Below, in pieces: positions 1-64,000 of a stretch of DNA of 64,000 nt (position 1 is the stretch's first letter; each line of letters opens with the position of its first letter). This DNA comes from Sporosarcina sp. PTS2304 (GTDB taxonomy: Bacteria; Bacillota; Bacilli; Bacillales_A; Planococcaceae). Under the pieces are notes generated by a model. That model was not told the DNA's origin and made no database searches. It saw only the letters and a program-made list of their open reading frames with translations. The stretch spans positions 3,200,501 through 3,264,500 of the forward strand of contig NZ_CP031230.1 in assembly GCF_003351785.1 (NCBI RefSeq), in the 5' to 3' direction. Made by a program: the position numbers and the translations under genes.

Positions 1-162
1 AGTAAAGTGTTGCATTTCTTGACTAACAAAGACTGTCATTTTAAATTTATGTAAACCAGTAAGAAAAACTAATATTTATATAAAAGTCTGAATATTTTAA
101 TAAATTAAAGGTTTTTAATTTATTGTGTCGAATAAGGTTCTTAGTAAATAAATTGAAAGGAG

Positions 163-363
163 AGTCGCTTATCTATACTTCTACATGTCTATTGATAATG
201 AAGTTGACTGTAGTATAGATACAAGAACGTTTCCAAACGTTGCAGAGGCATGAGAATTAGTGAAGAAAACTCTAATATGACTGATATCGATTTCATATCA
301 GGTAAGAATAGTAGATCACCAATGATTATTTACGGTAAGAAAATTGAAATTATTCTTCTATGA
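163..363 (+). pseudogene. Decayed paralogue of the following small unknown gene
   Basis: No intact reading frame, but the translation from 164 gives YLYFYMSIDNEVDCSID and FPNVAEA before an in-frame TGA at about 251. A shifted frame near 270-361 then gives SNMTDIDFIS and further residues. These match, in order, YLYLLIDGEVDHGIE, the VDAL stretch and HSMTALEFM of the gene at 431-724. The match over the whole length, with one stop, one frameshift and no start, indicates a tandem duplicate that has decayed. Function unknown. Confidence 0.55.
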
Positions 364-430
364 ATATTTAATATTTTAGTATATTAGAGTGAATTGAACT
401 AAATCATTTAATAGAGAGGAGAGGAACGAT

Positions 431-724
431 ATAAATTTCGATGCAACTTTAAATTTACAAGGAGAAGAATTTGTATGTACTGTTTTCGATCCAACAGATA
501 AATCACGTGCAGTGTTAATTTTAGGTGATAATATGAGTGGAGAACAGGAAGGTCCTATCTTTGTATATCTTTACTTACTCATTGATGGCGAAGTTGATCA
601 TGGCATAGAATCATTTATGTTCCAAGAACCAGTTGATGCACTGAATTTTATAAAAAACTTTCACAGTATGACAGCACTAGAATTTATGATAAGTTGTATT
701 GGCTGTCCACCAACTATCTACTGA
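431..724 (+). CDS. Small hypothetical protein with non-canonical start (possibly broken)
   Basis: The frame is open from 398 to 724, but the only canonical starts are internal: GTG at 512 gives 70 residues. A strong ribosome binding site, AGGAGAGG at 417-424, has ideal spacing to an ATA codon at 431. The native start was therefore probably ATG at 431, now mutated, or ATA is used inefficiently; from 431 the product is 97 residues. It is acidic, has no signal peptide or membrane segment, and I do not recognise a family. A decayed copy lies directly upstream and a terminator directly downstream, so it is a stand-alone unit in the AT-rich island. Such small acidic paralogues can be immunity proteins, but nothing in the sequence proves that. 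Confidence 0.5.
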   Translation: MNFDATLNLQGEEFVCTVFDPTDKSRAVLILGDNMSGEQEGPIFVYLYLLIDGEVDHGIESFMFQEPVDALNFIKNFHSMTALEFMISCIGCPPTIY

Positions 725-728
725 CATA

Positions 729-764
729 AAAACGAATTATCCGAAATGGATGATTCGTTTTTTA
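729..764 (+). terminator. Rho-independent terminator
   Basis: AACGAATTATCC and GGATGATTCGTT pair as a 12-bp stem with one T-G wobble around a GAAAT loop, followed by a T run. It lies just after the small gene ending at 724. Confidence 0.8.
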
Positions 765-1225
765 GTTGAAATATAATTAGTGTAATTTCTGTTGACGACC
801 TGAGTGCTAATATGAGATCGTTTATATAGGCAACTCTGTTACTGTGGTTTGAATGGAATCTTAGGTCGGAAAATGTAATACAATATACGAAGATGAATTA
901 TAGCACATTCTTAAAGAAAAATAGTATTAGAAATATTTATAGATTAAATGAAAAGAGTAGTGAAGAGAAAACTATATGACGGTACTTCGACTATAGAAGT
1001 ACTTTCCGTAATTGATTTTTTAGCATGTTGCTTATAAGTTAAGACAGTAGAGGATTGTTGGTATCTATTATTAACGAATCATTTTGGGAAGTAAAAAGTA
1101 TATAGATAGTTTTTGTGTAACAAGATATACAGATACTGGATTTATATATCATTTGCTTTAAATAGTTGCTACATTATATGTTAGATAGAGTAATAAAATA
1201 GAGAATTTAGATGGAGGAATATTAA
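765..1225. other. Gene-free AT-rich interval before the type III system
   Basis: No credible reading frame in about 460 bp. A palindrome with 7-bp perfect arms, GTACTTC and GAAGTAC, lies near 981-1003. A weak promoter candidate (TTGCTT at 1153, TATATG at 1175) precedes the mod gene. The rest is unassigned AT-rich sequence typical of a decayed island. Confidence 0.5.
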
Positions 1226-3253
1226 TTGGAAACTAAATTATTAGAAGAGATAAAAGCTGCTTTGTTAAAATTCCCAATATATTGGGAAGGAGAGAATTTA
1301 TTAAAGTCTAAAGTTATAGAGGATCTAAGAGAATATAAAGTTGACTTAATAGAAAGTTTATTAGCGAATGAGCTAATTAAGGACTTTTATTCTATAGAGT
1401 TTAAAAACAATACTATCTTTAAGATTGAAGAATTTATAGGTATGCTTCGATATAAGAACTATTGGAACAATAGTTATACAAATTTCAGCAATGATATCGG
1501 ATTAACAAGTGACAACAAATACTTGAAATATAATACCGATGTAGTATTGGATTTTCCGCATAAGGATTGCATATTAGAAGCTGGGATGACTAAAGAAGAC
1601 ATAGGTAAGAATGAAGTTTTCTATCACAATGTTTTAGCAAAAGAAGAAATTGATTCTTTACTTTCTCCTAAAGTACTAACGAATGTAAGAAAGTATGATG
1701 AAACAGGAGAATCTTCAATTACCAAGTTTACTGCTGAAGATAATCTGGTTATCAAGGGAAATAACTTAATTGCTTTACATACCTTAAAAGAAAAATATGC
1801 GGGTCAAGTAAAACTTATATATATTGATCCTCCTTATAATACTGGAAATGATGGATTTCGTTATAATGACCGATTTAATCATTCGACATGGCTTACTTTC
1901 ATGAGAAATAGATTAGAAGTTGCTAGAGACTTACTTGCAGACGAGGGTGCTATATACATATCAATTGATGATAACGAAGCAGCTTATTTGAAAGTTATTT
2001 TAGACGAGCTGTTTTATAGAGAAAACTTCTTAGCGCAAATAGCGTATGAAAGATCAGGAGTATCAGGGTTAGGACAAGGAGGTTCTTTCTTAGTGAACAC
2101 TCATGAATCGATTTTAGTCTATGCAAAAAACAAAGACAAACACACAATATTTAACGACAGAGGATTAGTCAGTTTAGAAAAGAAAGATATGACAAGATAC
2201 AATAAAATTTTAAATAAAATCGGTACACGTGTTGAAGTAGACAGGTTTGTAGCTCCTTCTACAAAAGAAGAAGTAATAATTTATAAACATGAAAATTATG
2301 ATATTGGAACAATTTCTTTAAGGTCATTCAAAGAAAGAGAAGGAGAAATTAGAGAAGAGTATATAGCTAATTTTGATAAAGTATTTAGGAATACCAGTGT
2401 TCAAAAAGAAAATGAGTTTCAGAATAGAATTCTCAGTTTATGTAATGAAGGTTTATTTTCAGCAGATTATAAGGTGTCAAGGGGTAAAAATAAAGGTGAA
2501 TGGGTAACAGCATACTATCTAAATCAGCAAGTATTTGCTTGGTTAAAAGACTCGGCTTTAATTGAGGAAAATGAAATTTTTAAAACAAATAAGCTATCTC
2601 AATTTTGGACACATGGATCAATTCCTAAAGCAGACTTAGCAAATGAAGGTGGGGTAGACCTTAGAAGAGGCAAAAAACCTGAGAACTTGCTTAAGAGAAT
2701 AATAGAGCTTGAGACAGAGAAAGAAGATATTGTTCTCGACTTCTTTTTGGGAAGTGGTTCAACCTGTGCTGTAGCACATAAAACAGGGCGACGTTATATA
2801 GGCATTGAACAAATGGATTATATTGAAGGCACAACCTTAACCCGCTTAAAAAATGTGATAAACGGTGATCGAAGCGGTATTTCTAAACAAGTTGACTGGA
2901 ACGGTGGTGGCAGTTTTATTTATGCAGAATTATGTAAGCTAAATGCAGAATATATTAATATGATTAATACAGCTAAAACAAAAGAGAATGTAGAAGAAAT
3001 CATTAATGTGCTTAAAGAAAATGCTTTCCTGGATTATAGACTCAATATTGATAACTTAAACTTCTACGATGATCGATTCGCTTCTTTATCGTTGGAAGAG
3101 CAGCAGGCTCTTTTAATAAAGAGTTTAGATGCAAATCAAATGTACTTAAGTTACTCGGAAATAGACGATACTCAATTTAAAATTACTGAATCTGTGAGAG
3201 AATTTAATAATGATTTCTATAATAATCAGAAAAAGGGAGATGACGAATCGTGA
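1226..3253 (+). CDS. mod: Type III restriction-modification methyltransferase (Mod)
   Basis: A 675-residue beta-class N6-adenine DNA methyltransferase, the modification and recognition subunit of a type III system. The catalytic DPPY motif (YIDPPYNTGND, about residues 199-209) comes before the SAM-binding motif (LDFFLGSGST, about residues 502-511), the beta-class order. The roughly 300 residues between them should hold the target recognition domain. The TTG start at 1226 is chosen because GGAGG at 1212-1217 is well spaced. Its stop overlaps the res start by 4 nt, so the two are translationally coupled. Length is normal for Mod (about 600-680). Very AT-rich, unlike genes after 10,990, which suggests acquisition. 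The recognition sequence cannot be deduced. Confidence 0.95.
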   Translation: METKLLEEIKAALLKFPIYWEGENLLKSKVIEDLREYKVDLIESLLANELIKDFYSIEFKNNTIFKIEEFIGMLRYKNYWNNSYTNFSNDIGLTSDNKYLKYNTDVVLDFPHKDCILEAGMTKEDIGKNEVFYHNVLAKEEIDSLLSPKVLTNVRKYDETGESSITKFTAEDNLVIKGNNLIALHTLKEKYAGQVKLIYIDPPYNTGNDGFRYNDRFNHSTWLTFMRNRLEVARDLLADEGAIYISIDDNEAAYLKVILDELFYRENFLAQIAYERSGVSGLGQGGSFLVNTHESILVYAKNKDKHTIFNDRGLVSLEKKDMTRYNKILNKIGTRVEVDRFVAPSTKEEVIIYKHENYDIGTISLRSFKEREGEIREEYIANFDKVFRNTSVQKENEFQNRILSLCNEGLFSADYKVSRGKNKGEWVTAYYLNQQVFAWLKDSALIEENEIFKTNKLSQFWTHGSIPKADLANEGGVDLRRGKKPENLLKRIIELETEKEDIVLDFFLGSGSTCAVAHKTGRRYIGIEQMDYIEGTTLTRLKNVINGDRSGISKQVDWNGGGSFIYAELCKLNAEYINMINTAKTKENVEEIINVLKENAFLDYRLNIDNLNFYDDRFASLSLEEQQALLIKSLDANQMYLSYSEIDDTQFKITESVREFNNDFYNNQKKGDDES

Positions 3254-5871
3254 GTAATGAGATTCTTCATTCCAAACTTCATCGATCACTCCATGATTTA
3301 AGTGAAATTGCGCAAGGAAATGTACTCTTTGAAATTCCAGACTATATTATAAACAACCTTAGTCATAAGCTACGTCCTTATCAAGAAGAAGCGTTACGTC
3401 ATTTCATTTATACACAAAGATTAGATGCAGCAGATTTAGCTTATAATCATTTGCTCTTTCATATGGCGACTGGTTCCGGCAAGACATTGGTTTTAGCATC
3501 AACCATTCTCTATTTGTATAAAGAACAAGGCCATCAAAACTTTATATTCTTTGTTAATAGTGATGCAATTATAAAAAAAACAATAGATAACTTAACTAAT
3601 ATGGGATCGACAAAATATTTATTCAATAGTAATGGTATTACTATTGATGGAAATCCTATATCTATTAAGGTAGTCGATGTTTTCCCAGCACTCCCAGCCG
3701 ATAACACTATATATCTTAAACTTACTACCATACAAAAACTGCACATGGATTTAACTAATCCCCGTGAAAATGGATTAACTTTTGAGACACTAAAAGAAAG
3801 TGATCTTGTCTTGCTAGCTGATGAAGCTCACCATATTAATGCACTGACCCGAAATGACAAGAGGACATTAAATACCAAGGAAATGCAAGAGAGGACTTGG
3901 GAGAATACAGTTAATAATATATTGAAGCTTCATCCATCGAATAGGTTAGTTGAATATACTGCAACAATTGATTTGAGGAACGATGCATTATTTGAAAAAT
4001 ACCAAAACAAAATTGTCTTTCAGTACGATTTAAAGAGATTTATGAAACAGGGTTATTCAAAAAATGTAGTTTTACTAAGAGCAAACGAGGAAGACAGTCA
4101 GAAAATGTTCTTAGGTATGCTATTAAGTCAATATCGTAAATATATTGCTAAAGATAATGGTATTGATTTAAAGCCCATAATTTTATTTAAATCAAATAAG
4201 ATATCAATTTCATTAGAGGCTCATAATAATTTTCTCAATATGGTAGAAAATCTAACAATCGAGCAATTGCAATCGACTGTTGAAAAAGGAATTATTCTTT
4301 ACGAAAATGAACAAAGTATCTGGCACAAAATGTTTGAATACTATAGAAGAAAAAATTTAGTCCAAGTCATACGAGATTTACAATGGGAGTTTAGAAGTCA
4401 AACACTTTTAAATGCCAATGATGCGGCATTTCTATCAGAAGGCAATGCCTTGTTGTTGAATACTTTAGAAAACAGAGATAACCCTGTTCGTGCTATCTTT
4501 GCTGTAGCGAAATTAAATGAAGGCTGGGATGTATTGAATCTTTTCGATATAATTCGGATTAGTGAAGGAGCTACAAGTACTAAAACTACTACAGATAGTG
4601 AAGCTCAACTAATTGGTCGTGGAGCTCGCTATTATCCATTTATAGTCGAAGAAGAACGTTCATATACTCGGCGATTCGATTACGCTGATAGTGATTTAAA
4701 AGTGATTGAAACCCTTCACTATCATACAATTAATGAAAATTCTTATATAAAAAATTTAGAGAAGTCATTAGAAACAGCTAATATTCAAATTAACGAAGAT
4801 CAATATACTCGTTATGAAGCTAAAATAAAACCTAAAATTAGAAAAATGGACTTCTTTAAAAATGGGAAAATATATATTAATAAACTAGTTCCTACATCGG
4901 CCGAAGATTACAAATCATTAAATGATTATACAGTGTCACAAGTATATGATGTCTCGTATGAAACAGCTGTAGAACAACAATATTTGTCTGGAGAAACTAC
5001 TACCAGCGGAACGAAAAGACATGAAATTCAAATGGAAATTTCAAGATCAATCCTACAAAAAGCATTGCAAAGAAACAAATTTTATAGATTCAGTAACTTG
5101 AAATATTATGTGCCAAGCATAACTAGCATTAAAGATTTTATAGAGAGTGAAAATTTTCTTGGGAATTTAAAAATCAATTTATCTCTACCCTTAGGTATTA
5201 ATGCAATTGATTTATCACCGAAAGAAAAACTTACTATAGTTGAACGTTACCTTTCATACGCTGAAAAAAATATTCGTTCAAACTATATGAAAGAGTGGGG
5301 AACTCCTATATTCGAAGGAGTAGCACTTTCAAAGTATATAGACGATTATGTAATCAATATGAATAAAGTAAATAAAGGGTCTGGAAAGGTACAAGAGAAA
5401 GTTCGTGCTCGAACTATGAGGAATCATGATTGGTATATTTATGACCAAGCAATAGTAAATGGTTGGGAAAGCGATATGATTGATTTTGTGAATGATTATA
5501 TAGATAGCTTAAGAGACCGCTATGAGGATGTATATTTAATACGAAACGAAAGAAAAGTAAAAGTTGTGGAGATTGGTGGTACAAGAGGGTTTATGCCAGA
5601 CTTCTTGTTGTATCTAAAAGATGCAGATTTCACGTATCAAGTATTTTTGGAGCCTAAAGGAGACAATCTACGTGAGCATGATCAATGGAAACAAGATTTC
5701 TTGTTATCATTGTCGACAAGAAGTGATATAGAAGTATTGGAGGAAAATGACAGTGTGCGCTTGATCGGTATCAAATTTTATTCAACCGACACTGATCTAA
5801 AACAAGAGTTTAGAGAAGATTTTAAAACAAAACTTTTAGATGGTGTAGATTTAAATGAATTTGATATGTAA
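3250..5871 (+). CDS. res: Type III restriction endonuclease subunit (Res)
   Basis: An 873-residue SF2 helicase-nuclease, the DNA translocating and cleaving partner of Mod. Walker A MATGSGKT is near residues 72-79 and the DEAH-type box ADEAHH near 191-196. The arginine-finger motif QLIGRGARYY is at about 455-464. A C-terminal PD-(D/E)xK nuclease shows MPDFLLY near 781 and LEPKG near 800. All motifs are intact and the length is typical, so restriction activity is expected. The GTG start overlaps the mod stop. No terminator follows at once; the nearest hairpin is at 6182-6230. Confidence 0.95.
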   Translation: MSNEILHSKLHRSLHDLSEIAQGNVLFEIPDYIINNLSHKLRPYQEEALRHFIYTQRLDAADLAYNHLLFHMATGSGKTLVLASTILYLYKEQGHQNFIFFVNSDAIIKKTIDNLTNMGSTKYLFNSNGITIDGNPISIKVVDVFPALPADNTIYLKLTTIQKLHMDLTNPRENGLTFETLKESDLVLLADEAHHINALTRNDKRTLNTKEMQERTWENTVNNILKLHPSNRLVEYTATIDLRNDALFEKYQNKIVFQYDLKRFMKQGYSKNVVLLRANEEDSQKMFLGMLLSQYRKYIAKDNGIDLKPIILFKSNKISISLEAHNNFLNMVENLTIEQLQSTVEKGIILYENEQSIWHKMFEYYRRKNLVQVIRDLQWEFRSQTLLNANDAAFLSEGNALLLNTLENRDNPVRAIFAVAKLNEGWDVLNLFDIIRISEGATSTKTTTDSEAQLIGRGARYYPFIVEEERSYTRRFDYADSDLKVIETLHYHTINENSYIKNLEKSLETANIQINEDQYTRYEAKIKPKIRKMDFFKNGKIYINKLVPTSAEDYKSLNDYTVSQVYDVSYETAVEQQYLSGETTTSGTKRHEIQMEISRSILQKALQRNKFYRFSNLKYYVPSITSIKDFIESENFLGNLKINLSLPLGINAIDLSPKEKLTIVERYLSYAEKNIRSNYMKEWGTPIFEGVALSKYIDDYVINMNKVNKGSGKVQEKVRARTMRNHDWYIYDQAIVNGWESDMIDFVNDYIDSLRDRYEDVYLIRNERKVKVVEIGGTRGFMPDFLLYLKDADFTYQVFLEPKGDNLREHDQWKQDFLLSLSTRSDIEVLEENDSVRLIGIKFYSTDTDLKQEFREDFKTKLLDGVDLNEFDM

Positions 5872-6181
5872 AAACAAAAACTTCTTAAAACAATAAGTAC
5901 TATATATTTGGCACTTAAAAACAAACTACCATATTATAAAAACTTGAGCAACATGTTTACTTTCTTAAGAATAATTAATAGATCCGTCGATAGATTTCTA
6001 TGAGCTAGAGATGGATCTTCTACGAGTATTACTTCTGCGTAAAAGAAAGTAGTGGCAAGAGTGCATTGCCCTATGTAAAGTCGATGAATGTAATTCAATA
6101 CACAGACTTATCTTTTATGGTATCCACCTTTTTAGTTTCTATAAACAAAATACTATTTTATCTATTAAAACAGACGTTTAT
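5872..6181. other. Gene-free interval after res
   Basis: AT-rich, without a supported reading frame. An inverted pair AGATCC/GGATCT surrounds 5981-6017. I see no promoter strong enough to call. Confidence 0.4.
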
Positions 6182-6230
6182 AAGAGGTAGCAAAGAAGTT
6201 TTTAATTTACTTTCCTGCCTCTTTTGTTTT
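6182..6230 (+). terminator. Terminator-like imperfect hairpin
   Basis: AAGAGGTAGCAAAG (6182-6195) and CTTTCCTGCCTCTT (6210-6223) form a 14-bp stem with two mismatches around a 14-nt loop, followed by TTTGTTTT. It probably ends transcription before the recombinase. Confidence 0.6.
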
Positions 6231-6310
6231 GACTCATAATTATTTTCAAAATCAATCTGCTGAAAATTCCAGCCTAGAATAATTTTGAAAAGTCTTGGGG
6301 AGGAAAAACT

Positions 6311-7210
6311 ATGTCAGATTTTAAATTAGCAAAGAATCAAGATACACTTGAGACTCAAAAACGTTACCATGATAGAAAAATTCGTATTGAAAAAAAGATG
6401 GAAGAGATTCCAAGACAATATGAAGGGGATATTCGTAGGTACAAGGAATACTGTTCCAGTACGGATCAAATAGTTGGTACAGAGGCTCTACTTGATTATT
6501 TATATGTCTCATTAACCGAACAAAAGATTAAGAAAACTACGTGGGAACGTAGACTGTCAGCTATTAGAAAATACCTAAGCGTAGTTCATAGTATAGAATT
6601 TAAAGGACTGGCTAGGGTTGCATACGAGCTTTCAGCGATGAGAAAAATGTATCATGAAGATCAATACGCTCATTTGATTCAGGTTCGGGGGAAATCAGCC
6701 ATCGATAAGAGAGAATTGATGGATACTCTTAATAAGCTACCGATAAGAGCTAAAGCAATTTGTTTAGTTAATCTTATAACAGCTAACCGACCTAATGAAA
6801 TGGTTCGTTTAAAAGTATCAGATTTTGATTTAAAAAACAGATCCGTCCATGTTTATTTGAAGAAGCAAAAAAGATGGCATACTAAACGGCTCACGAAAGA
6901 CGTAATCAATGCAATAGAGCTTTATATATACGAATACGGTCTTAGAGCAGACGATTACTTTGTAGGGAGAATATATAAGAATGGACGCTATGAGAGCACA
7001 GCTATTAGTGAAATAGGTTATTGTAAAGCACTGCAGCGGTGGACTGGGGGACTTACGGGATACAATTTCAGGAAAAGCCAAGTTGTAGCCATGCACGCAG
7101 CAGGTGCAGATTTACCAACTATTGCTCAACAAACAGGACATAAATCACTAGAAACGCTAGTGCAGCATTATCTTACAGTAACTGATGTAACTGTAGATAA
7201 ATATTTGTAG
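6311..7210 (+). CDS. Tyrosine recombinase / phage-type integrase
   Basis: A 299-residue site-specific recombinase. The N-terminal SAM-like DNA-binding part (about 30-125) precedes a catalytic domain (about 130-299). Visible catalytic candidates are Arg in TANRPNEM, Lys in YLKKQKRWHTKR, the box II region YNFRKS (Asn where His is usual), His in TGHKS and the nucleophile Tyr in QHYL. GGGGAGG before the ATG at 6311 is a good binding site. It stands alone between the type III and Gabija-like modules, so it could mobilise this island or be a relic of its arrival. No attachment site was identified. The Asn-for-His change is seen in some active family members, so it does not prove loss. Confidence 0.85.
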   Translation: MSDFKLAKNQDTLETQKRYHDRKIRIEKKMEEIPRQYEGDIRRYKEYCSSTDQIVGTEALLDYLYVSLTEQKIKKTTWERRLSAIRKYLSVVHSIEFKGLARVAYELSAMRKMYHEDQYAHLIQVRGKSAIDKRELMDTLNKLPIRAKAICLVNLITANRPNEMVRLKVSDFDLKNRSVHVYLKKQKRWHTKRLTKDVINAIELYIYEYGLRADDYFVGRIYKNGRYESTAISEIGYCKALQRWTGGLTGYNFRKSQVVAMHAAGADLPTIAQQTGHKSLETLVQHYLTVTDVTVDKYL

Positions 7211-7279
7211 ATATAAAACTGAAATAAACTTAAGAATTTAAAAAGGAATAGGGTTTTATTATTAATATTAGTTTTTTTC

Positions 7280-7309
7280 TTGATATAAGACGAACAATAA
7301 GAGTATTTA
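7280..7309 (+). promoter_or_regulatory. Candidate promoter of the Gabija-like operon
   Basis: TTGATA at 7280-7285 and TATTTA at 7304-7309 with an 18-bp spacer sit just before GAGGTGGAGG (7311-7320) and the ATG at 7330. The leader would be very short. Assigned by eye only. Confidence 0.35.
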
Positions 7310-7329
7310 AGAGGTGGAGGTCGTTCAAA

Positions 7330-8931
7330 ATGATTGAAAAAGTAATTATTAAAAACTTTAAATCGATAGAATCTTTATCTCTAAATGTTGATGAAGATAT
7401 TAATATTATTGTAGGGGATAACGAGCAAGGAAAATCTACAATACTGGAAGCCATAAACTTAGCACTTACTGCATATTTGAACAAAAGAAGTATACATAAT
7501 GAAATATCCCCTTTTATTTTTAATAGAAAAACTGTTAACACATATCTTAATTTTCTTCGAGATGAAAAGACAGTTGAACCTCCAAAAATTCTAATAGAGG
7601 TATACTTTCAAGAAAATGAAACAGTAGCAAGTTTGAAAGGAACAAATAACTCATTAAAAGAAGATACCTGGGGAATTAGTTTGTCAATAGAGTTGGATGA
7701 AGAGTTCACGGAAGAATACAAAGAGTACATTAAAAATCCGAATGATATTAATAATATTCCTATCGAGTATTATACTGTTAAATGGTATTCATTTGCTTTT
7801 TCTCCATTGACGACTCGAAGTAATCCCGTAAAATGTGTGCTTATAGATGCCACTGAAGGGAAAGCTTGGAATGGAACAGAAAGATATATTTCCAGTATTA
7901 TTGGGAATACATTGGATTTAAAACAAAAAGTAGCATTGAACGTGAACTACAGAGACTTAAAAGAAAGTTTTTCTAGCATAGATACTATCAAAAATATCAA
8001 TACTAGCTTATCGAGTAAGACGGGAGAGATATCAGATAAAGGTTTAAGTATATCATTAGACGTTTCTCAAAAGAGTGGCTGGGAAAGCCATTTAACAGCT
8101 TATCTAGATGATATACCTTTTGATTTAATCGGAAAAGGTGAACAAAATTCCATCAAATTAAAACTATCCTTAGAAACTAACTTAGGAGATGTGCATGTTA
8201 TTTTAATAGAAGAGCCTGAGACTCATTTATCATATACTAACATGAGCAAATTGGTTAAGCAGATTTCTGAGAAATGCGTAGGAAAGCAATTATTAATTAC
8301 TACTCACAGCACTTATGTTTTGAATAAACTCGGTTTAGATCACGTTATTTTTCTGAACAAGGGTAATACAATGACTTTAAAAGACCTTGATAAAGATACT
8401 TATAATTATTTCAAAAAGCTTCCTGGTTATGATACTCTTCGATTAATTTTAAGCGAAAAGGCTATTTTAGTAGAAGGGCCATCCGATGAATTGATAGTTC
8501 AAAAAGCATATTCACAAAAATATGGAAGACTTCCAATTGAAAATGGAGTGGATGTAATTACGATAAGAGGTCTTTCGTTTAAGCGGTATTTGGAGATTGC
8601 CGATAAATTGTCAAAGAATGTTTCTGTCATTACGGATAATGATGGTGATATTGAAAAGAATATAATTAAAAAATATGGTGAAAGATACTTAAACCACCCT
8701 AGTATCAGTATTAATTACGGTATTGATGAAAATTATAGAACATTAGAGCCACAGCTCGTTAAAGTAAATGGCGTGGATTTTTTGAATAAAATTTTAGACG
8801 TTGATTACCCTACTGAAGAAGCGTTAATAAAATATATGACAAGTCCAAGTAAGAAAAGCGAGTGTGCGATGCAATTATTTGATAGTGATGAAATTCTGAA
8901 GATACCGAAGTATATAGAAAATGCAATATAA
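7330..8931 (+). CDS. gajA: Gabija-like GajA: OLD-family ATPase with TOPRIM nuclease domain
   Basis: A 533-residue class 2 OLD protein. The ABC-type ATPase half shows Walker A GDNEQGKST (29-37), a signature-like GKGEQNS (about 270), Walker B ILIEEPETHLS (about 292-302) and the H-loop TTHST (about 326). The TOPRIM nuclease half has the metal-binding Glu in ILVEGPSDE (about 379-387), DNDGD (about 436-440) and a late Lys in SPSKKSECA. In Gabija, GajA nicks DNA when nucleotides fall and works with the helicase GajB. Here a UvrD-like gene overlaps the 3-prime end by 11 nt, the arrangement that defines class 2 OLD systems. It is somewhat shorter than the studied GajA (578). Symbol given by analogy; another OLD-helicase defence type is possible. 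Confidence 0.75.
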   Translation: MIEKVIIKNFKSIESLSLNVDEDINIIVGDNEQGKSTILEAINLALTAYLNKRSIHNEISPFIFNRKTVNTYLNFLRDEKTVEPPKILIEVYFQENETVASLKGTNNSLKEDTWGISLSIELDEEFTEEYKEYIKNPNDINNIPIEYYTVKWYSFAFSPLTTRSNPVKCVLIDATEGKAWNGTERYISSIIGNTLDLKQKVALNVNYRDLKESFSSIDTIKNINTSLSSKTGEISDKGLSISLDVSQKSGWESHLTAYLDDIPFDLIGKGEQNSIKLKLSLETNLGDVHVILIEEPETHLSYTNMSKLVKQISEKCVGKQLLITTHSTYVLNKLGLDHVIFLNKGNTMTLKDLDKDTYNYFKKLPGYDTLRLILSEKAILVEGPSDELIVQKAYSQKYGRLPIENGVDVITIRGLSFKRYLEIADKLSKNVSVITDNDGDIEKNIIKKYGERYLNHPSISINYGIDENYRTLEPQLVKVNGVDFLNKILDVDYPTEEALIKYMTSPSKKSECAMQLFDSDEILKIPKYIENAI

Positions 8932-10009
8932 TAACGAAGTAATAATTGCTGCTGCCGGGTCTGGAAAAACAAGTGAACTAATTTGTAAGTCAAATAAAAT
9001 GTTAAATAAAAGAATTTTAATTACCACATTTACTATTGAAAATTCTGAGGAAATAAAAAGGAAGTTTTTTGAGGACTCAGGATGTACTCCTTCCAACGTA
9101 AAGATTCAGACTTGGTTTTCATTTTTATTAAGCGATGGTGTAAGGCCTTATCAAAATTTTTTATATGATAAGAATAGAATTGAAAACATCGAGTTTGTCA
9201 CTGGCCGATCTACGAATTATGTAAGAAAGAGTCATACTGAAAGATATTATTTTAGATCTGGGAAATATATTTATACGGATAAAATGTGCGACTTTATCAT
9301 GGAAGTTAACAGACTCTCTAATCGAGCGATTATTAAAAGACTAGAGAGTTTATATGACGTAATTATGATTGATGAAGTGCAAGATTTAGCTGGGTATGAC
9401 TTAGATTTTCTATTTGAACTATTTAAGTCGAAAATTAAAATTATAGTGGTAGGCGATAACCGACAAGCGGTACTATTTACCAATAATTCAGCCAAAAATA
9501 AGAACAAAAAAGGTGAGCATATCTTTAACCTTTTTAAAGAGTGGGAGGATAAAGGACTTTGTATAATTAGATATAAAACAGATTGTTATAGAAGCAATCA
9601 AGAAATTTGTGATTTAGCAGATTTACTTTATCCAGAGATGCCTAAAACAAAATCTTTAAATAAGGAAGCAACAGGACATGATGGTGTATTTCATATTACT
9701 AGCCAAGAAATTGGAAGTTATATATCAAAATATAAGCCGCAAGTATTGCGATATGATAGAAAAACAAAATTTGAAGGTGATAGCCTTCCATTGAATTTTA
9801 GAAAGTCGAAAGGCCTTACGTTTGATCGAGTTTTGATATTATGTAATGGTCCATTAAATAAATTTTTAAAATCTGGGGATTTTCAGACACATTTAAAATC
9901 TAGAGCCCCATATTACGTTGCTTTTACAAGAGCGAGACACAGTGTTTGTTTTGTAAGCAATGAAAAAAAAATAAAGAATGAGTATATTAAAAGTTACACA
10001 CCTGAATAA
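8921..10009 (+). CDS. gajB: Gabija-like GajB: short UvrD/PcrA-type SF1 helicase
   Basis: A 362-residue SF1A helicase with the core motifs in order: Walker A AAAGSGKT (about 9-16), DEVQD (about 151-155), VVGDNRQAV (motif III, about 186), YRSNQEI (motif IV region, about 225), SKGLTFDRV (motif V, about 299) and YYVAFTRAR (motif VI, about 331-339). Studied GajB is 494 residues and UvrD over 700, so the 1B and 2B insertions must be very small. The ATG lies inside the end of the preceding gene, so the two are co-translated. All nucleotide-binding motifs are intact, so this is a compact enzyme rather than a truncation. A terminator follows at 10,070. Confidence 0.8.
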   Translation: MQYNNEVIIAAAGSGKTSELICKSNKMLNKRILITTFTIENSEEIKRKFFEDSGCTPSNVKIQTWFSFLLSDGVRPYQNFLYDKNRIENIEFVTGRSTNYVRKSHTERYYFRSGKYIYTDKMCDFIMEVNRLSNRAIIKRLESLYDVIMIDEVQDLAGYDLDFLFELFKSKIKIIVVGDNRQAVLFTNNSAKNKNKKGEHIFNLFKEWEDKGLCIIRYKTDCYRSNQEICDLADLLYPEMPKTKSLNKEATGHDGVFHITSQEIGSYISKYKPQVLRYDRKTKFEGDSLPLNFRKSKGLTFDRVLILCNGPLNKFLKSGDFQTHLKSRAPYYVAFTRARHSVCFVSNEKKIKNEYIKSYTPE

Positions 10010-10067
10010 TCGGTATAGAATAGTCAAAGATTTTCAGCTGTAATCAAAAAAATAACAAGAGTATAAA

Positions 10068-10123
10068 TGAAAAAGAAGGACTATTAAATTCACTCACTGA
10101 CTTTGGTAGACCTTCTTTTTATT
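10068..10123. terminator. Bidirectional terminator between gajB-like gene and resolvase
   Basis: AAAAAGAAGG (10070-10079) and CCTTCTTTTT (10111-10120) form a perfect 10-bp stem around a 31-nt loop. T and A runs flank it, so it can serve both converging genes. Confidence 0.65.
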
Positions 10124-10135
10124 GAGTTTCTGCTA

Positions 10136-10753
10136 TTATAAAGTTTTTGCTATCTCTTTCTCGAGTACTTTAACCAACTTGTAAAAGCTGGTCTTTTTTA
10201 CTTGGGCTTCCTGCATGGCTTTCACTGCTGTTAGTTCTCCGGATTTCCACCTTTTATAAACTTCTTTGAATTCCTCTGTAACATGAACTGTTGGTCTGCC
10301 AAATCGAACACCTTTTTTTAAGGCCAAATCGATTCCTTCACGCTGCCGTTTCCGGATGCGTTCTCGTTCCTCTTCAGCCATCCATGAAAGAATCTGCAGA
10401 ACCAAATCTGCAATAAATGTCCCCATATTATCTTTGTATCGTGTCGTATCGAGTAATGGCATATCTAACACCACAATATCTGCTTCAATATTTTTCGTAA
10501 GGTCATTCCATTCCTGTAGGATTCCTTCTTTGTTTCGACCAAATCGATCCAGCGAATGGATATACAAAATGTCGCCTTTTCGGATAATCATTTTAAGCAA
10601 TTGATAGTTTACACGTTCAAAGTTTTTTCCGCTTTGCTTATCCAAATAAATATCGCGTTCATTAATACCCAATCTTTTCATAGCTTCCAATTGCCGATCT
10701 TCTTTTTGATCTTTGCTGCTGACGCGTATGTAACCAAATTTGCGTTGTTCCAT
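10136..10753 (-). CDS. Serine recombinase / resolvase (Tn3/Pin family)
   Basis: A 205-residue small serine recombinase. The N-terminal catalytic domain starts FGYIRVSSKDQ, with the nucleophile Ser in the RVS motif near residue 12. LYIHSLDRFGRN (about 73-84) carries the conserved SLDRLGR-like arginines. The EEERERIRKRQREG region is the E-helix, and a C-terminal helix-turn-helix ends the protein. Length is that of cointegrate resolvases or invertases. It converges on the Gabija-like operon through a shared terminator, and AGGTG precedes the ATG. Direct repeats lie just upstream and one overlaps its predicted -35, which suggests site binding and autoregulation. It is the last gene of the AT-rich island. 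Confidence 0.9.
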   Translation of the reverse strand: MEQRKFGYIRVSSKDQKEDRQLEAMKRLGINERDIYLDKQSGKNFERVNYQLLKMIIRKGDILYIHSLDRFGRNKEGILQEWNDLTKNIEADIVVLDMPLLDTTRYKDNMGTFIADLVLQILSWMAEEERERIRKRQREGIDLALKKGVRFGRPTVHVTEEFKEVYKRWKSGELTAVKAMQEAQVKKTSFYKLVKVLEKEIAKTL

Positions 10754-10784
10754 AATTCACCTCGAAAAAGATTCTTTTCTCTTA

Positions 10785-10813
10785 TTATACCTAAAAACAT
10801 TTCGTAAAAGTGT
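10785..10813 (-). promoter_or_regulatory. Candidate resolvase promoter overlapped by a repeat
   Basis: On the minus strand TATAAT (plus-strand 10785-10790) lies about 17 bp from ACACTT (10808-10813). That -35 region is inside the first TTCGTAAAAGTGT repeat. Confidence 0.45.
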
Positions 10814-10962
10814 ATGCAAATTAATGAACGTTCGTAAAGTGTTTTAATACGTTTATGGACATTCTTTCCGCTGTTTTTGAATCCTTTTTAAATCGTTCGT
10901 AAAAGAGTACTTTAACAAACTCCCTTATAACACAGAAAAATAATTACCCACTCGTAAAAAAC
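10801..10962 (+). repeat. Four short direct repeats upstream of the resolvase (candidate res subsites)
   Basis: TTCGTAAAAGTGT (10801), TTCGTAAAGTGTT (10831), TTCGTAAAAGAGT (10896) and CTCGTAAAAAACAC (10951) share the core TCGTAAA. Small serine resolvases bind clustered short subsites next to their own gene, so these are candidate binding sites. The separations of 30, 65 and 55 bp and the lack of inverted pairs differ from a classical res site. Confidence 0.5.
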
Positions 10963-10992
10963 ACAAATTCTTATAAAACCCCACAAACCACC

Positions 10993-13398
10993 TCACTTCC
11001 TCCCAAAATACCGCCACAACCGATACTCACAAATCTCCTTCACCCACTCAAACAACACCCCTTCATGCTCCTCCGCCACAACCAACTGCGGAGCAAACCA
11101 TCCATCCTCAAACGTAATCAGCCCTTTAGAAGCATCACTCCACTTCCTCATCGGCATGTTCGCAATGAGGCGTGAAACTCTCCCTTCCTCATACACATAC
11201 AACGACTTTCCTTGCTTGTCTGAGAAATCAGCCTCTCTCCGATACCGCTTTTCCATCAAATAGCGATGAAAGAAAGGGGCGACTTCTTCCGCTGTTACAG
11301 GCTCATACCACGCACTTGGACCTTTCGTCAGCATATAGTGCAAGACGACCATTTTATAACTTTTTGTCATAGAGGTACGAGATACTTCGATGAGCCAGTC
11401 TTTATATAGAGTCAGGACTTCCTGCTCCGCTTCGTTCAACTCGCCAGCAGCTTGCAGGAAAAGGGCGTATGTTTTGAACTTCTTCTTGATCTCTTCGGCA
11501 TCTTCATTCGCTTTCAGATGAAATTCTAAATAGCTCGGGCGTCTTCCGAGTTCTGTTTTTAGATCAAAGTAAGCATAGAGGAGACGTTGTTGGATCGGTT
11601 CGTTTTGTTTCATGACTTCCAACAAGTTAATAACAGCCGTGTCAAAATGAAAATCGAAATAGTGCGGCTCGGTGAATGTATCGTTGGTGATTTTTGCAGG
11701 TAAGTCGCTATCTTCGTGGAACACTTGAAATTTCTTACGTGCATTGCGGTAATTTCCGATCAGGTCAATAATAACACAATGGGATTTTCCGTCTGCGATT
11801 CGTAACCCGCGTCCGATTTGTTGAGTGAAGACGGTGAGGGATTCGGTCGGTCTTACGAAAAGTAATGTATCAACTGATGGAATATCAACACCTTCGTTGA
11901 ATAGATCGACGGTGAAGATTATATCGAGTTCGCCGTTTTCGAGCAGTGTACGTGCGCTTGTGCGTGTATGGCGGTCTATGTTGCTATGCAGGGCGAGTGA
12001 ACGGAAGCCTGCTTGTGTGAAATGTTCGTGCAAATAAATCGCTTGCCGGATAGAAGAGCAGAAGCCGATCGTGCGGGTCTGTTTCTGTTTGATCCATGCA
12101 TTCAGCACAGCGTCGGCATAGCTTTCGCGCAGTTGCAGGCGCAATAGTTCCTCTTCATCGTAGCGATTGTTGCGCCACTTTAATTGGCTGTAGTCAGTGT
12201 CGTCCCATACGCCGTAATAGATGAAAGGGGACAGCCAGTTTCGTCGGATCGCATCTAAAAAGTGGATGGAGATGGCTACGTTGCCGTCACATAAGCTGTA
12301 GACGTCTTTGTTGTCGAGACGGTCGGGTGTAGCGGTGAGTCCGAGTAGAAATGATGGCTGGAAATAATCGAGTACGCGCTCGTATGTAGTCGCTGCGGCA
12401 TGATGGAATTCGTCTACTATGATCAGGTCGAATGCGTCAGGTGCAAATTGTGTCAAGTGATAGTGCCGCGCTAGTGTCTGCATCGAGGCAAAGACGATAT
12501 CCGTGTCGTGCTGTTTTTCCCGACCGTTGTAAATTCCACTTGTACGGTCGGGGAAAACTCGTGTAAATGAGTGCTGTGCTTGTATGAGCAGTTCTTCCCT
12601 GTGCGCGATGAACAGTACACGCGAGTAGGATTTAGCAAAGAACGCTGCTAGATAAGTTTTGCCGAGTCCTGTCGCAAGGACGGTCAAAGCCTTTTCATAG
12701 CCGCTTTCCACCGTTTCGTGCAAGGCATCGAGTGCGAGCTGCTGTGCGGGACGTGGAGTGAGTTTGCTCGACAAGTATGTATCGCTTGGCTCGGCAATTT
12801 GTTGTTGTGCTGTTGCGCCAAAGGTCATTTCGATTTCTGTTTGTGGATCGAGTGTGGCGCTGAATGGCAGTGCTTTATTCGTTTCATCAAACCGTTCGCG
12901 GTAGCGTTCGATCTGTTCTTTGTTGAGTTTGACGGTATTCGGTGATAGAAACATCTTCATGAATTCATCCGCAGCCGTTTCGAAAAGTTCTGCGTCTACG
13001 GTGGATGGTGCGTAGAGATTCCATTCGACCCCGTTCGTTAGTGCGGATTTCGATAAATTGGATGAACCGATGATGACCGTGGACTGATCTGCTGATTTGA
13101 ACAAATACGCTTTCGGGTGGAAAGAAGTGCCGCCACTTTCGACTAGATGGATTTCAGCAGTAGGCAACTCGTCAATGAGCAGTTGTAAGGCGTCTGGTTG
13201 TGTAATGGATAAATAGTCACCTGCCAGGATTTTGATCTCAGCACCACGGGTAGCAGCTTCACGCAGTGCGGGTAATACTTCATTGACTCCTGTTTTCATC
13301 AAAAAGGCAGTTAGCCAGTAAATTGTATCGGCTTCTGCAGTGAGTGTTGTCAAATCTTTTATCAAATGACGCGTCAGTAATCGTAGTTTAGTCATCAT
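10993..13398 (-). CDS. PLD-type nuclease fused to SF2 (DEAD/DEAH) helicase
   Basis: An 801-residue fusion. Residues 1-150 are a phospholipase D-like nuclease domain with HPKAY (H94, K96) and GSSNLS (111-116), the HKD half-motif. Residues 210-560 are an SF2 helicase with LATGLGKT (241-248), VDEFHH (328-333), LLGLTATPDR and QQIGRGLRI. The C-terminal 230 residues are uncharacterised and probably act in DNA or protein binding. The start overlaps the end of the upstream pyrophosphohydrolase gene by 11 nt, so they form one operon. Host-like composition separates it from the island. A role in DNA repair or phage restriction is plausible; the substrate is unknown. Confidence 0.85.
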   Translation of the reverse strand: MMTKLRLLTRHLIKDLTTLTAEADTIYWLTAFLMKTGVNEVLPALREAATRGAEIKILAGDYLSITQPDALQLLIDELPTAEIHLVESGGTSFHPKAYLFKSADQSTVIIGSSNLSKSALTNGVEWNLYAPSTVDAELFETAADEFMKMFLSPNTVKLNKEQIERYRERFDETNKALPFSATLDPQTEIEMTFGATAQQQIAEPSDTYLSSKLTPRPAQQLALDALHETVESGYEKALTVLATGLGKTYLAAFFAKSYSRVLFIAHREELLIQAQHSFTRVFPDRTSGIYNGREKQHDTDIVFASMQTLARHYHLTQFAPDAFDLIIVDEFHHAAATTYERVLDYFQPSFLLGLTATPDRLDNKDVYSLCDGNVAISIHFLDAIRRNWLSPFIYYGVWDDTDYSQLKWRNNRYDEEELLRLQLRESYADAVLNAWIKQKQTRTIGFCSSIRQAIYLHEHFTQAGFRSLALHSNIDRHTRTSARTLLENGELDIIFTVDLFNEGVDIPSVDTLLFVRPTESLTVFTQQIGRGLRIADGKSHCVIIDLIGNYRNARKKFQVFHEDSDLPAKITNDTFTEPHYFDFHFDTAVINLLEVMKQNEPIQQRLLYAYFDLKTELGRRPSYLEFHLKANEDAEEIKKKFKTYALFLQAAGELNEAEQEVLTLYKDWLIEVSRTSMTKSYKMVVLHYMLTKGPSAWYEPVTAEEVAPFFHRYLMEKRYRREADFSDKQGKSLYVYEEGRVSRLIANMPMRKWSDASKGLITFEDGWFAPQLVVAEEHEGVLFEWVKEICEYRLWRYFGRK

Positions 13399-13714
13399 GT
13401 ACTTCCACTAAGAAGATCCGTTTATCAAATCCGCCACGAATCGTTGCTTTACTGGCACGGATAGTTTCGAGTTCTTCGATTGACGCGCCGTGGATAGTAG
13501 CTGCTGCGTGAATGAGTTCAAGCAAATCCGCCAATTCTTCCAATGAATCTTGCGTAGTTTCGGCACGTTCATACTCCGCCAGTTCTTCACGCATTTTTTT
13601 CGTTACTTCTATAGAATAGTCAGATGCGTCCAATGTTTTTGTGACGCACGTCTTTCCGTCCTTTTCAATAATTGCGGGAATGAGATTGCGGACGAGTTTA
13701 TTGTAGATGGGCAT
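13388..13714 (-). CDS. MazG-like / phosphoribosyl-ATP pyrophosphohydrolase-family protein
   Basis: A 108-residue all-alpha NTP pyrophosphohydrolase. EELAEYE near residues 43-49 and EELADLLELIHA near 58-69 give the Glu/Asp cluster that holds magnesium in the MazG fold. The N-terminus YNKLVRNLIPAII is typical of the small stand-alone house-cleaning group. It is the first gene of a two-gene operon with the PLD-helicase. GGAGG lies before the start. The likely job is hydrolysis of non-canonical or signalling nucleotides, but the substrate cannot be read from sequence. Confidence 0.8.
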   Translation of the reverse strand: MPIYNKLVRNLIPAIIEKDGKTCVTKTLDASDYSIEVTKKMREELAEYERAETTQDSLEELADLLELIHAAATIHGASIEELETIRASKATIRGGFDKRIFLVEVHDD

Positions 13715-13867
13715 AGAACCCCTCCTTGGTAGTTTGATTTCCTATATTCTACCATAGTATATCAACAACTAGTAAGATAACAGAATGTTCTTTCAATAAA
13801 TGTTACTTAACAGTATTCAAAAGCTATTTTCTGTTATATACTGGCAGTAGGGGAAATAAGTTTTCAG

Positions 13868-13962
13868 GATGTACCGCTGACGGCACGCCGTATGCGATGA
13901 AAGTCGCCTGTATGGTGTAGGCCCGAAACGAAAGCCGAAAGGTATAAGTCGGGAATAGCCAA
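13868..13962 (+). ncRNA. Structured RNA segment resembling group II intron domain V/VI (remnant)
   Basis: ACGCCGTAT and GTATGGTGT pair around a 2-nt CT bulge and the hairpin GCGAT-GAAA-GTCGC. This is the layout of group II intron domain V: lower stem, 2-nt bulge, GAAA-capped upper stem. CGC sits where the catalytic triad is expected, as in group IIC. A second hairpin closed by CCCGA/TCGGG with GCCGAAAGG inside follows, comparable to domain VI, although CGAAAGCCG...CGGGAATAGCC also resembles domain I. No reverse transcriptase gene or 5-prime part is present, so this would be a remnant. A structured leader of the following frame is the alternative. Confidence 0.35.
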
Positions 13963-14370
13963 GTGTTAGGTTTACAACCAGCAACAAATGTGCAGGGGAG
14001 TAGCTATGACCATAACGGGACAGATTATGGAGTGACAAATAAAATCACCTGGCAAGACAGTCCGTCCACCGGTTCGTTGACGTATACGATAAAGCGTAGT
14101 TTAGTAAATAATATTGACGAGGCATATATCATGGCCCAAGGAATAGCAAGTGGCACAGGAGAGTATCTCGATGTACTCTTTACTGGAACCCCCCCTCCTG
14201 TTTATTACTATTTCATTGAAGTGACGGATGGTGTAGATGTCGTTGTCTCTCAGTCGGTTAAAGTAGTAACTGTGGAAGATATGAAATACACTTCAAACAA
14301 TTCTTATCAAACCGACAACCCTGATGCTCTACTTTACAACCCCGCAACGGATTCATACGACCCTGCATAA
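13963..14370 (+). CDS. Orphan beta-rich protein fragment
   Basis: A 135-residue frame from a GTG at 13963 that lacks a convincing ribosome binding site. The sequence alternates polar and aromatic residues (KITWQDSP, YYYFIEVTDG, VVVSQSVKVV) and resembles an Ig- or Fn3-like beta-sandwich from the end of a secreted protein. There is no signal peptide, which suggests a 3-prime remnant of a larger surface-protein gene. It lies directly after the group II-like RNA segment, so the upstream part may have been lost by intron insertion and deletion. A strong terminator hairpin follows. Expression is doubtful. Confidence 0.45.
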   Translation: MLGLQPATNVQGSSYDHNGTDYGVTNKITWQDSPSTGSLTYTIKRSLVNNIDEAYIMAQGIASGTGEYLDVLFTGTPPPVYYYFIEVTDGVDVVVSQSVKVVTVEDMKYTSNNSYQTDNPDALLYNPATDSYDPA

Positions 14371-14375
14371 CAACG

Positions 14376-14413
14376 TATCGGCAATCTGAGATGTTTCTCG
14401 GATTGCCTGTTTA
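14376..14413 (+). terminator. Terminator hairpin
   Basis: GGCAATCTGAG and CTCGGATTGCC form an 11-bp stem with one wobble (14380-14407), followed by the short tail TGTTT. The weak U-tract lowers certainty. Confidence 0.6.
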
Positions 14414-14427
14414 CAAGAGGTGAGGAC

Positions 14428-15282
14428 ATGTGGAAGACGATTGAAATGAATCGTGATAATTATTTGTCGTTCCAACAGCTTCTCGTCCCAGCGTTTTTGA
14501 AGCCGTTGCAGTCAGCGGATGCGACGGTATGGGGGATCGGGTTACTGGAAGGGACGGCTCCTGTAGGCGAACTGCTGGCGAAACTAGATAGGGAGGCGAA
14601 GACCGCGAAGATTGTCCATTTCCTCATTCGGACGGCAACAGACTATGTCGAGGCGGTGGAATATTTACTGCGCGCTGCGGAACGTTCGCTGTGGCAGGAT
14701 GGGTGGACTGTTACCGATGCAGTAGTGACGGTGAGTCGGGAAGTGGAGGCGGTCAGTTCGCTGTTTACTAGTCGGGGGTTTCGCAATTCGCAAATGGTTC
14801 ATAAATTTGTGATGGATTTGAAGAACATACAGAACGGGGATTGGATATGGCGGTTGGAGAAGCCGGCACATTTAGACATTGTCCCTTGGTCGGAGCAAGT
14901 CGTGAAGGATCTTGAGCAACAAGTGTCGAATGGGAAATTAGGGCAGATCCCTCACGCTGTCCGTATACAGGATGTCACGCGAATCGATTCAGATACTAGT
15001 TTCGCACTGTATGCATCAGGGGAACTGGCGGGCTGGTTTGTGTGTGAACGAATCGCTGCCAATATGTTGCTCATTCCTAGCATTTACGTGAAAAAGTCGG
15101 CTGCTACGCGGTTGGGCGGGGTGTTGCTGTATGCGGAACTTGCCAAAAGAGTGTTTGCTAATGGGTGCTATGTCACTTTTTTTGTCCATAATACGAATCA
15201 AAATATGTTGCGGTTGATCTCTAGACGATTTAAGGAATGCATTATTCATGAAGCGACGACGATTCAATGTGTGGCTACATGA
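14428..15282 (+). CDS. GNAT-like acetyltransferase, probable
   Basis: A 284-residue cytosolic protein that looks like two tandem GNAT-type halves. The N-terminal half (about 1-130) shows WGIGLLEGTAPVGELLAKL and later LFTSRGFRNSQMVHKFVMDL, where the SRGF turn is typical of GNAT motif B. The C-terminal half contains SFALYASGELAGWFVCE, LIPSIYVKKSAATRLGGVLL (beta-4 and the acetyl-CoA-binding helix) and FFVHNTNQNMLRL. AGAGGTGAG is well placed before the ATG. It is monocistronic between two terminators. The acceptor substrate is unknown. Confidence 0.65.
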   Translation: MWKTIEMNRDNYLSFQQLLVPAFLKPLQSADATVWGIGLLEGTAPVGELLAKLDREAKTAKIVHFLIRTATDYVEAVEYLLRAAERSLWQDGWTVTDAVVTVSREVEAVSSLFTSRGFRNSQMVHKFVMDLKNIQNGDWIWRLEKPAHLDIVPWSEQVVKDLEQQVSNGKLGQIPHAVRIQDVTRIDSDTSFALYASGELAGWFVCERIAANMLLIPSIYVKKSAATRLGGVLLYAELAKRVFANGCYVTFFVHNTNQNMLRLISRRFKECIIHEATTIQCVAT

Positions 15283-15310
15283 CCAATAGAGTATGTGTGA
15301 AGTGAAAAAG

Positions 15311-15347
15311 AATCTCTCGGCTGTGAGTCAGTCGGGAGATTTATTTG
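15311..15347 (+). terminator. Rho-independent terminator
   Basis: AATCTCTCGGC and GTCGGGAGATT pair with one mismatch around TGTGAGTCA, followed by TATTTGTGT. Confidence 0.7.
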
Positions 15348-15448
15348 TGTAGTTCGTCCGTATGATAGGAGGATTATTAAAATATAATAGAAAAATGTTA
15401 AATTATTATGTGAAAACTGCTGTATTTTACAAAAATTCCTGCAATTTA

Positions 15449-15477
15449 TTGACTACCCTACTAAAATAGTAAATAAT
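15449..15477 (+). promoter_or_regulatory. Candidate sigma-A promoter of the MHYT-EAL gene
   Basis: TTGACT at 15449-15454 and AATAAT at 15472-15477 are separated by exactly 17 bp. The remaining sequence to 15581 is AT-rich leader without another feature. Confidence 0.5.
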
Positions 15478-15581
15478 GAATAGTAACAAATAGTATCTAT
15501 TTCGTCTATCTTATAAGTACTTAGAATTACTATAAAGTATAATTTTTCCTGTATTTTTTGAGAGTTGGGAGGTGAGACCGT

Positions 15582-17615
15582 ATGTTTACTCCACCAGATA
15601 CAGAACTATATAACGAATTACTAGGCACGATCTCTACGAATTTGCTGTTGGTCGGCTTACTCGTTATGGCGTTCGCAAGCTATACTACGATGGCTCTGTA
15701 TGAACGGATGCAGAAACCGAGTTTTTTTAGGCGCGAGGTTTGGCTCGTGTTAACTTCTTTATCATTGGCGTTCGGGATGTGGGCGATGCATTTTGTGTGG
15801 ATGAACGCGGTCTCTCTTCCATTGGAAATGGGCGTTAACTACGCGATTGGCATTCTATCATTCATTCCGGCGTTCTTTTCTGCTTTACTCGCTTTCTATT
15901 TAGTCGATGGGCCAATGAAGTCTTGCTGGCGATATACGTTAGCTGCAGTCATTCTTGCGGAAGGTATGACGGCGATGCATTTCATCGGGATGCAAGCAAT
16001 GATTGTAGAGGCAGTGATCTTCTATGATTGGCAGTTATTGCTAGCAGGAAATATTGTCGGTGGACTCTTTGTCTATTTGATGCTCCGATTTATCAGTAGT
16101 TCGAATCGTCCGATGGTGAGAAAGTTAATGGCGCCTATATTTTTAACGATTGGGACTGTGATGATGCATTATTTGGGATTGATTGGCACAAAATTTTATA
16201 CAGGTAGTGATCAATCATTCGCTGATCATACGGTGAGTCATATGGGTGTCATGAATACGTTCATCGGAATCGGCGTAGGGATTTTATTGGTCGGTATGTT
16301 ATTGACGACATATATCGATGGCTACGTGGACTATTGGATCCAAAACTTTGATGTGTTGACGAAATTGCCGAACCGCCGAAAATGGGAGAGGAAATTGGGC
16401 GATGAACAGGCGATTGGGGATATCGCGATTTGGAATTTTCCTGATTTGCCACGCATCAATCAGTTATACGGCTACCAAGTCGGGGATGCTTTTTTACAGG
16501 ATGTGGCAGCCGTTTTCACGAAATGGAAGCCGCAATATGCACAATTGTATCGAGTGAGCGGCAATCGTTTTTTATTTTATGTGGACCAAACAGGCCGAAC
16601 GGTGGATTTCTATAAAAGTTTGATCGTGATTCAAACTCAACTTGACCGGTTACTATTGATTAAGCGGAAAGAAATGCGCTATACGTGCGGATTGGCGAAC
16701 GCTGATGCGGAGAAAACGGTCAAGCATTTGTATAAAGATGCGATGCGTGTGGTGGAACGTGCGACCGAAGCGCGTGAATGGGGCTTGCGGACGTTCAATC
16801 CCGCTGTACACGGGGTTTCTTACGAGCAGGACGTGTTGCGAGATATAACGAAAGCGCTAGACGACAATCAATTGTATTTGGTGTATCAACCGAAAATTGT
16901 AGGAAAGACCGAGGCGTTTGATAGTGTAGAGGCATTATTGCGTTGGAAGCATCCTGAACTGGGTGTCATTTCTCCTGCTGTTTTTGTTCCTATTTTGGAG
17001 CGCGACGGACGCATGGGAGAGGTGACAGACTGGATTATTCGGGAAGTATGCGAACAGATCCATGCGTGGGATGGTAGGAAAATTTTCGTTCCGCAAGTAG
17101 CGATCAATATTCCGGGCGACTATGTGGCCAATCCGCAATTATTGGATACGTTGTGGAAAGAAACGCAGACACATTGCATCGAACCGAACCGGATTGAATT
17201 GGAGATCACGGAAACGAGTACGGCGAAATCTATCGGACAAGCAATTGCTGCGATGAAGCGTTTTAAGCGATATGGTTTTTCAGTGGCGCTGGATGATTTC
17301 GGTACGGGGGTTTCGTCATTATCCTATTTACAGCAACTACCTATTACTACTCTTAAAATCGATAAATCATTCGCGGATATTGTGCCAGCTTCATTGAAAG
17401 AATGTGCGGTGTTGCACGCTATTTTAATGATCGGTCAATCTATGGATTTACGGATGGTCGTCGAAGGGGTCGAGAAGAAAAGTCAGGTGGATTTCTTATT
17501 GAACTTACAGCCGGACTTGATTTTTCAAGGATATTACTACGCGAGACCGATGGCGGCGGATCAGTTAGTGGATTGGTTAGCCGAGTGGAAGCAAGCGAAA
17601 GTAGTTCAGCAGTAG
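15582..17615 (+). CDS. Membrane MHYT-GGDEF-EAL protein, probable cyclic-di-GMP phosphodiesterase
   Basis: A 677-residue protein. Seven hydrophobic segments (about 20-250) carry the MHYT sensor repeats MHF, MHF and MHY (in MWAMHFVWM, AMHFIGMQAM, MMHYLGL), proposed to bind copper and sense O2, CO or NO. The GGDEF domain (about 265-405) is degenerate, with SGNRF instead of GGDEF, so cyclase activity is not expected. The EAL domain (about 420-670) is complete: EALLRW, ELEITET, LDDFGTG, KIDKSF, and VVEGVE for the usual AEGVE. It should hydrolyse cyclic-di-GMP. GGGAGGTGAG precedes the ATG. CheV lies downstream, which suggests motility control. Confidence 0.9.
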   Translation: MFTPPDTELYNELLGTISTNLLLVGLLVMAFASYTTMALYERMQKPSFFRREVWLVLTSLSLAFGMWAMHFVWMNAVSLPLEMGVNYAIGILSFIPAFFSALLAFYLVDGPMKSCWRYTLAAVILAEGMTAMHFIGMQAMIVEAVIFYDWQLLLAGNIVGGLFVYLMLRFISSSNRPMVRKLMAPIFLTIGTVMMHYLGLIGTKFYTGSDQSFADHTVSHMGVMNTFIGIGVGILLVGMLLTTYIDGYVDYWIQNFDVLTKLPNRRKWERKLGDEQAIGDIAIWNFPDLPRINQLYGYQVGDAFLQDVAAVFTKWKPQYAQLYRVSGNRFLFYVDQTGRTVDFYKSLIVIQTQLDRLLLIKRKEMRYTCGLANADAEKTVKHLYKDAMRVVERATEAREWGLRTFNPAVHGVSYEQDVLRDITKALDDNQLYLVYQPKIVGKTEAFDSVEALLRWKHPELGVISPAVFVPILERDGRMGEVTDWIIREVCEQIHAWDGRKIFVPQVAINIPGDYVANPQLLDTLWKETQTHCIEPNRIELEITETSTAKSIGQAIAAMKRFKRYGFSVALDDFGTGVSSLSYLQQLPITTLKIDKSFADIVPASLKECAVLHAILMIGQSMDLRMVVEGVEKKSQVDFLLNLQPDLIFQGYYYARPMAADQLVDWLAEWKQAKVVQQ

Positions 17616-17743
17616 ACGACAGTTGTGCAGAATTCAGTGATTTGCCATAGATTGCTAGATAGATTCTATGGTATAGTAGTCCTATAAATGAATGGAACGA
17701 TAGGTGTATGAATCGATCATAGTGTCTGAGAGGGTGGAAGAAG

Positions 17744-18649
17744 TTGGCGAATGATTCGGGGATTTTATTGGAAAGCGGTACGAACGAGTTGGAGATTGTC
17801 GGATTCGAAATGGGTGGCAACCGCTATGGCATCAACGTGATTAAAGTAAAAGAAATTATTATGCCATTGGCGATCACTCCTATTCCGCATGCGCATTTTG
17901 CGGTGGAGGGGATTATTCAGTTGCGCGGTGAAGTGTTGCCGGTCGTGAGCATGGAGAAAATCTTAGGAATGGCACCGTCCGCCACTCCTTCTGAGGAAAA
18001 GTACATCGTAGCGTCGTTCAACAAACAGACAGTCGTATTCCAAGTGCACAATGTGACACAGATCCATCGAATTTCCTGGAATCAAATCGAGAAACCATCA
18101 GGCATTTATGCGGCGGAAAATTCACAAGTGATCGGGGTCATTAAACTCGATGGGGAAATGCTGTTGCTGTTGGATTTCGAGAAAATCATTTTGGATATTA
18201 ATCCAGACGCAGGTATTAATGTTGAGCAAGTGAAGAAATTAGGAAAGCGGGAACGTTCAGATAAGCGTATTTTGATCGCAGAAGATTCCCCGCTGCTGCG
18301 TAAATTGCTTCACGATACATTGAATGAAGCAGGTTATATGAATTTGGATTTCTATGAAAATGGTCAAGATGCTTTCGATTATTTGGAGAGCTTGGTAGCC
18401 GCCGATGTGGATATTAAGAAAGAAGTCCAGCTAGTCATTACGGATATTGAAATGCCGCAGATGGATGGACATCATTTCACGAGACGTATCCGTGAAAATC
18501 CAAAACTTGCGGGTCTGCCGATTATCATTTTCTCTTCATTGATTACCGATGATTTGAAGCATAAAGGGATCAGCGTCGGTGCAGATGATCAAGTGAGTAA
18601 GCCTGAGATTGCCGAGTTGGTCTTGAAGATTGATAAGTATATATTGTGA
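17744..18649 (+). CDS. cheV: Chemotaxis coupling protein CheV
   Basis: A 301-residue fusion of a CheW domain (about 12-150) and a response-regulator receiver (about 180-301). The CheW part includes FEMGGNRYGINVIKVKEII and GIIQLRGEVLPVV. The receiver has acidic residues in RILIAEDSP, the phosphoacceptor Asp in VITDIEMPQMDG (about 233), a Ser in IIIFSS and a Lys in DQVSKPE. It couples chemoreceptors to CheA and takes part in adaptation. The TTG start follows AGAGGGTGG. A strong terminator comes after it, so it is transcribed alone. Confidence 0.95.
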   Translation: MANDSGILLESGTNELEIVGFEMGGNRYGINVIKVKEIIMPLAITPIPHAHFAVEGIIQLRGEVLPVVSMEKILGMAPSATPSEEKYIVASFNKQTVVFQVHNVTQIHRISWNQIEKPSGIYAAENSQVIGVIKLDGEMLLLLDFEKIILDINPDAGINVEQVKKLGKRERSDKRILIAEDSPLLRKLLHDTLNEAGYMNLDFYENGQDAFDYLESLVAADVDIKKEVQLVITDIEMPQMDGHHFTRRIRENPKLAGLPIIIFSSLITDDLKHKGISVGADDQVSKPEIAELVLKIDKYIL

Positions 18650-18654
18650 GATAT

Positions 18655-18688
18655 GAAGACTTCCTGTTGCAGGGGAGTCTTTTTTTAT
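18655..18688 (+). terminator. Terminator after cheV
   Basis: AAGACTTCCTG and CAGGGGAGTCTT pair around TTG with one imperfect position, followed by TTTTTTT. Confidence 0.85.
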
Positions 18689-18715
18689 TTGGGATGCGCG
18701 GCGTGGATGTCTCTC

Positions 18716-18836
18716 CGCTCATAGAATGCGCGCGTCCGCTCATAGAGTGCGTCGAAGCGCTCATAGAGTGCGCGCGACCGCTCATAGAGTACGTTGAAGC
18801 GCTCATAGAACCCACGCGACCGCTCATCGAATCCAC
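18716..18836 (+). repeat. 21-bp tandem repeat cluster 1 (CGCTCATAG type, 6 copies)
   Basis: CGCTCAT starts at 18716, 18737, 18758, 18779, 18800 and 18821, an exact 21-bp period. The last copy is degenerate (CGCTCATCG). Variable 12-bp stretches separate the CGCTCATAG cores. Both strands stay open only because 21 is a multiple of three. It lies between the cheV terminator and the next co-oriented gene. Confidence 0.9.
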
Positions 18837-18959
18837 ACCACATCCGAAAAACATAAGCAAAAGGAACCAATTTCAATACGTTGCGTAGACTAGGCAGGGC
18901 GGGGCTAGTGGAATCTGTTAAAATAATGGGTAAAACTAGAATATGGACGGGTGAGTGTG

Positions 18960-19661
18960 ATGGTGGAGCGAATATTGATTGTGGAAGATGAAGAAAGTAT
19001 TGCGCGTGTGTTGCAACTGGAGTTGGAGTTTGAGAAGTATGAGACGGGAATTGCGCATACGGGGACGGATGGGTTAATTTTGTTTCGGGAGCAGTCGTGG
19101 GATTTGGTGTTGTTGGATTTGATGTTGCCCGGGCTGAATGGTTTGGATGTGTTGCGGCGGATTCGATCGCATGATTCTGATACGCCGGTGTTGTTGCTGA
19201 CAGCGAAAAATGATGTGGAGGATAAGGTCAAAGGGCTGGATCTCGGGGCGAATGATTATATTACGAAACCGTTTGAGATTGAGGAATTATTGGCGCGGAT
19301 TCGTACGGCGTTGCGTGTGGCGGGGCATGATAAGTCAACGCAGGGAGATCCCGATTTGCTGGAGTTTGCAGATTTGTCGCTACACCAGTTGTCGCGGGAT
19401 GTGACGCGTGGCGGTCATCCGATAGAATTGACGCCGCGGGAATTTGATTTGTTGCAACATTTATTGAAGCATCCGAATCAAGTGTTAACGCGAGAGCAGT
19501 TGCTAGATGCGGTGTGGGGATATGATTACTACGGCGATACGAATGTTGTCGATGTGTATATTCGGTACGTGCGCAAGAAAATAGATGTAGGGGAAGTACC
19601 GCTTATTCAGACGGTGCGCGGTGTCGGCTATGTGCTGAAGGAGCCGGTGCATGAAGCTTAA
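18960..19661 (+). CDS. OmpR-family response regulator (YkoG-like)
   Basis: A 233-residue two-component regulator. The receiver (about 1-115) has the acidic pair in LIVEDEE, the phosphoacceptor Asp in LVLLDLMLPG (about 53), Thr in LLLTAKND and Lys in YITKPFE. The winged helix DNA-binding domain (about 135-230) shows LTPREFDLLQHLL and VDVYIRYVRKKI. ATG at 18960 is preferred over GTG at 18951 because GGGTGAG then has normal spacing. The kinase gene overlaps by 11 nt. A PepSY gene follows, as in the Bacillus ykoGHI group. The target promoter is unknown. Confidence 0.9.
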   Translation: MVERILIVEDEESIARVLQLELEFEKYETGIAHTGTDGLILFREQSWDLVLLDLMLPGLNGLDVLRRIRSHDSDTPVLLLTAKNDVEDKVKGLDLGANDYITKPFEIEELLARIRTALRVAGHDKSTQGDPDLLEFADLSLHQLSRDVTRGGHPIELTPREFDLLQHLLKHPNQVLTREQLLDAVWGYDYYGDTNVVDVYIRYVRKKIDVGEVPLIQTVRGVGYVLKEPVHEA

Positions 19662-20988
19662 GACGAAAATTCATCTGTTTTCGACGGTGCTGATGCTCTG
19701 TATTTTGACGCTAAGTAATATAGGAATTTATTTCATTTTTAAGCAGTTGGCGTTTACGACGGAATATCAGCAGTTGATCCATCGGTCGAAGGAATTGACG
19801 GAAGGGTTGAGCCGCGTACAGGATGAGGATGAGGTCGGGGATGTATTGCGGACTTACATTAATCCTGAGAGCTTGCTGCGAATAGTGGATCAGGACGGGC
19901 AGATTCTCAAAACTACACAGTCTACGAATGAGTTGAAAAGCTATACACCGACGTTTGACGAGGGTGCTGATTATACGATTGGCATGGTGCAAGGGGCAGC
20001 GGTGATGATGACGCGTGTGCCGATTATTTATACAGACGGCGATATTGCCTATGTGGAAATAGTGCAGTTGCTGCGGGATTCGAGTCGTAGTTTACGTTTG
20101 CTGAAGTTCATCTTATTCGGTGTGACGGTGCTTGCGATGGTTCCGATTACGTTGTCGAGTATGACGCTCGGGAAAGTGTTGATTCAGCCGATTAAGAAGT
20201 TGATTGCGACGATGCGTGCCAGTCGGAGGTCAGGGAAGTATGAAAAGTTGGTAGCTTCTGAGGGAAAGGACGAGTTGGCGGAAATGAGCCAGACGTTCAA
20301 TGAAATGATGGAGCAGTTGGAGCAAAATTATCATAAGCAGGAAATGTTCGTGTCGAATGCTTCTCATGAATTGAAGACACCGCTGACGATCATGGAAGGC
20401 TATGCGCGGTTACTGAAGCGCCGCGGTTTTGATAATCGGCAAGTGGCGGACGAAGCAGTGACCGCCATTTTGAATGAAACGGGCCGGATGAAAGAGTTGA
20501 TCGAGCAAATGCTGCAGTTAGCGAAGACTAAGGATCCGCTAGCATTTACTTTTTCGCAAGTGGATATTAATCAGCTGATCGATGAAGTGATCGAGCCGTT
20601 GCGCGTGTCGTCTGGACGAGACATTCAGTTTGTGTGGGAAGGGCGGCTGCCGGCTTCCACGGATGAAAAACGATTGAAACAATTGCTGTTCATTTTATTG
20701 GATAATGCGAGGAAGTACAGTGAGGGGGAAATTATTGTACGCGCCATGCTGGAGGAGCGTGCAATTGTGATCGAAGTGGAAGATGCGGGTGAAGGAATTG
20801 ATGAGAAGCATTTGCCGCATTTATTCGACCGCTTTTATCGTGTACAGGAAGACCGTGCGCGTAAAACAGGAGGCACGGGGCTGGGCTTGTCGATTGCCAA
20901 AGATGTAGCGGACGGCATACGCGCACAATTGCAAGTGGAAAGTGGGCGTGGACAAGGAACGACGATGCGTATTATACTGCCTCGATGA
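19651..20988 (+). CDS. Sensor histidine kinase (YkoH-like)
   Basis: A 445-residue membrane kinase. Two membrane segments (about 8-30 and 150-172) enclose an extracytoplasmic domain of about 120 residues. A HAMP linker follows (about 173-226). HisKA has the phosphorylatable His in NASHELKTPL (about 239). HATPase_c has LDNARKYS, DAGEGI, FDRFYR and GTGLGLSI. It is translationally coupled to the response regulator. The following PepSY protein is probably a target or accessory of this pathway. The signal is unknown; relatives often respond to cell-envelope or metal stress. Confidence 0.9.
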   Translation: MKLKTKIHLFSTVLMLCILTLSNIGIYFIFKQLAFTTEYQQLIHRSKELTEGLSRVQDEDEVGDVLRTYINPESLLRIVDQDGQILKTTQSTNELKSYTPTFDEGADYTIGMVQGAAVMMTRVPIIYTDGDIAYVEIVQLLRDSSRSLRLLKFILFGVTVLAMVPITLSSMTLGKVLIQPIKKLIATMRASRRSGKYEKLVASEGKDELAEMSQTFNEMMEQLEQNYHKQEMFVSNASHELKTPLTIMEGYARLLKRRGFDNRQVADEAVTAILNETGRMKELIEQMLQLAKTKDPLAFTFSQVDINQLIDEVIEPLRVSSGRDIQFVWEGRLPASTDEKRLKQLLFILLDNARKYSEGEIIVRAMLEERAIVIEVEDAGEGIDEKHLPHLFDRFYRVQEDRARKTGGTGLGLSIAKDVADGIRAQLQVESGRGQGTTMRIILPR

Positions 20989-21042
20989 TTCTCATGGAAC
21001 TCTAATGATAGGGTGATATATTCATAGAAAGAGGTGAGTGTG

Positions 21043-21756
21043 ATGGGTTGGTTGAAAAAGCCTTTAGTGTTGACTGTTATCATAGCGATAGTCGTTGTGG
21101 CGGGCGGCAATTGGTATATCAAACAAATGACGCAAGAGGAGACAGTGCCTATAGAAGAAGTGAAAATGCGCTTAGAGTCGATGTATCAGGGCAGTGTGGA
21201 GCAGCTGACCGATGCGGACGTAGAGTATCAAGCGGAAATTTTGCGAAATGGTGCGTTGTATAGCGCGACGGTGGATCGCAAGACGGGAAAGGTGAAAACG
21301 CTGGAATTGCTGAAGAAAGCAGAGCCGACAGTCGTTGTAAAGTCTGAACCCGAGAAGCCGATAGAAAAGCCTGCCAACGAGCCGGTGGAGGAACCAGTTA
21401 CTCCGAATGAAAAGCTACCTGTTATAGAAAAGCCTGCATCCCAACCGGTTTCTGAAAAGCCCATAGAGAAGCCGAGACCACAACCGGTTCCTGCACCTAT
21501 TGAAAAACCAAAGCCACAACCCCAGGAAAAGAAACAGTCGGTCGTTTTGACGGAGCAACAAGCGATTGCGATTGCGCTCGGACGCCTTCATGCGAAAGTG
21601 CCGGTTGAAGTGGATGATGTGGATTTTGTCCCGACGCAACAGGGAGGCTATTATTTGGTAGAGTTGGATCTCGATACGGATGCGGAATTGGATGAAGTCG
21701 TGTACCAAATCCATGCGATTTCGGGGAAAATCATGTCGGAGAGTTGGGATGATTGA
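21043..21756 (+). CDS. Membrane-anchored PepSY-domain protein (YkoI-like)
   Basis: A 237-residue protein. One N-terminal membrane anchor (VLTVIIAIVVVAGGNWYI) is followed by an extracytoplasmic PepSY-like segment (about 35-90). A long linker of Glu-Lys-Pro units (about 100-165, repeated EKP and PQP) leads to a second PepSY domain (about 172-237, beginning LTEQQAIAIALGRL). The rigid charged linker may span the cell wall. ATG at 21043 is chosen because GAGGTGAG (21032-21039) suits it better than the GTG at 21034. It lies 54 nt after the kinase gene and probably belongs to that operon. PepSY domains are thought to inhibit proteases or scavenge signals. Confidence 0.8.
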   Translation: MGWLKKPLVLTVIIAIVVVAGGNWYIKQMTQEETVPIEEVKMRLESMYQGSVEQLTDADVEYQAEILRNGALYSATVDRKTGKVKTLELLKKAEPTVVVKSEPEKPIEKPANEPVEEPVTPNEKLPVIEKPASQPVSEKPIEKPRPQPVPAPIEKPKPQPQEKKQSVVLTEQQAIAIALGRLHAKVPVEVDDVDFVPTQQGGYYLVELDLDTDAELDEVVYQIHAISGKIMSESWDD

Positions 21757-21774
21757 GGAGGATGGTGTTCGTTT

Positions 21775-21990
21775 AGAAGTTGGAGTGGGGTACGTGACTC
21801 TTCTTTCTTGGTGCAGAAAAATGATGTACGTGTGAGGATTCTCCCGAGAGAAACCGGACGCGTCCCCTCCGGAAAGCGTATCGTCTGGAAGCGCAAGCCG
21901 CATGACATTCTAAGTCAGCCTTGCTCCATCTACTAAACGAACATAAAGTACCTGACAAGTCCAATAGTTTTCATCACATATAAAGAGTGA
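21775..21990 (+). repeat. Single copy of the dispersed inverted-repeat element
   Basis: GAAGTTGGAGTGGGGTA, GAGGATTCTCCC and ACCGGACGC match the start of the 54.4-55.6 kb repeat unit. GCGTCCCCTCCGGAAAGC and the following roughly 40 bases (21860-21925) match 55,950-56,010 in the same orientation. AAAGAGTGATCAAACGGTC at about 21979 recurs near 55,766 with one change. It is a mosaic copy of the family between the PepSY and glycerate kinase genes. Confidence 0.75.
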
Positions 21991-22075
21991 TCAAACGGTC
22001 TTGCGGTCTTTTCCGCATAGTAGATGACTGTAAAGACCCTTTCTGCTACACTACGAACAAAGGGAGTGGGAAGCC

Positions 22076-23200
22076 ATGAAAGTGATCATTGCGCCGGATG
22101 CATTTAAGGGGAGTTTGACAGCGAAAGAAGCGGCCCACGCGATGAAACGAGGTATAGAACATGTCTTTTCGGATGCTACTATCATCTGCTTGCCTATCGC
22201 AGACGGTGGCGAAGGGACGCTGGAGGCCTTGGTTTCTGCAACGAATGGACGGTATAAAGAAACGATCGTGCAAGATCCGCTCGGACGTTTGATCCCAGCG
22301 AAGCTTGGTGTGCTTGGCGATGGAAAGACGGCTGTAGTGGAGCTGGCGCAAGCATCGGGTATTACGTTGCTGGCGGAAGAAGAGTTGGATCCGTTGAAAG
22401 CTTCGACGTATGGCACGGGCGAGTTGATACGTTTTGCGCTGGATGAAGGTTATCGCAAATTGATCATCGGGCTCGGTGGCAGTGCGACGAATGATGGGGG
22501 CACCGGAATGCTTGAGGCGCTCGGGGTGCGTTTTTTTGACGCGGCGGGCAGATTGTTGAAAATGAATGGCGGGGCGCTGTCATTGATCGCTTCAATCGAT
22601 GACACGGAGTTAGATGAGCGCTTGCATAGTACACAAATAGTAGTAGCTTCAGATGTTGAAAATCCGTTAGTAGGAAAAACCGGTGCAACATCTATTTTTG
22701 GTCCGCAAAAAGGGGTGAAGCAGGCTATGATTGAGCCTTTGGATGCTGGTATGCGACACTTTGCGGATGTAACTGAGCGGCTAAAAGGTAAGCGTTTGCA
22801 TGATCTTCGTGGTGCTGGTGCAGCAGGTGGCAGTGCAGGGGCGTTGGTTGCCTACTGCGACGCTGAAGTAGCAAGTGGGATTGAGGTGGTGCTAGAAGCT
22901 ATAGGTTTTGCAAAGCATCTTTCATCCGTCGATTTTATCGTCACAGGGGAAGGGAAGACCGATCGGCAGACGCTTAACGGTAAGGCGTTGCTCGGCGTAG
23001 CGAAGCTGGCAAAAGACTATAAAGTGCCGGTGTACGTCATTTCGGGTTCTGTTGAAAAAGAAGCGCTCGATCCACTAGGTGAATGGTTTACGGGACTGGA
23101 TGAGTTGAATGATGGTCGCCCGGTAGCTGAATTGATGGTGAATGCTTCAGAAATTTTGAGGCAAAAGACAGAGGAAATTTTCTCGGATAGGCATATGTAA
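22076..23200 (+). CDS. glxK: Glycerate 2-kinase (GK-I family)
   Basis: A 374-residue kinase that phosphorylates D-glycerate, feeding glyoxylate or serine-derived carbon into lower glycolysis. Family landmarks are APDAFKGSLTA (N-terminus), IADGGEGTLEA (about 41-51), GLGGSATNDGGTGMLEA (about 131-147), AAGGSAGALVAYC (about 246) and TGEGKTDRQTLNGKA (about 285-299). Full length is normal. GGGAGTGG precedes the ATG. The symporter gene 40 nt later may be co-transcribed. A 2-hydroxyacid dehydrogenase at 48.6 kb could supply glycerate. Confidence 0.9.
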   Translation: MKVIIAPDAFKGSLTAKEAAHAMKRGIEHVFSDATIICLPIADGGEGTLEALVSATNGRYKETIVQDPLGRLIPAKLGVLGDGKTAVVELAQASGITLLAEEELDPLKASTYGTGELIRFALDEGYRKLIIGLGGSATNDGGTGMLEALGVRFFDAAGRLLKMNGGALSLIASIDDTELDERLHSTQIVVASDVENPLVGKTGATSIFGPQKGVKQAMIEPLDAGMRHFADVTERLKGKRLHDLRGAGAAGGSAGALVAYCDAEVASGIEVVLEAIGFAKHLSSVDFIVTGEGKTDRQTLNGKALLGVAKLAKDYKVPVYVISGSVEKEALDPLGEWFTGLDELNDGRPVAELMVNASEILRQKTEEIFSDRHM

Positions 23201-23239
23201 GCTGCGAGTAGGGTAGGTAAAAACTAAGGAGGTGGTCAT

Positions 23240-24664
23240 ATGATTCAAAGTGCTTTAGATTGGCTGGTAGGTCCGGCGAATAATTTCATTTGGACATATA
23301 TTTTAATTGGACTATTATTGGTTGCAGGTGTTTATTTTACGATTCGTACGAAGTTTGTACAAGTGCGTTTATTTGGTGAAATGTTCCGTTTGATTGTGGA
23401 GAAAAAAGATAATAACGATGGTGTGTCTCCGTTCCAGGCATTTACGATCAGTGCGGCATCACGTGTCGGTACGGGCAACGTGGCAGGAGTAGCTCTTGCG
23501 ATTGGAATTGGTGGACCGGGCGCGGTATTTTGGATGTGGATCATTGCGGTGATCGGCATGGCGACGGCGTTCATTGAGAGTACGCTTGCACAAGTGTATA
23601 AAGTGAAGGATGGAGATACATTCCGTGGAGGACCGGCGTATTATATGCAAAAAGCGCTCGGGCAACGGAAGTTAGGGATTGCCTTCGCGATTTTATTGAC
23701 GATGTGTTTCGGATTTATTTTTAACGCGGTGCAATCGAATACGATCAGTCAGTCGTTCTCGGATGTTTTTGGAATTCCTCACTGGACGATTGGTATCGGT
23801 TTAATCGTCTTGACAGCTATTATTGTGTTTGGTGGCGTCAAGCGGATTGTCAAAGTGACGCAGACGATCGTACCTGTGATGGCAACATTTTATATTATTG
23901 TGGCATTATTTATCGTCGTGACGAATATTACGCAAGTACCGGCAATGATCATGCTGATTTTTGAACATGCATTCGGTATCAAGGAAATCGTTGGCGGAGG
24001 AATCGGAATGGCGATCATGCAAGGGGTTCGTCGAGGTCTTTTCTCCAATGAAGCTGGTATGGGTAGTGTGCCGAACGCAGCAGCGACGGCAAACGTCTCG
24101 CATCCAGCCAAACAAGGGCTCGTGCAAAGTTTAGGTGTGTTTTTCGATACGATCATCATTTGTTCTGCGACAGCGTTCATCATTTTACTCGGCGGATTGT
24201 ATGAGACGGGCGAGTCGAATGGTATTTTGCTGACGCAAGCCTCGATGGCGGTTCACGTAGGGGCATGGGCACCGTATTTCATCGCAGTGGCGATTATGTT
24301 CTTCGCCTTTAGTTCGATAATCGGAAACTATTATTATGGTGAAACGAATATTGAATTTATCAATGCAAATAAAGGATGGAAGTTAGTCTATCAGCTTCTC
24401 GTGCTGGCTATGGTATTTTTCGGGGCTGTAGCAAAAGTACAAGTCGTGTGGGATATGGCTGATTTATTTATGGGACTTATGGCGATTCTGAACTTAGTAG
24501 TCATCTTGGTTCTTGGGAAAGTGGCGTTTAAAGTATTGGACGATTTCACTGTCCAACGACGGGCTGGGAAAAATCCTGTCTTTAAAGCGTCCAGTATACC
24601 AGGACTAAAAGGTGCGGAATGTTGGGAAGATACACCGAGTCAACCTGAACATCGTATTCAATAA
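23240..24664 (+). CDS. Sodium:alanine/glycine symporter (AGCS family)
   Basis: A 474-residue integral membrane protein with about 11 hydrophobic segments that couples uptake of small neutral amino acids to sodium. Family landmarks are SAASRVGTGNVAGVALAIG (about 74-92), GPGAVFWMW (about 92-100) and SNEAGMGSVPNAAA (about 270-283). AAGGAGGTGG before the ATG is a strong binding site. Alanine, glycine and glutamine transporters cannot be told apart by eye. Confidence 0.9.
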   Translation: MIQSALDWLVGPANNFIWTYILIGLLLVAGVYFTIRTKFVQVRLFGEMFRLIVEKKDNNDGVSPFQAFTISAASRVGTGNVAGVALAIGIGGPGAVFWMWIIAVIGMATAFIESTLAQVYKVKDGDTFRGGPAYYMQKALGQRKLGIAFAILLTMCFGFIFNAVQSNTISQSFSDVFGIPHWTIGIGLIVLTAIIVFGGVKRIVKVTQTIVPVMATFYIIVALFIVVTNITQVPAMIMLIFEHAFGIKEIVGGGIGMAIMQGVRRGLFSNEAGMGSVPNAAATANVSHPAKQGLVQSLGVFFDTIIICSATAFIILLGGLYETGESNGILLTQASMAVHVGAWAPYFIAVAIMFFAFSSIIGNYYYGETNIEFINANKGWKLVYQLLVLAMVFFGAVAKVQVVWDMADLFMGLMAILNLVVILVLGKVAFKVLDDFTVQRRAGKNPVFKASSIPGLKGAECWEDTPSQPEHRIQ

Positions 24665-24717
24665 TAAAAAAGTGTGCATCTCGGACGGACGTTTAAAAAA
24701 GTTCACATACGATCTTT

Positions 24718-24816
24718 TAGTCAACGTCCAAAAAGTTTGCTATACTTAACCGTACGACTGGAAAAATTATCGCATCGTAGTCCAGAAGAATGATTCTGGC
24801 TACGATGGTTTTTTTC
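24718..24816 (+). ncRNA. Promoter-hairpin unit: possible small RNA or detached terminator
   Basis: TATACT at 24741-24746 is a good -10, with a weak -35 (TAGTCA). About 30 nt later CATCGTAG-T-CCAGAA and TTCTGG-C-TACGATG form a long stem (24773-24807) followed by TTTTTTT. This could be the terminator of the symporter gene lying over 100 nt downstream, or a stand-alone transcript of about 60 nt. No reading frame fits. Confidence 0.4.
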
Positions 24817-24832
24817 TGCTTTACAACAACTA

Positions 24833-24881
24833 CCACAACATGTTAGGGTAGTACATGAACATAACACACTATATATAGTAT
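24833..24881 (+). promoter_or_regulatory. Two NrdR-like boxes upstream of the RNR operon
   Basis: ACACTATATATAGTAT (24866-24881) closely fits the NrdR box, and CCACAACATGTTAGGG (24833-24848) fits more loosely. Their centres are 33 bp apart, close to the usual three helical turns. NrdR with ATP/dATP represses RNR genes from such tandem boxes. They overlap the likely start of the riboswitch transcript. Confidence 0.6.
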
Positions 24882-25045
24882 TTTGATGAATCGGTACCGA
24901 TCACGGTTTAAAAGGGAATCCGCTAAAAACGGAGCTGTCCCCGCAACTGATGGCATAGACGACTATCTTGATAACCACTGCTTAGCGCGGGAAGGAGAGA
25001 TGGGAGGGTGATATGCCAGCCAGGAGACCTGCCATTCATTCAAGC
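24882..25045 (+). promoter_or_regulatory. Cobalamin riboswitch
   Basis: Canonical elements occur in order: GGTTTAAAAGGGAATCC, GAGCTGTCCCCGCAACTG (the B12-box region), CCACTG, GCGGGAAGG and GCCAGCCAGGAGACCTGCC. The ends TTGATGAAT and ATTCATTCAA pair as P1. It precedes an attenuator and the nrdE gene, so adenosylcobalamin should switch off this B12-independent reductase. A B12-dependent class II enzyme elsewhere in the genome is implied. Confidence 0.95.
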
Positions 25046-25133
25046 ATACATTCTTCGGGGATTGGAGAGTGGAAGCCGCAAGCAGAGGATTTCTATCTGC
25101 TGAACAACTTCCATTTTTATCCATTAATTTATG

Positions 25134-25166
25134 ACGACTCCTGAAGCGATCTGGAGTCTTTTTTTA
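25134..25166 (+). terminator. Riboswitch expression-platform terminator
   Basis: GACTCC (25136-25141) and GGAGTC (25153-25158) form the stem, followed by TTTTTTT. It lies between the aptamer and nrdE, as expected for transcription attenuation by bound cobalamin. A second hairpin AGCAGA/TCTGCT at 25081-25101 may take part in the switch. Confidence 0.8.
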
Positions 25167-25193
25167 CATACTTTTTAAAGGGAGCGGATGCAA

Positions 25194-27416
25194 ATGGCGA
25201 TTATACACGAAACAGCAGGATTGGAATTAGTAATGGAAAATCTGCAAGAGGAGTTCGGAAAGCAGAAAATCGAACCGTTAGTGGAAGCGAGCGAGCGTTA
25301 TATAAGCCGTCATCCGAATAGCACGGCGACTGAGTGGACGAATGCGATGGTGCTAGATTCGTTGAGCAGAATTGATGAAGCGAATGCGTATTGGACGTTT
25401 GTGGCTGCACGTATTTATTTATTTGACGTCTATGCGAAGCAGAAAGCATTGCGTGGAGCGGATATGTATACCGATTTTGCGAAAAATGTAGAACGGTTGG
25501 TGGAACAGGGGTTGTATACACCTGTGTTGATGGAGAAATATAGCGAAGCGGAATTAAGAGAGATCGGTCAGTTAATCGATCCTACCCGCGACTTATTGTT
25601 TACGTATATCGGGTTGAAGACATTAGTGGATCGCTACGTGACGGTGAATTTCTCGAAACAGCCGGTAGAACTGCCGCAGGAGCGTTGGCTGATCATTGCG
25701 ATGACGCTGATGCAAGATGAAACGGAAGATCGCATCCACAAAATTGGGGAAGCGTATTGGGCGATGAGCAACCTCTACATGACCGTAGCGACACCGACGT
25801 TATCGAATGCTGGGAAAATGCATGGACAACTATCCAGCTGCTTCATCGATACGGTTGATGATTCATTGCAGGGGATTTACAACAGCAACACAGATATTGC
25901 GAACTTGTCGAAATTCGGCGGCGGTATCGGTGTGTATATGGGGAAAGTCCGTTCCCGCGGTTCGTCCATCCGTGGTTTTGAAGGAGCGTCTAGCGGAGTT
26001 TTGCCTTGGATTAAACAATTAAACAATACAGCGGTCAGTGTCGATCAGCTCGGTCAGCGACAAGGGGCTGTAGCGGTGTACTTGGACGTTTGGCATAAGG
26101 ACATTTTCACATTCCTCGATTTGAAGTTAAATAACGGGGACGATCGATTACGTGCGCATGATATTTTCACGGGCGTCTGCTTACCGGACCTATTCATGGA
26201 GAAAGTCGAAGCGCGTGAAGACTGGCATTTATTCGATCCACATGAAGTCCGTACGAAGATGGGCTATTCATTGGAAGATTTTTATGATGAGAAAAAAGGA
26301 CAAGGATCGTTCCGTGAGAAGTACGAAGAATGTGTCCGCAATCCTGAACTTTCGAGAGAGACGGTTTCTGCGATCGAGATTATGAAGCGTGTGTTGCGTA
26401 GCCAGTTGGAGACGGGGACGCCGTTCATGTTCTATCGGGACGAAGTGAATCGCACGAACCCGAATAAGCATGAAGGGATTATTTATTCCAGTAATCTATG
26501 TACAGAAATTACGCAAAATCAGTCAGCGACTACATTCGAATCGGTTTCATTGGAAGATGATTTGGTCGTGACGCGTACGAAGCCTGGTGATTTTGTAGTC
26601 TGTAATTTGTCTTCGATCAACTTAGGACGGGCGGTAACCGCGGATGTGCTGGATCGTTTGATTGCCATTCAAGTGCGTATGTTGGACAACGTCATTGATC
26701 AGAATAAAATTCCGGTTGTACAAGCGCAGCGCACGAATGCACGCTACCGGGGAATTGGCCTCGGAACATTTGGCTGGCATCACTTGCTCGCTTTGAAAAA
26801 TATTCAATGGGAGTCTCAGGAAGCGGTCGACTTCGCGGATGAATTGTATGAAAACATCGCGTACTTAACGATTAAAGCTTCCATGGAATTATCGAAGGAA
26901 AAAGGTGCCTACCCGCTATTTGACGGGTCGGATTGGCAAACAGGCGAGTACTTTGAACAGCGTGAATACGATTCAAACAGATGGCGTGAATTGCGTATGG
27001 ACGTAGCGATTAACGGGATGCGCAACGGGTATTTACTGGCGGTCGCTCCGAATAGTTCGACGTCTGTCATCGCAGGTTCGACAGCTTCGATCGATCCGGT
27101 ATTCAAGCCGTTCTACCATGAAGAGAAAAAAGATTATAAACTGCCGGTCATTGCGCCGGATTTGGATCATAATACGTATGATGTGTACCGCCGTTCTGCA
27201 TACATCGTCGATCAACGCTGGTCGATTAAACAAAATGCCGCGCGCCAGCACCATATCGACCAGTCGATTTCATTCAATATATACGTGCCGAACTCCATCC
27301 GTGCATCGGTCTTGCTAGATTTGCATATGCAAGTATGGAAATCGGGTATGAAAACGACGTACTATATGCGTTCCACAGCTTCTGAGATCGAGGAGTGCGA
27401 GTGGTGTCATTCTTAA
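25194..27416 (+). CDS. nrdE: Ribonucleoside-diphosphate reductase alpha subunit (class I)
   Basis: A 740-residue catalytic subunit that reduces ribonucleotides to deoxyribonucleotides. Visible signatures are TPTLSNAG and SSCFIDTVDDSLQGI (first active-site Cys region), GGGIGVYMGKVRSRG, YSSNLCTEI with FVVCNLSSINLGR, and VAPNSSTSVIAGSTASIDP. The C-terminal CEWCHS supplies the redox-shuttle Cys pair. ATG at 25194 is preferred to 25188 because AAAGGGAGCGG is then correctly spaced. It is first in the operon with a flavodoxin and the beta subunit. Control by the cobalamin riboswitch and NrdR-like boxes is inferred from sequence. Confidence 0.93.
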   Translation: MAIIHETAGLELVMENLQEEFGKQKIEPLVEASERYISRHPNSTATEWTNAMVLDSLSRIDEANAYWTFVAARIYLFDVYAKQKALRGADMYTDFAKNVERLVEQGLYTPVLMEKYSEAELREIGQLIDPTRDLLFTYIGLKTLVDRYVTVNFSKQPVELPQERWLIIAMTLMQDETEDRIHKIGEAYWAMSNLYMTVATPTLSNAGKMHGQLSSCFIDTVDDSLQGIYNSNTDIANLSKFGGGIGVYMGKVRSRGSSIRGFEGASSGVLPWIKQLNNTAVSVDQLGQRQGAVAVYLDVWHKDIFTFLDLKLNNGDDRLRAHDIFTGVCLPDLFMEKVEAREDWHLFDPHEVRTKMGYSLEDFYDEKKGQGSFREKYEECVRNPELSRETVSAIEIMKRVLRSQLETGTPFMFYRDEVNRTNPNKHEGIIYSSNLCTEITQNQSATTFESVSLEDDLVVTRTKPGDFVVCNLSSINLGRAVTADVLDRLIAIQVRMLDNVIDQNKIPVVQAQRTNARYRGIGLGTFGWHHLLALKNIQWESQEAVDFADELYENIAYLTIKASMELSKEKGAYPLFDGSDWQTGEYFEQREYDSNRWRELRMDVAINGMRNGYLLAVAPNSSTSVIAGSTASIDPVFKPFYHEEKKDYKLPVIAPDLDHNTYDVYRRSAYIVDQRWSIKQNAARQHHIDQSISFNIYVPNSIRASVLLDLHMQVWKSGMKTTYYMRSTASEIEECEWCHS

Positions 27417-27841
27417 TCGCCTACGCTTCGTGGAGCGGCAACACCGAAGAAGTAGCGGAGTTGATTGCTGAAAATTTAAGCCGGGAAGGGGTCGCTGTCG
27501 ATACGCATCGTATTGGCATAGGCGCCTTACCCGATGTACATGAATATGACGCGTTTTGCATTGGTTCCTTTACATGGGAAAAAGGAGCCACACCTGACGA
27601 AGTGAAAGATTTCGTGGCGGATATCGGGTATAAACCTGAAACGGTCTATGTTTTCGGTACAGGAGACACGCAATTCGGCGGCGATGAATTATTTTGTAAA
27701 GCGGCCGAAAAATTGGCACGCTTCTATGATTCACCGTTTGAACCGCTGAAAGTCGAACAAAGCCCACGCGGCAAACAAGAGCAAATCGTAACGAATTGGA
27801 CGAAAGGAGTGCTCGACCATTGGCGACACTTACAAGAGTAA
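27404..27841 (+). CDS. Flavodoxin in the NrdI position
   Basis: A 145-residue flavodoxin-fold protein. The FMN phosphate loop is YASWSGNTEEVAE (about 6-18), followed by GSFTWEKGATPDEV (about 55) and FGTGDTQFGGDELFCKA (about 84-100), the usual flavodoxin FMN loops. It lies between the RNR alpha and beta genes and overlaps both, the place NrdI takes in class Ib operons, where NrdI provides superoxide to load the Mn2-tyrosyl cofactor. The sequence resembles ordinary flavodoxin more than typical NrdI. GTG at 27404 is chosen for spacing to GAGGAG. Confidence 0.75.
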   Translation: MSFLIAYASWSGNTEEVAELIAENLSREGVAVDTHRIGIGALPDVHEYDAFCIGSFTWEKGATPDEVKDFVADIGYKPETVYVFGTGDTQFGGDELFCKAAEKLARFYDSPFEPLKVEQSPRGKQEQIVTNWTKGVLDHWRHLQE

Positions 27842-28857
27842 AAGTATTGAATCCGGCAAATCCGAATAAAGCGACTGCTATTTTCGGCGGGGAAGCAAGC
27901 GGAATCCTTAATTGGAACGACATCGCGCACCCCCATTTCTACACATTGCGTCAGCGCATCCGTTCCCTTTTCTGGACGGCAAATGAAGTGGACATGACAC
28001 AGGACGTCAAGCAGTTTTCACGTCTTACAAAGGAAGAACAAGTCGCTTTCTTGAAAATCATTGGCTTATTGGCAACATTGGACGGACCGCAAACCGTCAT
28101 TGCGATGAAGATTGCAGACTTCACAACCGATCCTTCCGTCAAGTCGATTATGGCGACAATTGCCGATCAGGAAAGTGAACACAATCATAGCTACGCCTAC
28201 GTGTTGTCATCTGTTACGAATCTTGATAAACAGATGGAATCATTTGAAATGGGGCGCACCGACGATGTTTTAATGAAGCGTAACGAGCGAATTGTTGACG
28301 TGTACAACGAGTTCGCAGAGAATCCGACGATTGAAACGGTGCTGAAGGCGATGGTGTATACGACGCTACTGGAAGGACTGTTCTTCTATAGCGGTTTTGC
28401 ATTTTTCTACAACTTGGCACGCCACCAAAAGATGGTCGGAACGTCTACTATGATTTCCTATATTAACCGCGATGAACTTCAACACGGCAAAGCGATCAGC
28501 GACATTTTCCGCGCAGCCTTGGCAGAGAACCCGGAATACAACACCGACGCATTCACGGAATGGATCTATGACCAGTTCCGCCACTCCGTAGAGCAAGAAA
28601 TCATCTGGAGCCGCTATGTCCTAGGCGATATCGATGGTCTCGACTTAGATGAAATGGAAGGCTATATTAAATACCGCGCAAATAAAATGTTGCGCATGCT
28701 AGGCTTGAGTGAGATTTATCCAGAGTTCACCGACAACCCGATGAAGTGGATCCGCGCATACGTTGATAATTTCGACGACACGAAAACAGACTTCTTCGAG
28801 CAAACGAGCCGTCAGTACGTGAAAACAAGTGATTTGAATGGTTTTGATGATTTGTAA
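27820..28857 (+). CDS. nrdF: Ribonucleoside-diphosphate reductase beta subunit
   Basis: A 345-residue ferritin-like radical subunit. Ligands are visible: Asp in LATLDGPQTV, Glu and His in DQESEHNHSYAYV, Glu in TLLEGLFFY and the RDELQHG pair. The Tyr four residues after the ligand His matches the radical Tyr (E. coli Y122 position), so this is a tyrosyl-radical enzyme and not a heterodinuclear or Tyr-less variant. TTG at 27820 after AAGGAGTG is the likely start; an upstream in-frame codon at 27796 has no binding site. It overlaps the flavodoxin gene by 22 nt. A terminator follows. Confidence 0.93.
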   Translation: MATLTRVKVLNPANPNKATAIFGGEASGILNWNDIAHPHFYTLRQRIRSLFWTANEVDMTQDVKQFSRLTKEEQVAFLKIIGLLATLDGPQTVIAMKIADFTTDPSVKSIMATIADQESEHNHSYAYVLSSVTNLDKQMESFEMGRTDDVLMKRNERIVDVYNEFAENPTIETVLKAMVYTTLLEGLFFYSGFAFFYNLARHQKMVGTSTMISYINRDELQHGKAISDIFRAALAENPEYNTDAFTEWIYDQFRHSVEQEIIWSRYVLGDIDGLDLDEMEGYIKYRANKMLRMLGLSEIYPEFTDNPMKWIRAYVDNFDDTKTDFFEQTSRQYVKTSDLNGFDDL

Positions 28858-28871
28858 GTCAATGAAAGAAG

Positions 28872-28904
28872 GAAGGAAGTGCGAAATAGCGCTTCCTTTT
28901 TTGT
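28872..28904 (+). terminator. Terminator of the RNR operon
   Basis: GGAAGTGC and GCGCTTCC pair around GAAATA, followed by a TTTTTT run. Confidence 0.8.
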
Positions 28905-28929
28905 CGTGGGGAAGTAGAAGGTTTATTTG

Positions 28930-29255
28930 CGCTCATAGCGATTGTGCTTCCGCTCATAGAAGTGGTCTCCGCGCTCATAGCGATTGTGCTTCCGCTCATA
29001 GAAGTGGTCTCCTCGCTCATAGCGATTGTGCTTCCGCTCATAGAAGTGGTCTCCTCGCTCATAGCGATTGTGCTTCCGCTCATAGAAGTGGTCTCTGCGC
29101 TCATAGCGATTGTGCTTCGGCTCATAGAAATGGCCTTTGCGCTCATAGCGAGTGTATTTCCGCTCATAGAAGTGGCCTTTGCGCTCATAGCGATTGTGCT
29201 TCCGCTCATAGAAGTGGTCTCCGCGCTCATAGCGAGTGTATTTCCGCTCATAGAA
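28930..29255 (+). repeat. 21-bp tandem repeat cluster 2 (16 copies)
   Basis: CGCTCAT (with one variant, GGCTCAT) occurs every 21 bp from 28930 to 29245. Alternate copies are more alike, giving a 42-bp higher-order unit (CATAGCGATTGTGCTTC, then CATAGAAGTGGTCTC). It fills the interval between the nrdF terminator and the terminator of the converging CoA-transferase gene. Confidence 0.95.
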
Positions 29256-29265
29256 AACACCCAAC

Positions 29266-29306
29266 CAACAAAAAAGCGAGCAGACATCATCGTCTGCTCG
29301 CTTCTA
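29266..29306 (-). terminator. Terminator of the CoA-transferase gene
   Basis: On the minus strand AAGCGAGCAGAC and GTCTGCTCGCTT form a perfect 12-bp stem around GATGAT, followed by TTTT. Confidence 0.85.
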
Positions 29307-29318
29307 CATCCTATCCAA

Positions 29319-30848
29319 TTACTTCTTAACTGCTTCTTTATGCATTGTTTTGTTTTTTGCAAGATTTACGTGCCAAGATAGAGCCTCTTCCAAGATGTGT
29401 GGAGTTTGTCCGCCCACTTGTTCAACTGCTCTGTTGTAGTAGTCGCGTAGCTCGTCTTTGAAATCCGGGTGAGCACATACTTCAATCAACTTCTCAGCTT
29501 TTTGTCTTGGAGCCAAGCCGCGAAGGTCAGCATAGCCTTGTTCTGTAACGATAACATCCACATCATGCTCCGTGTGGTCCACGTGAGAGCAGAAAGGAAC
29601 GATAGATGATACGTCTCCGCCTTTAGCGTGTGATTTCGTTACGAAGATTGCGATACGTGCGTTACGTGCGAAATCTCCAGATCCACCGATACCGTTCATC
29701 ATACGTGTACCGCTAACATGTGTAGAGTTAACGTTTCCGTAGATGTCTAGCTCAAGCGCCGTGTTGAAAGAGATGATGCCCAAACGACGGATAACTTCTG
29801 GATGGTTAGAAACCTCTTGCGGACGGAATACTAGCTTGTCGCGGTATTTACTAATGTCTTCTTTTAAGTTGTCCAAGCGCTTCTTAGAAAGTGTCAATGA
29901 AGTAGCAGAAGCGAATTTCACTACGCCGTCATCGATCAAGTCAAAGATTGCATCTTGAAGAACTTCAGAATATACTTCGATATCTTTAAACTCAGATGTT
30001 CTCATCCCGTCAAGAACTGCGTTTGCCACAGAACCAACACCTGATTGAAGAGGCATTAATGATTCGTCCATACGCCCTAATTTGATCTCGTCACGGAAGA
30101 AGTTCAACAAGTGATTTGCGATTTCTTGTGTTTCTTCGTCTGGAGGAACGATAGGGGAAGGAATATCACCTTGTTCCGTAAGAACGATTCCACGTACTTT
30201 TTCAGGATCTACTTTAATACCTGGCGTACCGATTTTATCTGTCACTTTGTAGACAGGAATTTCTGTTCTCTCGCCTTGGTATTCTGGGATATACACATCG
30301 TGCAACCCTTCGAATTCAGCTGGCGCATTGACATTCAGCTCGATAATAACATGCTTAGCTTCCTGAACGAAAATTGGTGAGTTACCTACTGAACCAGTCG
30401 GTATAATTTGACCGTCCTCCGTAATAGCAGCTGCTTCAATAATCGCATAGTCGATCGGCCCGATAACGCCTTGACGAATCCACTCAGCAGTATGAGATAG
30501 ATGCTGATCGATGTAGAATGAATCACCTGAATTGATCTTGCCGCGCATAGTTGCGTTGCCTTGATACGGAACACGTAAATTAATCAAATCAGCTTCTGCC
30601 ATCAATTCATCAACATTTGGTCCGAGAGAGGCCCCAGTGAAAACGTTTACTTTGAATTTTTCGTTTTTCCCTCTTTCAGCTAATGCCAATGGAACCGCTT
30701 TCGCATCTCCGGATAAAGTAAAGCCACTTAGACCTAAAGACATTCCATCCTCAATCCAAGATGCTGCTTCTTCAGCTGTAACAATCTTATCTTTTAGTGC
30801 TTCACAACGAAGGACTTTGTTTAATTCGTTTGACACGGTATCATCCAC
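29319..30848 (-). CDS. Succinate/acetyl-type CoA-transferase (acetyl-CoA hydrolase family)
   Basis: A protein of up to 509 residues in the Cat1/ScpC family, which moves CoA between acyl-CoA and a carboxylic acid such as succinate, acetate or propionate. Landmarks are LGLSGFTLSGDAKAVP (N-terminal fold), LPLQSGVGSVANAVL (about 255), YSEVLQDAIFDL with the presumed catalytic Glu (about 291) and GSGDFARNA (about 390). GTG at 30848 or GTG at 30836 may be the start; AGGTGG suits the second better. It is monocistronic with its own terminator. Exact substrates cannot be told by sequence. Confidence 0.88.
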   Translation of the reverse strand: MDDTVSNELNKVLRCEALKDKIVTAEEAASWIEDGMSLGLSGFTLSGDAKAVPLALAERGKNEKFKVNVFTGASLGPNVDELMAEADLINLRVPYQGNATMRGKINSGDSFYIDQHLSHTAEWIRQGVIGPIDYAIIEAAAITEDGQIIPTGSVGNSPIFVQEAKHVIIELNVNAPAEFEGLHDVYIPEYQGERTEIPVYKVTDKIGTPGIKVDPEKVRGIVLTEQGDIPSPIVPPDEETQEIANHLLNFFRDEIKLGRMDESLMPLQSGVGSVANAVLDGMRTSEFKDIEVYSEVLQDAIFDLIDDGVVKFASATSLTLSKKRLDNLKEDISKYRDKLVFRPQEVSNHPEVIRRLGIISFNTALELDIYGNVNSTHVSGTRMMNGIGGSGDFARNARIAIFVTKSHAKGGDVSSIVPFCSHVDHTEHDVDVIVTEQGYADLRGLAPRQKAEKLIEVCAHPDFKDELRDYYNRAVEQVGGQTPHILEEALSWHVNLAKNKTMHKEAVKK

Positions 30849-31141
30849 CTAACCTTTCATTTTGTATATTATTCTATCAGTTATTTGAATAAAATCAACA
30901 CAATATTATGAGAACTATACTAAAATTTCCACAAATTTATGAAACACATCATTTCATCTGAATAAAATTGCACTAAAAACTTCTTCTAAATGGTAATTAC
31001 TACTTTAGCAAGTCCTAATGACGAATGGAATGAGGGAATGATCCTCTCTTTAGTAGGAGAATATAGCTCGATAATCTAGTAACAGAGTAGGAGACTACCC
31101 TAATGTATATATCGAAAATTGCACGTTTTAAGTAGAGAATA
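30849..31141. other. Divergent intergenic region between the CoA-transferase gene and narG
   Basis: No gene. AT-rich with several GGGAAT- or ACCCTA-like fragments (for example ACTACCCTAATG near 31094). The narG control sites are listed separately. Confidence 0.5.
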
Positions 31142-31182
31142 GGGAATTCCCCAATAGAAACGTTGTATAAAGCGCGTATAAT
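31142..31182 (+). promoter_or_regulatory. narG promoter with upstream GGGAATTCCC palindrome (candidate NreC site 1)
   Basis: TATAAT at 31177-31182 is a consensus -10, but no -35 is recognisable 17 bp upstream. The 10-bp palindrome GGGAATTCCC (31142-31151) is centred about 42 bp before the expected start, the position of an activator that contacts RNA polymerase. The NreC sites known from staphylococci are GGG/CCC palindromes, and nreABC lies in this locus. Confidence 0.55.
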
Positions 31183-31246
31183 TAAGAAATATAAAGGAAA
31201 ATTATTGTTATTTATGATAAATCAGTACAGATTGTAGGAAGCATTA

Positions 31247-31256
31247 GGGAATTCCC
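31247..31256 (+). promoter_or_regulatory. Second GGGAATTCCC palindrome (candidate NreC site 2)
   Basis: Identical 10-bp palindrome in the same TAGGGAATTCCC context, exactly 105 bp after the first, or about ten helical turns. The following T run is not preceded by a stem long enough for a terminator. A possible -10 (TAGTAT, 31301) lies downstream. Confidence 0.5.
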
Positions 31257-31354
31257 TTTTTTATTTTCAGATTAATTCGTCAAATTTAGGGTAATGTGTT
31301 TAGTATATTTGTGTTCACTTGCTGCTACATTCTGAGAAGGAGTGGAAATGTTCG

Positions 31355-34300
31355 ATGAAAAAGCGATTCGGATTGAATTATTTTAAGCCTGTTGAGAGCT
31401 ATTCGGGAAATTGGTCGGTGCTAGAAGAGAAAAGCCGTGATTGGGAAAATATGTACCGCCAGCGTTGGTCACATGACAAAGTAGTGCGTACCACACACGG
31501 TGTTAACTGTACGGGGTCATGTAGCTGGAAAGTATTCGTGAAAAACGGCATCATCACATGGGAAAACCAGCAAATCGATTATCCTTCCTGTGGGCCGGAT
31601 ATGCCAGAGTTCGAACCGCGTGGCTGTCCGCGTGGGGCGTCATTTTCTTGGTATGAATACAGCCCGCTGCGCGTGAAGTATCCTTATATAAGAGGAAAGC
31701 TGTGGCGCATGTGGAATGAAGCACTGCAAGAGACGAAAGATCCCGTCAAAGCGTGGACTTCGATTGTAGAAGATCCAGTAAAGACGAGCGAATACAAGAA
31801 AGCACGCGGAAAAGGTGGACATGTTCGTATCCATTGGCGTGATGCGACGATGCTCATTGCGGCACAATTGATTTATACGATTCAGAAATATGGTCCAGAC
31901 CGCATTGCAGGATTCACACCGATTCCGGCGATGTCGATGGTCAGTTACGCATCAGGCGCACGCATGATTTCATTGCTTGGTGGAGAAATGCTAAGTTTCT
32001 ACGATTGGTATGCGGATTTACCGCCATCCTCACCACAAATTTGGGGAGAGCAGACGGATGTGCCTGAGTCGAGTGACTGGTTTAACGCAGGATACATCAT
32101 TATGTGGGGTTCCAACGTTCCGTTAACGCGGACGCCGGATGCACACTTTATGACGGAAGTTCGCTACAAAGGAACGAAAGTCGTTTCTGTGGCACCGGAT
32201 TATGCGGAAAGTGTGACACATGCGGATGATTGGATCGCAGCGAATCCAGGAACGGATGCAGCAGTCGCGCAGGCGATGACACATGTTATTTTGGATGAAT
32301 TCTATGAAAAGCGTAAAGAACCAACGTTTTTGAACTATGCAAAACAATATACGGATATGCCGTTTTTAATCGTGCTCGATCCTCACGAAGATTCGTACAA
32401 AGCGGGACGTTTCTTGCGAGCGAGCGATTTCGGTCAACAGTCTGAACATGCTGAGTGGAAACCGATGCTATTAGATGAAGCAACAGGTGAAATCATTGTG
32501 CCGAACGGGACGATGGGGCAGCGTTGGGAAGAAGACGTTAAATGGAATCTTCTATTAGACAATGAAGATGGAACACGTGTAGAACCTGCATTGTCCATTG
32601 AAAAGCATGGGGCGGAATGGCAAGAAATCTATTTCCCATACTTTGATAACAGAGGAAATGGTACGTTCAAACGTCCAATTCCAGCGAAGAAAGTTCAATT
32701 TGCGGACGGTACAGAACGTCTAGTGGCGACAACGTATGATGTCATGTTGAGTCAATACGGTGTGAATAGAATCGATAGTGAACTAGAAGCGTCCGGCTAT
32801 GATGACGCAACGTCCATTTACACACCAGCTTGGCAAGAAGCGATTACGAATGTGAAGCCGGAGCTTGTCACACAAATCGCTATGGAGTTTGCGCAGAACG
32901 CGATTGATACAGGCGGCCGTTCGATGATTATTATGGGCGCAGGGATCAATCACTGGTTCAACAGTGACACGATTTACCGTGCAATCTTGAACTTAGTAAC
33001 ATTGACAGCTTCTCAAGGAGTGAACGGCGGCGGTTGGGCACATTATGTCGGTCAGGAAAAATGTCGTCCGATTGAAGGTTGGAGTACGATTGCCTTTGCG
33101 AAAGACTGGCAAGGTCCTCCACGTTTGCAAAACGCGACGTCATTTTTCTACTTCGCAACTGATCAATGGAAGTACGAAGAAGCGGGCGCCGATACGCTTA
33201 TGTCCCCGCTCGGAGGCGAAGCGAGATACCAGCACCCGGCAGACTATAACGTACTCGCTGCACGACTCGGCTGGTTGCCATCGTATCCGCAGTTCAATAA
33301 AAACAGTCTGCTGCTCGTTGAAGAAGCAGCGAGACTCGGCAAAACGGCACCGAAAGAAGTCGTCAGTCATGTAGTGGATCAGCTGAAATCAGGTGAACTA
33401 CAATTTGCGGCACAAGACCCGGGAGCACCTGAAAACTTCCCGCGTTCGCTATTCGTTTGGCGTTCGAACTTGATCTCAAGCTCTGCAAAAGGGCAAGAAT
33501 ATTTTATGAAGCATTTACTCGGCGCATCGAGTGGATTACTCGCCACACCGAACGAAGACATGAAGCCGGAAGAAATGATTTGGCGTGATGAAGTAGAAGG
33601 GAAACTGGATCTCCTTGTCGCACTTGATTTCCGTATGACTGCAACACCGTTGTACGCAGACCTTGTATTACCAGCTGCGACTTGGTATGAAAAAGTGGAC
33701 CTATCTTCTACAGATATGCACCCATTCGTTCACCCGTTCAATCCGGCGGTCAATCCGTTATGGGAATCTCGTTCGGACTGGGATATTTATCGCACGATTG
33801 CAGAAACATTCTCGGAACTTGCGAAAATTCATTTGCCTGGTGTCTATAAAGATTTAGTCACATCGCCGCTTGCGCATGACTCCATTCAAGAAATTGCACA
33901 GCCGTATGGGGAAGTGCATGATTGGAGCAAAGGTGAGGTAGAAGCGATTCCAGGGAAGACGATGCCTGGCATGACGATTGTCGAACGGGATTATACGAAA
34001 ATTTACGATAAGTACATTACACTCGGACCTTTGCTTTCAACAGGCAAGACGGGTGCACACGGTGTCAGCTTCTCGGTCGCTGAAGAGTACGAGATGATGA
34101 AGGGCATTAATGGCGTGTACGAAGACGATACGGTGAAAGACGGATTGCCGAAACTGTTCACAGCGAAGCATGCGGCGGAAGCGATGCTCACACTGTCCTC
34201 TGCAACGAACGGGCGCGTCTCACAACGGGCATTTGAAGCAGCCGAGCAGGATACGGGCGTGGAGTTGAAAGATATTTCAGCAGACCGTGCAGCGGAGCGT

Positions 34301-35029
34301 TTCACATTTGCGAACATTACCGCTCAACCGCGTGAAGTCATCCCGACACCGGTATTCAGTGGTTCCAATAAATTAGGACGTCGCTACTCACCGTTCACAA
34401 CGAACATCGAACGACTCGTACCTTTTAGAACATTAACCGGCCGACAGCACTTCTACGTCGATCATGAGTTATTCCTTGGATTTGGCGAAGCGTTACCGGT
34501 TTATAAGCCGACATTGCCGCCATTCGTTTTTGCGGATCGTGACGCAGAAATCGTCGGCGGTCAAGATGCACTCGTCTTACGTTATTTAACACCGCACGGT
34601 AAATGGAATATTCACTCCACGTATCAAGACAATCAGCATATGCTGACATTATTCCGTGGAGGTCCGACGGTGTGGCTGTCGAATCTGGATGCAGAAGAAC
34701 ATGGCATTGATGATAATGATTGGCTCGAAGTATATAACCGTAACGGGGTCGTCAATGCGAGAGCTGTTGTCAGTCATCGCATGCCTAAAGGAACGATGTT
34801 TATGTACCACGCACAAGACAAGCACATTCAAATGCCGGGCTCGGAAATTACCGAACAACGCGGAGGCAGTCATAATGCGCCGACACGTATTCACATGAAG
34901 CCGACTCAAATGGTAGGCGGCTATGCACAGCTCAGTTATGGATTCAACTACTATGGACCGATCGGTAACCAACGTGATGTGTACGTCGCGGTTCGTAAGA
35001 TGAAGGAGGTCAACTGGCTTGAAAATTAA
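31355..35029 (+). CDS. narG: Respiratory nitrate reductase alpha subunit
   Basis: A 1224-residue cytoplasmic-face molybdopterin oxidoreductase that reduces nitrate to nitrite during anaerobic respiration. The N-terminal cluster FS0 ligands are H48, C52 and C56 (HGVNCTGSC) and C79. Mo-bis-PGD-binding regions follow, including FTPIPAMSMVSYASGARM and MGAGINHWFNSD. No Tat signal, as usual for NarG. ATG at 31355 fits AAGGAGTGG; a TTG 12 codons upstream is less likely. Full length, first gene of narGHJI, overlapping narH by 11 nt. Confidence 0.97.
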   Translation: MKKRFGLNYFKPVESYSGNWSVLEEKSRDWENMYRQRWSHDKVVRTTHGVNCTGSCSWKVFVKNGIITWENQQIDYPSCGPDMPEFEPRGCPRGASFSWYEYSPLRVKYPYIRGKLWRMWNEALQETKDPVKAWTSIVEDPVKTSEYKKARGKGGHVRIHWRDATMLIAAQLIYTIQKYGPDRIAGFTPIPAMSMVSYASGARMISLLGGEMLSFYDWYADLPPSSPQIWGEQTDVPESSDWFNAGYIIMWGSNVPLTRTPDAHFMTEVRYKGTKVVSVAPDYAESVTHADDWIAANPGTDAAVAQAMTHVILDEFYEKRKEPTFLNYAKQYTDMPFLIVLDPHEDSYKAGRFLRASDFGQQSEHAEWKPMLLDEATGEIIVPNGTMGQRWEEDVKWNLLLDNEDGTRVEPALSIEKHGAEWQEIYFPYFDNRGNGTFKRPIPAKKVQFADGTERLVATTYDVMLSQYGVNRIDSELEASGYDDATSIYTPAWQEAITNVKPELVTQIAMEFAQNAIDTGGRSMIIMGAGINHWFNSDTIYRAILNLVTLTASQGVNGGGWAHYVGQEKCRPIEGWSTIAFAKDWQGPPRLQNATSFFYFATDQWKYEEAGADTLMSPLGGEARYQHPADYNVLAARLGWLPSYPQFNKNSLLLVEEAARLGKTAPKEVVSHVVDQLKSGELQFAAQDPGAPENFPRSLFVWRSNLISSSAKGQEYFMKHLLGASSGLLATPNEDMKPEEMIWRDEVEGKLDLLVALDFRMTATPLYADLVLPAATWYEKVDLSSTDMHPFVHPFNPAVNPLWESRSDWDIYRTIAETFSELAKIHLPGVYKDLVTSPLAHDSIQEIAQPYGEVHDWSKGEVEAIPGKTMPGMTIVERDYTKIYDKYITLGPLLSTGKTGAHGVSFSVAEEYEMMKGINGVYEDDTVKDGLPKLFTAKHAAEAMLTLSSATNGRVSQRAFEAAEQDTGVELKDISADRAAERFTFANITAQPREVIPTPVFSGSNKLGRRYSPFTTNIERLVPFRTLTGRQHFYVDHELFLGFGEALPVYKPTLPPFVFADRDAEIVGGQDALVLRYLTPHGKWNIHSTYQDNQHMLTLFRGGPTVWLSNLDAEEHGIDDNDWLEVYNRNGVVNARAVVSHRMPKGTMFMYHAQDKHIQMPGSEITEQRGGSHNAPTRIHMKPTQMVGGYAQLSYGFNYYGPIGNQRDVYVAVRKMKEVNWLEN

Positions 35030-36629
35030 AGCGCAAGTTGCAATGGTGATGAACTTAGACAAGTGTATTGGGTGTCATACGTGTAGTGTGACGTGTAAAA
35101 CGACATGGACGAATCGTGAAGGTGCCGAATATATGTGGTTTAACAATGTAGAGACGAAACCAGGAATCGGTTATCCGAAACGATGGGAAGACCAAGAGCT
35201 GTATAAGGGCGGTTGGCAATTACGCAAAGGGAAGCTCGAACTGAAATCCGGTTCGAAGCTTTCCAAAATCGCACTCGGTAAAATCTTCTACAACCCGGAT
35301 ATGCCGGAAATGAAAGATTATTACGAGCCATGGACTTATGACTATGAAAAGCTGACATCCGCACCAGACCGCGAGCATACACCGGTCGCGCGCGCGAAGT
35401 CTGTCGTCACGGGCGAGTATATGGATCCGGAATGGGGTCCGAACTGGGAAGACCAATTGGCAGGCGCTCATGTGACGGGTCCATTAGATCCGAACATCGA
35501 AAAAATTGAAGAAGAAATCAAGTTCAACTTCGAGCAAGCGTTCATGATGTACTTGCCGAGACTATGTGAACACTGCTTGAACCCGAGCTGTGTAGCCTCT
35601 TGTCCTTCAGGCGCGATCTATAAGCGTGATGAAGATGGAATTGTTTTAGTCGACCAAGAAGCTTGCCGCGGCTGGCGTTACTGTATGACGGGTTGTCCGT
35701 ACAAAAAAGTGTACTTCAACTGGAAAACGAATAAAGCGGAAAAATGTACATTCTGTTTCCCGCGTGTGGAATCTGGCTTGCCGACGGTTTGTTCAGAAAC
35801 ATGTACAGGACGTATTCGTTATCTAGGCGTCTTATTATATGATGCAGACCGCGTACAAGAAGCGGCATCTACACCAGATCCGAAAGATTTATATGAAGCA
35901 CAACTGGACTTGTTCCTAGACCCGAATGATCCTGAAATTATTGAACAAGCGATTCAAGACGGAATCTCTGAAGACTGGATTCAAGCGGCACAAAACTCGC
36001 CGGTTTATAAGTTGGCGATCGAGTATAAGCTTGCATTCCCGTTACACCCGGAATATCGTACATTGCCGATGGTTTGGTATGTGCCACCACTAAGCCCGAT
36101 CATGAACTACTTTGAAGGAAAAGACTCCATTAAAAATCCGGATATGATTTTCCCGGCGATTGAAGAAATGCGTATTCCGCTTCAGTACTTGGCGAATATG
36201 TTAACAGCAGGAGATGTAGAAACGGTTAAAGGAGGTTTGCAGCGTATGGCGATGATGCGCTCTTACATGCGTGCTGTATCTTCCGGTAAAGAGTTCGATG
36301 AAACGAAGCTTGAACGTGTAGGCTTAACCGCAAAACAGACGAAGCAAATGTATCGCTTGCTCGCAATTGCTAAGTATGAAGATCGCTTTGTCATTCCGAC
36401 GTCTCATAAAGAAGGACAGATGAACGTCTATCGTTCGCAAGGTTCTGCCGGATATGACGGTATGGGTACGTACGGCGAACAAGCACCTGCGACAAACCCT
36501 TATTCATTCTCTGTCATGGGCTCGGATGGAGGTTGTGACGGTTGTGGACCGGCTTCACCTGGAGCGCCTGTGAAAACAGGAAAAGAAATTTACGAAGAGA
36601 ATTTCTATGGGGGGATCTGGCGTGATTAA
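35019..36629 (+). CDS. narH: Respiratory nitrate reductase beta subunit
   Basis: A 536-residue iron-sulfur electron-transfer subunit linking NarI haems to NarG. Four Cys groups are visible: CIGCHTCSVTC (16-26), CEHCLNPSCVASCP (about 184), CRGWRYCMTGCP (about 217) and CTFCF with CSETC (about 244-262). The Trp in CRGWRYC replaces a Cys, the hallmark of the [3Fe-4S] cluster in NarH. The TTG start has AAGGAGGT eight bases before it. It overlaps narG by 11 nt and narJ by a few bases, showing tight coupling. Confidence 0.97.
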   Translation: MKIKAQVAMVMNLDKCIGCHTCSVTCKTTWTNREGAEYMWFNNVETKPGIGYPKRWEDQELYKGGWQLRKGKLELKSGSKLSKIALGKIFYNPDMPEMKDYYEPWTYDYEKLTSAPDREHTPVARAKSVVTGEYMDPEWGPNWEDQLAGAHVTGPLDPNIEKIEEEIKFNFEQAFMMYLPRLCEHCLNPSCVASCPSGAIYKRDEDGIVLVDQEACRGWRYCMTGCPYKKVYFNWKTNKAEKCTFCFPRVESGLPTVCSETCTGRIRYLGVLLYDADRVQEAASTPDPKDLYEAQLDLFLDPNDPEIIEQAIQDGISEDWIQAAQNSPVYKLAIEYKLAFPLHPEYRTLPMVWYVPPLSPIMNYFEGKDSIKNPDMIFPAIEEMRIPLQYLANMLTAGDVETVKGGLQRMAMMRSYMRAVSSGKEFDETKLERVGLTAKQTKQMYRLLAIAKYEDRFVIPTSHKEGQMNVYRSQGSAGYDGMGTYGEQAPATNPYSFSVMGSDGGCDGCGPASPGAPVKTGKEIYEENFYGGIWRD

Positions 36630-37191
36630 TCTCGATCTCTTATATGAAAAGAAAAATATTTTCGGCTTTTTCTCCAACCAACTGAATTATCCCGAAAAAC
36701 TGACGTTTCATCCGTCAGTTTGGGATGATTTCGTTACGAGTGATGCGGCAGGTTATGAAGACTTGCAAACTTACTGGGAGCTAATGCAGACGTACAGTTT
36801 GGATGAGATCCAAGAGCTGTACACATCGACATTTGATTTTCAGAAAGACGCGACGCTGTTCATGACATATGTGAAGTTCGAGGATTCTAAAGAGCGCGGT
36901 CAAATGCTTGCTCGCTTAAAAGTGCTGTATGAAATGTTCGGCTTGAATATGCCGGATGAAGAGCTATCCGACTTGCTTCCGTTAATGTGCGAATTCATTT
37001 ATGCGGCAGAATGGAAGGGAGATCCGCGGGCACAACAAAGTTTTTCCATGCTGCTTGCGGTCATGGAAGATGGAAGTTACTTTTTGATGAAAGCGTTGGA
37101 AAAGTATGAAAGCCCTTATTTCTACTTAATACGGGCGTTGCGTGAAACTTGTAAATCGTGTATTCAACGGGAGGTTTCTGCTAATGACTAG
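36622..37191 (+). CDS. narJ: Nitrate reductase assembly chaperone
   Basis: A 189-residue TorD/DmsD-type helical chaperone that holds NarG during cofactor insertion and membrane assembly; it is not part of the final enzyme. The sequence FGFFSNQLNYPE, a run of acidic helices and FIYAAEWKGDPRAQQSF fit the family. GTG at 36622 is preferred over an ATG at 36607 because GGGGGGAT then has proper spacing. It overlaps narH and narI in the operon. Confidence 0.9.
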   Translation: MINLDLLYEKKNIFGFFSNQLNYPEKLTFHPSVWDDFVTSDAAGYEDLQTYWELMQTYSLDEIQELYTSTFDFQKDATLFMTYVKFEDSKERGQMLARLKVLYEMFGLNMPDEELSDLLPLMCEFIYAAEWKGDPRAQQSFSMLLAVMEDGSYFLMKALEKYESPYFYLIRALRETCKSCIQREVSAND

Positions 37192-37882
37192 TCAATTCCT
37201 GTGGGTCATTTTTCCTTACATTTGTATCGCGGTGTTTATAGTGGGTCATATATTCCGCTATAAGAACGACCAGTTCGGATGGACCGCAAAATCGAGTGAG
37301 TTTATTGAGAAAAAGCAATTGATGATTGGTAGTTTACTGTTTCACATCGGAATTTTTCCCGTCATTTTAGGTCATGTGGCGGGTCTCGGGATTCCGAAAG
37401 AGTGGACACGTGCCATGGGCGTCAGTGATCATATGTATCATCTAGGCGCCGTGTGGGGCGGAGGATTTTTCGGCGTAATGACGCTAGTCGGAATGATCAT
37501 TTTGACTTCTCGCCGTTTCACGAAGGCGAATGTCCGAAAACTTTCTTCCAGATCCGATTTGATTGTCAATACATTTTTATTATTTATTGTCTTTATTGGT
37601 GTCTATAGTTCACTCATTACGAACACGATGACACCAGGTTTTGATTATCGCGATACGATCTCGGTCTGGTTCCGATCATTGCTTATATTCCAGCCGGAAG
37701 CAGCCTATATGGCAGCCGTCCCGCTTGCATTTAAGTTGCATATTTTAACGGGTTTTCTCATTTTTGCGATGTGGCCGTTCACTCGATTGGTTCACGTTTG
37801 GAGTGTACCGTTGAATTATGCCGGAAGAAGTTATATTCTTTATAGAAAACATCAACCGAACAAACAGCATACCCCACGTTGA
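37184..37882 (+). CDS. narI: Respiratory nitrate reductase gamma subunit (cytochrome b)
   Basis: A 232-residue integral membrane di-haem cytochrome b with five hydrophobic segments, oxidising menaquinol and passing electrons to NarH. Likely haem ligands are His residues in FHIGIFPVILGHVAGL and in FKLHILTGFLIF and TRLVHVWSVP. ATG at 37184 follows GGGAGG; the frame is open 14 codons further up without a binding site. Last structural gene of narGHJI; nreA follows 29 nt later. Confidence 0.95.
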   Translation: MTSQFLWVIFPYICIAVFIVGHIFRYKNDQFGWTAKSSEFIEKKQLMIGSLLFHIGIFPVILGHVAGLGIPKEWTRAMGVSDHMYHLGAVWGGGFFGVMTLVGMIILTSRRFTKANVRKLSSRSDLIVNTFLLFIVFIGVYSSLITNTMTPGFDYRDTISVWFRSLLIFQPEAAYMAAVPLAFKLHILTGFLIFAMWPFTRLVHVWSVPLNYAGRSYILYRKHQPNKQHTPR

Positions 37883-37911
37883 GCGAATGATGAAAACAGG
37901 AGATAACGCCT

Positions 37912-38391
37912 ATGACAGAACAACAAAATTTTAATTTTCAAGCAGCTATCGACCAGTTGAAAGAACGACTAGAAGCGGATTTCATCGGATTGGCGCTAGT
38001 GGATTTGAATAAATATTATCATGAATTGAAATGGCGCTATGTCGCTGGGAATAGTAATTTACGCTATAGAAAAATTGTCCTGAGTTCTGGCAAAGGTGTG
38101 GCGGGGCTAGTTTTTAAAACAGGAAAGCCAGTGCTAGTAGAAGACGCAGAAGAATTAATGGAATCACGGGATCTATATAATTATCCGATTGTAGTCTTTG
38201 AGAAGCTGAAAAGTTTTGGAGCTATTCCGTTATTCCATGACGATCATGTACAAGGTGTGTTGCTCGTCGGCTATCGTCAACCGAAAAAAATGACGATAGA
38301 AAAGTTTGAACAGGTGAAGGAGACGATCGGCACGACATTTGGACCGTTTCATCATAAGGAGCGATTGAAAGATGACGCTATCGAACAGTAA
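37912..38391 (+). CDS. nreA: Nitrate-sensing GAF protein NreA
   Basis: A 159-residue single-GAF protein. In staphylococci NreA binds nitrate and, when nitrate-free, blocks autophosphorylation of the kinase NreB. The fold strands FIGLALVDL, KIVLSSGKGVAGLVFKTGKP and LKSFGAIPLFH are as expected. AGGAGATAA precedes the ATG. Its end overlaps nreB by 20 nt, so nreABC is a coupled operon, here directly downstream of narI. Confidence 0.92.
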   Translation: MTEQQNFNFQAAIDQLKERLEADFIGLALVDLNKYYHELKWRYVAGNSNLRYRKIVLSSGKGVAGLVFKTGKPVLVEDAEELMESRDLYNYPIVVFEKLKSFGAIPLFHDDHVQGVLLVGYRQPKKMTIEKFEQVKETIGTTFGPFHHKERLKDDAIEQ

Positions 38392-39454
38392 TCAGTTACC
38401 GGAACTATTGCAGAAGCTTTACGACCATACAACAGAAGCTATGTTCTTTTTTTCGGCTGAAGGTCACATTCTTTCGATGAATGAAGCGGCAAAACAAATT
38501 ATCGAACCGGAACTATTTCTCAAGATGCTTCAAGGCGAAGCGGATTCGATCTGTTTTACTTGTCGCGGATATACGAGTGAGGACGAACAGATGACATGTG
38601 TCTCTTGTTTCATGGCGGAGCCGCAACAAACGCTAACTTCTTTCCAATTATATTTAGAAACAAAAGACGTGGGTGTGTTGCCGTATAGCGCGACGTACCA
38701 AGTAATTGATGAACAACAACAAATTTCTGTACTGATGTTGCGCAATTTGACCCGTCAGACACAAACACAAGAAGTGCTCAATCAAAAACTGCGTGTCAAG
38801 CAAGTCATCCAAGCGCAAGAAAATGAGCGCAAACGGATTTCGAGAGAATTGCATGACAGTGTTGCGCAAGAAATGCTGAGTTCATTAGTCGATTTGCGTG
38901 TGTTGAAGTATATGAATGTAGAAGAAGAAGTGCTCGAGAAGTTGCGCCAGACGGAAGGTTCACTCATGCGATTGCTGGACGATATCCGCTATATGTCTGT
39001 CGAGCTCCGTCCTGCAGTGCTAGATGATTTCGGCTTGGAAGCGGCGTTTCGGACCCATATTAAAGGCTTGGAGAAGAACTTCGGTTTCATCGTTCATTTT
39101 GAATCGGATGTGAAAAGCAACCGGTACGAAGGAGAGATAGAAACCGTCGTCTATCGGATCGGTCAAGAAGCGATTTTGAATGCGATGAAATACGCAGAAG
39201 TGGAAGAAGTGTTCCTGCGTCTGACAGAAACACCGGATCATTTACAGCTGGAAGTGCTGGACGAAGGAATAGGTTTTAATGTCAATGACTTTACCCCGGA
39301 AGGTACGGGGCTTGGATTATTCGGCATGCGTGAACGCGTCGAATTAGTAGGTGGAAACATCACGATTGCGTCCAGTGCGCAAGAAGGCACGAAAATCCAA
39401 GTCGAGATTCCCGTGAAGAAGGAGAGAGCAACTAGTGAAAATCATAATCGCTGA
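38372..39454 (+). CDS. nreB: Oxygen-sensing histidine kinase NreB
   Basis: A 360-residue soluble kinase. A PAS domain (about 10-125) carries C61, C64, C76 and C79, the same spacing as the four ligands of the oxygen-labile [4Fe-4S] cluster of Staphylococcus carnosus NreB. The HisKA_3 dimer region has H161 in [14 protein letters not shown]. HATPase_c has the late motifs GIGFNV and [14 protein letters not shown]. Without oxygen it phosphorylates NreC. The gene overlaps nreA and nreC. Confidence 0.95.
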
Positions 39455-40085
39455 TGATCATGCAGTCGTCCGTACAGGATTTATGCATATCTTAAATTTT
39501 CAACCGGATATGGAAGTCGTAGCCACGGCGGCAGATGGGTTGGAAGCGTATGAATTGGTTGCCAAACATCGACCGGACATCATTTTATTGGACTTAAGCA
39601 TGCCGCCTGGTCAAAGTGGCCTGATCGCCACAGGTAAAATACATGAAGATTTTCCAGAGACGAAAATCGTGATTTTGACGATGTATGATGACGAAGAATA
39701 TATGTTTCATGTATTGAAAAACGGAGCTTCCGGCTATATTTTGAAAAATGCCCCTGATGAAGAGTTATTAAGTGCACTCCGCCAAGTGTATGAAGGCGGC
39801 ACGTATGTACATCCTTCGATGGCTACGTCGTTAGTGAGGGAGTTCGTCAAAAAAGGCCCTAAGCTATCCGATGAAGATGATCCGTTCAAGATTTTGTCTA
39901 AACGGGAAATTGAAATTTTGCCGCTCGTCGCAAAAGGCTACGGTAATAAAGAAATTGCAGAAATGCTGTATATTTCCGTCAAGACGGTGGAAGCGCATAA
40001 AGCGAAGATGATGGATAAACTTCAGTTGAAGAGCCGTCCAGAATTAGTGGAATATGCGCTGAAGAAAAAGTTTTTAAGTTTTTAA
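39435..40085 (+). CDS. nreC: NarL/LuxR-family response regulator NreC
   Basis: A 216-residue regulator. The receiver (1-120) has the acidic pair DD7-8 and phosphoacceptor D53 in [10 protein letters not shown]. The LuxR helix-turn-helix (about 150-210) has [25 protein letters not shown] split across its start and [15 protein letters not shown]. The GTG start follows AAGGAGAG inside nreB. Phosphorylated NreC activates narG, nir and narK genes in staphylococci. The palindromes before narG are candidate sites. Confidence 0.95.
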
Positions 40086-40103
40086 TAGAGGAAGTGGAGG
40101 AAG

Positions 40104-40637
40104 ATGGTCAATTCTGGTTTCACTCATACATTGCCTGCACTACGCGTGTTGGAAAACGAACATCGTTATTTAACGTATGAAATGGAACAGTGGCATGCGA
40201 TTGTACTAGATTTTGAAAATGAACGATTTTCCCGTGAAGAAGGATTGGTGGCGCTTCAGCAATTGCGTAAGCTCATCGTCAAATTCATTGAACCATTGAA
40301 AAATCATACCGACAAAGAAGAGGAATTCCTTTTTCCTATGCTCGCAAAATATGTGGGCAGTGATCAGGGACCTGTGCAGGCGGTGCAAGAGGAACATGAT
40401 GAGATCGATGCATTTATCGGACATTTCCTTCACCATACAAGAGGAGACTTATCTTCATTTACTTTACAAATGATCCAAGATGTAGTGAAAGATGCGGGAG
40501 AAGCGTTCGAAGTCATTATGATTCATTTCGTGAAGGAAGAGAATGTCATCTTTCCGATGGTATTGTCGGTTTTGCGAGCGAAAGAACAAGATGAGTTATT
40601 TAAGCAACTGTACACTTCTATTTTGCCAGAGTCATAA
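40104..40637 (+). CDS. Hemerythrin-domain protein
   Basis: A 177-residue four-helix protein with the di-iron hemerythrin pattern: His in ENEHRYL, His in KNHTDKEEEFLFP, His in EEHDEID and His in MIHFVKEENVIFP, with the paired Glu residues. It is related to the Ric/ScdA iron-donor proteins that repair Fe-S clusters after nitrosative stress, and to oxygen or NO sensors. It lies 18 nt after nreC and before the nitrate transporter, so protection of nitrate respiration from NO is a reasonable inference. It lacks the N-terminal ScdA domain. Confidence 0.85.
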   Translation: MVNSGFTHTLPALRVLENEHRYLTYEMEQWHAIVLDFENERFSREEGLVALQQLRKLIVKFIEPLKNHTDKEEEFLFPMLAKYVGSDQGPVQAVQEEHDEIDAFIGHFLHHTRGDLSSFTLQMIQDVVKDAGEAFEVIMIHFVKEENVIFPMVLSVLRAKEQDELFKQLYTSILPES

Positions 40638-40688
40638 AAGAGTCACATTGGATTGTTTCGTAACTACCTTTAGATTGGATGGATTCCT

Positions 40689-42203
40689 ATGACACAAAAG
40701 ATTCAACTGCCATTACAGACGGCAAATCTAGTTGTCGGTTTCATGGTGTGGGTGCTTATTTCTTCCTTACTTCCATTTATTAGTGAAGATATTAGTATAC
40801 CACCAGAACGATTGGCCATCATTACAGCGATTCCTGTAGTACTCGGTTCCATTTTACGTATCCCGCTTGGCTACTATGCCAATGTGTACGGGGCGCGCGT
40901 GATGTTTTTCATCAGTTTCATTGTGTTGCTTTTTCCTGTCTACTACATAAGTGAAACGTCGACCGTGACAGGGTTATTGATCGGTGGTACGTTGCTAGGT
41001 GTAGGGGGCGCGATTTTCTCTGTAGGCGTTACATCGCTGCCGAAATATTACCCAAAGGAAAAGCACGGTTTAGTCAACGGGATTTACGGAATGGGAAATA
41101 TCGGTACGGCGATTACGACATTCTCAGCACCTGTACTCGCCATGAAATTCGGTTGGTCGTTGACAGTCAAAATGTATTTGGTTTTACTATTAGTATTTAT
41201 CGCTTTGAATTTCTTTTTCGGTGATCGTAAAGAAGTAAAAGTGAAAGCGCCGATTGTTGAACAAATTAAAGGCGTCTATAAAAATGAGAAATTGTGGTTC
41301 TTCTCGCTATTCTATTTCATCACATTTGGTTCGTTCGTTGCGTTTACGGTATTTTTACCGAGTTTCCTCGTCAACTACTTTGGCTTGGATAAAGTGGATG
41401 CAGGCTTGCGGACAGCAGGTTTCATCGTCGTAGCGACGTTATTGCGTCCGGTCGGCGGTTGGTTAGGCGATAAGTTTCAGCCTCTCTTTTTACTAATGGG
41501 CTGTTTTGCGGGATTAACATTTGCATCTATCGTTTTGGCGTTTTCACCTGATATTGCACTCTATACAGTGGGCAGTATTTTGATCGCGGCAGCTGCGGGG
41601 ATCGGCAATGGTGTAATCTTCAAACTCGTACCTATGTACTTCAGTAAACAAGCAGGAACAGTTAACGGGATTGTTTCGATGATGGGTGGATTGGGCGGAT
41701 TTTTCCCTCCTTTATTGCTCGCAACGATTTTCTCGATGACAGGTTCTTATTCTATCGGCTTTATGGCATTCTCTCAAATATCACTAGCGAGCCTTGTGCT
41801 AGTCGTGTGGTTATATTATATGGACCGTGTCAGTCTTTCGAAAGAAGTATTCGATTCGACGAGACAAGGGATTCTCGTAACCAATCAAACGGGCGCGATC
41901 GTATCTGTCAATCCGGCATTTACACAATTGACAGGGTATAGTGAAGAGGAAGTGCTCGGCAAGAGTCCGAATGTGTTAAGCTCTGGCCGTCACGATCGGG
42001 CGTATTATGATAAGATGTGGCGCGAAATTGAAGAACACGGCGTATGGCAAGGTGAAATTTGGAATAAAAAGAAAAACGGTGAAGAGTATTTAGAGTTCTT
42101 ATCAATAAGTGCTGTAAAAGATGGGACGGGCGACATCGTTCGTTATGTCGGATCATTCAGCGATATTAGTCCCGAAACAGCGGAAGGCAATCAGTTATCT
42201 TAA
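40689..42203 (+). CDS. narK: NarK nitrate/nitrite transporter with C-terminal PAS domain
   Basis: A 504-residue protein. Residues 1-380 are a 12-segment major facilitator of the nitrate/nitrite porter family, with nitrate-signature-like Gly-rich stretches GGAIFSVGVTSLPKYYP (about 112) and GIGNGVIFKLVP (about 303). The last 115 residues (about 385-500) form a cytoplasmic PAS/PAC domain: RQGILVTNQTGAIVSVNPA, GYSEEEVLGKSP, WQGEIWNKKKNGE and VRYVGSFSDIS. Ordinary NarK ends after the last membrane helix, so this is a transporter-sensor fusion with no break in the frame. It probably adjusts transport to redox or oxygen state. Confidence 0.9.
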   Translation: MTQKIQLPLQTANLVVGFMVWVLISSLLPFISEDISIPPERLAIITAIPVVLGSILRIPLGYYANVYGARVMFFISFIVLLFPVYYISETSTVTGLLIGGTLLGVGGAIFSVGVTSLPKYYPKEKHGLVNGIYGMGNIGTAITTFSAPVLAMKFGWSLTVKMYLVLLLVFIALNFFFGDRKEVKVKAPIVEQIKGVYKNEKLWFFSLFYFITFGSFVAFTVFLPSFLVNYFGLDKVDAGLRTAGFIVVATLLRPVGGWLGDKFQPLFLLMGCFAGLTFASIVLAFSPDIALYTVGSILIAAAAGIGNGVIFKLVPMYFSKQAGTVNGIVSMMGGLGGFFPPLLLATIFSMTGSYSIGFMAFSQISLASLVLVVWLYYMDRVSLSKEVFDSTRQGILVTNQTGAIVSVNPAFTQLTGYSEEEVLGKSPNVLSSGRHDRAYYDKMWREIEEHGVWQGEIWNKKKNGEEYLEFLSISAVKDGTGDIVRYVGSFSDISPETAEGNQLS

Positions 42204-42226
42204 CTGGTTGCCTCGCTTGTTTTTGT
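42186..42226 (+). terminator. Terminator overlapping the narK stop codon
   Basis: GGCAATCAGTT (42186-42196) and AACTGGTTGCC (42202-42212) form an 11-bp stem with one wobble; TCGCTTGTTTTT follows. Confidence 0.7.
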
Positions 42227-42245
42227 ATGAAAGGGTGCGGATGGA

Positions 42246-43265
42246 GTGGAAAATCGTTATTCAAGACAAACATTATTTCAGCCGATCGGACAGGATGGGC
42301 AACAATCATTGGCGCAGTCGCATGTCGTCATCATCGGTTGCGGTGCGCTTGGTTCGGCTATTTCGGAAACGCTCATCCGTGCAGGGGTCGGCAAAATAAC
42401 ATTGGCGGATCGTGATTATGTAGAAGCGTCCAATTTGCAGAGACAACAGTTATTTACGGAAGCTGATGCGCGCGGAAGTATGCCAAAAGTGGTGGCGGCG
42501 GAGCGAAGATTACGTGAAATCCGCCAAGATGCCGACATTCGAACGGTGTTGGATCATGTGGACGGTCCGTTATTACTAGAGCTGGCTGAAGGAGCCGATC
42601 TGTTGATGGATGCCACGGACAATTTTGAAACACGCCTACTTATAAATGATGTGGCATGGTCTCTTCAGATTCCGTGGATTTACGGAGCAGTTGTCGGCAG
42701 TTCAGGCAGCGTATTTCCATTCATTCCTGGCAAGACGGCTTGTTTCCGTTGCTTATTGCCAGTCCTTCCCGCAGTCAATGAAACATGTGATACGGTAGGG
42801 GTCATTTCGCCTGCTGTCCAAATTTCCGCTGCGCATCAAAGTGCGGAAGCGTTGAAATGGCTGACAGGCAATCAGTCATCTATGCGTACAAAGCTTCTGC
42901 ATTTTGATGTGTGGAATAATACATCTGTGGAAGCAGGAATTAGTCGGATGCAGCAGCCGAATTGTGAAACATGCGGAGATCATCCTACGTACCCAGCTTT
43001 GCATGAATCGGCGGGTACACAGTATGCCGTACTTTGCGGTCGCGACACGGTACAAATTATTCCAGAAGCAGGACGTGCCTTGACGCTGGCGGACGGTGTC
43101 CACGTAGCGAGACGTCTGCAGTCCGAATACCGCGAGACGCCGTTTTTTGTAGAGTTTCAAGTGGAAGGTTATCGTTGTATTTTATTTGGCAATGGTCGAT
43201 TATTGATTCATGGTATTAAAGATATGCAAAAAGGCAGGAAAGTCTATCATTCATTATTTGGTTAG
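42246..43265 (+). CDS. moeB: Molybdopterin-synthase adenylyltransferase (ThiF/MoeB family)
   Basis: A 339-residue E1-like enzyme that adenylates the C-terminal Gly of MoaD (or ThiS) for sulfur loading. Nucleotide loop VVIIGCGALGSAISETL (about 28-44), DRDYVEASNLQRQ, MDATDNFETR, the zinc Cys pairs CFRC and CETC, and the conserved Cys in NETCDTVGV are all visible. The C-terminal 80 residues are an extra domain seen in Bacillus-type MoeB proteins and are not a rhodanese. The GTG start is reasonable. Its place among mo genes favours MoeB over ThiF. Confidence 0.88.
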   Translation: MENRYSRQTLFQPIGQDGQQSLAQSHVVIIGCGALGSAISETLIRAGVGKITLADRDYVEASNLQRQQLFTEADARGSMPKVVAAERRLREIRQDADIRTVLDHVDGPLLLELAEGADLLMDATDNFETRLLINDVAWSLQIPWIYGAVVGSSGSVFPFIPGKTACFRCLLPVLPAVNETCDTVGVISPAVQISAAHQSAEALKWLTGNQSSMRTKLLHFDVWNNTSVEAGISRMQQPNCETCGDHPTYPALHESAGTQYAVLCGRDTVQIIPEAGRALTLADGVHVARRLQSEYRETPFFVEFQVEGYRCILFGNGRLLIHGIKDMQKGRKVYHSLFG

Positions 43266-43276
43266 GGGTGTTGGGA

Positions 43277-43792
43277 ATGGAGGAATCTCATTTACCGCAA
43301 CAAGCACGTAATCAGTCGATAACCGTTGCGGTATTGACAATCAGTGATACGAGAACGGTGGAAAATGATAAGAGTGGTAAAGTTATTTGTGAGAAGTTGA
43401 TAGAGTCAGGGCACATTGTGAAGGATTATCGCATATGTCCAGACGAAGCAGAGCAGATGACGAAGCTATTGCACGAGTGGCGAGCTGATTCTTCTATTCA
43501 AGCGATGATTTTCACAGGTGGCACAGGAATCGGTGCACGCGATAGGACAGTCGAGACAGTAGCGCCTCATTTCACAAAGCCGCTGGATGGGTTTGGTGAG
43601 TTGTTCCGGTTTTTGAGTTATACGGAAGACGTAGGGTCAAAAGCGTTATTGAGCCGGGCGACTGCTGGAGCCATTGATTCGCAAGTGGTATTTTTATTGC
43701 CAGGCTCGTCGAAAGCTGTGACGCTCGCGATGGATAAGCTAATCGTGCCTGAGTTGCCGCATATTGTGCATGAATTGACGAAGCATTTGTAG
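43277..43792 (+). CDS. moaB: Molybdopterin adenylyltransferase MoaB
   Basis: A 171-residue MogA/MoaB-fold protein that adenylates molybdopterin before molybdate insertion. ILTISDTR-like start VAVLTISDTRTVENDKSG (about 16-33), the nucleotide loop MIFTGGTGIGARDRTVE (about 77-93) and LLPGSSKAVTLAMDKL are characteristic. ATG at 43277 has GGGGTG upstream and is preferred over GTG at 43268. It acts with MoeA encoded at 44.6 kb. Confidence 0.92.
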   Translation: MEESHLPQQARNQSITVAVLTISDTRTVENDKSGKVICEKLIESGHIVKDYRICPDEAEQMTKLLHEWRADSSIQAMIFTGGTGIGARDRTVETVAPHFTKPLDGFGELFRFLSYTEDVGSKALLSRATAGAIDSQVVFLLPGSSKAVTLAMDKLIVPELPHIVHELTKHL

Positions 43793-43798
43793 GGGCGT

Positions 43799-44037
43799 TA
43801 TGATCGCGTGTGGGTAGTCTATGAGCGGAGATCGCGTTTCTATGATCGCGTGTGGGTAGTCTATGAGCGGAGATCGTGTTTCTATGATCGCGTGTGGGTA
43901 GTCTATGAGCGGAGATCGCGTTTCTATGATCGCGTGTGGGTAGTCTATGAGCGGAGATCGCGTTTCTATGATCGCAAGTGTGCATTCTATGAGCGCATCC
44001 CACATTTCTATGAGCGACTCCCCCACTTCCATGATCA
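43799..44037 (-). repeat. 21-bp tandem repeat cluster 3 (12 copies, inverted orientation)
   Basis: TATGAGCG or TATGATCG recurs every 21 bp from 43799 to 44030; on the minus strand this is the CGCTCATA core of the other clusters. A 42-bp higher-order unit is again clear. It lies between moaB and the terminator of the converging moaC gene. Confidence 0.95.
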
Positions 44038-44065
44038 CACACTCCTCTCGCTAAGCAAAGGTCGA

Positions 44066-44101
44066 TAAAAAACGCGCGGGGGATTAGTCCGCGCGCGTGT
44101 A
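44066..44101 (-). terminator. Terminator of moaC
   Basis: On the minus strand ACGCGCGCGG and CCCCGCGCGT pair around ACTAATC (one mismatch), followed by a TTTTTT run. The stem overlaps the moaC stop codon. The plus strand lacks a comparable T run. Confidence 0.8.
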
Positions 44102-44584
44102 GTCTCCATTTTTTCCACCGGTTTTATGTTGAAGCATAGTGGGGCCGATGATCATTTCTTTGCCGGCCGCTTTACACATGTCATAAATTGTTAAAGCGGC
44201 TACGGAAGCGGCGGTGAGTGCTTCCATTTCGACGCCGGTAACGCCTTTTGTTTTAACGGTAGCTTCTATGAGCACCTCGTATTCAGGTTTTTGTTGATTA
44301 ATGATCCATTCAAAGCGAACATCGACGCCGGTGAGTGGCAGTGGATGACACATGGGAATGAGGGTGGCGGTATTTTTAGCAGCCATAATAGCAGCGACTT
44401 GTGCGACTGCGAAGACGTCTCCCTTTTTATTGGTGCCGTGGGTGATCTGTTCGTAAATCGATTCGTTGACAATTATAGAGGAGGTAGCAATTGCGGTGCG
44501 TAATGTGATTTCTTTGCTGGACACATCGACCATTTTCGCGCGGCCTTGTTCGTTAAAGTGAGTGAGTTCGGACATATTATTCAT
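44084..44584 (-). CDS. moaC: Cyclic pyranopterin monophosphate synthase MoaC
   Basis: A 166-residue enzyme that, after MoaA, forms cyclic pyranopterin monophosphate, the first stable molybdenum cofactor intermediate. Family motifs are [14 protein letters not shown] (about 18-31), the active-site region [12 protein letters not shown] (about 98-109) and [26 protein letters not shown] split between about 130 and 155. AGGATG precedes the start. It is transcribed away from moeA from a 50-bp shared region, the only mo gene in this cluster on the minus strand. Confidence 0.96.
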
Positions 44585-44635
44585 CCTTTCAAATCATTGT
44601 ACTCGTAAGTATAACAAAAGAAAGAGGAGATGTAA

Positions 44636-45892
44636 GTGGTAGAAATTCGAAAGCCGATTCAAGTGGCGGAAGCAGTAGATCGTGTTATGTCGCATGTGCA
44701 ACAACTGGATACAGAACTTCTCTCATTGGAACATACATATGGCCGCATACTGGCGGAGCCGATTGTGGCAAAACATGATGTCCCTCCGTTTGATCGGTCG
44801 CCGTATGATGGCTTTGCGATTCGTGCAGAGGATTCAGCAGGTGCGTCGGGCAATGAACGTAAATCATTTCAAGTGATCGGAGAAATTGGTGCGGGGCATG
44901 TGGCGGATCGTCCGATAGAACGAGGGGAAGCGTTTCGTATTATGACTGGCGCCCTCATTCCGGAGCAGGCCGATGCGGTCGTCATGCTCGAGCAAACGGT
45001 GGAAACTGACACGGGCTTTACGTTGCGGAAACCATTTGACGCGGGGGAGAATATTTCGCGGCAAGGAGAAGACGCGAAGGAAGGCGACCAGCTGATTGAA
45101 GCAGGGACGATTATCCATCCCGGCACGATTGCTTTGCTTGCAACGTTCGGCTATTCGCACGTGCGAGTGGCTAAAAAGCCGATTGCAGGAGTGTTGTCTA
45201 CGGGTACGGAGTTGCTTAATGTGGAAGATGAATTGATGCCGGGGAAAATCCGGAATTCCAACGGTCCTATGATTCGTGCGCAATTGGCGAGAATGGGAAT
45301 TGAAGCCAAGTCCTACGGGATGATGGAAGATGATTTGGATGCATGTACTGAAATTGTTGAACGTGCGCTGAAAGAGACAGATGTACTCATCACGACTGGC
45401 GGGGTGTCGGTTGGAGATTATGATTATTTACCGGCTATTTATGAACGTCTCGGAGCGAAAGTACTGTTCAATAAAGTGGCGATGCGTCCAGGAAGTGTGA
45501 CGACGGTTGCGGTGCTAGGCAATAAATTTTTATTCGGTTTATCCGGAAATCCGTCCGCATGTTTTACAGGATTTGAGCTGTTTACACGTCCCGCAATTTT
45601 AGCGATGATGGGTTGTAAAGCACCGTATATGCCGAGAATTCAAGCAACTTTAGGTGAAGATTTCAAAAAGGCGAATCCGTTCACTCGTTTCGTTCGTGCA
45701 ACGTGGGAAATGACGGCACAAGGAATTGTCGCAACACCTGCTGGGTTTAATAAATCGAGTGCAGTGTCTTCGATTGCGCGTGGAAATTGTATCATTGTTT
45801 TACCGAGCGGAACACGCGGCTTTGAAAGCGGAATGACAGTGGACGTTTTATTATTAGGCGCAGAACAGGGCGTAGAGCAGTGGGATCTATGA
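44636..45892 (+). CDS. moeA: Molybdopterin molybdenumtransferase MoeA
   Basis: A 418-residue enzyme that inserts molybdate into adenylated molybdopterin. PPFDRSPYDGFAIRAED (about 44-60), GEAFRIMTGA, VSVGDYDYLP with TTGG before it (about 256-268), and LFGLSGNPSACF (about 299-310) are the conserved blocks. The GTG start follows AAGAGGAGAT. It opens the five-gene run moeA-mobB-moaE-moaD-mobA, each overlapping the next by 4 nt, and moaA follows closely. Confidence 0.95.
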   Translation: MVEIRKPIQVAEAVDRVMSHVQQLDTELLSLEHTYGRILAEPIVAKHDVPPFDRSPYDGFAIRAEDSAGASGNERKSFQVIGEIGAGHVADRPIERGEAFRIMTGALIPEQADAVVMLEQTVETDTGFTLRKPFDAGENISRQGEDAKEGDQLIEAGTIIHPGTIALLATFGYSHVRVAKKPIAGVLSTGTELLNVEDELMPGKIRNSNGPMIRAQLARMGIEAKSYGMMEDDLDACTEIVERALKETDVLITTGGVSVGDYDYLPAIYERLGAKVLFNKVAMRPGSVTTVAVLGNKFLFGLSGNPSACFTGFELFTRPAILAMMGCKAPYMPRIQATLGEDFKKANPFTRFVRATWEMTAQGIVATPAGFNKSSAVSSIARGNCIIVLPSGTRGFESGMTVDVLLLGAEQGVEQWDL

Positions 45893-46359
45893 AGACGCTT
45901 CATGTTGTTGGTTATAAAAACAGCGGAAAAACGACGTTGATTACACATTGGATTACGCTATTGCAAGAATGGGGCTTTGAAGTGGCGGTACTGAAGCATC
46001 ATGGCCACGGCGGCTTGCCTGAACTGCCGCCAGCTCATACCGATACGATGCAGTTTTTGGCGGCCGGAGCCGTCTCTACCGTAGTGGCAGGCGGCGGTAT
46101 GATACAATTGATGCAACAGAAAGAACGTTCATTTCAAGAACTAAAGGCATTGGCGGCTTCGAATCGGCCGGATGTGTTGTTGATAGAAGGCTATAAACAG
46201 GAGATCGGTGAAAAAATCGTACTCATCCGCAATGAAGAAGATCGTGAACAATTACAGACGTTGCGAGGAGTGTTGCACGTAGCACGAACAGAGACGCTCT
46301 TTTCGGACAATACTGCACTTGACGACTGGTTGTGGCGATGGATGGAGGAAGTCATATGA
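45889..46359 (+). CDS. mobB: Molybdopterin-guanine dinucleotide biosynthesis adaptor MobB
   Basis: A 156-residue P-loop GTPase with GYKNSGKTTL (about 7-16) and LIEGYKQE (about 96). It aids MobA in making the bis-MGD form needed by NarG. ATG at 45889 overlaps the moeA stop (ATGA), and the in-frame GTG nine bases earlier is less likely. Confidence 0.92.
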   Translation: MKTLHVVGYKNSGKTTLITHWITLLQEWGFEVAVLKHHGHGGLPELPPAHTDTMQFLAAGAVSTVVAGGGMIQLMQQKERSFQELKALAASNRPDVLLIEGYKQEIGEKIVLIRNEEDREQLQTLRGVLHVARTETLFSDNTALDDWLWRWMEEVI

Positions 46360-46802
46360 AGCGTTTTGAAATAGTAGATACCCCTATTGATCCGCAAGCG
46401 TACAGCGATCTCGTTCTGCATCCTGCAGCTGGGGCCGTGACGGTCTTTACGGGGCATGTACGCGAATGGACACATGGAGTGCGAACGCTCTATTTGGCAT
46501 ATGAAGCATATATTCCGATGGCGGAGAAGAAATTGGCAGAAATCGGCGCGGAAATGGAAGAAAAGTGGCCAGGTGTACAAGTGGCGATGGCGCATCGGAT
46601 TGGTGAGTTGAAAATATCGGATATTGCGGTCGTCATCGCGGTTTCTTCTCCACACCGGAAAGAAGCGTACGAGGCAAATGAATATGCGATTGAACGTATT
46701 AAAGAAGTAGTTCCCATTTGGAAAAAGGAAATTTGGGAAGATGGGGAAGAATGGATCGGCGCACAGAAGAAATATCCGGAGAAAGGAAGCGGGAAACAAT
46801 GA
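46356..46802 (+). CDS. moaE: Molybdopterin synthase catalytic subunit MoaE
   Basis: A 148-residue large subunit that transfers sulfur from thiocarboxylated MoaD to precursor Z. Motifs FTGHVREWTHGVRTLYLAYEAY divided at about 30-50, AMAHRIGELKISDIAVVIAV, and HRKEAYEANEYAIERIK with WKKEIWEDG near the C-terminus fit the family. ATG at 46356 follows GGAGGAAG and overlaps mobB by 4 nt. Confidence 0.95.
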   Translation: MKRFEIVDTPIDPQAYSDLVLHPAAGAVTVFTGHVREWTHGVRTLYLAYEAYIPMAEKKLAEIGAEMEEKWPGVQVAMAHRIGELKISDIAVVIAVSSPHRKEAYEANEYAIERIKEVVPIWKKEIWEDGEEWIGAQKKYPEKGSGKQ

Positions 46803-47032
46803 TTACAGTTCATTATTTTGCGAGATTGCGTGAGCTCACGGGTAAAGGAGAGGAATCTTTGGAACGTGCTTCCCTGACGGTGGAAGAATTGCTTGACTGG
46901 GCGGAAGAGACGTATCCAGGATTCGGAAAAGAGACTATTCACGTAGCAGTAAATGAGGAATATGCGCGTAAAGATGATGTGATTCAATCAGGCGATGTCT
47001 GTGCATTCATCCCGCCGGTAAGTGGTGGATGA
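46799..47032 (+). CDS. moaD: Molybdopterin synthase sulfur carrier subunit MoaD
   Basis: A 77-residue ubiquitin-like sulfur carrier beginning MITVHYFARLRELTG and ending PPVSGG, the Gly-Gly tail that is adenylated by MoeB and thiocarboxylated. ATG at 46799 overlaps the moaE stop; a longer open frame upstream lies within moaE and is not used. Confidence 0.95.
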   Translation: MITVHYFARLRELTGKGEESLERASLTVEELLDWAEETYPGFGKETIHVAVNEEYARKDDVIQSGDVCAFIPPVSGG

Positions 47033-47598
47033 AAACAGTAGGAATTGTATTGGCTGGCGGGCAGTCGAGACGCTTTGGCGAACCGAAAGCTTTTGCGGAA
47101 TTTGAAGGAAAACCGTTTTACGAGTACTCGGTAGAATCGCTTCGACCATTTTGCGAAGAAATTGTAGTCGTGACTCGACCGGAGTTTGTAGACCGTTTTC
47201 CTATAGATGTTCATGTCACGACAGATATAGAGAACTTTGCAGGGATGGGTCCGTTGGCTGGTATATTAACGGCTATGGAACAGCTCGATGCAGAGCGGTA
47301 TATAGTGTTGCCGTGCGATATGCCGTTCATGGATCGTCACGTGATGGATCGTTTATTGCAACGTCACTCGACGGATGTGACGGGAGTCGTAGTGGAAGGA
47401 AAGCTTCATCCGTTAGTGTCCGTTTGGAATCGCAGAGTGAAGCCGACTATTCGTCAGGCGTTGCTAGAAAACAACCGGCGCGTGATGTATGTACAAGCAC
47501 TTCATCATATAGAGTGGATAGAAGGAATTTTATTGACAGATCAACCGGAGCTTGCATTTAAAAATGTCAACACGCCATGTGAACTAGAGAGGGGATGA
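47029..47598 (+). CDS. mobA: Molybdenum cofactor guanylyltransferase MobA
   Basis: A 189-residue nucleotidyltransferase adding GMP to molybdopterin. The GTP-binding start is [18 protein letters not shown] (about 4-21), with the metal site [12 protein letters not shown] (about 87-98) and HPLVSVWN (about 125). It overlaps moaD by 4 nt. NarG needs bis-MGD, matching its presence here. Confidence 0.94.
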
Positions 47599-47602
47599 GG
47601 GA

Positions 47603-48613
47603 ATGGACGCCATCGTTGATCAACTGGGACGGCCGATTCGGGATTTGCGGATTTCGGTGACAGACCGTTGCAATTTTCGCTGTACGTACTGCATGCCGAA
47701 GGAAATATTCGGTGATGACTTTATGTTTTTGGCGAAAAATGAGTTGCTGTCATTTGAAGAACTGGAACGCCTGGCACGCATATTCGCAAAATTGGGTGTG
47801 AAAAAGCTGCGTCTGACGGGTGGAGAACCGCTAATGCGACGTAATTTGCCGGAGTTGATCCAGAAGCTACACGACATCGAAGGAATTGAAGACATCGGAT
47901 TGACGACGAATGCCGTTCTGCTCGGACAATATGCGCAGTCGCTCTACGATGCCGGGTTGCGCCGCTTGAATATTAGTTTGGATGCGCTCGATGCGAAACT
48001 ATTCGGTCAGATCAATGGCCGTGGCATTTCACCTGAACTCGTTCTGAAAAATATTGCAAAAGCACAAGACATTGGCTTTACGATTAAAGTGAATATGGTC
48101 GTGCAAAAAGGTGTCAATGAAAGCGAAATCCTCCCGATGGCAGCATATTTTAAAGAGCGCGGGATCACATTACGTTACATTGAATTCATGGATGTCGGCA
48201 ATGACAACGGCTGGAGTTTTGAGAAAGTCGTAACGAAGAAAGAAATTTATGAGATGCTATCAGAAGTGTATGAGATGGAACCGGCGGAAGAAGAATACTA
48301 CGGAGAAGTCGCCAAACGATACCGCTACAAGGACAGCGATGCAGAAGTAGGGTTCATCACGTCGGTATCGGAATCGTTTTGTTCTACTTGTACGAGATCT
48401 CGTTTGTCTTCTGAAGGGAAATTGTATACTTGTTTATTCGCATCGGAAGGCTTTGATATTCGTGAATTACTTCGTTCGGGCAAGACAGATGAAGAATTAT
48501 ACGAAGAAATCGCCACTGTGTGGAGAGGGCGTACAGACCGCTATTCTGATGAACGGACTGAGCAGACGGTGAAAAACCGAAAGAAAATTGATATGAACTA
48601 TATTGGCGGGTGA
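47603..48613 (+). CDS. moaA: GTP 3-prime,8-cyclase MoaA (radical SAM)
   Basis: A 336-residue radical SAM enzyme, first step of molybdenum cofactor synthesis. The SAM cluster is CNFRCTYC (C23, C27, C30). [11 protein letters not shown] is near 73-83. The second cluster lies in [20 protein letters not shown] (about 255-274). The usual C-terminal GG tail is present (MNYIGG). It follows mobA by 4 nt. Confidence 0.96.
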
Positions 48614-48626
48614 AGGAGCGAATAAA

Positions 48627-49592
48627 GTGAAACCTATATTGTATATTTGCCGGGAGATGCCCGAAGAAATGGTGGCGCCTCTTCGTGAGTTTTATGAAGT
48701 GGATATGTGGCCATCTACAAGTGAAGCGGTGCCACGAGAGGTTTTGCTGGAAAAAGTCGCCACTGCCACTGCATTGTGGGTCGTTATTTCAGATCGAATC
48801 GATCAAGAAGTGCTGGACGCAGCTCCTGAGTTGAAAATCATCGTCAATATGGCGGTCGGCTACAATCATATTTTAGTGGAAGAAGCGCGAGCACGTGGAA
48901 TTATTGTCACGAACACGCCGGATGTGCTGACAGAGACGACAGCCGATTTGGCATTCGCATTATTGATGGCCACGGCACGCGATATGATGGGTGCGGAAAA
49001 AGCGATGCGTGCAGGTAAATGGACTTCGTGGGAGCCACTCGGCTTCACGGGAGTAGACGTTTATGGATCGACGCTTGGCATTATTGGGATGGGGCGTATC
49101 GGGGAAGCGGTGATGCGCCGGGCAAAAGCGTTTAATATGAACGTGCTCTATCACAATCGCAGAAGGAAGCCGGGAGTGGAAGACATGCATGGCTGTAGGT
49201 ATGCTACTCTTGAAACATTACTTTCGAACTCTGATTTTGTGCTTGTGCTCGTACCGTTTAGCGAGGAAACAAAAGGCATTATCGGTGCCGAAGAGATAGG
49301 CATGATGAAAGAGACTGCAATTTTAGTCAATGTATCACGTGGCGGAATTGTCGATGAAACAGCGCTATTTAAGGCGTTGCAATCACATACTATACGAGCG
49401 GCGGGCTTAGATGTATTTGAGATAGAACCGTTGCCGATGGATTCGCCATTATTGACGTTACCGAATATAACTGTGCTCCCACACATCGGAAGTGCAACGA
49501 TTAAAACGCGGTTAGCGATGATCAGTCTCAACCAAAAAGCACTTCTCGCATTTGCTAAAGGAGAAGAACCGAACCATCAGGTGATGAAATAA
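48627..49592 (+). CDS. D-2-hydroxyacid dehydrogenase (glyoxylate/hydroxypyruvate reductase type)
   Basis: A 321-residue NAD(P)-dependent oxidoreductase. The Rossmann motif is GIIGMGRIGEAVMRRA (about 152-167), with catalytic Arg in VNVSRGGIVDE (about 235), Glu in LDVFEIEPLP and His in LPHIGSAT (about 286). It resembles GyaR-type glyoxylate reductases. GTG at 48627 after AAGGAGCG is the better start; an upstream TTG is inside moaA. It appears to be the last gene of the mo operon with a terminator after it. The link with molybdenum cofactor is unclear; it may pair with the glycerate kinase at 22 kb. Confidence 0.88.
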   Translation: MKPILYICREMPEEMVAPLREFYEVDMWPSTSEAVPREVLLEKVATATALWVVISDRIDQEVLDAAPELKIIVNMAVGYNHILVEEARARGIIVTNTPDVLTETTADLAFALLMATARDMMGAEKAMRAGKWTSWEPLGFTGVDVYGSTLGIIGMGRIGEAVMRRAKAFNMNVLYHNRRRKPGVEDMHGCRYATLETLLSNSDFVLVLVPFSEETKGIIGAEEIGMMKETAILVNVSRGGIVDETALFKALQSHTIRAAGLDVFEIEPLPMDSPLLTLPNITVLPHIGSATIKTRLAMISLNQKALLAFAKGEEPNHQVMK

Positions 49593-49642
49593 AGTAGATA
49601 TGTAAAACCGCGCAAGAAAGAGGCCGGGACATACCTTGCAGA

Positions 49643-49679
49643 AAGCGTAAAGGACACTTCATCCTTTACGCTTTTTTGT
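49643..49679 (+). terminator. Terminator of the mo operon
   Basis: AAAGCGTAAAGGA and TCCTTTACGCTTT form a 13-bp perfect stem around CACTTCA, followed by TTTGT. Confidence 0.9.
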
Positions 49680-49872
49680 GTAGCCATTAGTAATTATCTT
49701 TTGAAACATCAGAGTGTACCCGAGCGGAAAAATACAGACAAGCAAAGATATGCTCTCAATACGTCGCTTATGCCCGTGAAAGCCCTACTTTGCAACGACT
49801 TTTCCTGTGAGGTTTAGCGCAAGAGACCCCACAGAAGCGCAGAGAAGTGGATTCGTCATGTTCCAGCCTCTT
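49680..49872. other. Gene-free interval
   Basis: No supported gene, terminator or repeat between the mo operon terminator and the end of the tetR-type gene. Confidence 0.4.
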
Positions 49873-50748
49873 TTATTCTGTCTTGTCGATGAATAACCAC
49901 ATCGCAGCGGATAGTTCAATCGCTTGTAACTGCCATTCCGTACCTTCGAATGCTTGGCGGAACGAGCGAACGACGGATTCGAGCAAATACGTACGTGGGC
50001 TGTCAGTAGAAAGTTCCTCCAATAAAAACAATGCATATTGCTTTCCGTTAGTGTTCGGTATGTCTTGACTGAACAGTTGCAGCTTTTCTATTAGTACTTC
50101 TTGTGTCAAAGGATGCATCTCCGCGCTTGTCAAAATATTCTCCACTGTATCTAGCGGCAAGAAAGACGATTGGCGCTCGATCATATCGGGAATCACTACT
50201 TCCATTCGCTGCATGACGAATGTGACGAGTTGTTTCGTATTGATCTCTTCCGCACTCGAACTTTTCATGATATTCAAGGAATGTTGGATAAAACCGACGA
50301 GCAACGAAGCGCAATCGAATGCATATGCTTTGATGTCCTCGCCATAAATATCGCTCAACCGTTTGGCTATCCACGCCAACTCTCTAAAGTGCATCTGCCG
50401 AACGAACTCTCGCAACTCATCGTCTGGAGAATGAACGACAGTCTCAAAAAGTGGCAATAAGTTTTGTTGCCGATTCATCGACAAACGGATATGGATCTGT
50501 TCGGAAAGCAACTCGATATCAGTCAAATCCTTGCCGATTGCTAATTCATTGCGACGCAGGAAGGATACATAGTACGCATCTCGTAAAATAGCCATCAAAC
50601 ATTCATTTTTGGATGAAAAGTAATTGTAAAATGTTCCTTTTGAGATATGGGCTTCATCTAGGATGTCTTGTATAGAAGTCGCTTGGAAGCCATTGTCGAT
50701 AAATAGCTGTTTGGCAGTTAGCAACACTTGTTTTTTTCGATCATTCAT
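49873..50748 (-). CDS. TetR-family transcriptional regulator
   Basis: A 291-residue regulator, longer than the common 190-220. The N-terminal helix-turn-helix (about 5-50) shows LFIDNGFQATSIQDILDEA and SKGTFYNYFSSKNEC. The rest is a helical ligand-binding domain with an extended C-terminus. It is divergent from a DHA2 efflux pump gene, the classic arrangement of a drug-responsive repressor and its target. A palindrome between them is a candidate operator. Confidence 0.9.
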   Translation of the reverse strand: MNDRKKQVLLTAKQLFIDNGFQATSIQDILDEAHISKGTFYNYFSSKNECLMAILRDAYYVSFLRRNELAIGKDLTDIELLSEQIHIRLSMNRQQNLLPLFETVVHSPDDELREFVRQMHFRELAWIAKRLSDIYGEDIKAYAFDCASLLVGFIQHSLNIMKSSSAEEINTKQLVTFVMQRMEVVIPDMIERQSSFLPLDTVENILTSAEMHPLTQEVLIEKLQLFSQDIPNTNGKQYALFLLEELSTDSPRTYLLESVVRSFRQAFEGTEWQLQAIELSAAMWLFIDKTE

Positions 50749-50778
50749 AGTCTATCACCTGTATCTATTTGAATTGTT

Positions 50779-50802
50779 TATACTAACGGTATATCTAGTA
50801 TA
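50779..50802. promoter_or_regulatory. Candidate TetR operator palindrome
   Basis: TATACTA and TAGTATA form perfect 7-bp inverted arms with a 10-bp spacer, positioned 31-54 bp before the regulator start. Size and symmetry suit a TetR dimer. Confidence 0.55.
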
Positions 50803-50855
50803 GTAACTCGAAAAAGCTTTTATATCAACTAATTTTGACCTCCGATATTTTTTAG

Positions 50856-50884
50856 TTGAATTAATTAGACTATAGGTATAAAAT
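50856..50884 (+). promoter_or_regulatory. Candidate promoter of the efflux gene
   Basis: TTGAAT at 50856-50861 and TAAAAT at 50879-50884 with a 17-bp spacer, 40 bp before the ATG at 50924. Confidence 0.5.
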
Positions 50885-50923
50885 AAGTTTCTGCTCATAT
50901 TTATAAGTTTACAGGAGGATATT

Positions 50924-52414
50924 ATGGAAGAAACATTAGATATTAAAAAAATGCACGAAAACCCTCCTTATGGGGTCATTGCGATTTTGTTTATCGGGGC
51001 TTTTGTGGCCATTTTGAACAATACATTACTGAATATTGCACTACCTGTCATTATGAATGAATTTTCTATCAGACCGTCAGACGTTCAGTGGCTGACTACT
51101 GGATTTATGTTAGTGAATGGGATTTTAATTCCTGCTAGTGCGTTTTTTATACAAAAGTTTACAAATAAAAAGATCTTCTTAACGGCTATGGTATTGTTTT
51201 CGTTAGGGACGTTTTTAGCAATTGTGGCGCCTACTTTTAACTTATTGATAGTGGCGCGCATGATTCAAGCGAGTGGTTCTGCGTTGATGATGCCTTTACT
51301 GATGAATGTAATGTTGACGGCATTCCCGATCGAGAAACGCGGGACAGCGCTTGGGATGTTCGGCTTGGTCATGTTCACTGCACCTGCCATCGGTCCGACA
51401 TTGTCAGGTTGGGTCGTTGAACATTATTCATGGCGTACGTTATTCGTCATCGTCTTACCGATCGCGTTGGCAACGATTGTTATTGCGATTTTCAAAATGA
51501 AGAATATTACTCCAAATCGTGATGTGAAATTGGATGTACTGTCACTCATCCTTTCGAGCATAGGTTTTGGTGGCTTGCTGTACGGCTTCAGTTCTGCAGG
51601 TGAAAAAGGCTGGAATGCGGTGGAAGTATACGGAACGATTGCGGTGGGGACGCTCGCATTAATTATATTCGTCGTGAAACAATTGAATATGAAAGAACCG
51701 ATGCTCGATTTTAAAATATATAAGCACCCGATGTTCGCTCTCGCCTCTATTATTTCAATTGTTCTATCCATTGCTATGTTTTCAGGAATGATTTTAACTC
51801 CTTTATACGTCCAAAGTGTTCGGGGAATTTCTCCATTCCACGCAGGCTTGCTCATGCTACCTGGTGCAGTCGTCATGGGAATCATGTCGCCGATTACCGG
51901 TAAGCTTTTCGATAAATACGGACCGCGTGCATTAGCTTACACCGGCTTGAGCATCTCGGCGATCACTACGTATTATCTCAGCCGCTTGCAACTGGATACG
52001 GGGTATTATTACTTGATGATGATCTACACGATTCGGATGTTCGGCTTGTCTATGGTGACGATGCCGATTATGACGAATGGTATGAATTCATTGCCCATGA
52101 AGTCCAATCCGCATGGAACAGCGATGAATAATACGTTGCAACAAGTGTCTGGAGCGATTGGTTCTGCATTGTTGCTAACCATTATGACTAATCGCTTAGA
52201 GAAGTCAGCTGCGGAAATGGTCGCGTCAGGAGCGGCTAATTCAATCTCCAAAGAAGAAATTGGTCGAATTGCTATGCTCGACGGAGTGAATCATGCATTC
52301 TTCATCTCGACACTCATTACAGTCGGCGCTTTACTGCTAGCGCTTTTCATCAAACGGGTCGTTCCGCCGAAGTTTGCTCCTCTAACGGAAGAGTTGAAAC
52401 AATCGGAAAAATAG
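50924..52414 (+). CDS. DHA2-family multidrug efflux transporter (EmrB/QacA type)
   Basis: A 496-residue major facilitator with 14 predicted membrane segments that exports drugs using the proton gradient. LNIALPVIMNEF near the N-terminus, WLTTGFMLVNGILIPASAF, and motif C-like GPTLSGWVVEHYSWR (about 151-165) are typical of the EmrB/LmrB group. AGGAGG precedes the ATG. Divergent TetR control is likely. Substrates are unknown. Confidence 0.92.
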   Translation: MEETLDIKKMHENPPYGVIAILFIGAFVAILNNTLLNIALPVIMNEFSIRPSDVQWLTTGFMLVNGILIPASAFFIQKFTNKKIFLTAMVLFSLGTFLAIVAPTFNLLIVARMIQASGSALMMPLLMNVMLTAFPIEKRGTALGMFGLVMFTAPAIGPTLSGWVVEHYSWRTLFVIVLPIALATIVIAIFKMKNITPNRDVKLDVLSLILSSIGFGGLLYGFSSAGEKGWNAVEVYGTIAVGTLALIIFVVKQLNMKEPMLDFKIYKHPMFALASIISIVLSIAMFSGMILTPLYVQSVRGISPFHAGLLMLPGAVVMGIMSPITGKLFDKYGPRALAYTGLSISAITTYYLSRLQLDTGYYYLMMIYTIRMFGLSMVTMPIMTNGMNSLPMKSNPHGTAMNNTLQQVSGAIGSALLLTIMTNRLEKSAAEMVASGAANSISKEEIGRIAMLDGVNHAFFISTLITVGALLLALFIKRVVPPKFAPLTEELKQSEK

Positions 52415-52417
52415 AAT

Positions 52418-52463
52418 TGAAAGCTCCGTGTGCCTCAACGCATGCGGAGCTTCTTTTTTTTGT
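52418..52463 (+). terminator. Terminator of the efflux gene
   Basis: GAAAGCTCCG with TGTGC and GCATG with CGGAGCTTC pair around CTCAAC, followed by a long T run. Confidence 0.85.
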
Positions 52464-52485
52464 GTTATAGTAAAAAGAAAAGGTT

Positions 52486-54345
52486 GTGTTCGATGTGATA
52501 GGGAATTTTGAAAAATGTCCATGTGGAAGCGGTGAAATCGTACAGGACTGTTGCGGTAAGACAAATGAAACAGGAACGAATCAAATTCAAATAGAACTGA
52601 AAAATGTCTTGAACAGCTATTACGAAACGTCTCTAGCTCCTGCAGAAGTGCAAGAACTGGAAACGTTATTGAAAGAGTGGGGCGGACGTCTAGGCGACTG
52701 GATGGAGGAAGAGGAATTAGTCACGAATGTAAGCGACTATTATTTCTTCATCGTCCGAAAAGATTTATGGCGCCGTCATTTAGTGAAAGCGCTGAACCGT
52801 ACGCAAAATAAAGCGGTGCGGCAACTACTGAAGAGCTGGCAAAATTCGTTCATCACTTTTGCGGAAGTGGTATCATCAGATGATCAAGTGTACCGAATGA
52901 AGGAAATTCTCGGAGACGGTGAATATGTATTGGCTAAAGAACCGGGAGAGCCGAGTGATATCCAGGCAGTGTTAGCCATTGTGCTAGAAGAATGGCGCAA
53001 TGAAGAGCGTCATGTCATGCCGATTTCTGCCATTGCAGTGAATGAGCACATGAGCAAAGAGTTGGTCGCACAAGTTCAAAAGTTAGCTGAGACAGGCGCT
53101 GAAAATAATAGTTTCGAGTTTTTCAAAAAGCATCTTGTCGACATCTATGAGTTTGTGTGTAAATTAGATGCCCAAACGTTGACGGACGTAGTCGAGCAAA
53201 ACTTTACGCCTCTTCAGCGAGAAGTGGTGGAATTGTTGGATGAAAAATTGGAATGTGAAGAGATGTATCCAGGCGCCTATGAAATGTTGCTTTCATTGAT
53301 GGCTTATTACTTCACAGATCAGCAACCGAGATTCCGTAAGCCTGAGGTGCTGGCGGCGGCTGCGTTCCAACTGGCTGTAGATTTGGACATGATGATGAAC
53401 ACGTATACACAAAAGGAAATTAGTACGATGTTTGGCGTGTCTACGTCATCATATAAAAAGCACACAGATGCATTAATGGATAAGATTGAGGAATTGGAAG
53501 AGATGATGAATGAAGGCACTGCGGGTGTCGCGTATTACGTAGGGACAGATCCTCGACCGACGGAGCAGACGAATTGGCAAATCCATATGCTGTCGTCCAA
53601 GCATAATTTCGAGACGCTAGAAGAAGCACAAGCTTTCATTCAACAGGCGATCCAACAACCATTCGAACCGGAAAACCAGCAACAAGAAGCTCAAATGTTA
53701 TGTTATATGGCATTTCATGCGGAAACGGTTGAACAACGCCACGACTTCGCGCAACAAGCATTCGGTGCAGACCCGACGAATGTGGATGCATTGCTGTTGC
53801 AAGCGGAATATACAGATTCACCGGAAGAAAAGGAAAAGTTGTACAAGCAGGCGGTTTTTTCCGGCGAAAAGCAGTTTGATAATCAGGCGGAGGATGCGTG
53901 GGCTTTTGCGCCAAATCGTCCGTATTTACGCAGTTTGTTGAGCTATGGTGTGTGGTTGTATAGTAATGAGCGCTATGTGGAGTCGAGCGAGATTTTCATG
54001 CGGTTGTTAACTTTGGATCTTTATGATCATCAGGGTGCTCGCTACTTGGCGATTTCTTCGTTGATTTTTCAGGATGAGATCGAGCAGGCGAAGCAAGTCC
54101 ATGAGGCGTGTGCAGAGATTTCCCAAGAGGATGCCGCGTATCATTATTTGGCGTGGTTGATTGAGATGGACGCGACGCAAGGGGAGTCGAGTCGCAGTGC
54201 GGAGTTTTTCAAGAAGGCGGAGCGTTTAAATCCGTATGTCGGTGCGTTGATCCATGCCGGCGCGGAGAAGATGCCGTATCCGAAGAGTGCGTCGGTGAAG
54301 CCAGGGACTCCTGAGGAAGCGTATTATATTTGGTTTATGTTGTAA
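52486..54345 (+). CDS. SEC-C motif protein with helical repeat C-terminus
   Basis: A 619-residue soluble protein. The N-terminus carries a SEC-C zinc motif (CPCGSG, residues 11-16, and CC at 22-23), found in SecA and in several nucleic-acid-related proteins. A helix-turn-helix-like segment YTQKEISTMFGVSTSSYKKH lies near 310. The last 250 residues look like TPR-type helical pairs (QEAQMLCYMAFHAE, TNVDALLLQAEYT, RYVESSEIFMRLLTL). GTG at 52486 is a weak start, and GTG at 52495 is possible. No clear partner gene. Function unknown. Confidence 0.75.
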   Translation: MFDVIGNFEKCPCGSGEIVQDCCGKTNETGTNQIQIELKNVLNSYYETSLAPAEVQELETLLKEWGGRLGDWMEEEELVTNVSDYYFFIVRKDLWRRHLVKALNRTQNKAVRQLLKSWQNSFITFAEVVSSDDQVYRMKEILGDGEYVLAKEPGEPSDIQAVLAIVLEEWRNEERHVMPISAIAVNEHMSKELVAQVQKLAETGAENNSFEFFKKHLVDIYEFVCKLDAQTLTDVVEQNFTPLQREVVELLDEKLECEEMYPGAYEMLLSLMAYYFTDQQPRFRKPEVLAAAAFQLAVDLDMMMNTYTQKEISTMFGVSTSSYKKHTDALMDKIEELEEMMNEGTAGVAYYVGTDPRPTEQTNWQIHMLSSKHNFETLEEAQAFIQQAIQQPFEPENQQQEAQMLCYMAFHAETVEQRHDFAQQAFGADPTNVDALLLQAEYTDSPEEKEKLYKQAVFSGEKQFDNQAEDAWAFAPNRPYLRSLLSYGVWLYSNERYVESSEIFMRLLTLDLYDHQGARYLAISSLIFQDEIEQAKQVHEACAEISQEDAAYHYLAWLIEMDATQGESSRSAEFFKKAERLNPYVGALIHAGAEKMPYPKSASVKPGTPEEAYYIWFML

Positions 54346-54408
54346 GTTCTACGCCATTGCGGCGGGTCGTCTGTTCGACTCGTTGCGGTGGCTTTTTCGT
54401 GTTTGTCC

Positions 54409-54690
54409 TGAAGTTGGAGTGGGGTAAGTGACTTCTCCAGTGCGGTGCAGAAAAGTTGTGTACGTGTGAGGATTCTCCCTGCAGAACCGGACGCTTTCCT
54501 GAGGGGGCGCGGCGGACTCGCCAGAAGTGCGTTGGCGATTACGCCTGTCAAGTGCTAAAATGTGCTCCTTCTCGCTGCGCTTCACTCGCAAAAGCCGTCC
54601 TTCGCCACGGCTTTCCCTGAACCTCTAGGAGTCGCCGGTTCTTCCGGGAGAATCCTTGAGTTTGTGTCGGGAAGTCAGTTCGTGTTCGGC
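54409..54690 (+). repeat. Long-type first unit of the 218-bp repeat array
   Basis: Begins GAAGTTGGAGTGGGG like the later units and ends in the same CAGTTCGTGTTCGGC. It carries about 64 extra bases in the middle (about 54550-54613, including CTCCTTCTCGCTGCGCTTCA). The extra segment is also present, inverted, near 55,840-55,905. Confidence 0.85.
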
Positions 54691-55564
54691 CAGAAGTTGG
54701 AGTGGGGTAAGTGACTTCTCCTTTGCAGTGTAGAAAATGAGTATACGTGCTAGGATTCTCCCTACAGAACCGGACGCTTTCCTGAGGGGACGCGGCGGAC
54801 TCGCCAAAAGTGCGTGGCGATTACGCCTGTCGTCCTGATCCTCCAGGAGTCGCCGGTTCTTCCGGGAGAATCCTTGAGTTTGTGTCGGGATGTCAGTTCG
54901 TGTTCGGCCAGAAGTTGGAGTGGGGTAAGTGACTTCTCCTTTGCAGTGTAGAAAATGAGTATACGTGCTAGGATTCTCCCTACAGAACCGGACGCTTTCC
55001 TGAGGGGACGCGGCGGACTCGCCAAAAGTGCGTGGCGATTACGCCTGTCGTCCTGATCCTCCAGGAGTCGCCGGTTCTTCCGGGAGAATCCTTGAGTTTG
55101 TGTCGGGATGTCAGTTCGTGTTCGGCCAGAAGTTGGAGTGGGGTAAGTGACTTCTCCTTTGCAGTGTAGAAAATGAGTATACGTGCTAGGATTCTCCCTA
55201 CAGAACCGGACGCTTTCCTGAGGGGACGCGGCGGACTCGCCAAAAGTGCATTGGCGATTACGCCTGTCGTCCTGATCCTCCAGGAGTCGCCGGTTCTTCC
55301 GGGAGAATCCTTGAGTTTGTGTCGGGATGTCAGTTCGTGTTCGGCCAGAAGTTGGAGTGGGGTAAGTGACTTCTCCTTTGCAGTGTAGAAAATGAGTAGA
55401 CGTGCTAGGATTCTCCCTACAGAACCGGACGCTTTCCTGAGGGGACGCGGCGGACTCGCCAAAAGTGCATTGGCGATTACGCCTGTCGTCCTGATCCTCC
55501 AGGAGTCGCCGGTTCTTCCGGGAGAATCCTTGAGTTTGTGTCGGGATGTCAGTTCGTGTTCGGC
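54691..55564 (+). repeat. Four near-identical tandem repeats of 218-219 bp
   Basis: Units start at 54691, 54909, 55127 and 55346 with CAGAAGTTGGAGTGGGG; a degenerate start follows at 55565. They differ at only a few bases (for example GTGCGTGG versus GTGCATTGG). In each, AGGATTCTCCC...AGAACCGG and CCGGTTCT...GGGAGAATCCT form inverted ends of a 123-bp hairpin-capable element (first one 54752-54874). The long minus-strand frame across them is a by-product, without a binding site or protein-like composition. Confidence 0.95.
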
Positions 55565-55765
55565 CAGAAAGAGGAGTAGGGTAAGTTACGCTTCCTGAAC
55601 AGTATGGGTGAGCTTTGTATTGCCTGGCTGAATGCATATGTAGTCATTTCTTTTTCCACTCAGTTCATCGAAACAGTCATAGTAGCTAGCAACACTTCAC
55701 CGCTATCTAAATTCAAAAGCGGCCAGATTGTATCAGACAACTCTACTTGGTTTTCACTATCTACA

Positions 55766-56012
55766 AAGAGTGATCAAACTGTCTTGCACACACAAAGTCC
55801 GGCTGGAGCTTACAGACGATCGACTCCGGGAGGTTCAGGAAAAGCCGTTGCGAAGGACGGCTTTTGCGAGTGAAGCGCAGCGAGAAGGAGCACATCTTTG
55901 CACTTGACAGGTGTAACTCGCAACGCACTTTTGCGAGGTCCACCGCGTCCCCTCCGGAAAGCGTATCGTCTGGAAGCGCAAGCCGCAAAACACTCCCAAT
56001 CAGCCTTACTCC
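55766..56012 (-). repeat. Inverted long-type copy of the repeat element
   Basis: The minus strand from about 55,955 down to 55,820 repeats the long unit at 54,515-54,640, including the aligned CTCCTTCTCGCTGCGCTTCA and CACTCGCAAAAGCCGTCCTT segments. The side near 55,950-56,010 matches the copy at 21.9 kb. The array is thus bounded by inverted long-type copies. Confidence 0.85.
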
Positions 56013-56151
56013 ATTCAGCCCCCTACTTTCATGAACGAACAAGATCCATCGGAATAACTCGCACAATAAAGGAATACTATAGTACATTGTCGAACAACTC
56101 TAATAGAAGCAAGAAACGAAAAACTACTTATAGTTGAAAGGGGCAGGAAAA

Positions 56152-57627
56152 ATGAAACTTACCAACTACATCGACGGTACATGGCAAAAAGAGGCGGCGA
56201 ATTATACCGCCGTACGAAACCCAGCGAACGGAGAAGAACTCGCACAAGTACCGCTATCCACAGAACAAGACGTACAACAAGCCGTAGCGGCAGCGAAGAA
56301 GGCGCAGAAGAAATGGACATTGGTACCGGCGCCGAAACGTGCGGATTACCTATACGACATTGGCCGTCTTATGAAAGAAAAAAAAGAACACTTGGCGCAA
56401 GTACTGACGAAAGAAATGGGTAAAGTAATAGAAGAAGCGCGCGGCGAAGTGCAAGAAGGAATCGACATGGCATTTTATATGGCAGGCGAAGGGCGTCGGC
56501 TATTTGGAGAAACTGTGCCTTCTGAGTTACAAGATAAATTCGCGATGAGTGTGCGTGCGCCAATCGGTGTCGTCGGCTTAATCACACCGTGGAACTTTCC
56601 GATTGCGATCGCCACGTGGAAATCATTCCCGGCAATTGTGGCTGGCAATACATTTATTTGGAAACCAGCAACAGAAACTCCACTCATGGCGTATGAAATG
56701 TCATTGATCTTTGAAGAAGTAGGACTGCCGAAAGGGGTAGCGAATATTGTCTTCGGTTCAGGTGCAGATGTTGGGACGGCACTCATTGAACATCCAGATG
56801 TGCGTGTTATTTCCTTTACCGGCTCGACGGAAACAGGACGTCAGGTGGCGGAGCTCGGAGGTCGTCATTTGAAAAAAGTTTCATTGGAAATGGGTGGAAA
56901 GAATGCGGTCATCGTATTGGATGACGCAGACCTGGAATTGGCTGTGGAAGGGATTTTGTGGAGCGCGTTCGGAACTGCGGGCCAGCGTTGTACAGCGTGT
57001 AGTCGGGTCATCGTTCACGAAGCGGTTAAAGAACAGCTAGAAGAACGATTGATAGAAAGTATGAAAGATTTGACGATGGGTGACGGACTGGATGAATCAG
57101 TGAAAGTAGGACCCGTCATCAATGCGAAAGCGCTTGAAAAGATTGAGAGTTATATAGAAATTGGCAAGCAAGAAGGTGCGAAACTAGTAGCAGGCGGTCG
57201 CGTGCTGAATGAAGGAGCATTCGCCAATGGTCATTATTTCGAACCAACACTGTTTACAGATGTAGCATGGGATAGTCGTTTGGCACAGGAAGAAATTTTC
57301 GGTCCGGTCGTGTCGCTCATTACGGTGAGCAGTTTGGATGAAGCAATTGAAGTGAACAACAGTGTAGCGTATGGCCTGTCGAGTTCGATCTTCTCGCAAG
57401 ACGTCAATAACGTATTCCGTGCGCAAAGAGATCTCGATACAGGTATTGTCTATATTAACGCTGGAACGACGGGAGCGGAAATTCATTTGCCGTTTGGCGG
57501 AACAAAAGGTACAGGGAATGGACACCGTGACTCAGGAGTGGCAGCGCTCGATGTCTTTACGGAATGGAAAAGCATTTACATCGATTACAGCGGGAAATTG
57601 CAGCGTGCCCAAATCGATACGGAGTGA
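56152..57627 (+). CDS. Aldehyde dehydrogenase, probable aminoadipate-semialdehyde dehydrogenase
   Basis: A 491-residue NAD(P)-dependent aldehyde dehydrogenase. [13 protein letters not shown] (about 143), [16 protein letters not shown] (about 223), the general base Glu in [11 protein letters not shown] (about 246), the nucleophile Cys in GQRCTACSR (about 280) and [10 protein letters not shown] are present. ATG at 56152 follows AAAGGGGCAGG. The next gene encodes lysine 6-dehydrogenase, whose product is 2-aminoadipate semialdehyde or its cyclic imine, so oxidation to 2-aminoadipate is the likely reaction. Other aldehydes cannot be excluded. Confidence 0.88.
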
Positions 57628-57651
57628 CTTACAGGAAGAAGGGATGAGCAG

Positions 57652-58794
57652 ATGAGAGTTGTCGTATTAGGCGCAGGATTAATGGGAAAAGAAGTCGTTC
57701 GAGATTTAGTCAAGCACGATGAAGTGAAGAAAGTCTATTTGGCGGACCGGGCGATTAGGCAAGCGGAAGATTTCGCAGAGCAATTACTTTCCGACAAGCT
57801 CGATATACTCTTGCTGGATGCTAGGAACGATGTGCAATTGAGTGACGTCATAGGACTTGGGGATATTGTAGTTAACGCACTATTTTACACATTCAATGAA
57901 AAAGTCGCTCGCTTAGCCGTTGAGCGAGGGGTTCATGTCGTAGATCTCGGCGGTCATATCGGCGGAGCGACAGATAAAGTACTCGCTCTTCATGAACAAG
58001 CAGTGGAACGAGGTGTCACGCTCATTCCGGATTTGGGCGTAGCGCCTGGCATGATCAATATTTTAGCGGGGTACGGTGCCTCTACACTGGATACGACTGA
58101 ATCTATCAAGCTGTATGTAGGGGGCGTTCCTGTTCATCCAGAACCTCCGCTGAACTACAATTTGGTCTTTTCATTGGAAGGATTATTCGATCATTATACA
58201 GATACTTCCCGTGTCATTCGTAACGGAGAAGTCGTGGAACTGCCTTCATTATCTGAAGTGGAGCTTCTAGAATTCGATGGCTACGGCACAATGGAAGCGT
58301 TCCATACATCAGGCGGCACGTCGACATTGCTGGAGTCGTTCCCTGCCATCGAGACGCTGGAATACAAGACGATTCGTTATCCGGGACATGCAGAAAAGAT
58401 GAAAGTATTAGTCGACTTAGGCTTATTGTCAAGGGAATCCACTATTCAAGTAGACGGCAAACCGTTGCGTGTACGTGACGTCATGCTGGAACATCTGACA
58501 CCGCAATTGCGTCTAGGAAACAAACCAGACGCGGTCTTATTGCGTGTCATCGTCAGTGGCATAAAAGACGGACAGCCAAAAGAAATTACATTCAATATGA
58601 TTACGGAAAAAGACCAAACAATCAATGAAACAGCGATGGCACGTGCGACGGCTAATACGATTTCCGTAGTCGCGCAAATGATCGGCAACGAAGTCATTAC
58701 GAAACGCGGAGCCTATCCACCCGAACATATCGTGCCGGGGGGTCTCTATATAGAAGAAATGAAAGCACGCGGTGTCCGAATCGAGGAATCGTAA
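57652..58794 (+). CDS. L-lysine 6-dehydrogenase / saccharopine dehydrogenase-family protein
   Basis: A 380-residue oxidoreductase with Rossmann start [17 protein letters not shown] (about 3-19) and the saccharopine dehydrogenase C-terminal domain, including [13 protein letters not shown] (about 102), [18 protein letters not shown] (about 126) and [14 protein letters not shown] (about 221). Length and sequence agree with the lysine 6-dehydrogenase of Geobacillus, which deaminates lysine at the epsilon carbon with NAD+. It lies 24 nt after the aldehyde dehydrogenase gene, a functional pair for lysine breakdown. Confidence 0.85.
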
Positions 58795-58823
58795 CAACCG
58801 ACAGCAGAGAGTAGTGAATATAG

Positions 58824-59423
58824 ATGGACAAACAACTAGATCAGACGAAGTTATTCCTCCAGCCGCTCGCGCCGGAAAGTAACGGAGTAGAACCGCTATT
58901 TTCTCAGGTCACACGGGACTTCGGGAGGTTCGCGCATATTCCACGTTTCATGATGCGTTCAGCGATGAAAAAAGGGATACTCCACGCTGTACTTCTAACA
59001 GATGGCATGGAAGAATTCGGATATGCGATCTATCAGTACGTTCCCGACTATGAAGGAATCCATATCATTTATTTGGCGATTAATCCGTCCTATCGTTCAC
59101 ACGGTTTAGGCGGTTTATTGCTCGAACGGTTGAATGCATCGTTTCCCGCGGGCTTATTGCTGGAAGTAGAAGATCCCGAGCATGCGAAAAATGATGAAGA
59201 TGCTTTGATTAGTCATCGTCGCATCGCCTTTTATGAGCGCAACGGATTGCATTTGAAAAATGGCGTGAAGTTATCGAATTTCGGTCATCCGTTATTGCTA
59301 ATGACTAGTCAGGAACTGCCAGAATTGAACGAACAGCAATTTCGTACGTTTTACCAAACACTCTGCAACCGTGTCTATAGATTGCCGTTGCTTTCTCTTG
59401 CGGTAAAAGTAACGTATGAGTAG
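58824..59423 (+). CDS. GNAT-family acetyltransferase
   Basis: A 199-residue N-acetyltransferase. The acetyl-CoA-binding block is LAINPSYRSHGLGGLLLERL (about 90-109), where R-S-H-G-L-G is the RxxGxG/A loop. FYERNGLHL (about 136) is the usual GNAT motif B. It sits inside the lysine catabolic operon 29 nt before an acyl-CoA dehydrogenase gene, so its substrate may be lysine or an intermediate, but this is inference. Confidence 0.8.
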   Translation: MDKQLDQTKLFLQPLAPESNGVEPLFSQVTRDFGRFAHIPRFMMRSAMKKGILHAVLLTDGMEEFGYAIYQYVPDYEGIHIIYLAINPSYRSHGLGGLLLERLNASFPAGLLLEVEDPEHAKNDEDALISHRRIAFYERNGLHLKNGVKLSNFGHPLLLMTSQELPELNEQQFRTFYQTLCNRVYRLPLLSLAVKVTYE

Positions 59424-59452
59424 AAGGTATATTGTAAAGGAGGACGTAAAAA

Positions 59453-60646
59453 ATGGACTTTACATTTACAGATGAACAAAACATGTTGCGAAAAACAGCT
59501 AGACAATTCGTTGATACTGAAATCATGCCCCATATTGCAGATTGGGATGCGCAAGGAAGTTTCGACCCGGCCATTTGGAAACGACTTGCAGAATTAGGTT
59601 TTATGGGGATTTGTATTCCTGAGAAATATGGCGGTAGTGGAATGGATTATAATTCATTGGCCATATTATGTGAGGAGTTGGAACGTGGCGACACCGCGTT
59701 CCGTACAGCGGTTTCCGTTCATATCGGACTGAATTCGATGACATTGATGCAGTGGGGAACAGAAGAGCAGAAACAACGATACTTAGTGCCGCAAGCGAAA
59801 GGCGAGAAGGTTGGAGCGTTTGGATTAACTGAGCCTGGCGCCGGGTCTGACGTATCGGCAATCCAGACGACTGCAGTGCGTGACGGAGAAGAGTATGTCA
59901 TAAACGGGCAGAAGACGTGGATTTCATTATGTGATTTTGCAGATCATTTCCTCGTCTTTGCCTATACCGACAAATCAAAGAAACACCACGGCATTAGCGC
60001 GTTTATCGTAGAGCGTACGATGCCAGGCTTTTCATCAAAAGCAATTAAAGGAAAGTATGGCATTCGTTCAGGCAATACAGGAGAATTGTTTTTTGAAGAC
60101 GTGCGCGTACCTGTCGCGAACTTAGTCGGAGAAGAAGGCGAAGGATTTAAAATTGCGATGGCGGCACTCGATAATGGAAGATTCACTGTAGCTGCGGGTG
60201 CGGTCGGTTTGTTGAATGCCTGTCTTGAAGCAAGTATAGACTACGCGAAAACACGTGAAACGTTCGGAAAGAAAATCGGCGATCACCAACTCGTTCAGCA
60301 AATGCTCGCAAAAATGGAAGCAGGCTACCAAATGAGCCGACTTCTCGTCTATCGAGCGGGCGAATTGAAAAATAAAGGAATTCGCAACACGCGCGAAACG
60401 TCTTTAGCGAAATGGCAGGCATGTGATTTCGCCAACCAAGCAGCAGACGACGCAGTGCAAATACATGGAGCGTACGGCTATTCAGACGATTTCCCAGTCG
60501 CGCGCTACTTACGAAACTCCAAAGCTCCCGTAATTTACGAAGGAACTCGAGAAATCCACACGATCATGCAAGCGGAGTATATACTAGGAGAACGCAGCGA
60601 TAAAAAGCTCAATCGCATGTTACCTACGTGGCCGTTTGACGAATAA
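59453..60646 (+). CDS. Acyl-CoA dehydrogenase, probably glutaryl-CoA dehydrogenase
   Basis: A 397-residue FAD enzyme. Signatures are AFGLTEPGAGSDVSAIQT (about 122), the FAD-binding GIRSGNTGELFFEDVRVP region and IHGAYGYSDDFPVARYLR (about 342). The catalytic Glu is in VIYEGTREIHT (about 363). FRTAVSVHIGL contains Arg84, aligning with the Arg that binds the glutaryl carboxylate in glutaryl-CoA dehydrogenase (FRSAMSVQ-type block). Together with lysine 6-dehydrogenase upstream, this suggests the route lysine to aminoadipate to glutaryl-CoA to crotonyl-CoA. AAAGGAGG precedes the ATG. Confidence 0.85.
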   Translation: MDFTFTDEQNMLRKTARQFVDTEIMPHIADWDAQGSFDPAIWKRLAELGFMGICIPEKYGGSGMDYNSLAILCEELERGDTAFRTAVSVHIGLNSMTLMQWGTEEQKQRYLVPQAKGEKVGAFGLTEPGAGSDVSAIQTTAVRDGEEYVINGQKTWISLCDFADHFLVFAYTDKSKKHHGISAFIVERTMPGFSSKAIKGKYGIRSGNTGELFFEDVRVPVANLVGEEGEGFKIAMAALDNGRFTVAAGAVGLLNACLEASIDYAKTRETFGKKIGDHQLVQQMLAKMEAGYQMSRLLVYRAGELKNKGIRNTRETSLAKWQACDFANQAADDAVQIHGAYGYSDDFPVARYLRNSKAPVIYEGTREIHTIMQAEYILGERSDKKLNRMLPTWPFDE

Positions 60647-60664
60647 GCGAATGGTCGAGAAACA

Positions 60665-60710
60665 CAAAAAATGCAGGAACGGTGAACATTGCCGTTCCTG
60701 CATTTTTTAT
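60665..60710. terminator. Strong bidirectional terminator
   Basis: AAAAAATGCAGGAACGG and CCGTTCCTGCATTTTTT form a perfect 17-bp stem around TGAACATTG. Confidence 0.95.
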
Positions 60711-60729
60711 GTGCATGTATAAGTAAATG

Positions 60730-60844
60730 CGCTCACAGCCTCCGCGCTTCCGCTCATAGAGTCCGTGTTTGCGCTCATAGCCTCCGCACTTCCGCTCATA
60801 GAGTCCGTGTTTGCGCTCATAGCCTCCACGTCCACACTCAAAAA
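60730..60844 (+). repeat. 21-bp tandem repeat cluster 4 (6 copies)
   Basis: CGCTCA starts at 60730, 60751, 60772, 60793 and 60814, and a degenerate CACTCA at 60835, again exactly 21 bp apart with a 42-bp superperiod. It lies between the acyl-CoA dehydrogenase terminator and the converging SDR gene. Confidence 0.9.
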
Positions 60845-60853
60845 CTCCACAAA

Positions 60854-61735
60854 CTACGATCCAACATAATCTCCTCCATCCACATGAATCGTCTGCCCCG
60901 TCATATAACTAGCATCCTCAGAAGCGAGAAACACATACGCAGGTGCATTTTCAACAGGTTGCCCCCGACGTTTCATCGGAGTATCTGCACCATGTTCTGC
61001 CACTTTTTCAGCATCGAACGTCGCAGGAATGAGTGGAGTCCAAATGGGTCCGGGTGCTACAGCGTTTACCCGGATTCCTTTATCGCTCAACTGCAAAGCG
61101 AGAGATCTCGTAAAACTGGTAATCGCCCCTTTCGTAGCCGAGTAATCCAGCAAACCAGGGGATCCATTATAGGCGGTGATGGATGAAGTGTTGACGATAC
61201 AATCTCCTTTTTTCATACGAGACACCGCCATTTTAGAGAGATAAAATAACCCGAAGAAATTGGTTTCAAACGTTTCTTTTAGCTGAGCTTCAGTAATATC
61301 TTCAATCGACTCTTGCGGAAACTGTTTGCCTGCATTATTAACAAGAATATTCAACTCGCCAAATTCCTTGATGACTTGATCGATGAGCTGTTCACAGTTC
61401 TTTTCCACGCTAATATCCACTTGGAATTTCTTTGCCTTCCCACCATACTTCTCGATTAATTCTAACGTTTTATCGGCATCTTCGTCTTCTTGGTCAGCTA
61501 AATAGGCAATCGCTACATTGGCACCTTCTTTGGCGAATGCTACTGCGACTGCTCGTCCGATGCCGCTATCTCCACCCGTAATTAAGGCATTTTTTCCTTT
61601 CAGTTTATCTGCACCTTTACGAGTAGGGTCGTCATAAATCGGTGTGGGATGCATGTCTTCCTCTACTCCAGGTTGTTTCGCTTGTGTCTGGGGTGACACT
61701 TCGTCATCTAGTTTTTCGAACTTGTCTTCTGCCAT
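60854..61735 (-). CDS. SDR-family oxidoreductase, general-stress-protein type (YdaD/Gsp39-like)
   Basis: A 293-residue short-chain dehydrogenase with an N-terminal extension of about 45 acidic residues. LITGGDSGIGRAVAVAFAKE (about 51-70) is the NAD(P) loop, ILVNNAGKQ (about 130) the conserved strand, and Ser in VNTSSITAY with YSATK (about 202-206) the catalytic residues. VDGGDYVGS ends the protein. Relatives in Bacillus are sigma-B stress proteins, and a sigma-B-like promoter lies upstream here. AGGAGGATC precedes the ATG. Substrate unknown. Confidence 0.9.
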   Translation of the reverse strand: MAEDKFEKLDDEVSPQTQAKQPGVEEDMHPTPIYDDPTRKGADKLKGKNALITGGDSGIGRAVAVAFAKEGANVAIAYLADQEDEDADKTLELIEKYGGKAKKFQVDISVEKNCEQLIDQVIKEFGELNILVNNAGKQFPQESIEDITEAQLKETFETNFFGLFYLSKMAVSRMKKGDCIVNTSSITAYNGSPGLLDYSATKGAITSFTRSLALQLSDKGIRVNAVAPGPIWTPLIPATFDAEKVAEHGADTPMKRRGQPVENAPAYVFLASEDASYMTGQTIHVDGGDYVGS

Positions 61736-61770
61736 GTAGATCCTCCTCTATAGTAGTAGTTATCGAAAGT

Positions 61771-61795
61771 ATTCCCAAAATTATAGCCAACAAAC
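61771..61795 (-). promoter_or_regulatory. Sigma-B-like promoter of the SDR gene
   Basis: On the minus strand GTTTGT (61795-61790) and GGGAAT (61776-61771) are separated by 13 bp, close to the sigma-B consensus GTTTAA-N12-14-GGGTAT, about 35 bp before the start codon. Confidence 0.6.
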
Positions 61796-61890
61796 ATCTT
61801 CAAAGTTTTCCTAGTTTTCTCCTAGTCATAAAATTGCGTGGTATAATGAAATCAACAACCTATTCTATAACAGCTAAGGAGTGCATCTTC

Positions 61891-63063
61891 ATGAAATTCG
61901 AACCGTCCAAAAAAATGTCCATCTTTCCACCCGCTATTTTCGGTGACTTAAAAGCAGCCGCTGAAACAAAACGTGCAACTGGTGCTACCATCATCGATTT
62001 AAGCCTAGGCAGTCCAGATTTGCCGCCCGACCCGCGCGTACGCCAAGCCTTGTCCGAGCATAGCGCGCTATCTTCTTCCTACGGCTACACACTTGGAGGG
62101 ACGAATCGATTCCATGAGGCTGTCGCAAATTACTATAAACGGCGTACAGGCGTAACGATCGATCCGCAAACAGAAATCTTGCAGACAATGGGTTCGCAGG
62201 AAGGACTCGTCCACTTGCCACTCGCATTTTGTGATCCTGGCGATTACGTTCTGACGACCAACCCGGCGTATGTCGCGTACGATGCCGGCATCAAATTAGC
62301 AGGCGCCGTCCCATACTATATGCCGTTGCTTGCAGAAAATGGCTTCCTTCCCAATCTGAATGAAGTACCGGAAGACATCGCAAAAAAAGCGAAACTACTC
62401 ATTATAAACTTGCCCGGCAATCCAGTGCCTGCGATGCCGAATGAAAAATTCTTCCAAGAAGTTGTCGCATTCGCAAAAAAGTATGAAATTATCGTTCTGC
62501 ACGACGCAGCCTATTCCGAATACTATTTCACCGGTGATCGGCCCGCAAGTTTCCTGACAACGCCAGGCGCAAAAGAAGTCGGTATGGAAATCAACTCTCT
62601 TTCCAAAAGCTTCAGTCTAGCAGGTGCACGAATCGCCTATTTCGTCGGCAACGCAGAAATGCTCCACGTGCTGCGTGAACTGAAATCGAACCTCGACTAT
62701 GGAACATTCCGTCCGATCCAAGAAGCCGCCGCCGTTGCGCTTGATCATGGCGAAGAAATTACCGATCGCCTGCGCGCGGAGTTTTCCAAACGTCATCATG
62801 CGTTGATGGACGGACTCGCATCACTCGGCTGGGAAACAACCCCGTCCGAAGGGGGTATGTTCGTCTGGGCGAAGTATCCATACGCGATGGACGATAAAGA
62901 ATTTGTCTTCGAAGCGATCAGACAAGTAGGTGTTGTCATGGTGCCGGGTAGTATTTTCGGCACAGCAGGCGAAGGATTTGTGCGAATTGCACTTGTACAG
63001 AAAGTGGAGCATATTGAACAAGCGATAAAGCAATTGTCATACATTTCATTGCCTAAGATGTAA
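61891..63063 (+). CDS. Class I/II PLP-dependent aminotransferase
   Basis: A 390-residue fold-type I aminotransferase. IDLSLGSPDLPPDP (about 32) and GYTLGGTNRFHEAVANYY (about 65) line the substrate pocket. NLPGNPVPA (about 175), Asp and Tyr in VLHDAAYSEYYF (about 205) and the PLP Lys in SLSKSFSLAGARIAY (about 236) are present. The usual NPxNP motif reads LPGNPVPA. It resembles LL-diaminopimelate or alanine/aromatic aminotransferases. ATG at 61891 after AAGGAG is used, not the longer open frame. TATAAT at 61842 is a likely -10. A role with aminoadipate is possible given the nearby lysine operon. Confidence 0.88.
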   Translation: MKFEPSKKMSIFPPAIFGDLKAAAETKRATGATIIDLSLGSPDLPPDPRVRQALSEHSALSSSYGYTLGGTNRFHEAVANYYKRRTGVTIDPQTEILQTMGSQEGLVHLPLAFCDPGDYVLTTNPAYVAYDAGIKLAGAVPYYMPLLAENGFLPNLNEVPEDIAKKAKLLIINLPGNPVPAMPNEKFFQEVVAFAKKYEIIVLHDAAYSEYYFTGDRPASFLTTPGAKEVGMEINSLSKSFSLAGARIAYFVGNAEMLHVLRELKSNLDYGTFRPIQEAAAVALDHGEEITDRLRAEFSKRHHALMDGLASLGWETTPSEGGMFVWAKYPYAMDDKEFVFEAIRQVGVVMVPGSIFGTAGEGFVRIALVQKVEHIEQAIKQLSYISLPKM

Positions 63064-63065
63064 TT

Positions 63066-63110
63066 GAAAAAAGGACCGCTAATTTGCATGTAAATGAGCG
63101 GTCTTTTTGA
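63066..63110 (+). terminator. Terminator of the aminotransferase gene
   Basis: AAAAGGACCGCT and AGCGGTCTTTTT pair as a 12-bp stem around AATTTGCATGTAAATG, with flanking A and T runs. Confidence 0.85.
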
Positions 63111-63139
63111 ACAGAGGGACTATTGAAAGGGAAGTGGCA

Positions 63140-63556
63140 ATGAAACACACATTAAAAGATAGCAGTTTTGAGTTCAGTGAAACTGAGGTAATATATGAAG
63201 TACTAAACATAGGAGAACTAGAAGACGGTCTGTTCGAAATTGAATTTGAACTCACTTTCTCGTTTGGATTCTTGAAGTACTCCCATCCTTTTATTTGGAT
63301 TAATGAAGATATCGATACGTTAGTAGAACAATTGAAGAAAATGGATGAAGAGAATGAAGGAACTCTCAGTGTACTTTCCCCGGGAGTTTCATTTGCTTAT
63401 TCGAAATATCCTCATGACGAGAACGTGTATGAGTTTACGGTTTTCATGGATACCGGCTATATTAATTCCTATATGGGGACTGAATCAAAATTCGGAATTA
63501 CTGTGGTAGCCTCTTTTGATGATATCGAACGTTGGATCCTTTCTTTTATAAAATAG
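63140..63556 (+). CDS. Hypothetical protein
   Basis: A 138-residue acidic soluble protein (many Glu and Asp), with no signal peptide or membrane segment. Strands such as EVIYEVLNIG, FEIEFELTFSFGF and YEFTVFMDTGYI suggest a beta-rich fold. ATG at 63140 has GAAAGGGAAGTGG upstream; a TTG at 63107 is unlikely. I do not recognise the family. It follows the aminotransferase terminator and is not in an obvious operon. Confidence 0.65.
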   Translation: MKHTLKDSSFEFSETEVIYEVLNIGELEDGLFEIEFELTFSFGFLKYSHPFIWINEDIDTLVEQLKKMDEENEGTLSVLSPGVSFAYSKYPHDENVYEFTVFMDTGYINSYMGTESKFGITVVASFDDIERWILSFIK

Positions 63557-63664
63557 ACCGTTTGATTGCGTGGTCACAATTTCAAGATACCAGTTTGGTG
63601 GATAACTGACCGAGTTCAGCAAACGGGCCATTTTGCGAAATATTTTATGCTTGGAGGGTAAGCA

Positions 63665-63859
63665 ATGAAAACTGCATTTCTAATTCTTGGTATGAGTATG
63701 ACAATAATCTTTGGTGGAGGATTTCTTATTCGTTTAATAAGAGATTCTGACTTTTACATCGCTGAATTCATAGTAGGGATTATAGGCATAATTATATTAA
63801 TTTCTGTGATATTTGTTAAAGGCGAATCGAAATCTCCTGACAATAAATATGTGCAATAA
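63665..63859 (+). CDS. Small membrane protein
   Basis: A 64-residue protein with two hydrophobic segments (FLILGMSMTIIFGGGFLI and FIVGIIGIIILISVIFV) joined by a short charged loop, and a charged tail. TTGGAGGG is well placed before the ATG. No known motif. A CGGGCCATTTTG motif lies 30 bp before it and again before the next small gene. Confidence 0.6.
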   Translation: MKTAFLILGMSMTIIFGGGFLIRLIRDSDFYIAEFIVGIIGIIILISVIFVKGESKSPDNKYVQ

Positions 63860-63900
63860 ACGGGCGCATTTGTCGTAAATCCAAATTGCGCCTTTCTAAA
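63860..63900 (+). terminator. Probable terminator of the small membrane protein gene
   Basis: GGCGCATTTG and CAAATTGCGCC pair with one bulged base around the loop TCGTAAATC, followed by TTTCT. Confidence 0.5.
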
Positions 63901-63943
63901 ACAATCGGGCCATTTTGTTATACAGGAATTGGAGTGATGGATA

Positions 63944-64000
63944 ATGGCAAGTCAAGTTTTCGGTATGATTATTCTTTGGATAGCAGGGCTGTTCATTCTA
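63944..64000 (+). CDS. Partial small membrane protein at the window edge
   Basis: ATG at 63944 opens a frame that runs to the end: MASQVFGMIILWIAGLFIL, a hydrophobic N-terminus. TTGGAGTG precedes it. The gene continues beyond the window, and nothing more can be said. Confidence 0.4.
   Translation, partial: MASQVFGMIILWIAGLFIL

What the first reader, a model, noticed from the sequence alone, without database searches (positions are those of the whole stretch)
18716..60844. Exact 21-bp-period CGCTCATAG repeats in four intergenic clusters
Clusters at 18.7, 28.9, 43.8 and 60.7 kb hold about 6, 16, 12 and 6 copies of CGCTCATAG spaced exactly 21 bp, with 12 variable bases between and often a 42-bp superperiod. 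Three clusters lie between convergent genes, next to terminators; one is inverted. Two helical turns per unit would place every core on one DNA face, fitting an array of sites for a DNA-binding protein or an architectural or replication/segregation role. Sequence between cores varies from cluster to cluster while the core is kept, so selection on the core is likely.
Basis: seen in the sequence. Interest (0 to 1): 0.8.

Follow-up and report, generated by a model that had tools for sequence, protein, structure and literature searches.

The report
Phased repeat arrays that catch transposons
Between its genes, this Sporosarcina-type bacterium carries rows of a short DNA word spaced two turns of the helix apart, and in its genome two unrelated kinds of jumping gene are found only inside such rows, which makes the rows look like a natural safe landing strip for transposons.

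Summary
In detail: four intergenic arrays of CGCTCATAG at 21-bp spacing (30 exact cores, 0.34 expected). The genome, of Sporosarcina type, has 577 exact CGCTCATAG-N12-CGCTCATAG pairs. New findings: (1) The arrays are landing pads. All 8 copies of one IS256 element and all 9 of one IS66 element in the genome sit in arrays, which make up about 0.35% of the DNA. Five of 8 IS66 target duplications start at one register, CGCTC|ATAG. (2) In relatives, some orthologous gene ends carry arrays of other sequence but the same 20-21-bp period, and relatives of both elements sit in such arrays. (3) A degenerate motif, CGCTCAWAG, is shared by 38 hand-picked arrays. (4) Of 31 placed arrays, 27 point along replication, as do 14 of 15 between convergent genes. 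(5) They are not translated: 20-bp steps break the frame. What they do for the host is unproven; I favour a phased array of sites for a DNA-binding protein. Closest known kind: REP/BIME repeats as IS targets, but these are not palindromic.

The parts
18716..18829 (+). array 1: 6 units (5 exact cores), 21-bp spacing, after the CheV-like gene (17744-18649)
28930..29253 (+). array 2: 16 units (15 exact cores), 42-bp superperiod, between convergent NrdB-like and acetyl-CoA hydrolase/transferase genes
43819..44016 (-). array 3: 10 units, CGCTCATAG alternating with CGATCATAG, between convergent MoaB-like (PF00994) and MoaC genes; degraded unit beyond at 43798-43806
60730..60822 (+). array 4: 5 units (4 exact cores), between convergent acyl-CoA dehydrogenase and short-chain dehydrogenase genes
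28875..28900 (+). intrinsic terminator-like hairpin of the upstream gene, 30 bp before array 2
   Evidence: crude detector
29272..29301 (-). terminator-like hairpin of the convergent gene, after array 2
   Evidence: crude detector
44069..44095 (-). terminator-like hairpin of the MoaC gene, 53 bp before array 3 in the array's own direction
   Evidence: crude detector
60672..60706 (+). terminator-like hairpin, 24 bp before array 4; it also reads on the - strand
   Evidence: crude detector

Best explanation
These are intergenic tandem arrays of a non-palindromic DNA site (CGCTCATAG here, CGCTCAWAG as the wider consensus) placed every two helical turns, mostly just behind gene ends. Shown: one IS66 clade and one IS256 clade use them as landing pads, and in this genome all copies of the two elements are in arrays. 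Shown: IS66 mostly enters at one register, CGCTC|ATAG. Inferred: the arrays are kept because a DNA-binding protein occupies the phased cores side by side on one face, as a boundary at gene ends that is polar with respect to replication. Inferred: the two transposases either read the core themselves (likely for IS66, given its register) or follow the protein-covered array (possible for IS256, which has no fixed register and enters arrays of different sequence). Inferred: landing there spares genes, so host and element both tolerate it.
For: Genome-wide family, 577 exact pairs and 0 for the reversed pattern. The core recurs in arrays that were not found through it: 6 of 6 by periodicity, 17 of 17 IS loci. 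Neighbour spacings with no array rule: 21 (462), 20 (27), 24 (2), 30 (1), 31 (1), 42 (3) of 496. 17 of 17 IS copies in arrays, 16 with cores on both sides, target duplications read for 13. IS66 register: 5 of 8 at unit position 6. Outside this genome, IS256 relatives of at least 55% identity are beside 20/21-type arrays at 16 of 22 loci read, against 2 of 27 for relatives of at most 50% and 3 of 234 control 3-kb windows. IS66 relatives of at least 58%: 2 of 2; at most 52%: 1 of 26, that one far from the element. Orthologous ends of three genes: 26 of 90 loci show a strong period, always 20 or 21. Shared motif in 23 divergent arrays: score 149 against 115 +/- 3, largest 119.5, in 30 shuffles. 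Orientation along replication 27 of 31.
Against: No binding protein was identified. At orthologous sites arrays come and go: the nearest relative, G194, has arrays at the array-1 and array-2 sites but none at the array-4 site, so no single array is essential. Six of 22 IS256 relatives outside this genome are not in 20/21-bp arrays; one of them, L327, is in a 52-bp array. Orientation was judged from GC skew, not from a mapped origin, and for 31 arrays, not all. In tandem gene pairs alone the replication bias is weak (11 of 14, p 0.06), and 5 of 14 arrays there run against both genes.
Confidence: 0.5

Rival explanations
1. Neutral or selfish satellite DNA: units multiply by replication slippage and unequal crossing-over, no host protein is involved, and the IS elements merely tolerate or exploit spare DNA.
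For: Units turn over fast between species at one site. Arrays are present or absent at orthologous sites. Arrays are homogenised in 42-bp pairs. Orientation along replication is also what strand-dependent slippage would give. An identical 385-bp array piece between two IS256 copies occurs at 2.47 and 3.13 Mb, so recombination spreads array pieces.
Against: Neutral homogenisation acts within an array; it does not by itself keep nine bases alike between separate arrays whose spacers differ, and the core recurs in arrays found without it. Steps of 19, 22 and 23 bp are absent in the stretches read. The motif persists across genera.
Confidence: 0.3
2. Supercoiling sinks: the arrays are preferred wrapping or cutting sites for gyrase between convergent genes, as reported for BIME-2 in E. 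coli, and transposition follows that topology.
For: 15 of 31 placed arrays lie between convergent genes against 36 of 206 intergenic gaps in the sampled stretches. The helical phasing would suit a wrapped DNA. REP elements bind gyrase and attract IS elements (passages of PMC1525189).
Against: 14 of 31 lie between tandem genes. A simple wedge model gives no unusual intrinsic bend (mean 55.7 degrees per 84 bp against 52.0 for shuffled units of the same period, parameters recalled). Gyrase binding was not testable here.
Confidence: 0.1
3. RNA-level signal: read-through RNA carrying the C-rich array strand acts as a back-up termination or Rho-loading site.
For: Arrays follow a terminator on the same strand within 100 bp at 16 of 31 places by a crude detector. 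By eye, a terminator also precedes one array each in Bhargavaea (L048), Planococcus (L052), Metabacillus (L078) and S. obsidiansis (L037), but not at L050 or L053.
Against: In convergent gaps the orientation follows replication, not one of the two genes at random (14 of 15). Five of 14 arrays in tandem pairs run against both genes. Constant DNA helical spacing is not needed in RNA. No Rfam family matches the window arrays.
Confidence: 0.08
4. Protein-coding repeats of seven codons.
For: 21 is a multiple of 3, and reading frames stay open through the arrays.
Against: 27 steps of 20 bp break the frame; other genomes show 18-, 19- and 20-bp steps. Many arrays lie behind terminators.
Confidence: 0.01

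Closest known systems
REP elements / BIMEs as targets of insertion sequences (IS1397, IS621, ISPpu9/10, ISPa11 and others; PMC1525189: abstract and passages read)
   Same: High-copy intergenic repeats that particular IS elements of several families, IS256 among them, enter selectively.
   Different: REPs are palindromes, and in BIMEs they alternate in orientation. Here the unit is not palindromic, all units of an array point one way, and the spacing is two helical turns. IS66 has 0 occurrences in that paper's main text.
Short tandemly repeated repetitive (STRR) sequences of cyanobacteria (recalled, not looked up)
   Same: Tandem intergenic repeats.
   Different: Heptamer units there (recalled); here 20-21 bp with a fixed core and a free spacer.
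Iteron arrays (recalled)
   Same: Directly repeated sites in helical phase.
   Different: About 30 separate intergenic sites placed here, not one origin; no initiator gene was sought.
CRISPR arrays (recalled)
   Same: Repeat plus variable stretch.
   Different: 9-bp core and 12-bp variable part, variable parts duplicated in pairs, dozens of loci; cas genes were not sought.

Membership tests
REP/BIME | palindromic (stem-loop) unit | tested here: not met
   Core CGCTCATAG is not its own reverse complement, and the spacer is free, so the units share no constant inverted repeat
REP/BIME | units in alternating orientation | tested here: not met
   All units of one array point the same way in the arrays read
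REP/BIME | intergenic, at gene ends, high copy number | tested here: met
   577 pairs; 15 convergent, 14 tandem, 2 divergent gaps of 31
REP/BIME | target of specific IS elements | tested here: met
   17 of 17 copies of two IS elements
REP/BIME | binds gyrase, IHF or DNA polymerase I | not testable with these tools
   needs binding assays
REP/BIME | associated RAYT (Y1) transposase | not tested
   no search made
CRISPR | repeat of usual length with unique spacers | tested here: not met
   9-bp core; spacers repeat in pairs at 42 bp
CRISPR | adjacent cas genes | not tested
   no search made
protein-coding repeat | reading frame kept | tested here: not met
   27 of 496 neighbour steps are 20 bp
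IS256 family (inserted element) | IS256 transposase and 8-9-bp target duplication | tested here: met
   NF033543 E 6e-114; 5 of 8 copies with an 8- or 9-bp duplication, the other 3 without
IS66 family (inserted element) | IS66 transposase, accessory TnpA, 8-bp target duplication | tested here: met
   NF033517 E 5e-128 and NF047593 E 6e-8; 8 of 9 copies with 8-bp duplication
Rfam RNA family | match at gathering score | tested here: not met
   only a cobalamin riboswitch in the window

The most novel reading that the evidence does not exclude
A bacterial counterpart of protein-guided transposon safe havens: an unknown host protein coats gene-end arrays whose period is fixed by the helix while their sequence drifts, and transposases of two unrelated families follow the coated array rather than a DNA word. 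In G215, loci of one IS256 element lie in arrays built on AAAGAATGGACCC and on TTCTTGAGCGCGG.
Probability: 0.2. Interest if true: 0.85.

Novelty: new variant of a known kind. Interest (0 to 1): 0.68.

Why it matters
IS elements that spare genes by entering harmless repeats are known from palindromic REPs. Here the target is a different kind of repeat, used by two IS families at once, in a genus where the repeat sequence changes but the two-turn spacing recurs. That makes it possible to ask directly whether a transposase reads DNA sequence, DNA spacing or a bound protein. It also hands over a ready hunt for the protein that reads such arrays, and may explain why some assemblies of such genomes break at these places.

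Tried and rejected
Intrinsic DNA curvature as the shared feature: rejected, wedge-model bend no larger than in shuffled units (parameters recalled). Translation: rejected (20-bp steps). Known RNA: none on the window arrays. The beta-roll hits of ORFs over arrays (PF21300) are, I think, an artefact of periodic translation. Idea that the IS elements make the arrays: not favoured, because G194, a draft, has 435 pairs but no IS256 relative found and only IS66 relatives of 51% identity or less. Literature: searches for the core letters, for 21-bp tandem repeats in Sporosarcina, for tandem repeats between convergent genes in Bacillus, for repeats in Sporosarcina intergenic regions, for IS256-family target sites in tandem repeats, and for intergenic tandem repeats in Planococcaceae. 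I saw listings only, and only the top of the longer ones (20 of 158, 15 of 21, 0, 10 of 34, 3 of 3, 0, 10 of 248); none of the listed titles concerns this repeat. The library lacks most subscription journals, so this is weak evidence of novelty. Searches listed the REP papers; of these I read only the abstract and passages of PMC1525189. Limits of the counts: the 31 arrays are not all arrays, and came mostly from loci chosen by the core pattern; three edge arrays were dropped (by coordinates two point along replication, one does not). One search picked units by likeness to the core, so its core figures are inflated. The 38 arrays were delimited by hand, include several from one species (four from this window), and the real search ran up to 40 rounds against 20 in the shuffles. 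The orthologue tests read 30 loci per gene (the cap) of 62, 67 and 51 genomes with a match. The class-wide scan used one exact pattern and misses drifted arrays: 9 of 398 genomes, 6 of them in this family. Three of G215's six IS256 copies were not fetched. A distant full-length IS256 copy of this genome at 3.046 Mb (28% identity) was not looked at.
Full report
WHAT IS THERE. The window has 30 exact copies of CGCTCATAG where 0.34 are expected, in four arrays of 6, 16, 10 and 5 units (up to one mismatch) with 21-bp spacing and a 42-bp superperiod. Three arrays lie between convergent genes (NrdB-like/acetyl-CoA hydrolase-transferase, MoaB-like/MoaC, acyl-CoA dehydrogenase/short-chain dehydrogenase) and one between tandem genes (CheV-like/response regulator).

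WHOSE GENOME. The window is bases 3200501-3264500 of a 3,495,830-bp single-contig genome. Same-genus genomes have contigs whose lengths match records titled Sporosarcina (for example G194 with Sporosarcina sp. P13 and G182 with S. obsidiansis A15), so I take it as Sporosarcina (inference). It holds 577 exact CGCTCATAG-N12-CGCTCATAG pairs, 458 on + and 119 on -, and 0 for the reversed pattern. In the family, 20 of 261 genomes have at least one such pair; G194 has 435. In an even draw of 398 genomes of the class, 9 match a slightly looser pattern, 6 of them in this family.

ANATOMY. In 41 stretches of this genome (the window, 20 evenly placed or early 20-kb stretches and 20 chosen for arrays), same-strand neighbouring cores with up to one mismatch lie 21 bp apart 462 times, 20 bp 27 times, and 24, 30, 31 or 42 bp 7 times; 19, 22 and 23 do not occur, although no array rule was applied. 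In 44 array segments with 535 units the spacer positions carry 0.08-0.61 bits between arrays, and the core positions 1.7-2.0; the core figure is inflated because units were picked by likeness to the core. Two checks do not have that flaw. A detector of periodicity alone, run on stretches chosen without regard to arrays and on the window, found arrays of period 21/42/63 at L025, L032 and the four window sites, all six with this core; its other hits had other periods (18, 24, 28, 30, 45). A second L025 array, a second L032 array and one in L033 fell below its threshold. And all 17 array loci found through the IS elements carry exact cores.

PLACE AND DIRECTION. After removing IS elements, 31 arrays could be placed: 15 between convergent, 14 between tandem and 2 between divergent genes, against 36, 124 and 46 of 206 intergenic gaps of at least 60 bp in the sampled stretches. 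A crude detector finds a terminator on the array's own strand within 100 bp before it at 16 of 31. By GC skew the origin lies near 2.9 Mb and the terminus near 1.1-1.2 Mb. Arrays point along replication in 27 of 31 cases (two-sided p 3e-5), and in 14 of 15 between convergent genes (p 0.001), where gene direction cannot explain it. In tandem pairs it is 11 of 14 along replication (p 0.06) and 9 of 14 along the upstream gene. Three edge arrays were dropped; by coordinates two agree and one does not. In relatives, array strand matches the sign of local GC skew at 13 of 15 loci with skew beyond 0.02 (5 further loci set aside); local skew also follows genes, so this is weaker.

LANDING PADS. Many arrays are split by recurring genes. 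These are an IS66 element (2508 bp, transposase NF033517 E 5e-128, accessory TnpA) and an IS256 element (1385 bp, NF033543 E 6e-114). Genome-wide BLAST finds 8 IS256 and 9 IS66 copies, 99-100% alike. All 17 are in arrays: 16 with exact cores within 300 bp on both sides, and the 17th (L209) at an array end, with its duplication inside a core. Thirteen copies show a target duplication of 8-9 bp (5 of 8 IS256, 8 of 9 IS66). For IS66, 5 of 8 duplications start at unit position 6 (CGCTC|ATAG), one at 5, one at 1, one at 18; the four IS256 duplications placed have registers 5, 14, 15 and 7. Arrays make up about 0.35% of the genome (577 x 21 bp), and 0.13% of 19 stretches chosen without regard to them. 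Copies are not all independent: at 2.47 Mb two IS256 copies enclose a 385-bp array piece, and the identical piece lies between two IS256 copies inside a different array at 3.13 Mb with crossed duplications, which I read as recombination between IS copies carrying array pieces about. IS256 and IS66 remnants of other clades in the same genome, in L030, have no array in that stretch.

OTHER SPECIES. Downstream of the acetyl-CoA hydrolase/transferase gene (30 loci read), a periodicity detector is positive at 18, with units that differ between species: for example CTATGAGCGCGGGGTCGCTTT in G194, TAGAGCGG/TTGAGCGG-type units in G195, G197, G227 and G231, TTGGCTCGGTACGGCGCGGGA in G181, ACCGATCATA-type in G200, AAACGACTAAAG-type in G173 and G205. 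Four more (L216, L218, L223, L238) look array-like by eye only; at L229 (cut by a contig end), L230, L231, L235, L237, L240, L241 and L243 I saw none. With one test for all three gene ends (a 63-nt stretch at least 0.58 self-identical at some lag from 12 to 39), 14 of 30 loci pass here, 10 of 30 at the array-4 site and 2 of 30 at the array-1 site, where one locus had no 3' sequence. In all 26 the best lag is 20 or 21. G194 has arrays at the array-1 and array-2 sites but not at the array-4 site, so arrays are gained and lost. A motif search on 38 array consensus units gives CGCTCATAGA (score 297 against 174 +/- 4); on the 23 units without GCTCATA it still gives CGCTCAAAGa, score 149 against 115 +/- 3 (largest 119.5) in 30 shuffles.

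THE IS CLADES ELSEWHERE. IS256 relatives of at least 55% identity outside this genome lie beside 20/21-type arrays at 16 of 22 loci read: L245, L246, L248, L249, L251, L256, L257, L261, L262, L263, L267, L268, L270, L271, L324, L340. The six others are L247, L250, L266, L325, L326, and L327, which sits in a 52-bp tandem array. Relatives of at most 50% do so at 2 of 27 loci (L328, L344, both of 61-bp period), and 3 of 234 control windows of 3 kb show such a region, two of them known arrays of this genome. IS66 relatives of at least 58%: 2 of 2 (L295 one side, L296 both sides); of at most 52%: 1 of 26, and that region (L300) lies far from the element. Some of these loci are at contig ends, and some IS copies are short fragments. 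In G215, loci of one IS256 element lie in arrays of two different sequences.

HOW IT MOST LIKELY WORKS. Shown: place, period, landing-pad use, IS66 register, orientation bias among the arrays placed, turnover of unit sequence. Inferred: the fixed two-turn spacing with a kept core and free spacer is what a row of sites for a DNA-binding protein looks like; its polarity relative to replication suggests contact with, or a one-sided effect on, the replication machinery, or strand-dependent stability of the array. IS66 probably reads the core; for IS256, sequence reading alone is less likely. The neutral-satellite reading remains serious (0.3). Curvature, translation and known RNA were tested and not supported.

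COMPARISON. The nearest known kind is REP/BIME repeats as IS targets (PMC1525189, abstract and passages). These arrays work like that but are not REPs: the unit is not palindromic and orientation does not alternate. In the parts of the result lists that I saw no title concerns this repeat; this covers open-licence papers only and long lists only at their top.

Noticed in passing
window 24875-25050: Cobalamin riboswitch (RF00174, 94 bits).
   Followed up: no
window 54616-55586: 218-bp tandem repeat, 4.4 copies, 98% matches, overlapping a 291-aa ORF at 54762-55637 (-) with no Pfam family.
   Followed up: partly
window 1-10000: The first 10 kb has G+C 0.29-0.33 against about 0.41-0.53 in the rest, which suggests a foreign segment ending near 10 kb.
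   Followed up: no
L190 about 4594-7748 (genome 3131594-3134748) and genome 2468458-2471612: An identical 385-bp array piece between two IS256 copies at two distant places: IS-carried exchange of array pieces.
   Followed up: yes
L327 (G604): An IS256 relative (62%) sits in a 52-bp tandem array, about five helical turns; the preference may extend to other tandem arrays.
   Followed up: partly
IS66 element ends (GTAAGCGTCAAAAG): The terminal repeat resembles some array units, such as GCGTCCAAAG in G220; a transposase might bind arrays through likeness to its own end. Seen by eye only.
   Followed up: no
L028 2-1663 and L279 10322-11576: Periodic stretches of lag 15/30/45 in G000 and G228, probably a repeat protein gene.
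   Followed up: no
L043, L114, L115, L120 (Sporosarcina sp. P13): Several P13 contigs end inside or close to arrays, so arrays may break short-read assemblies.
   Followed up: no
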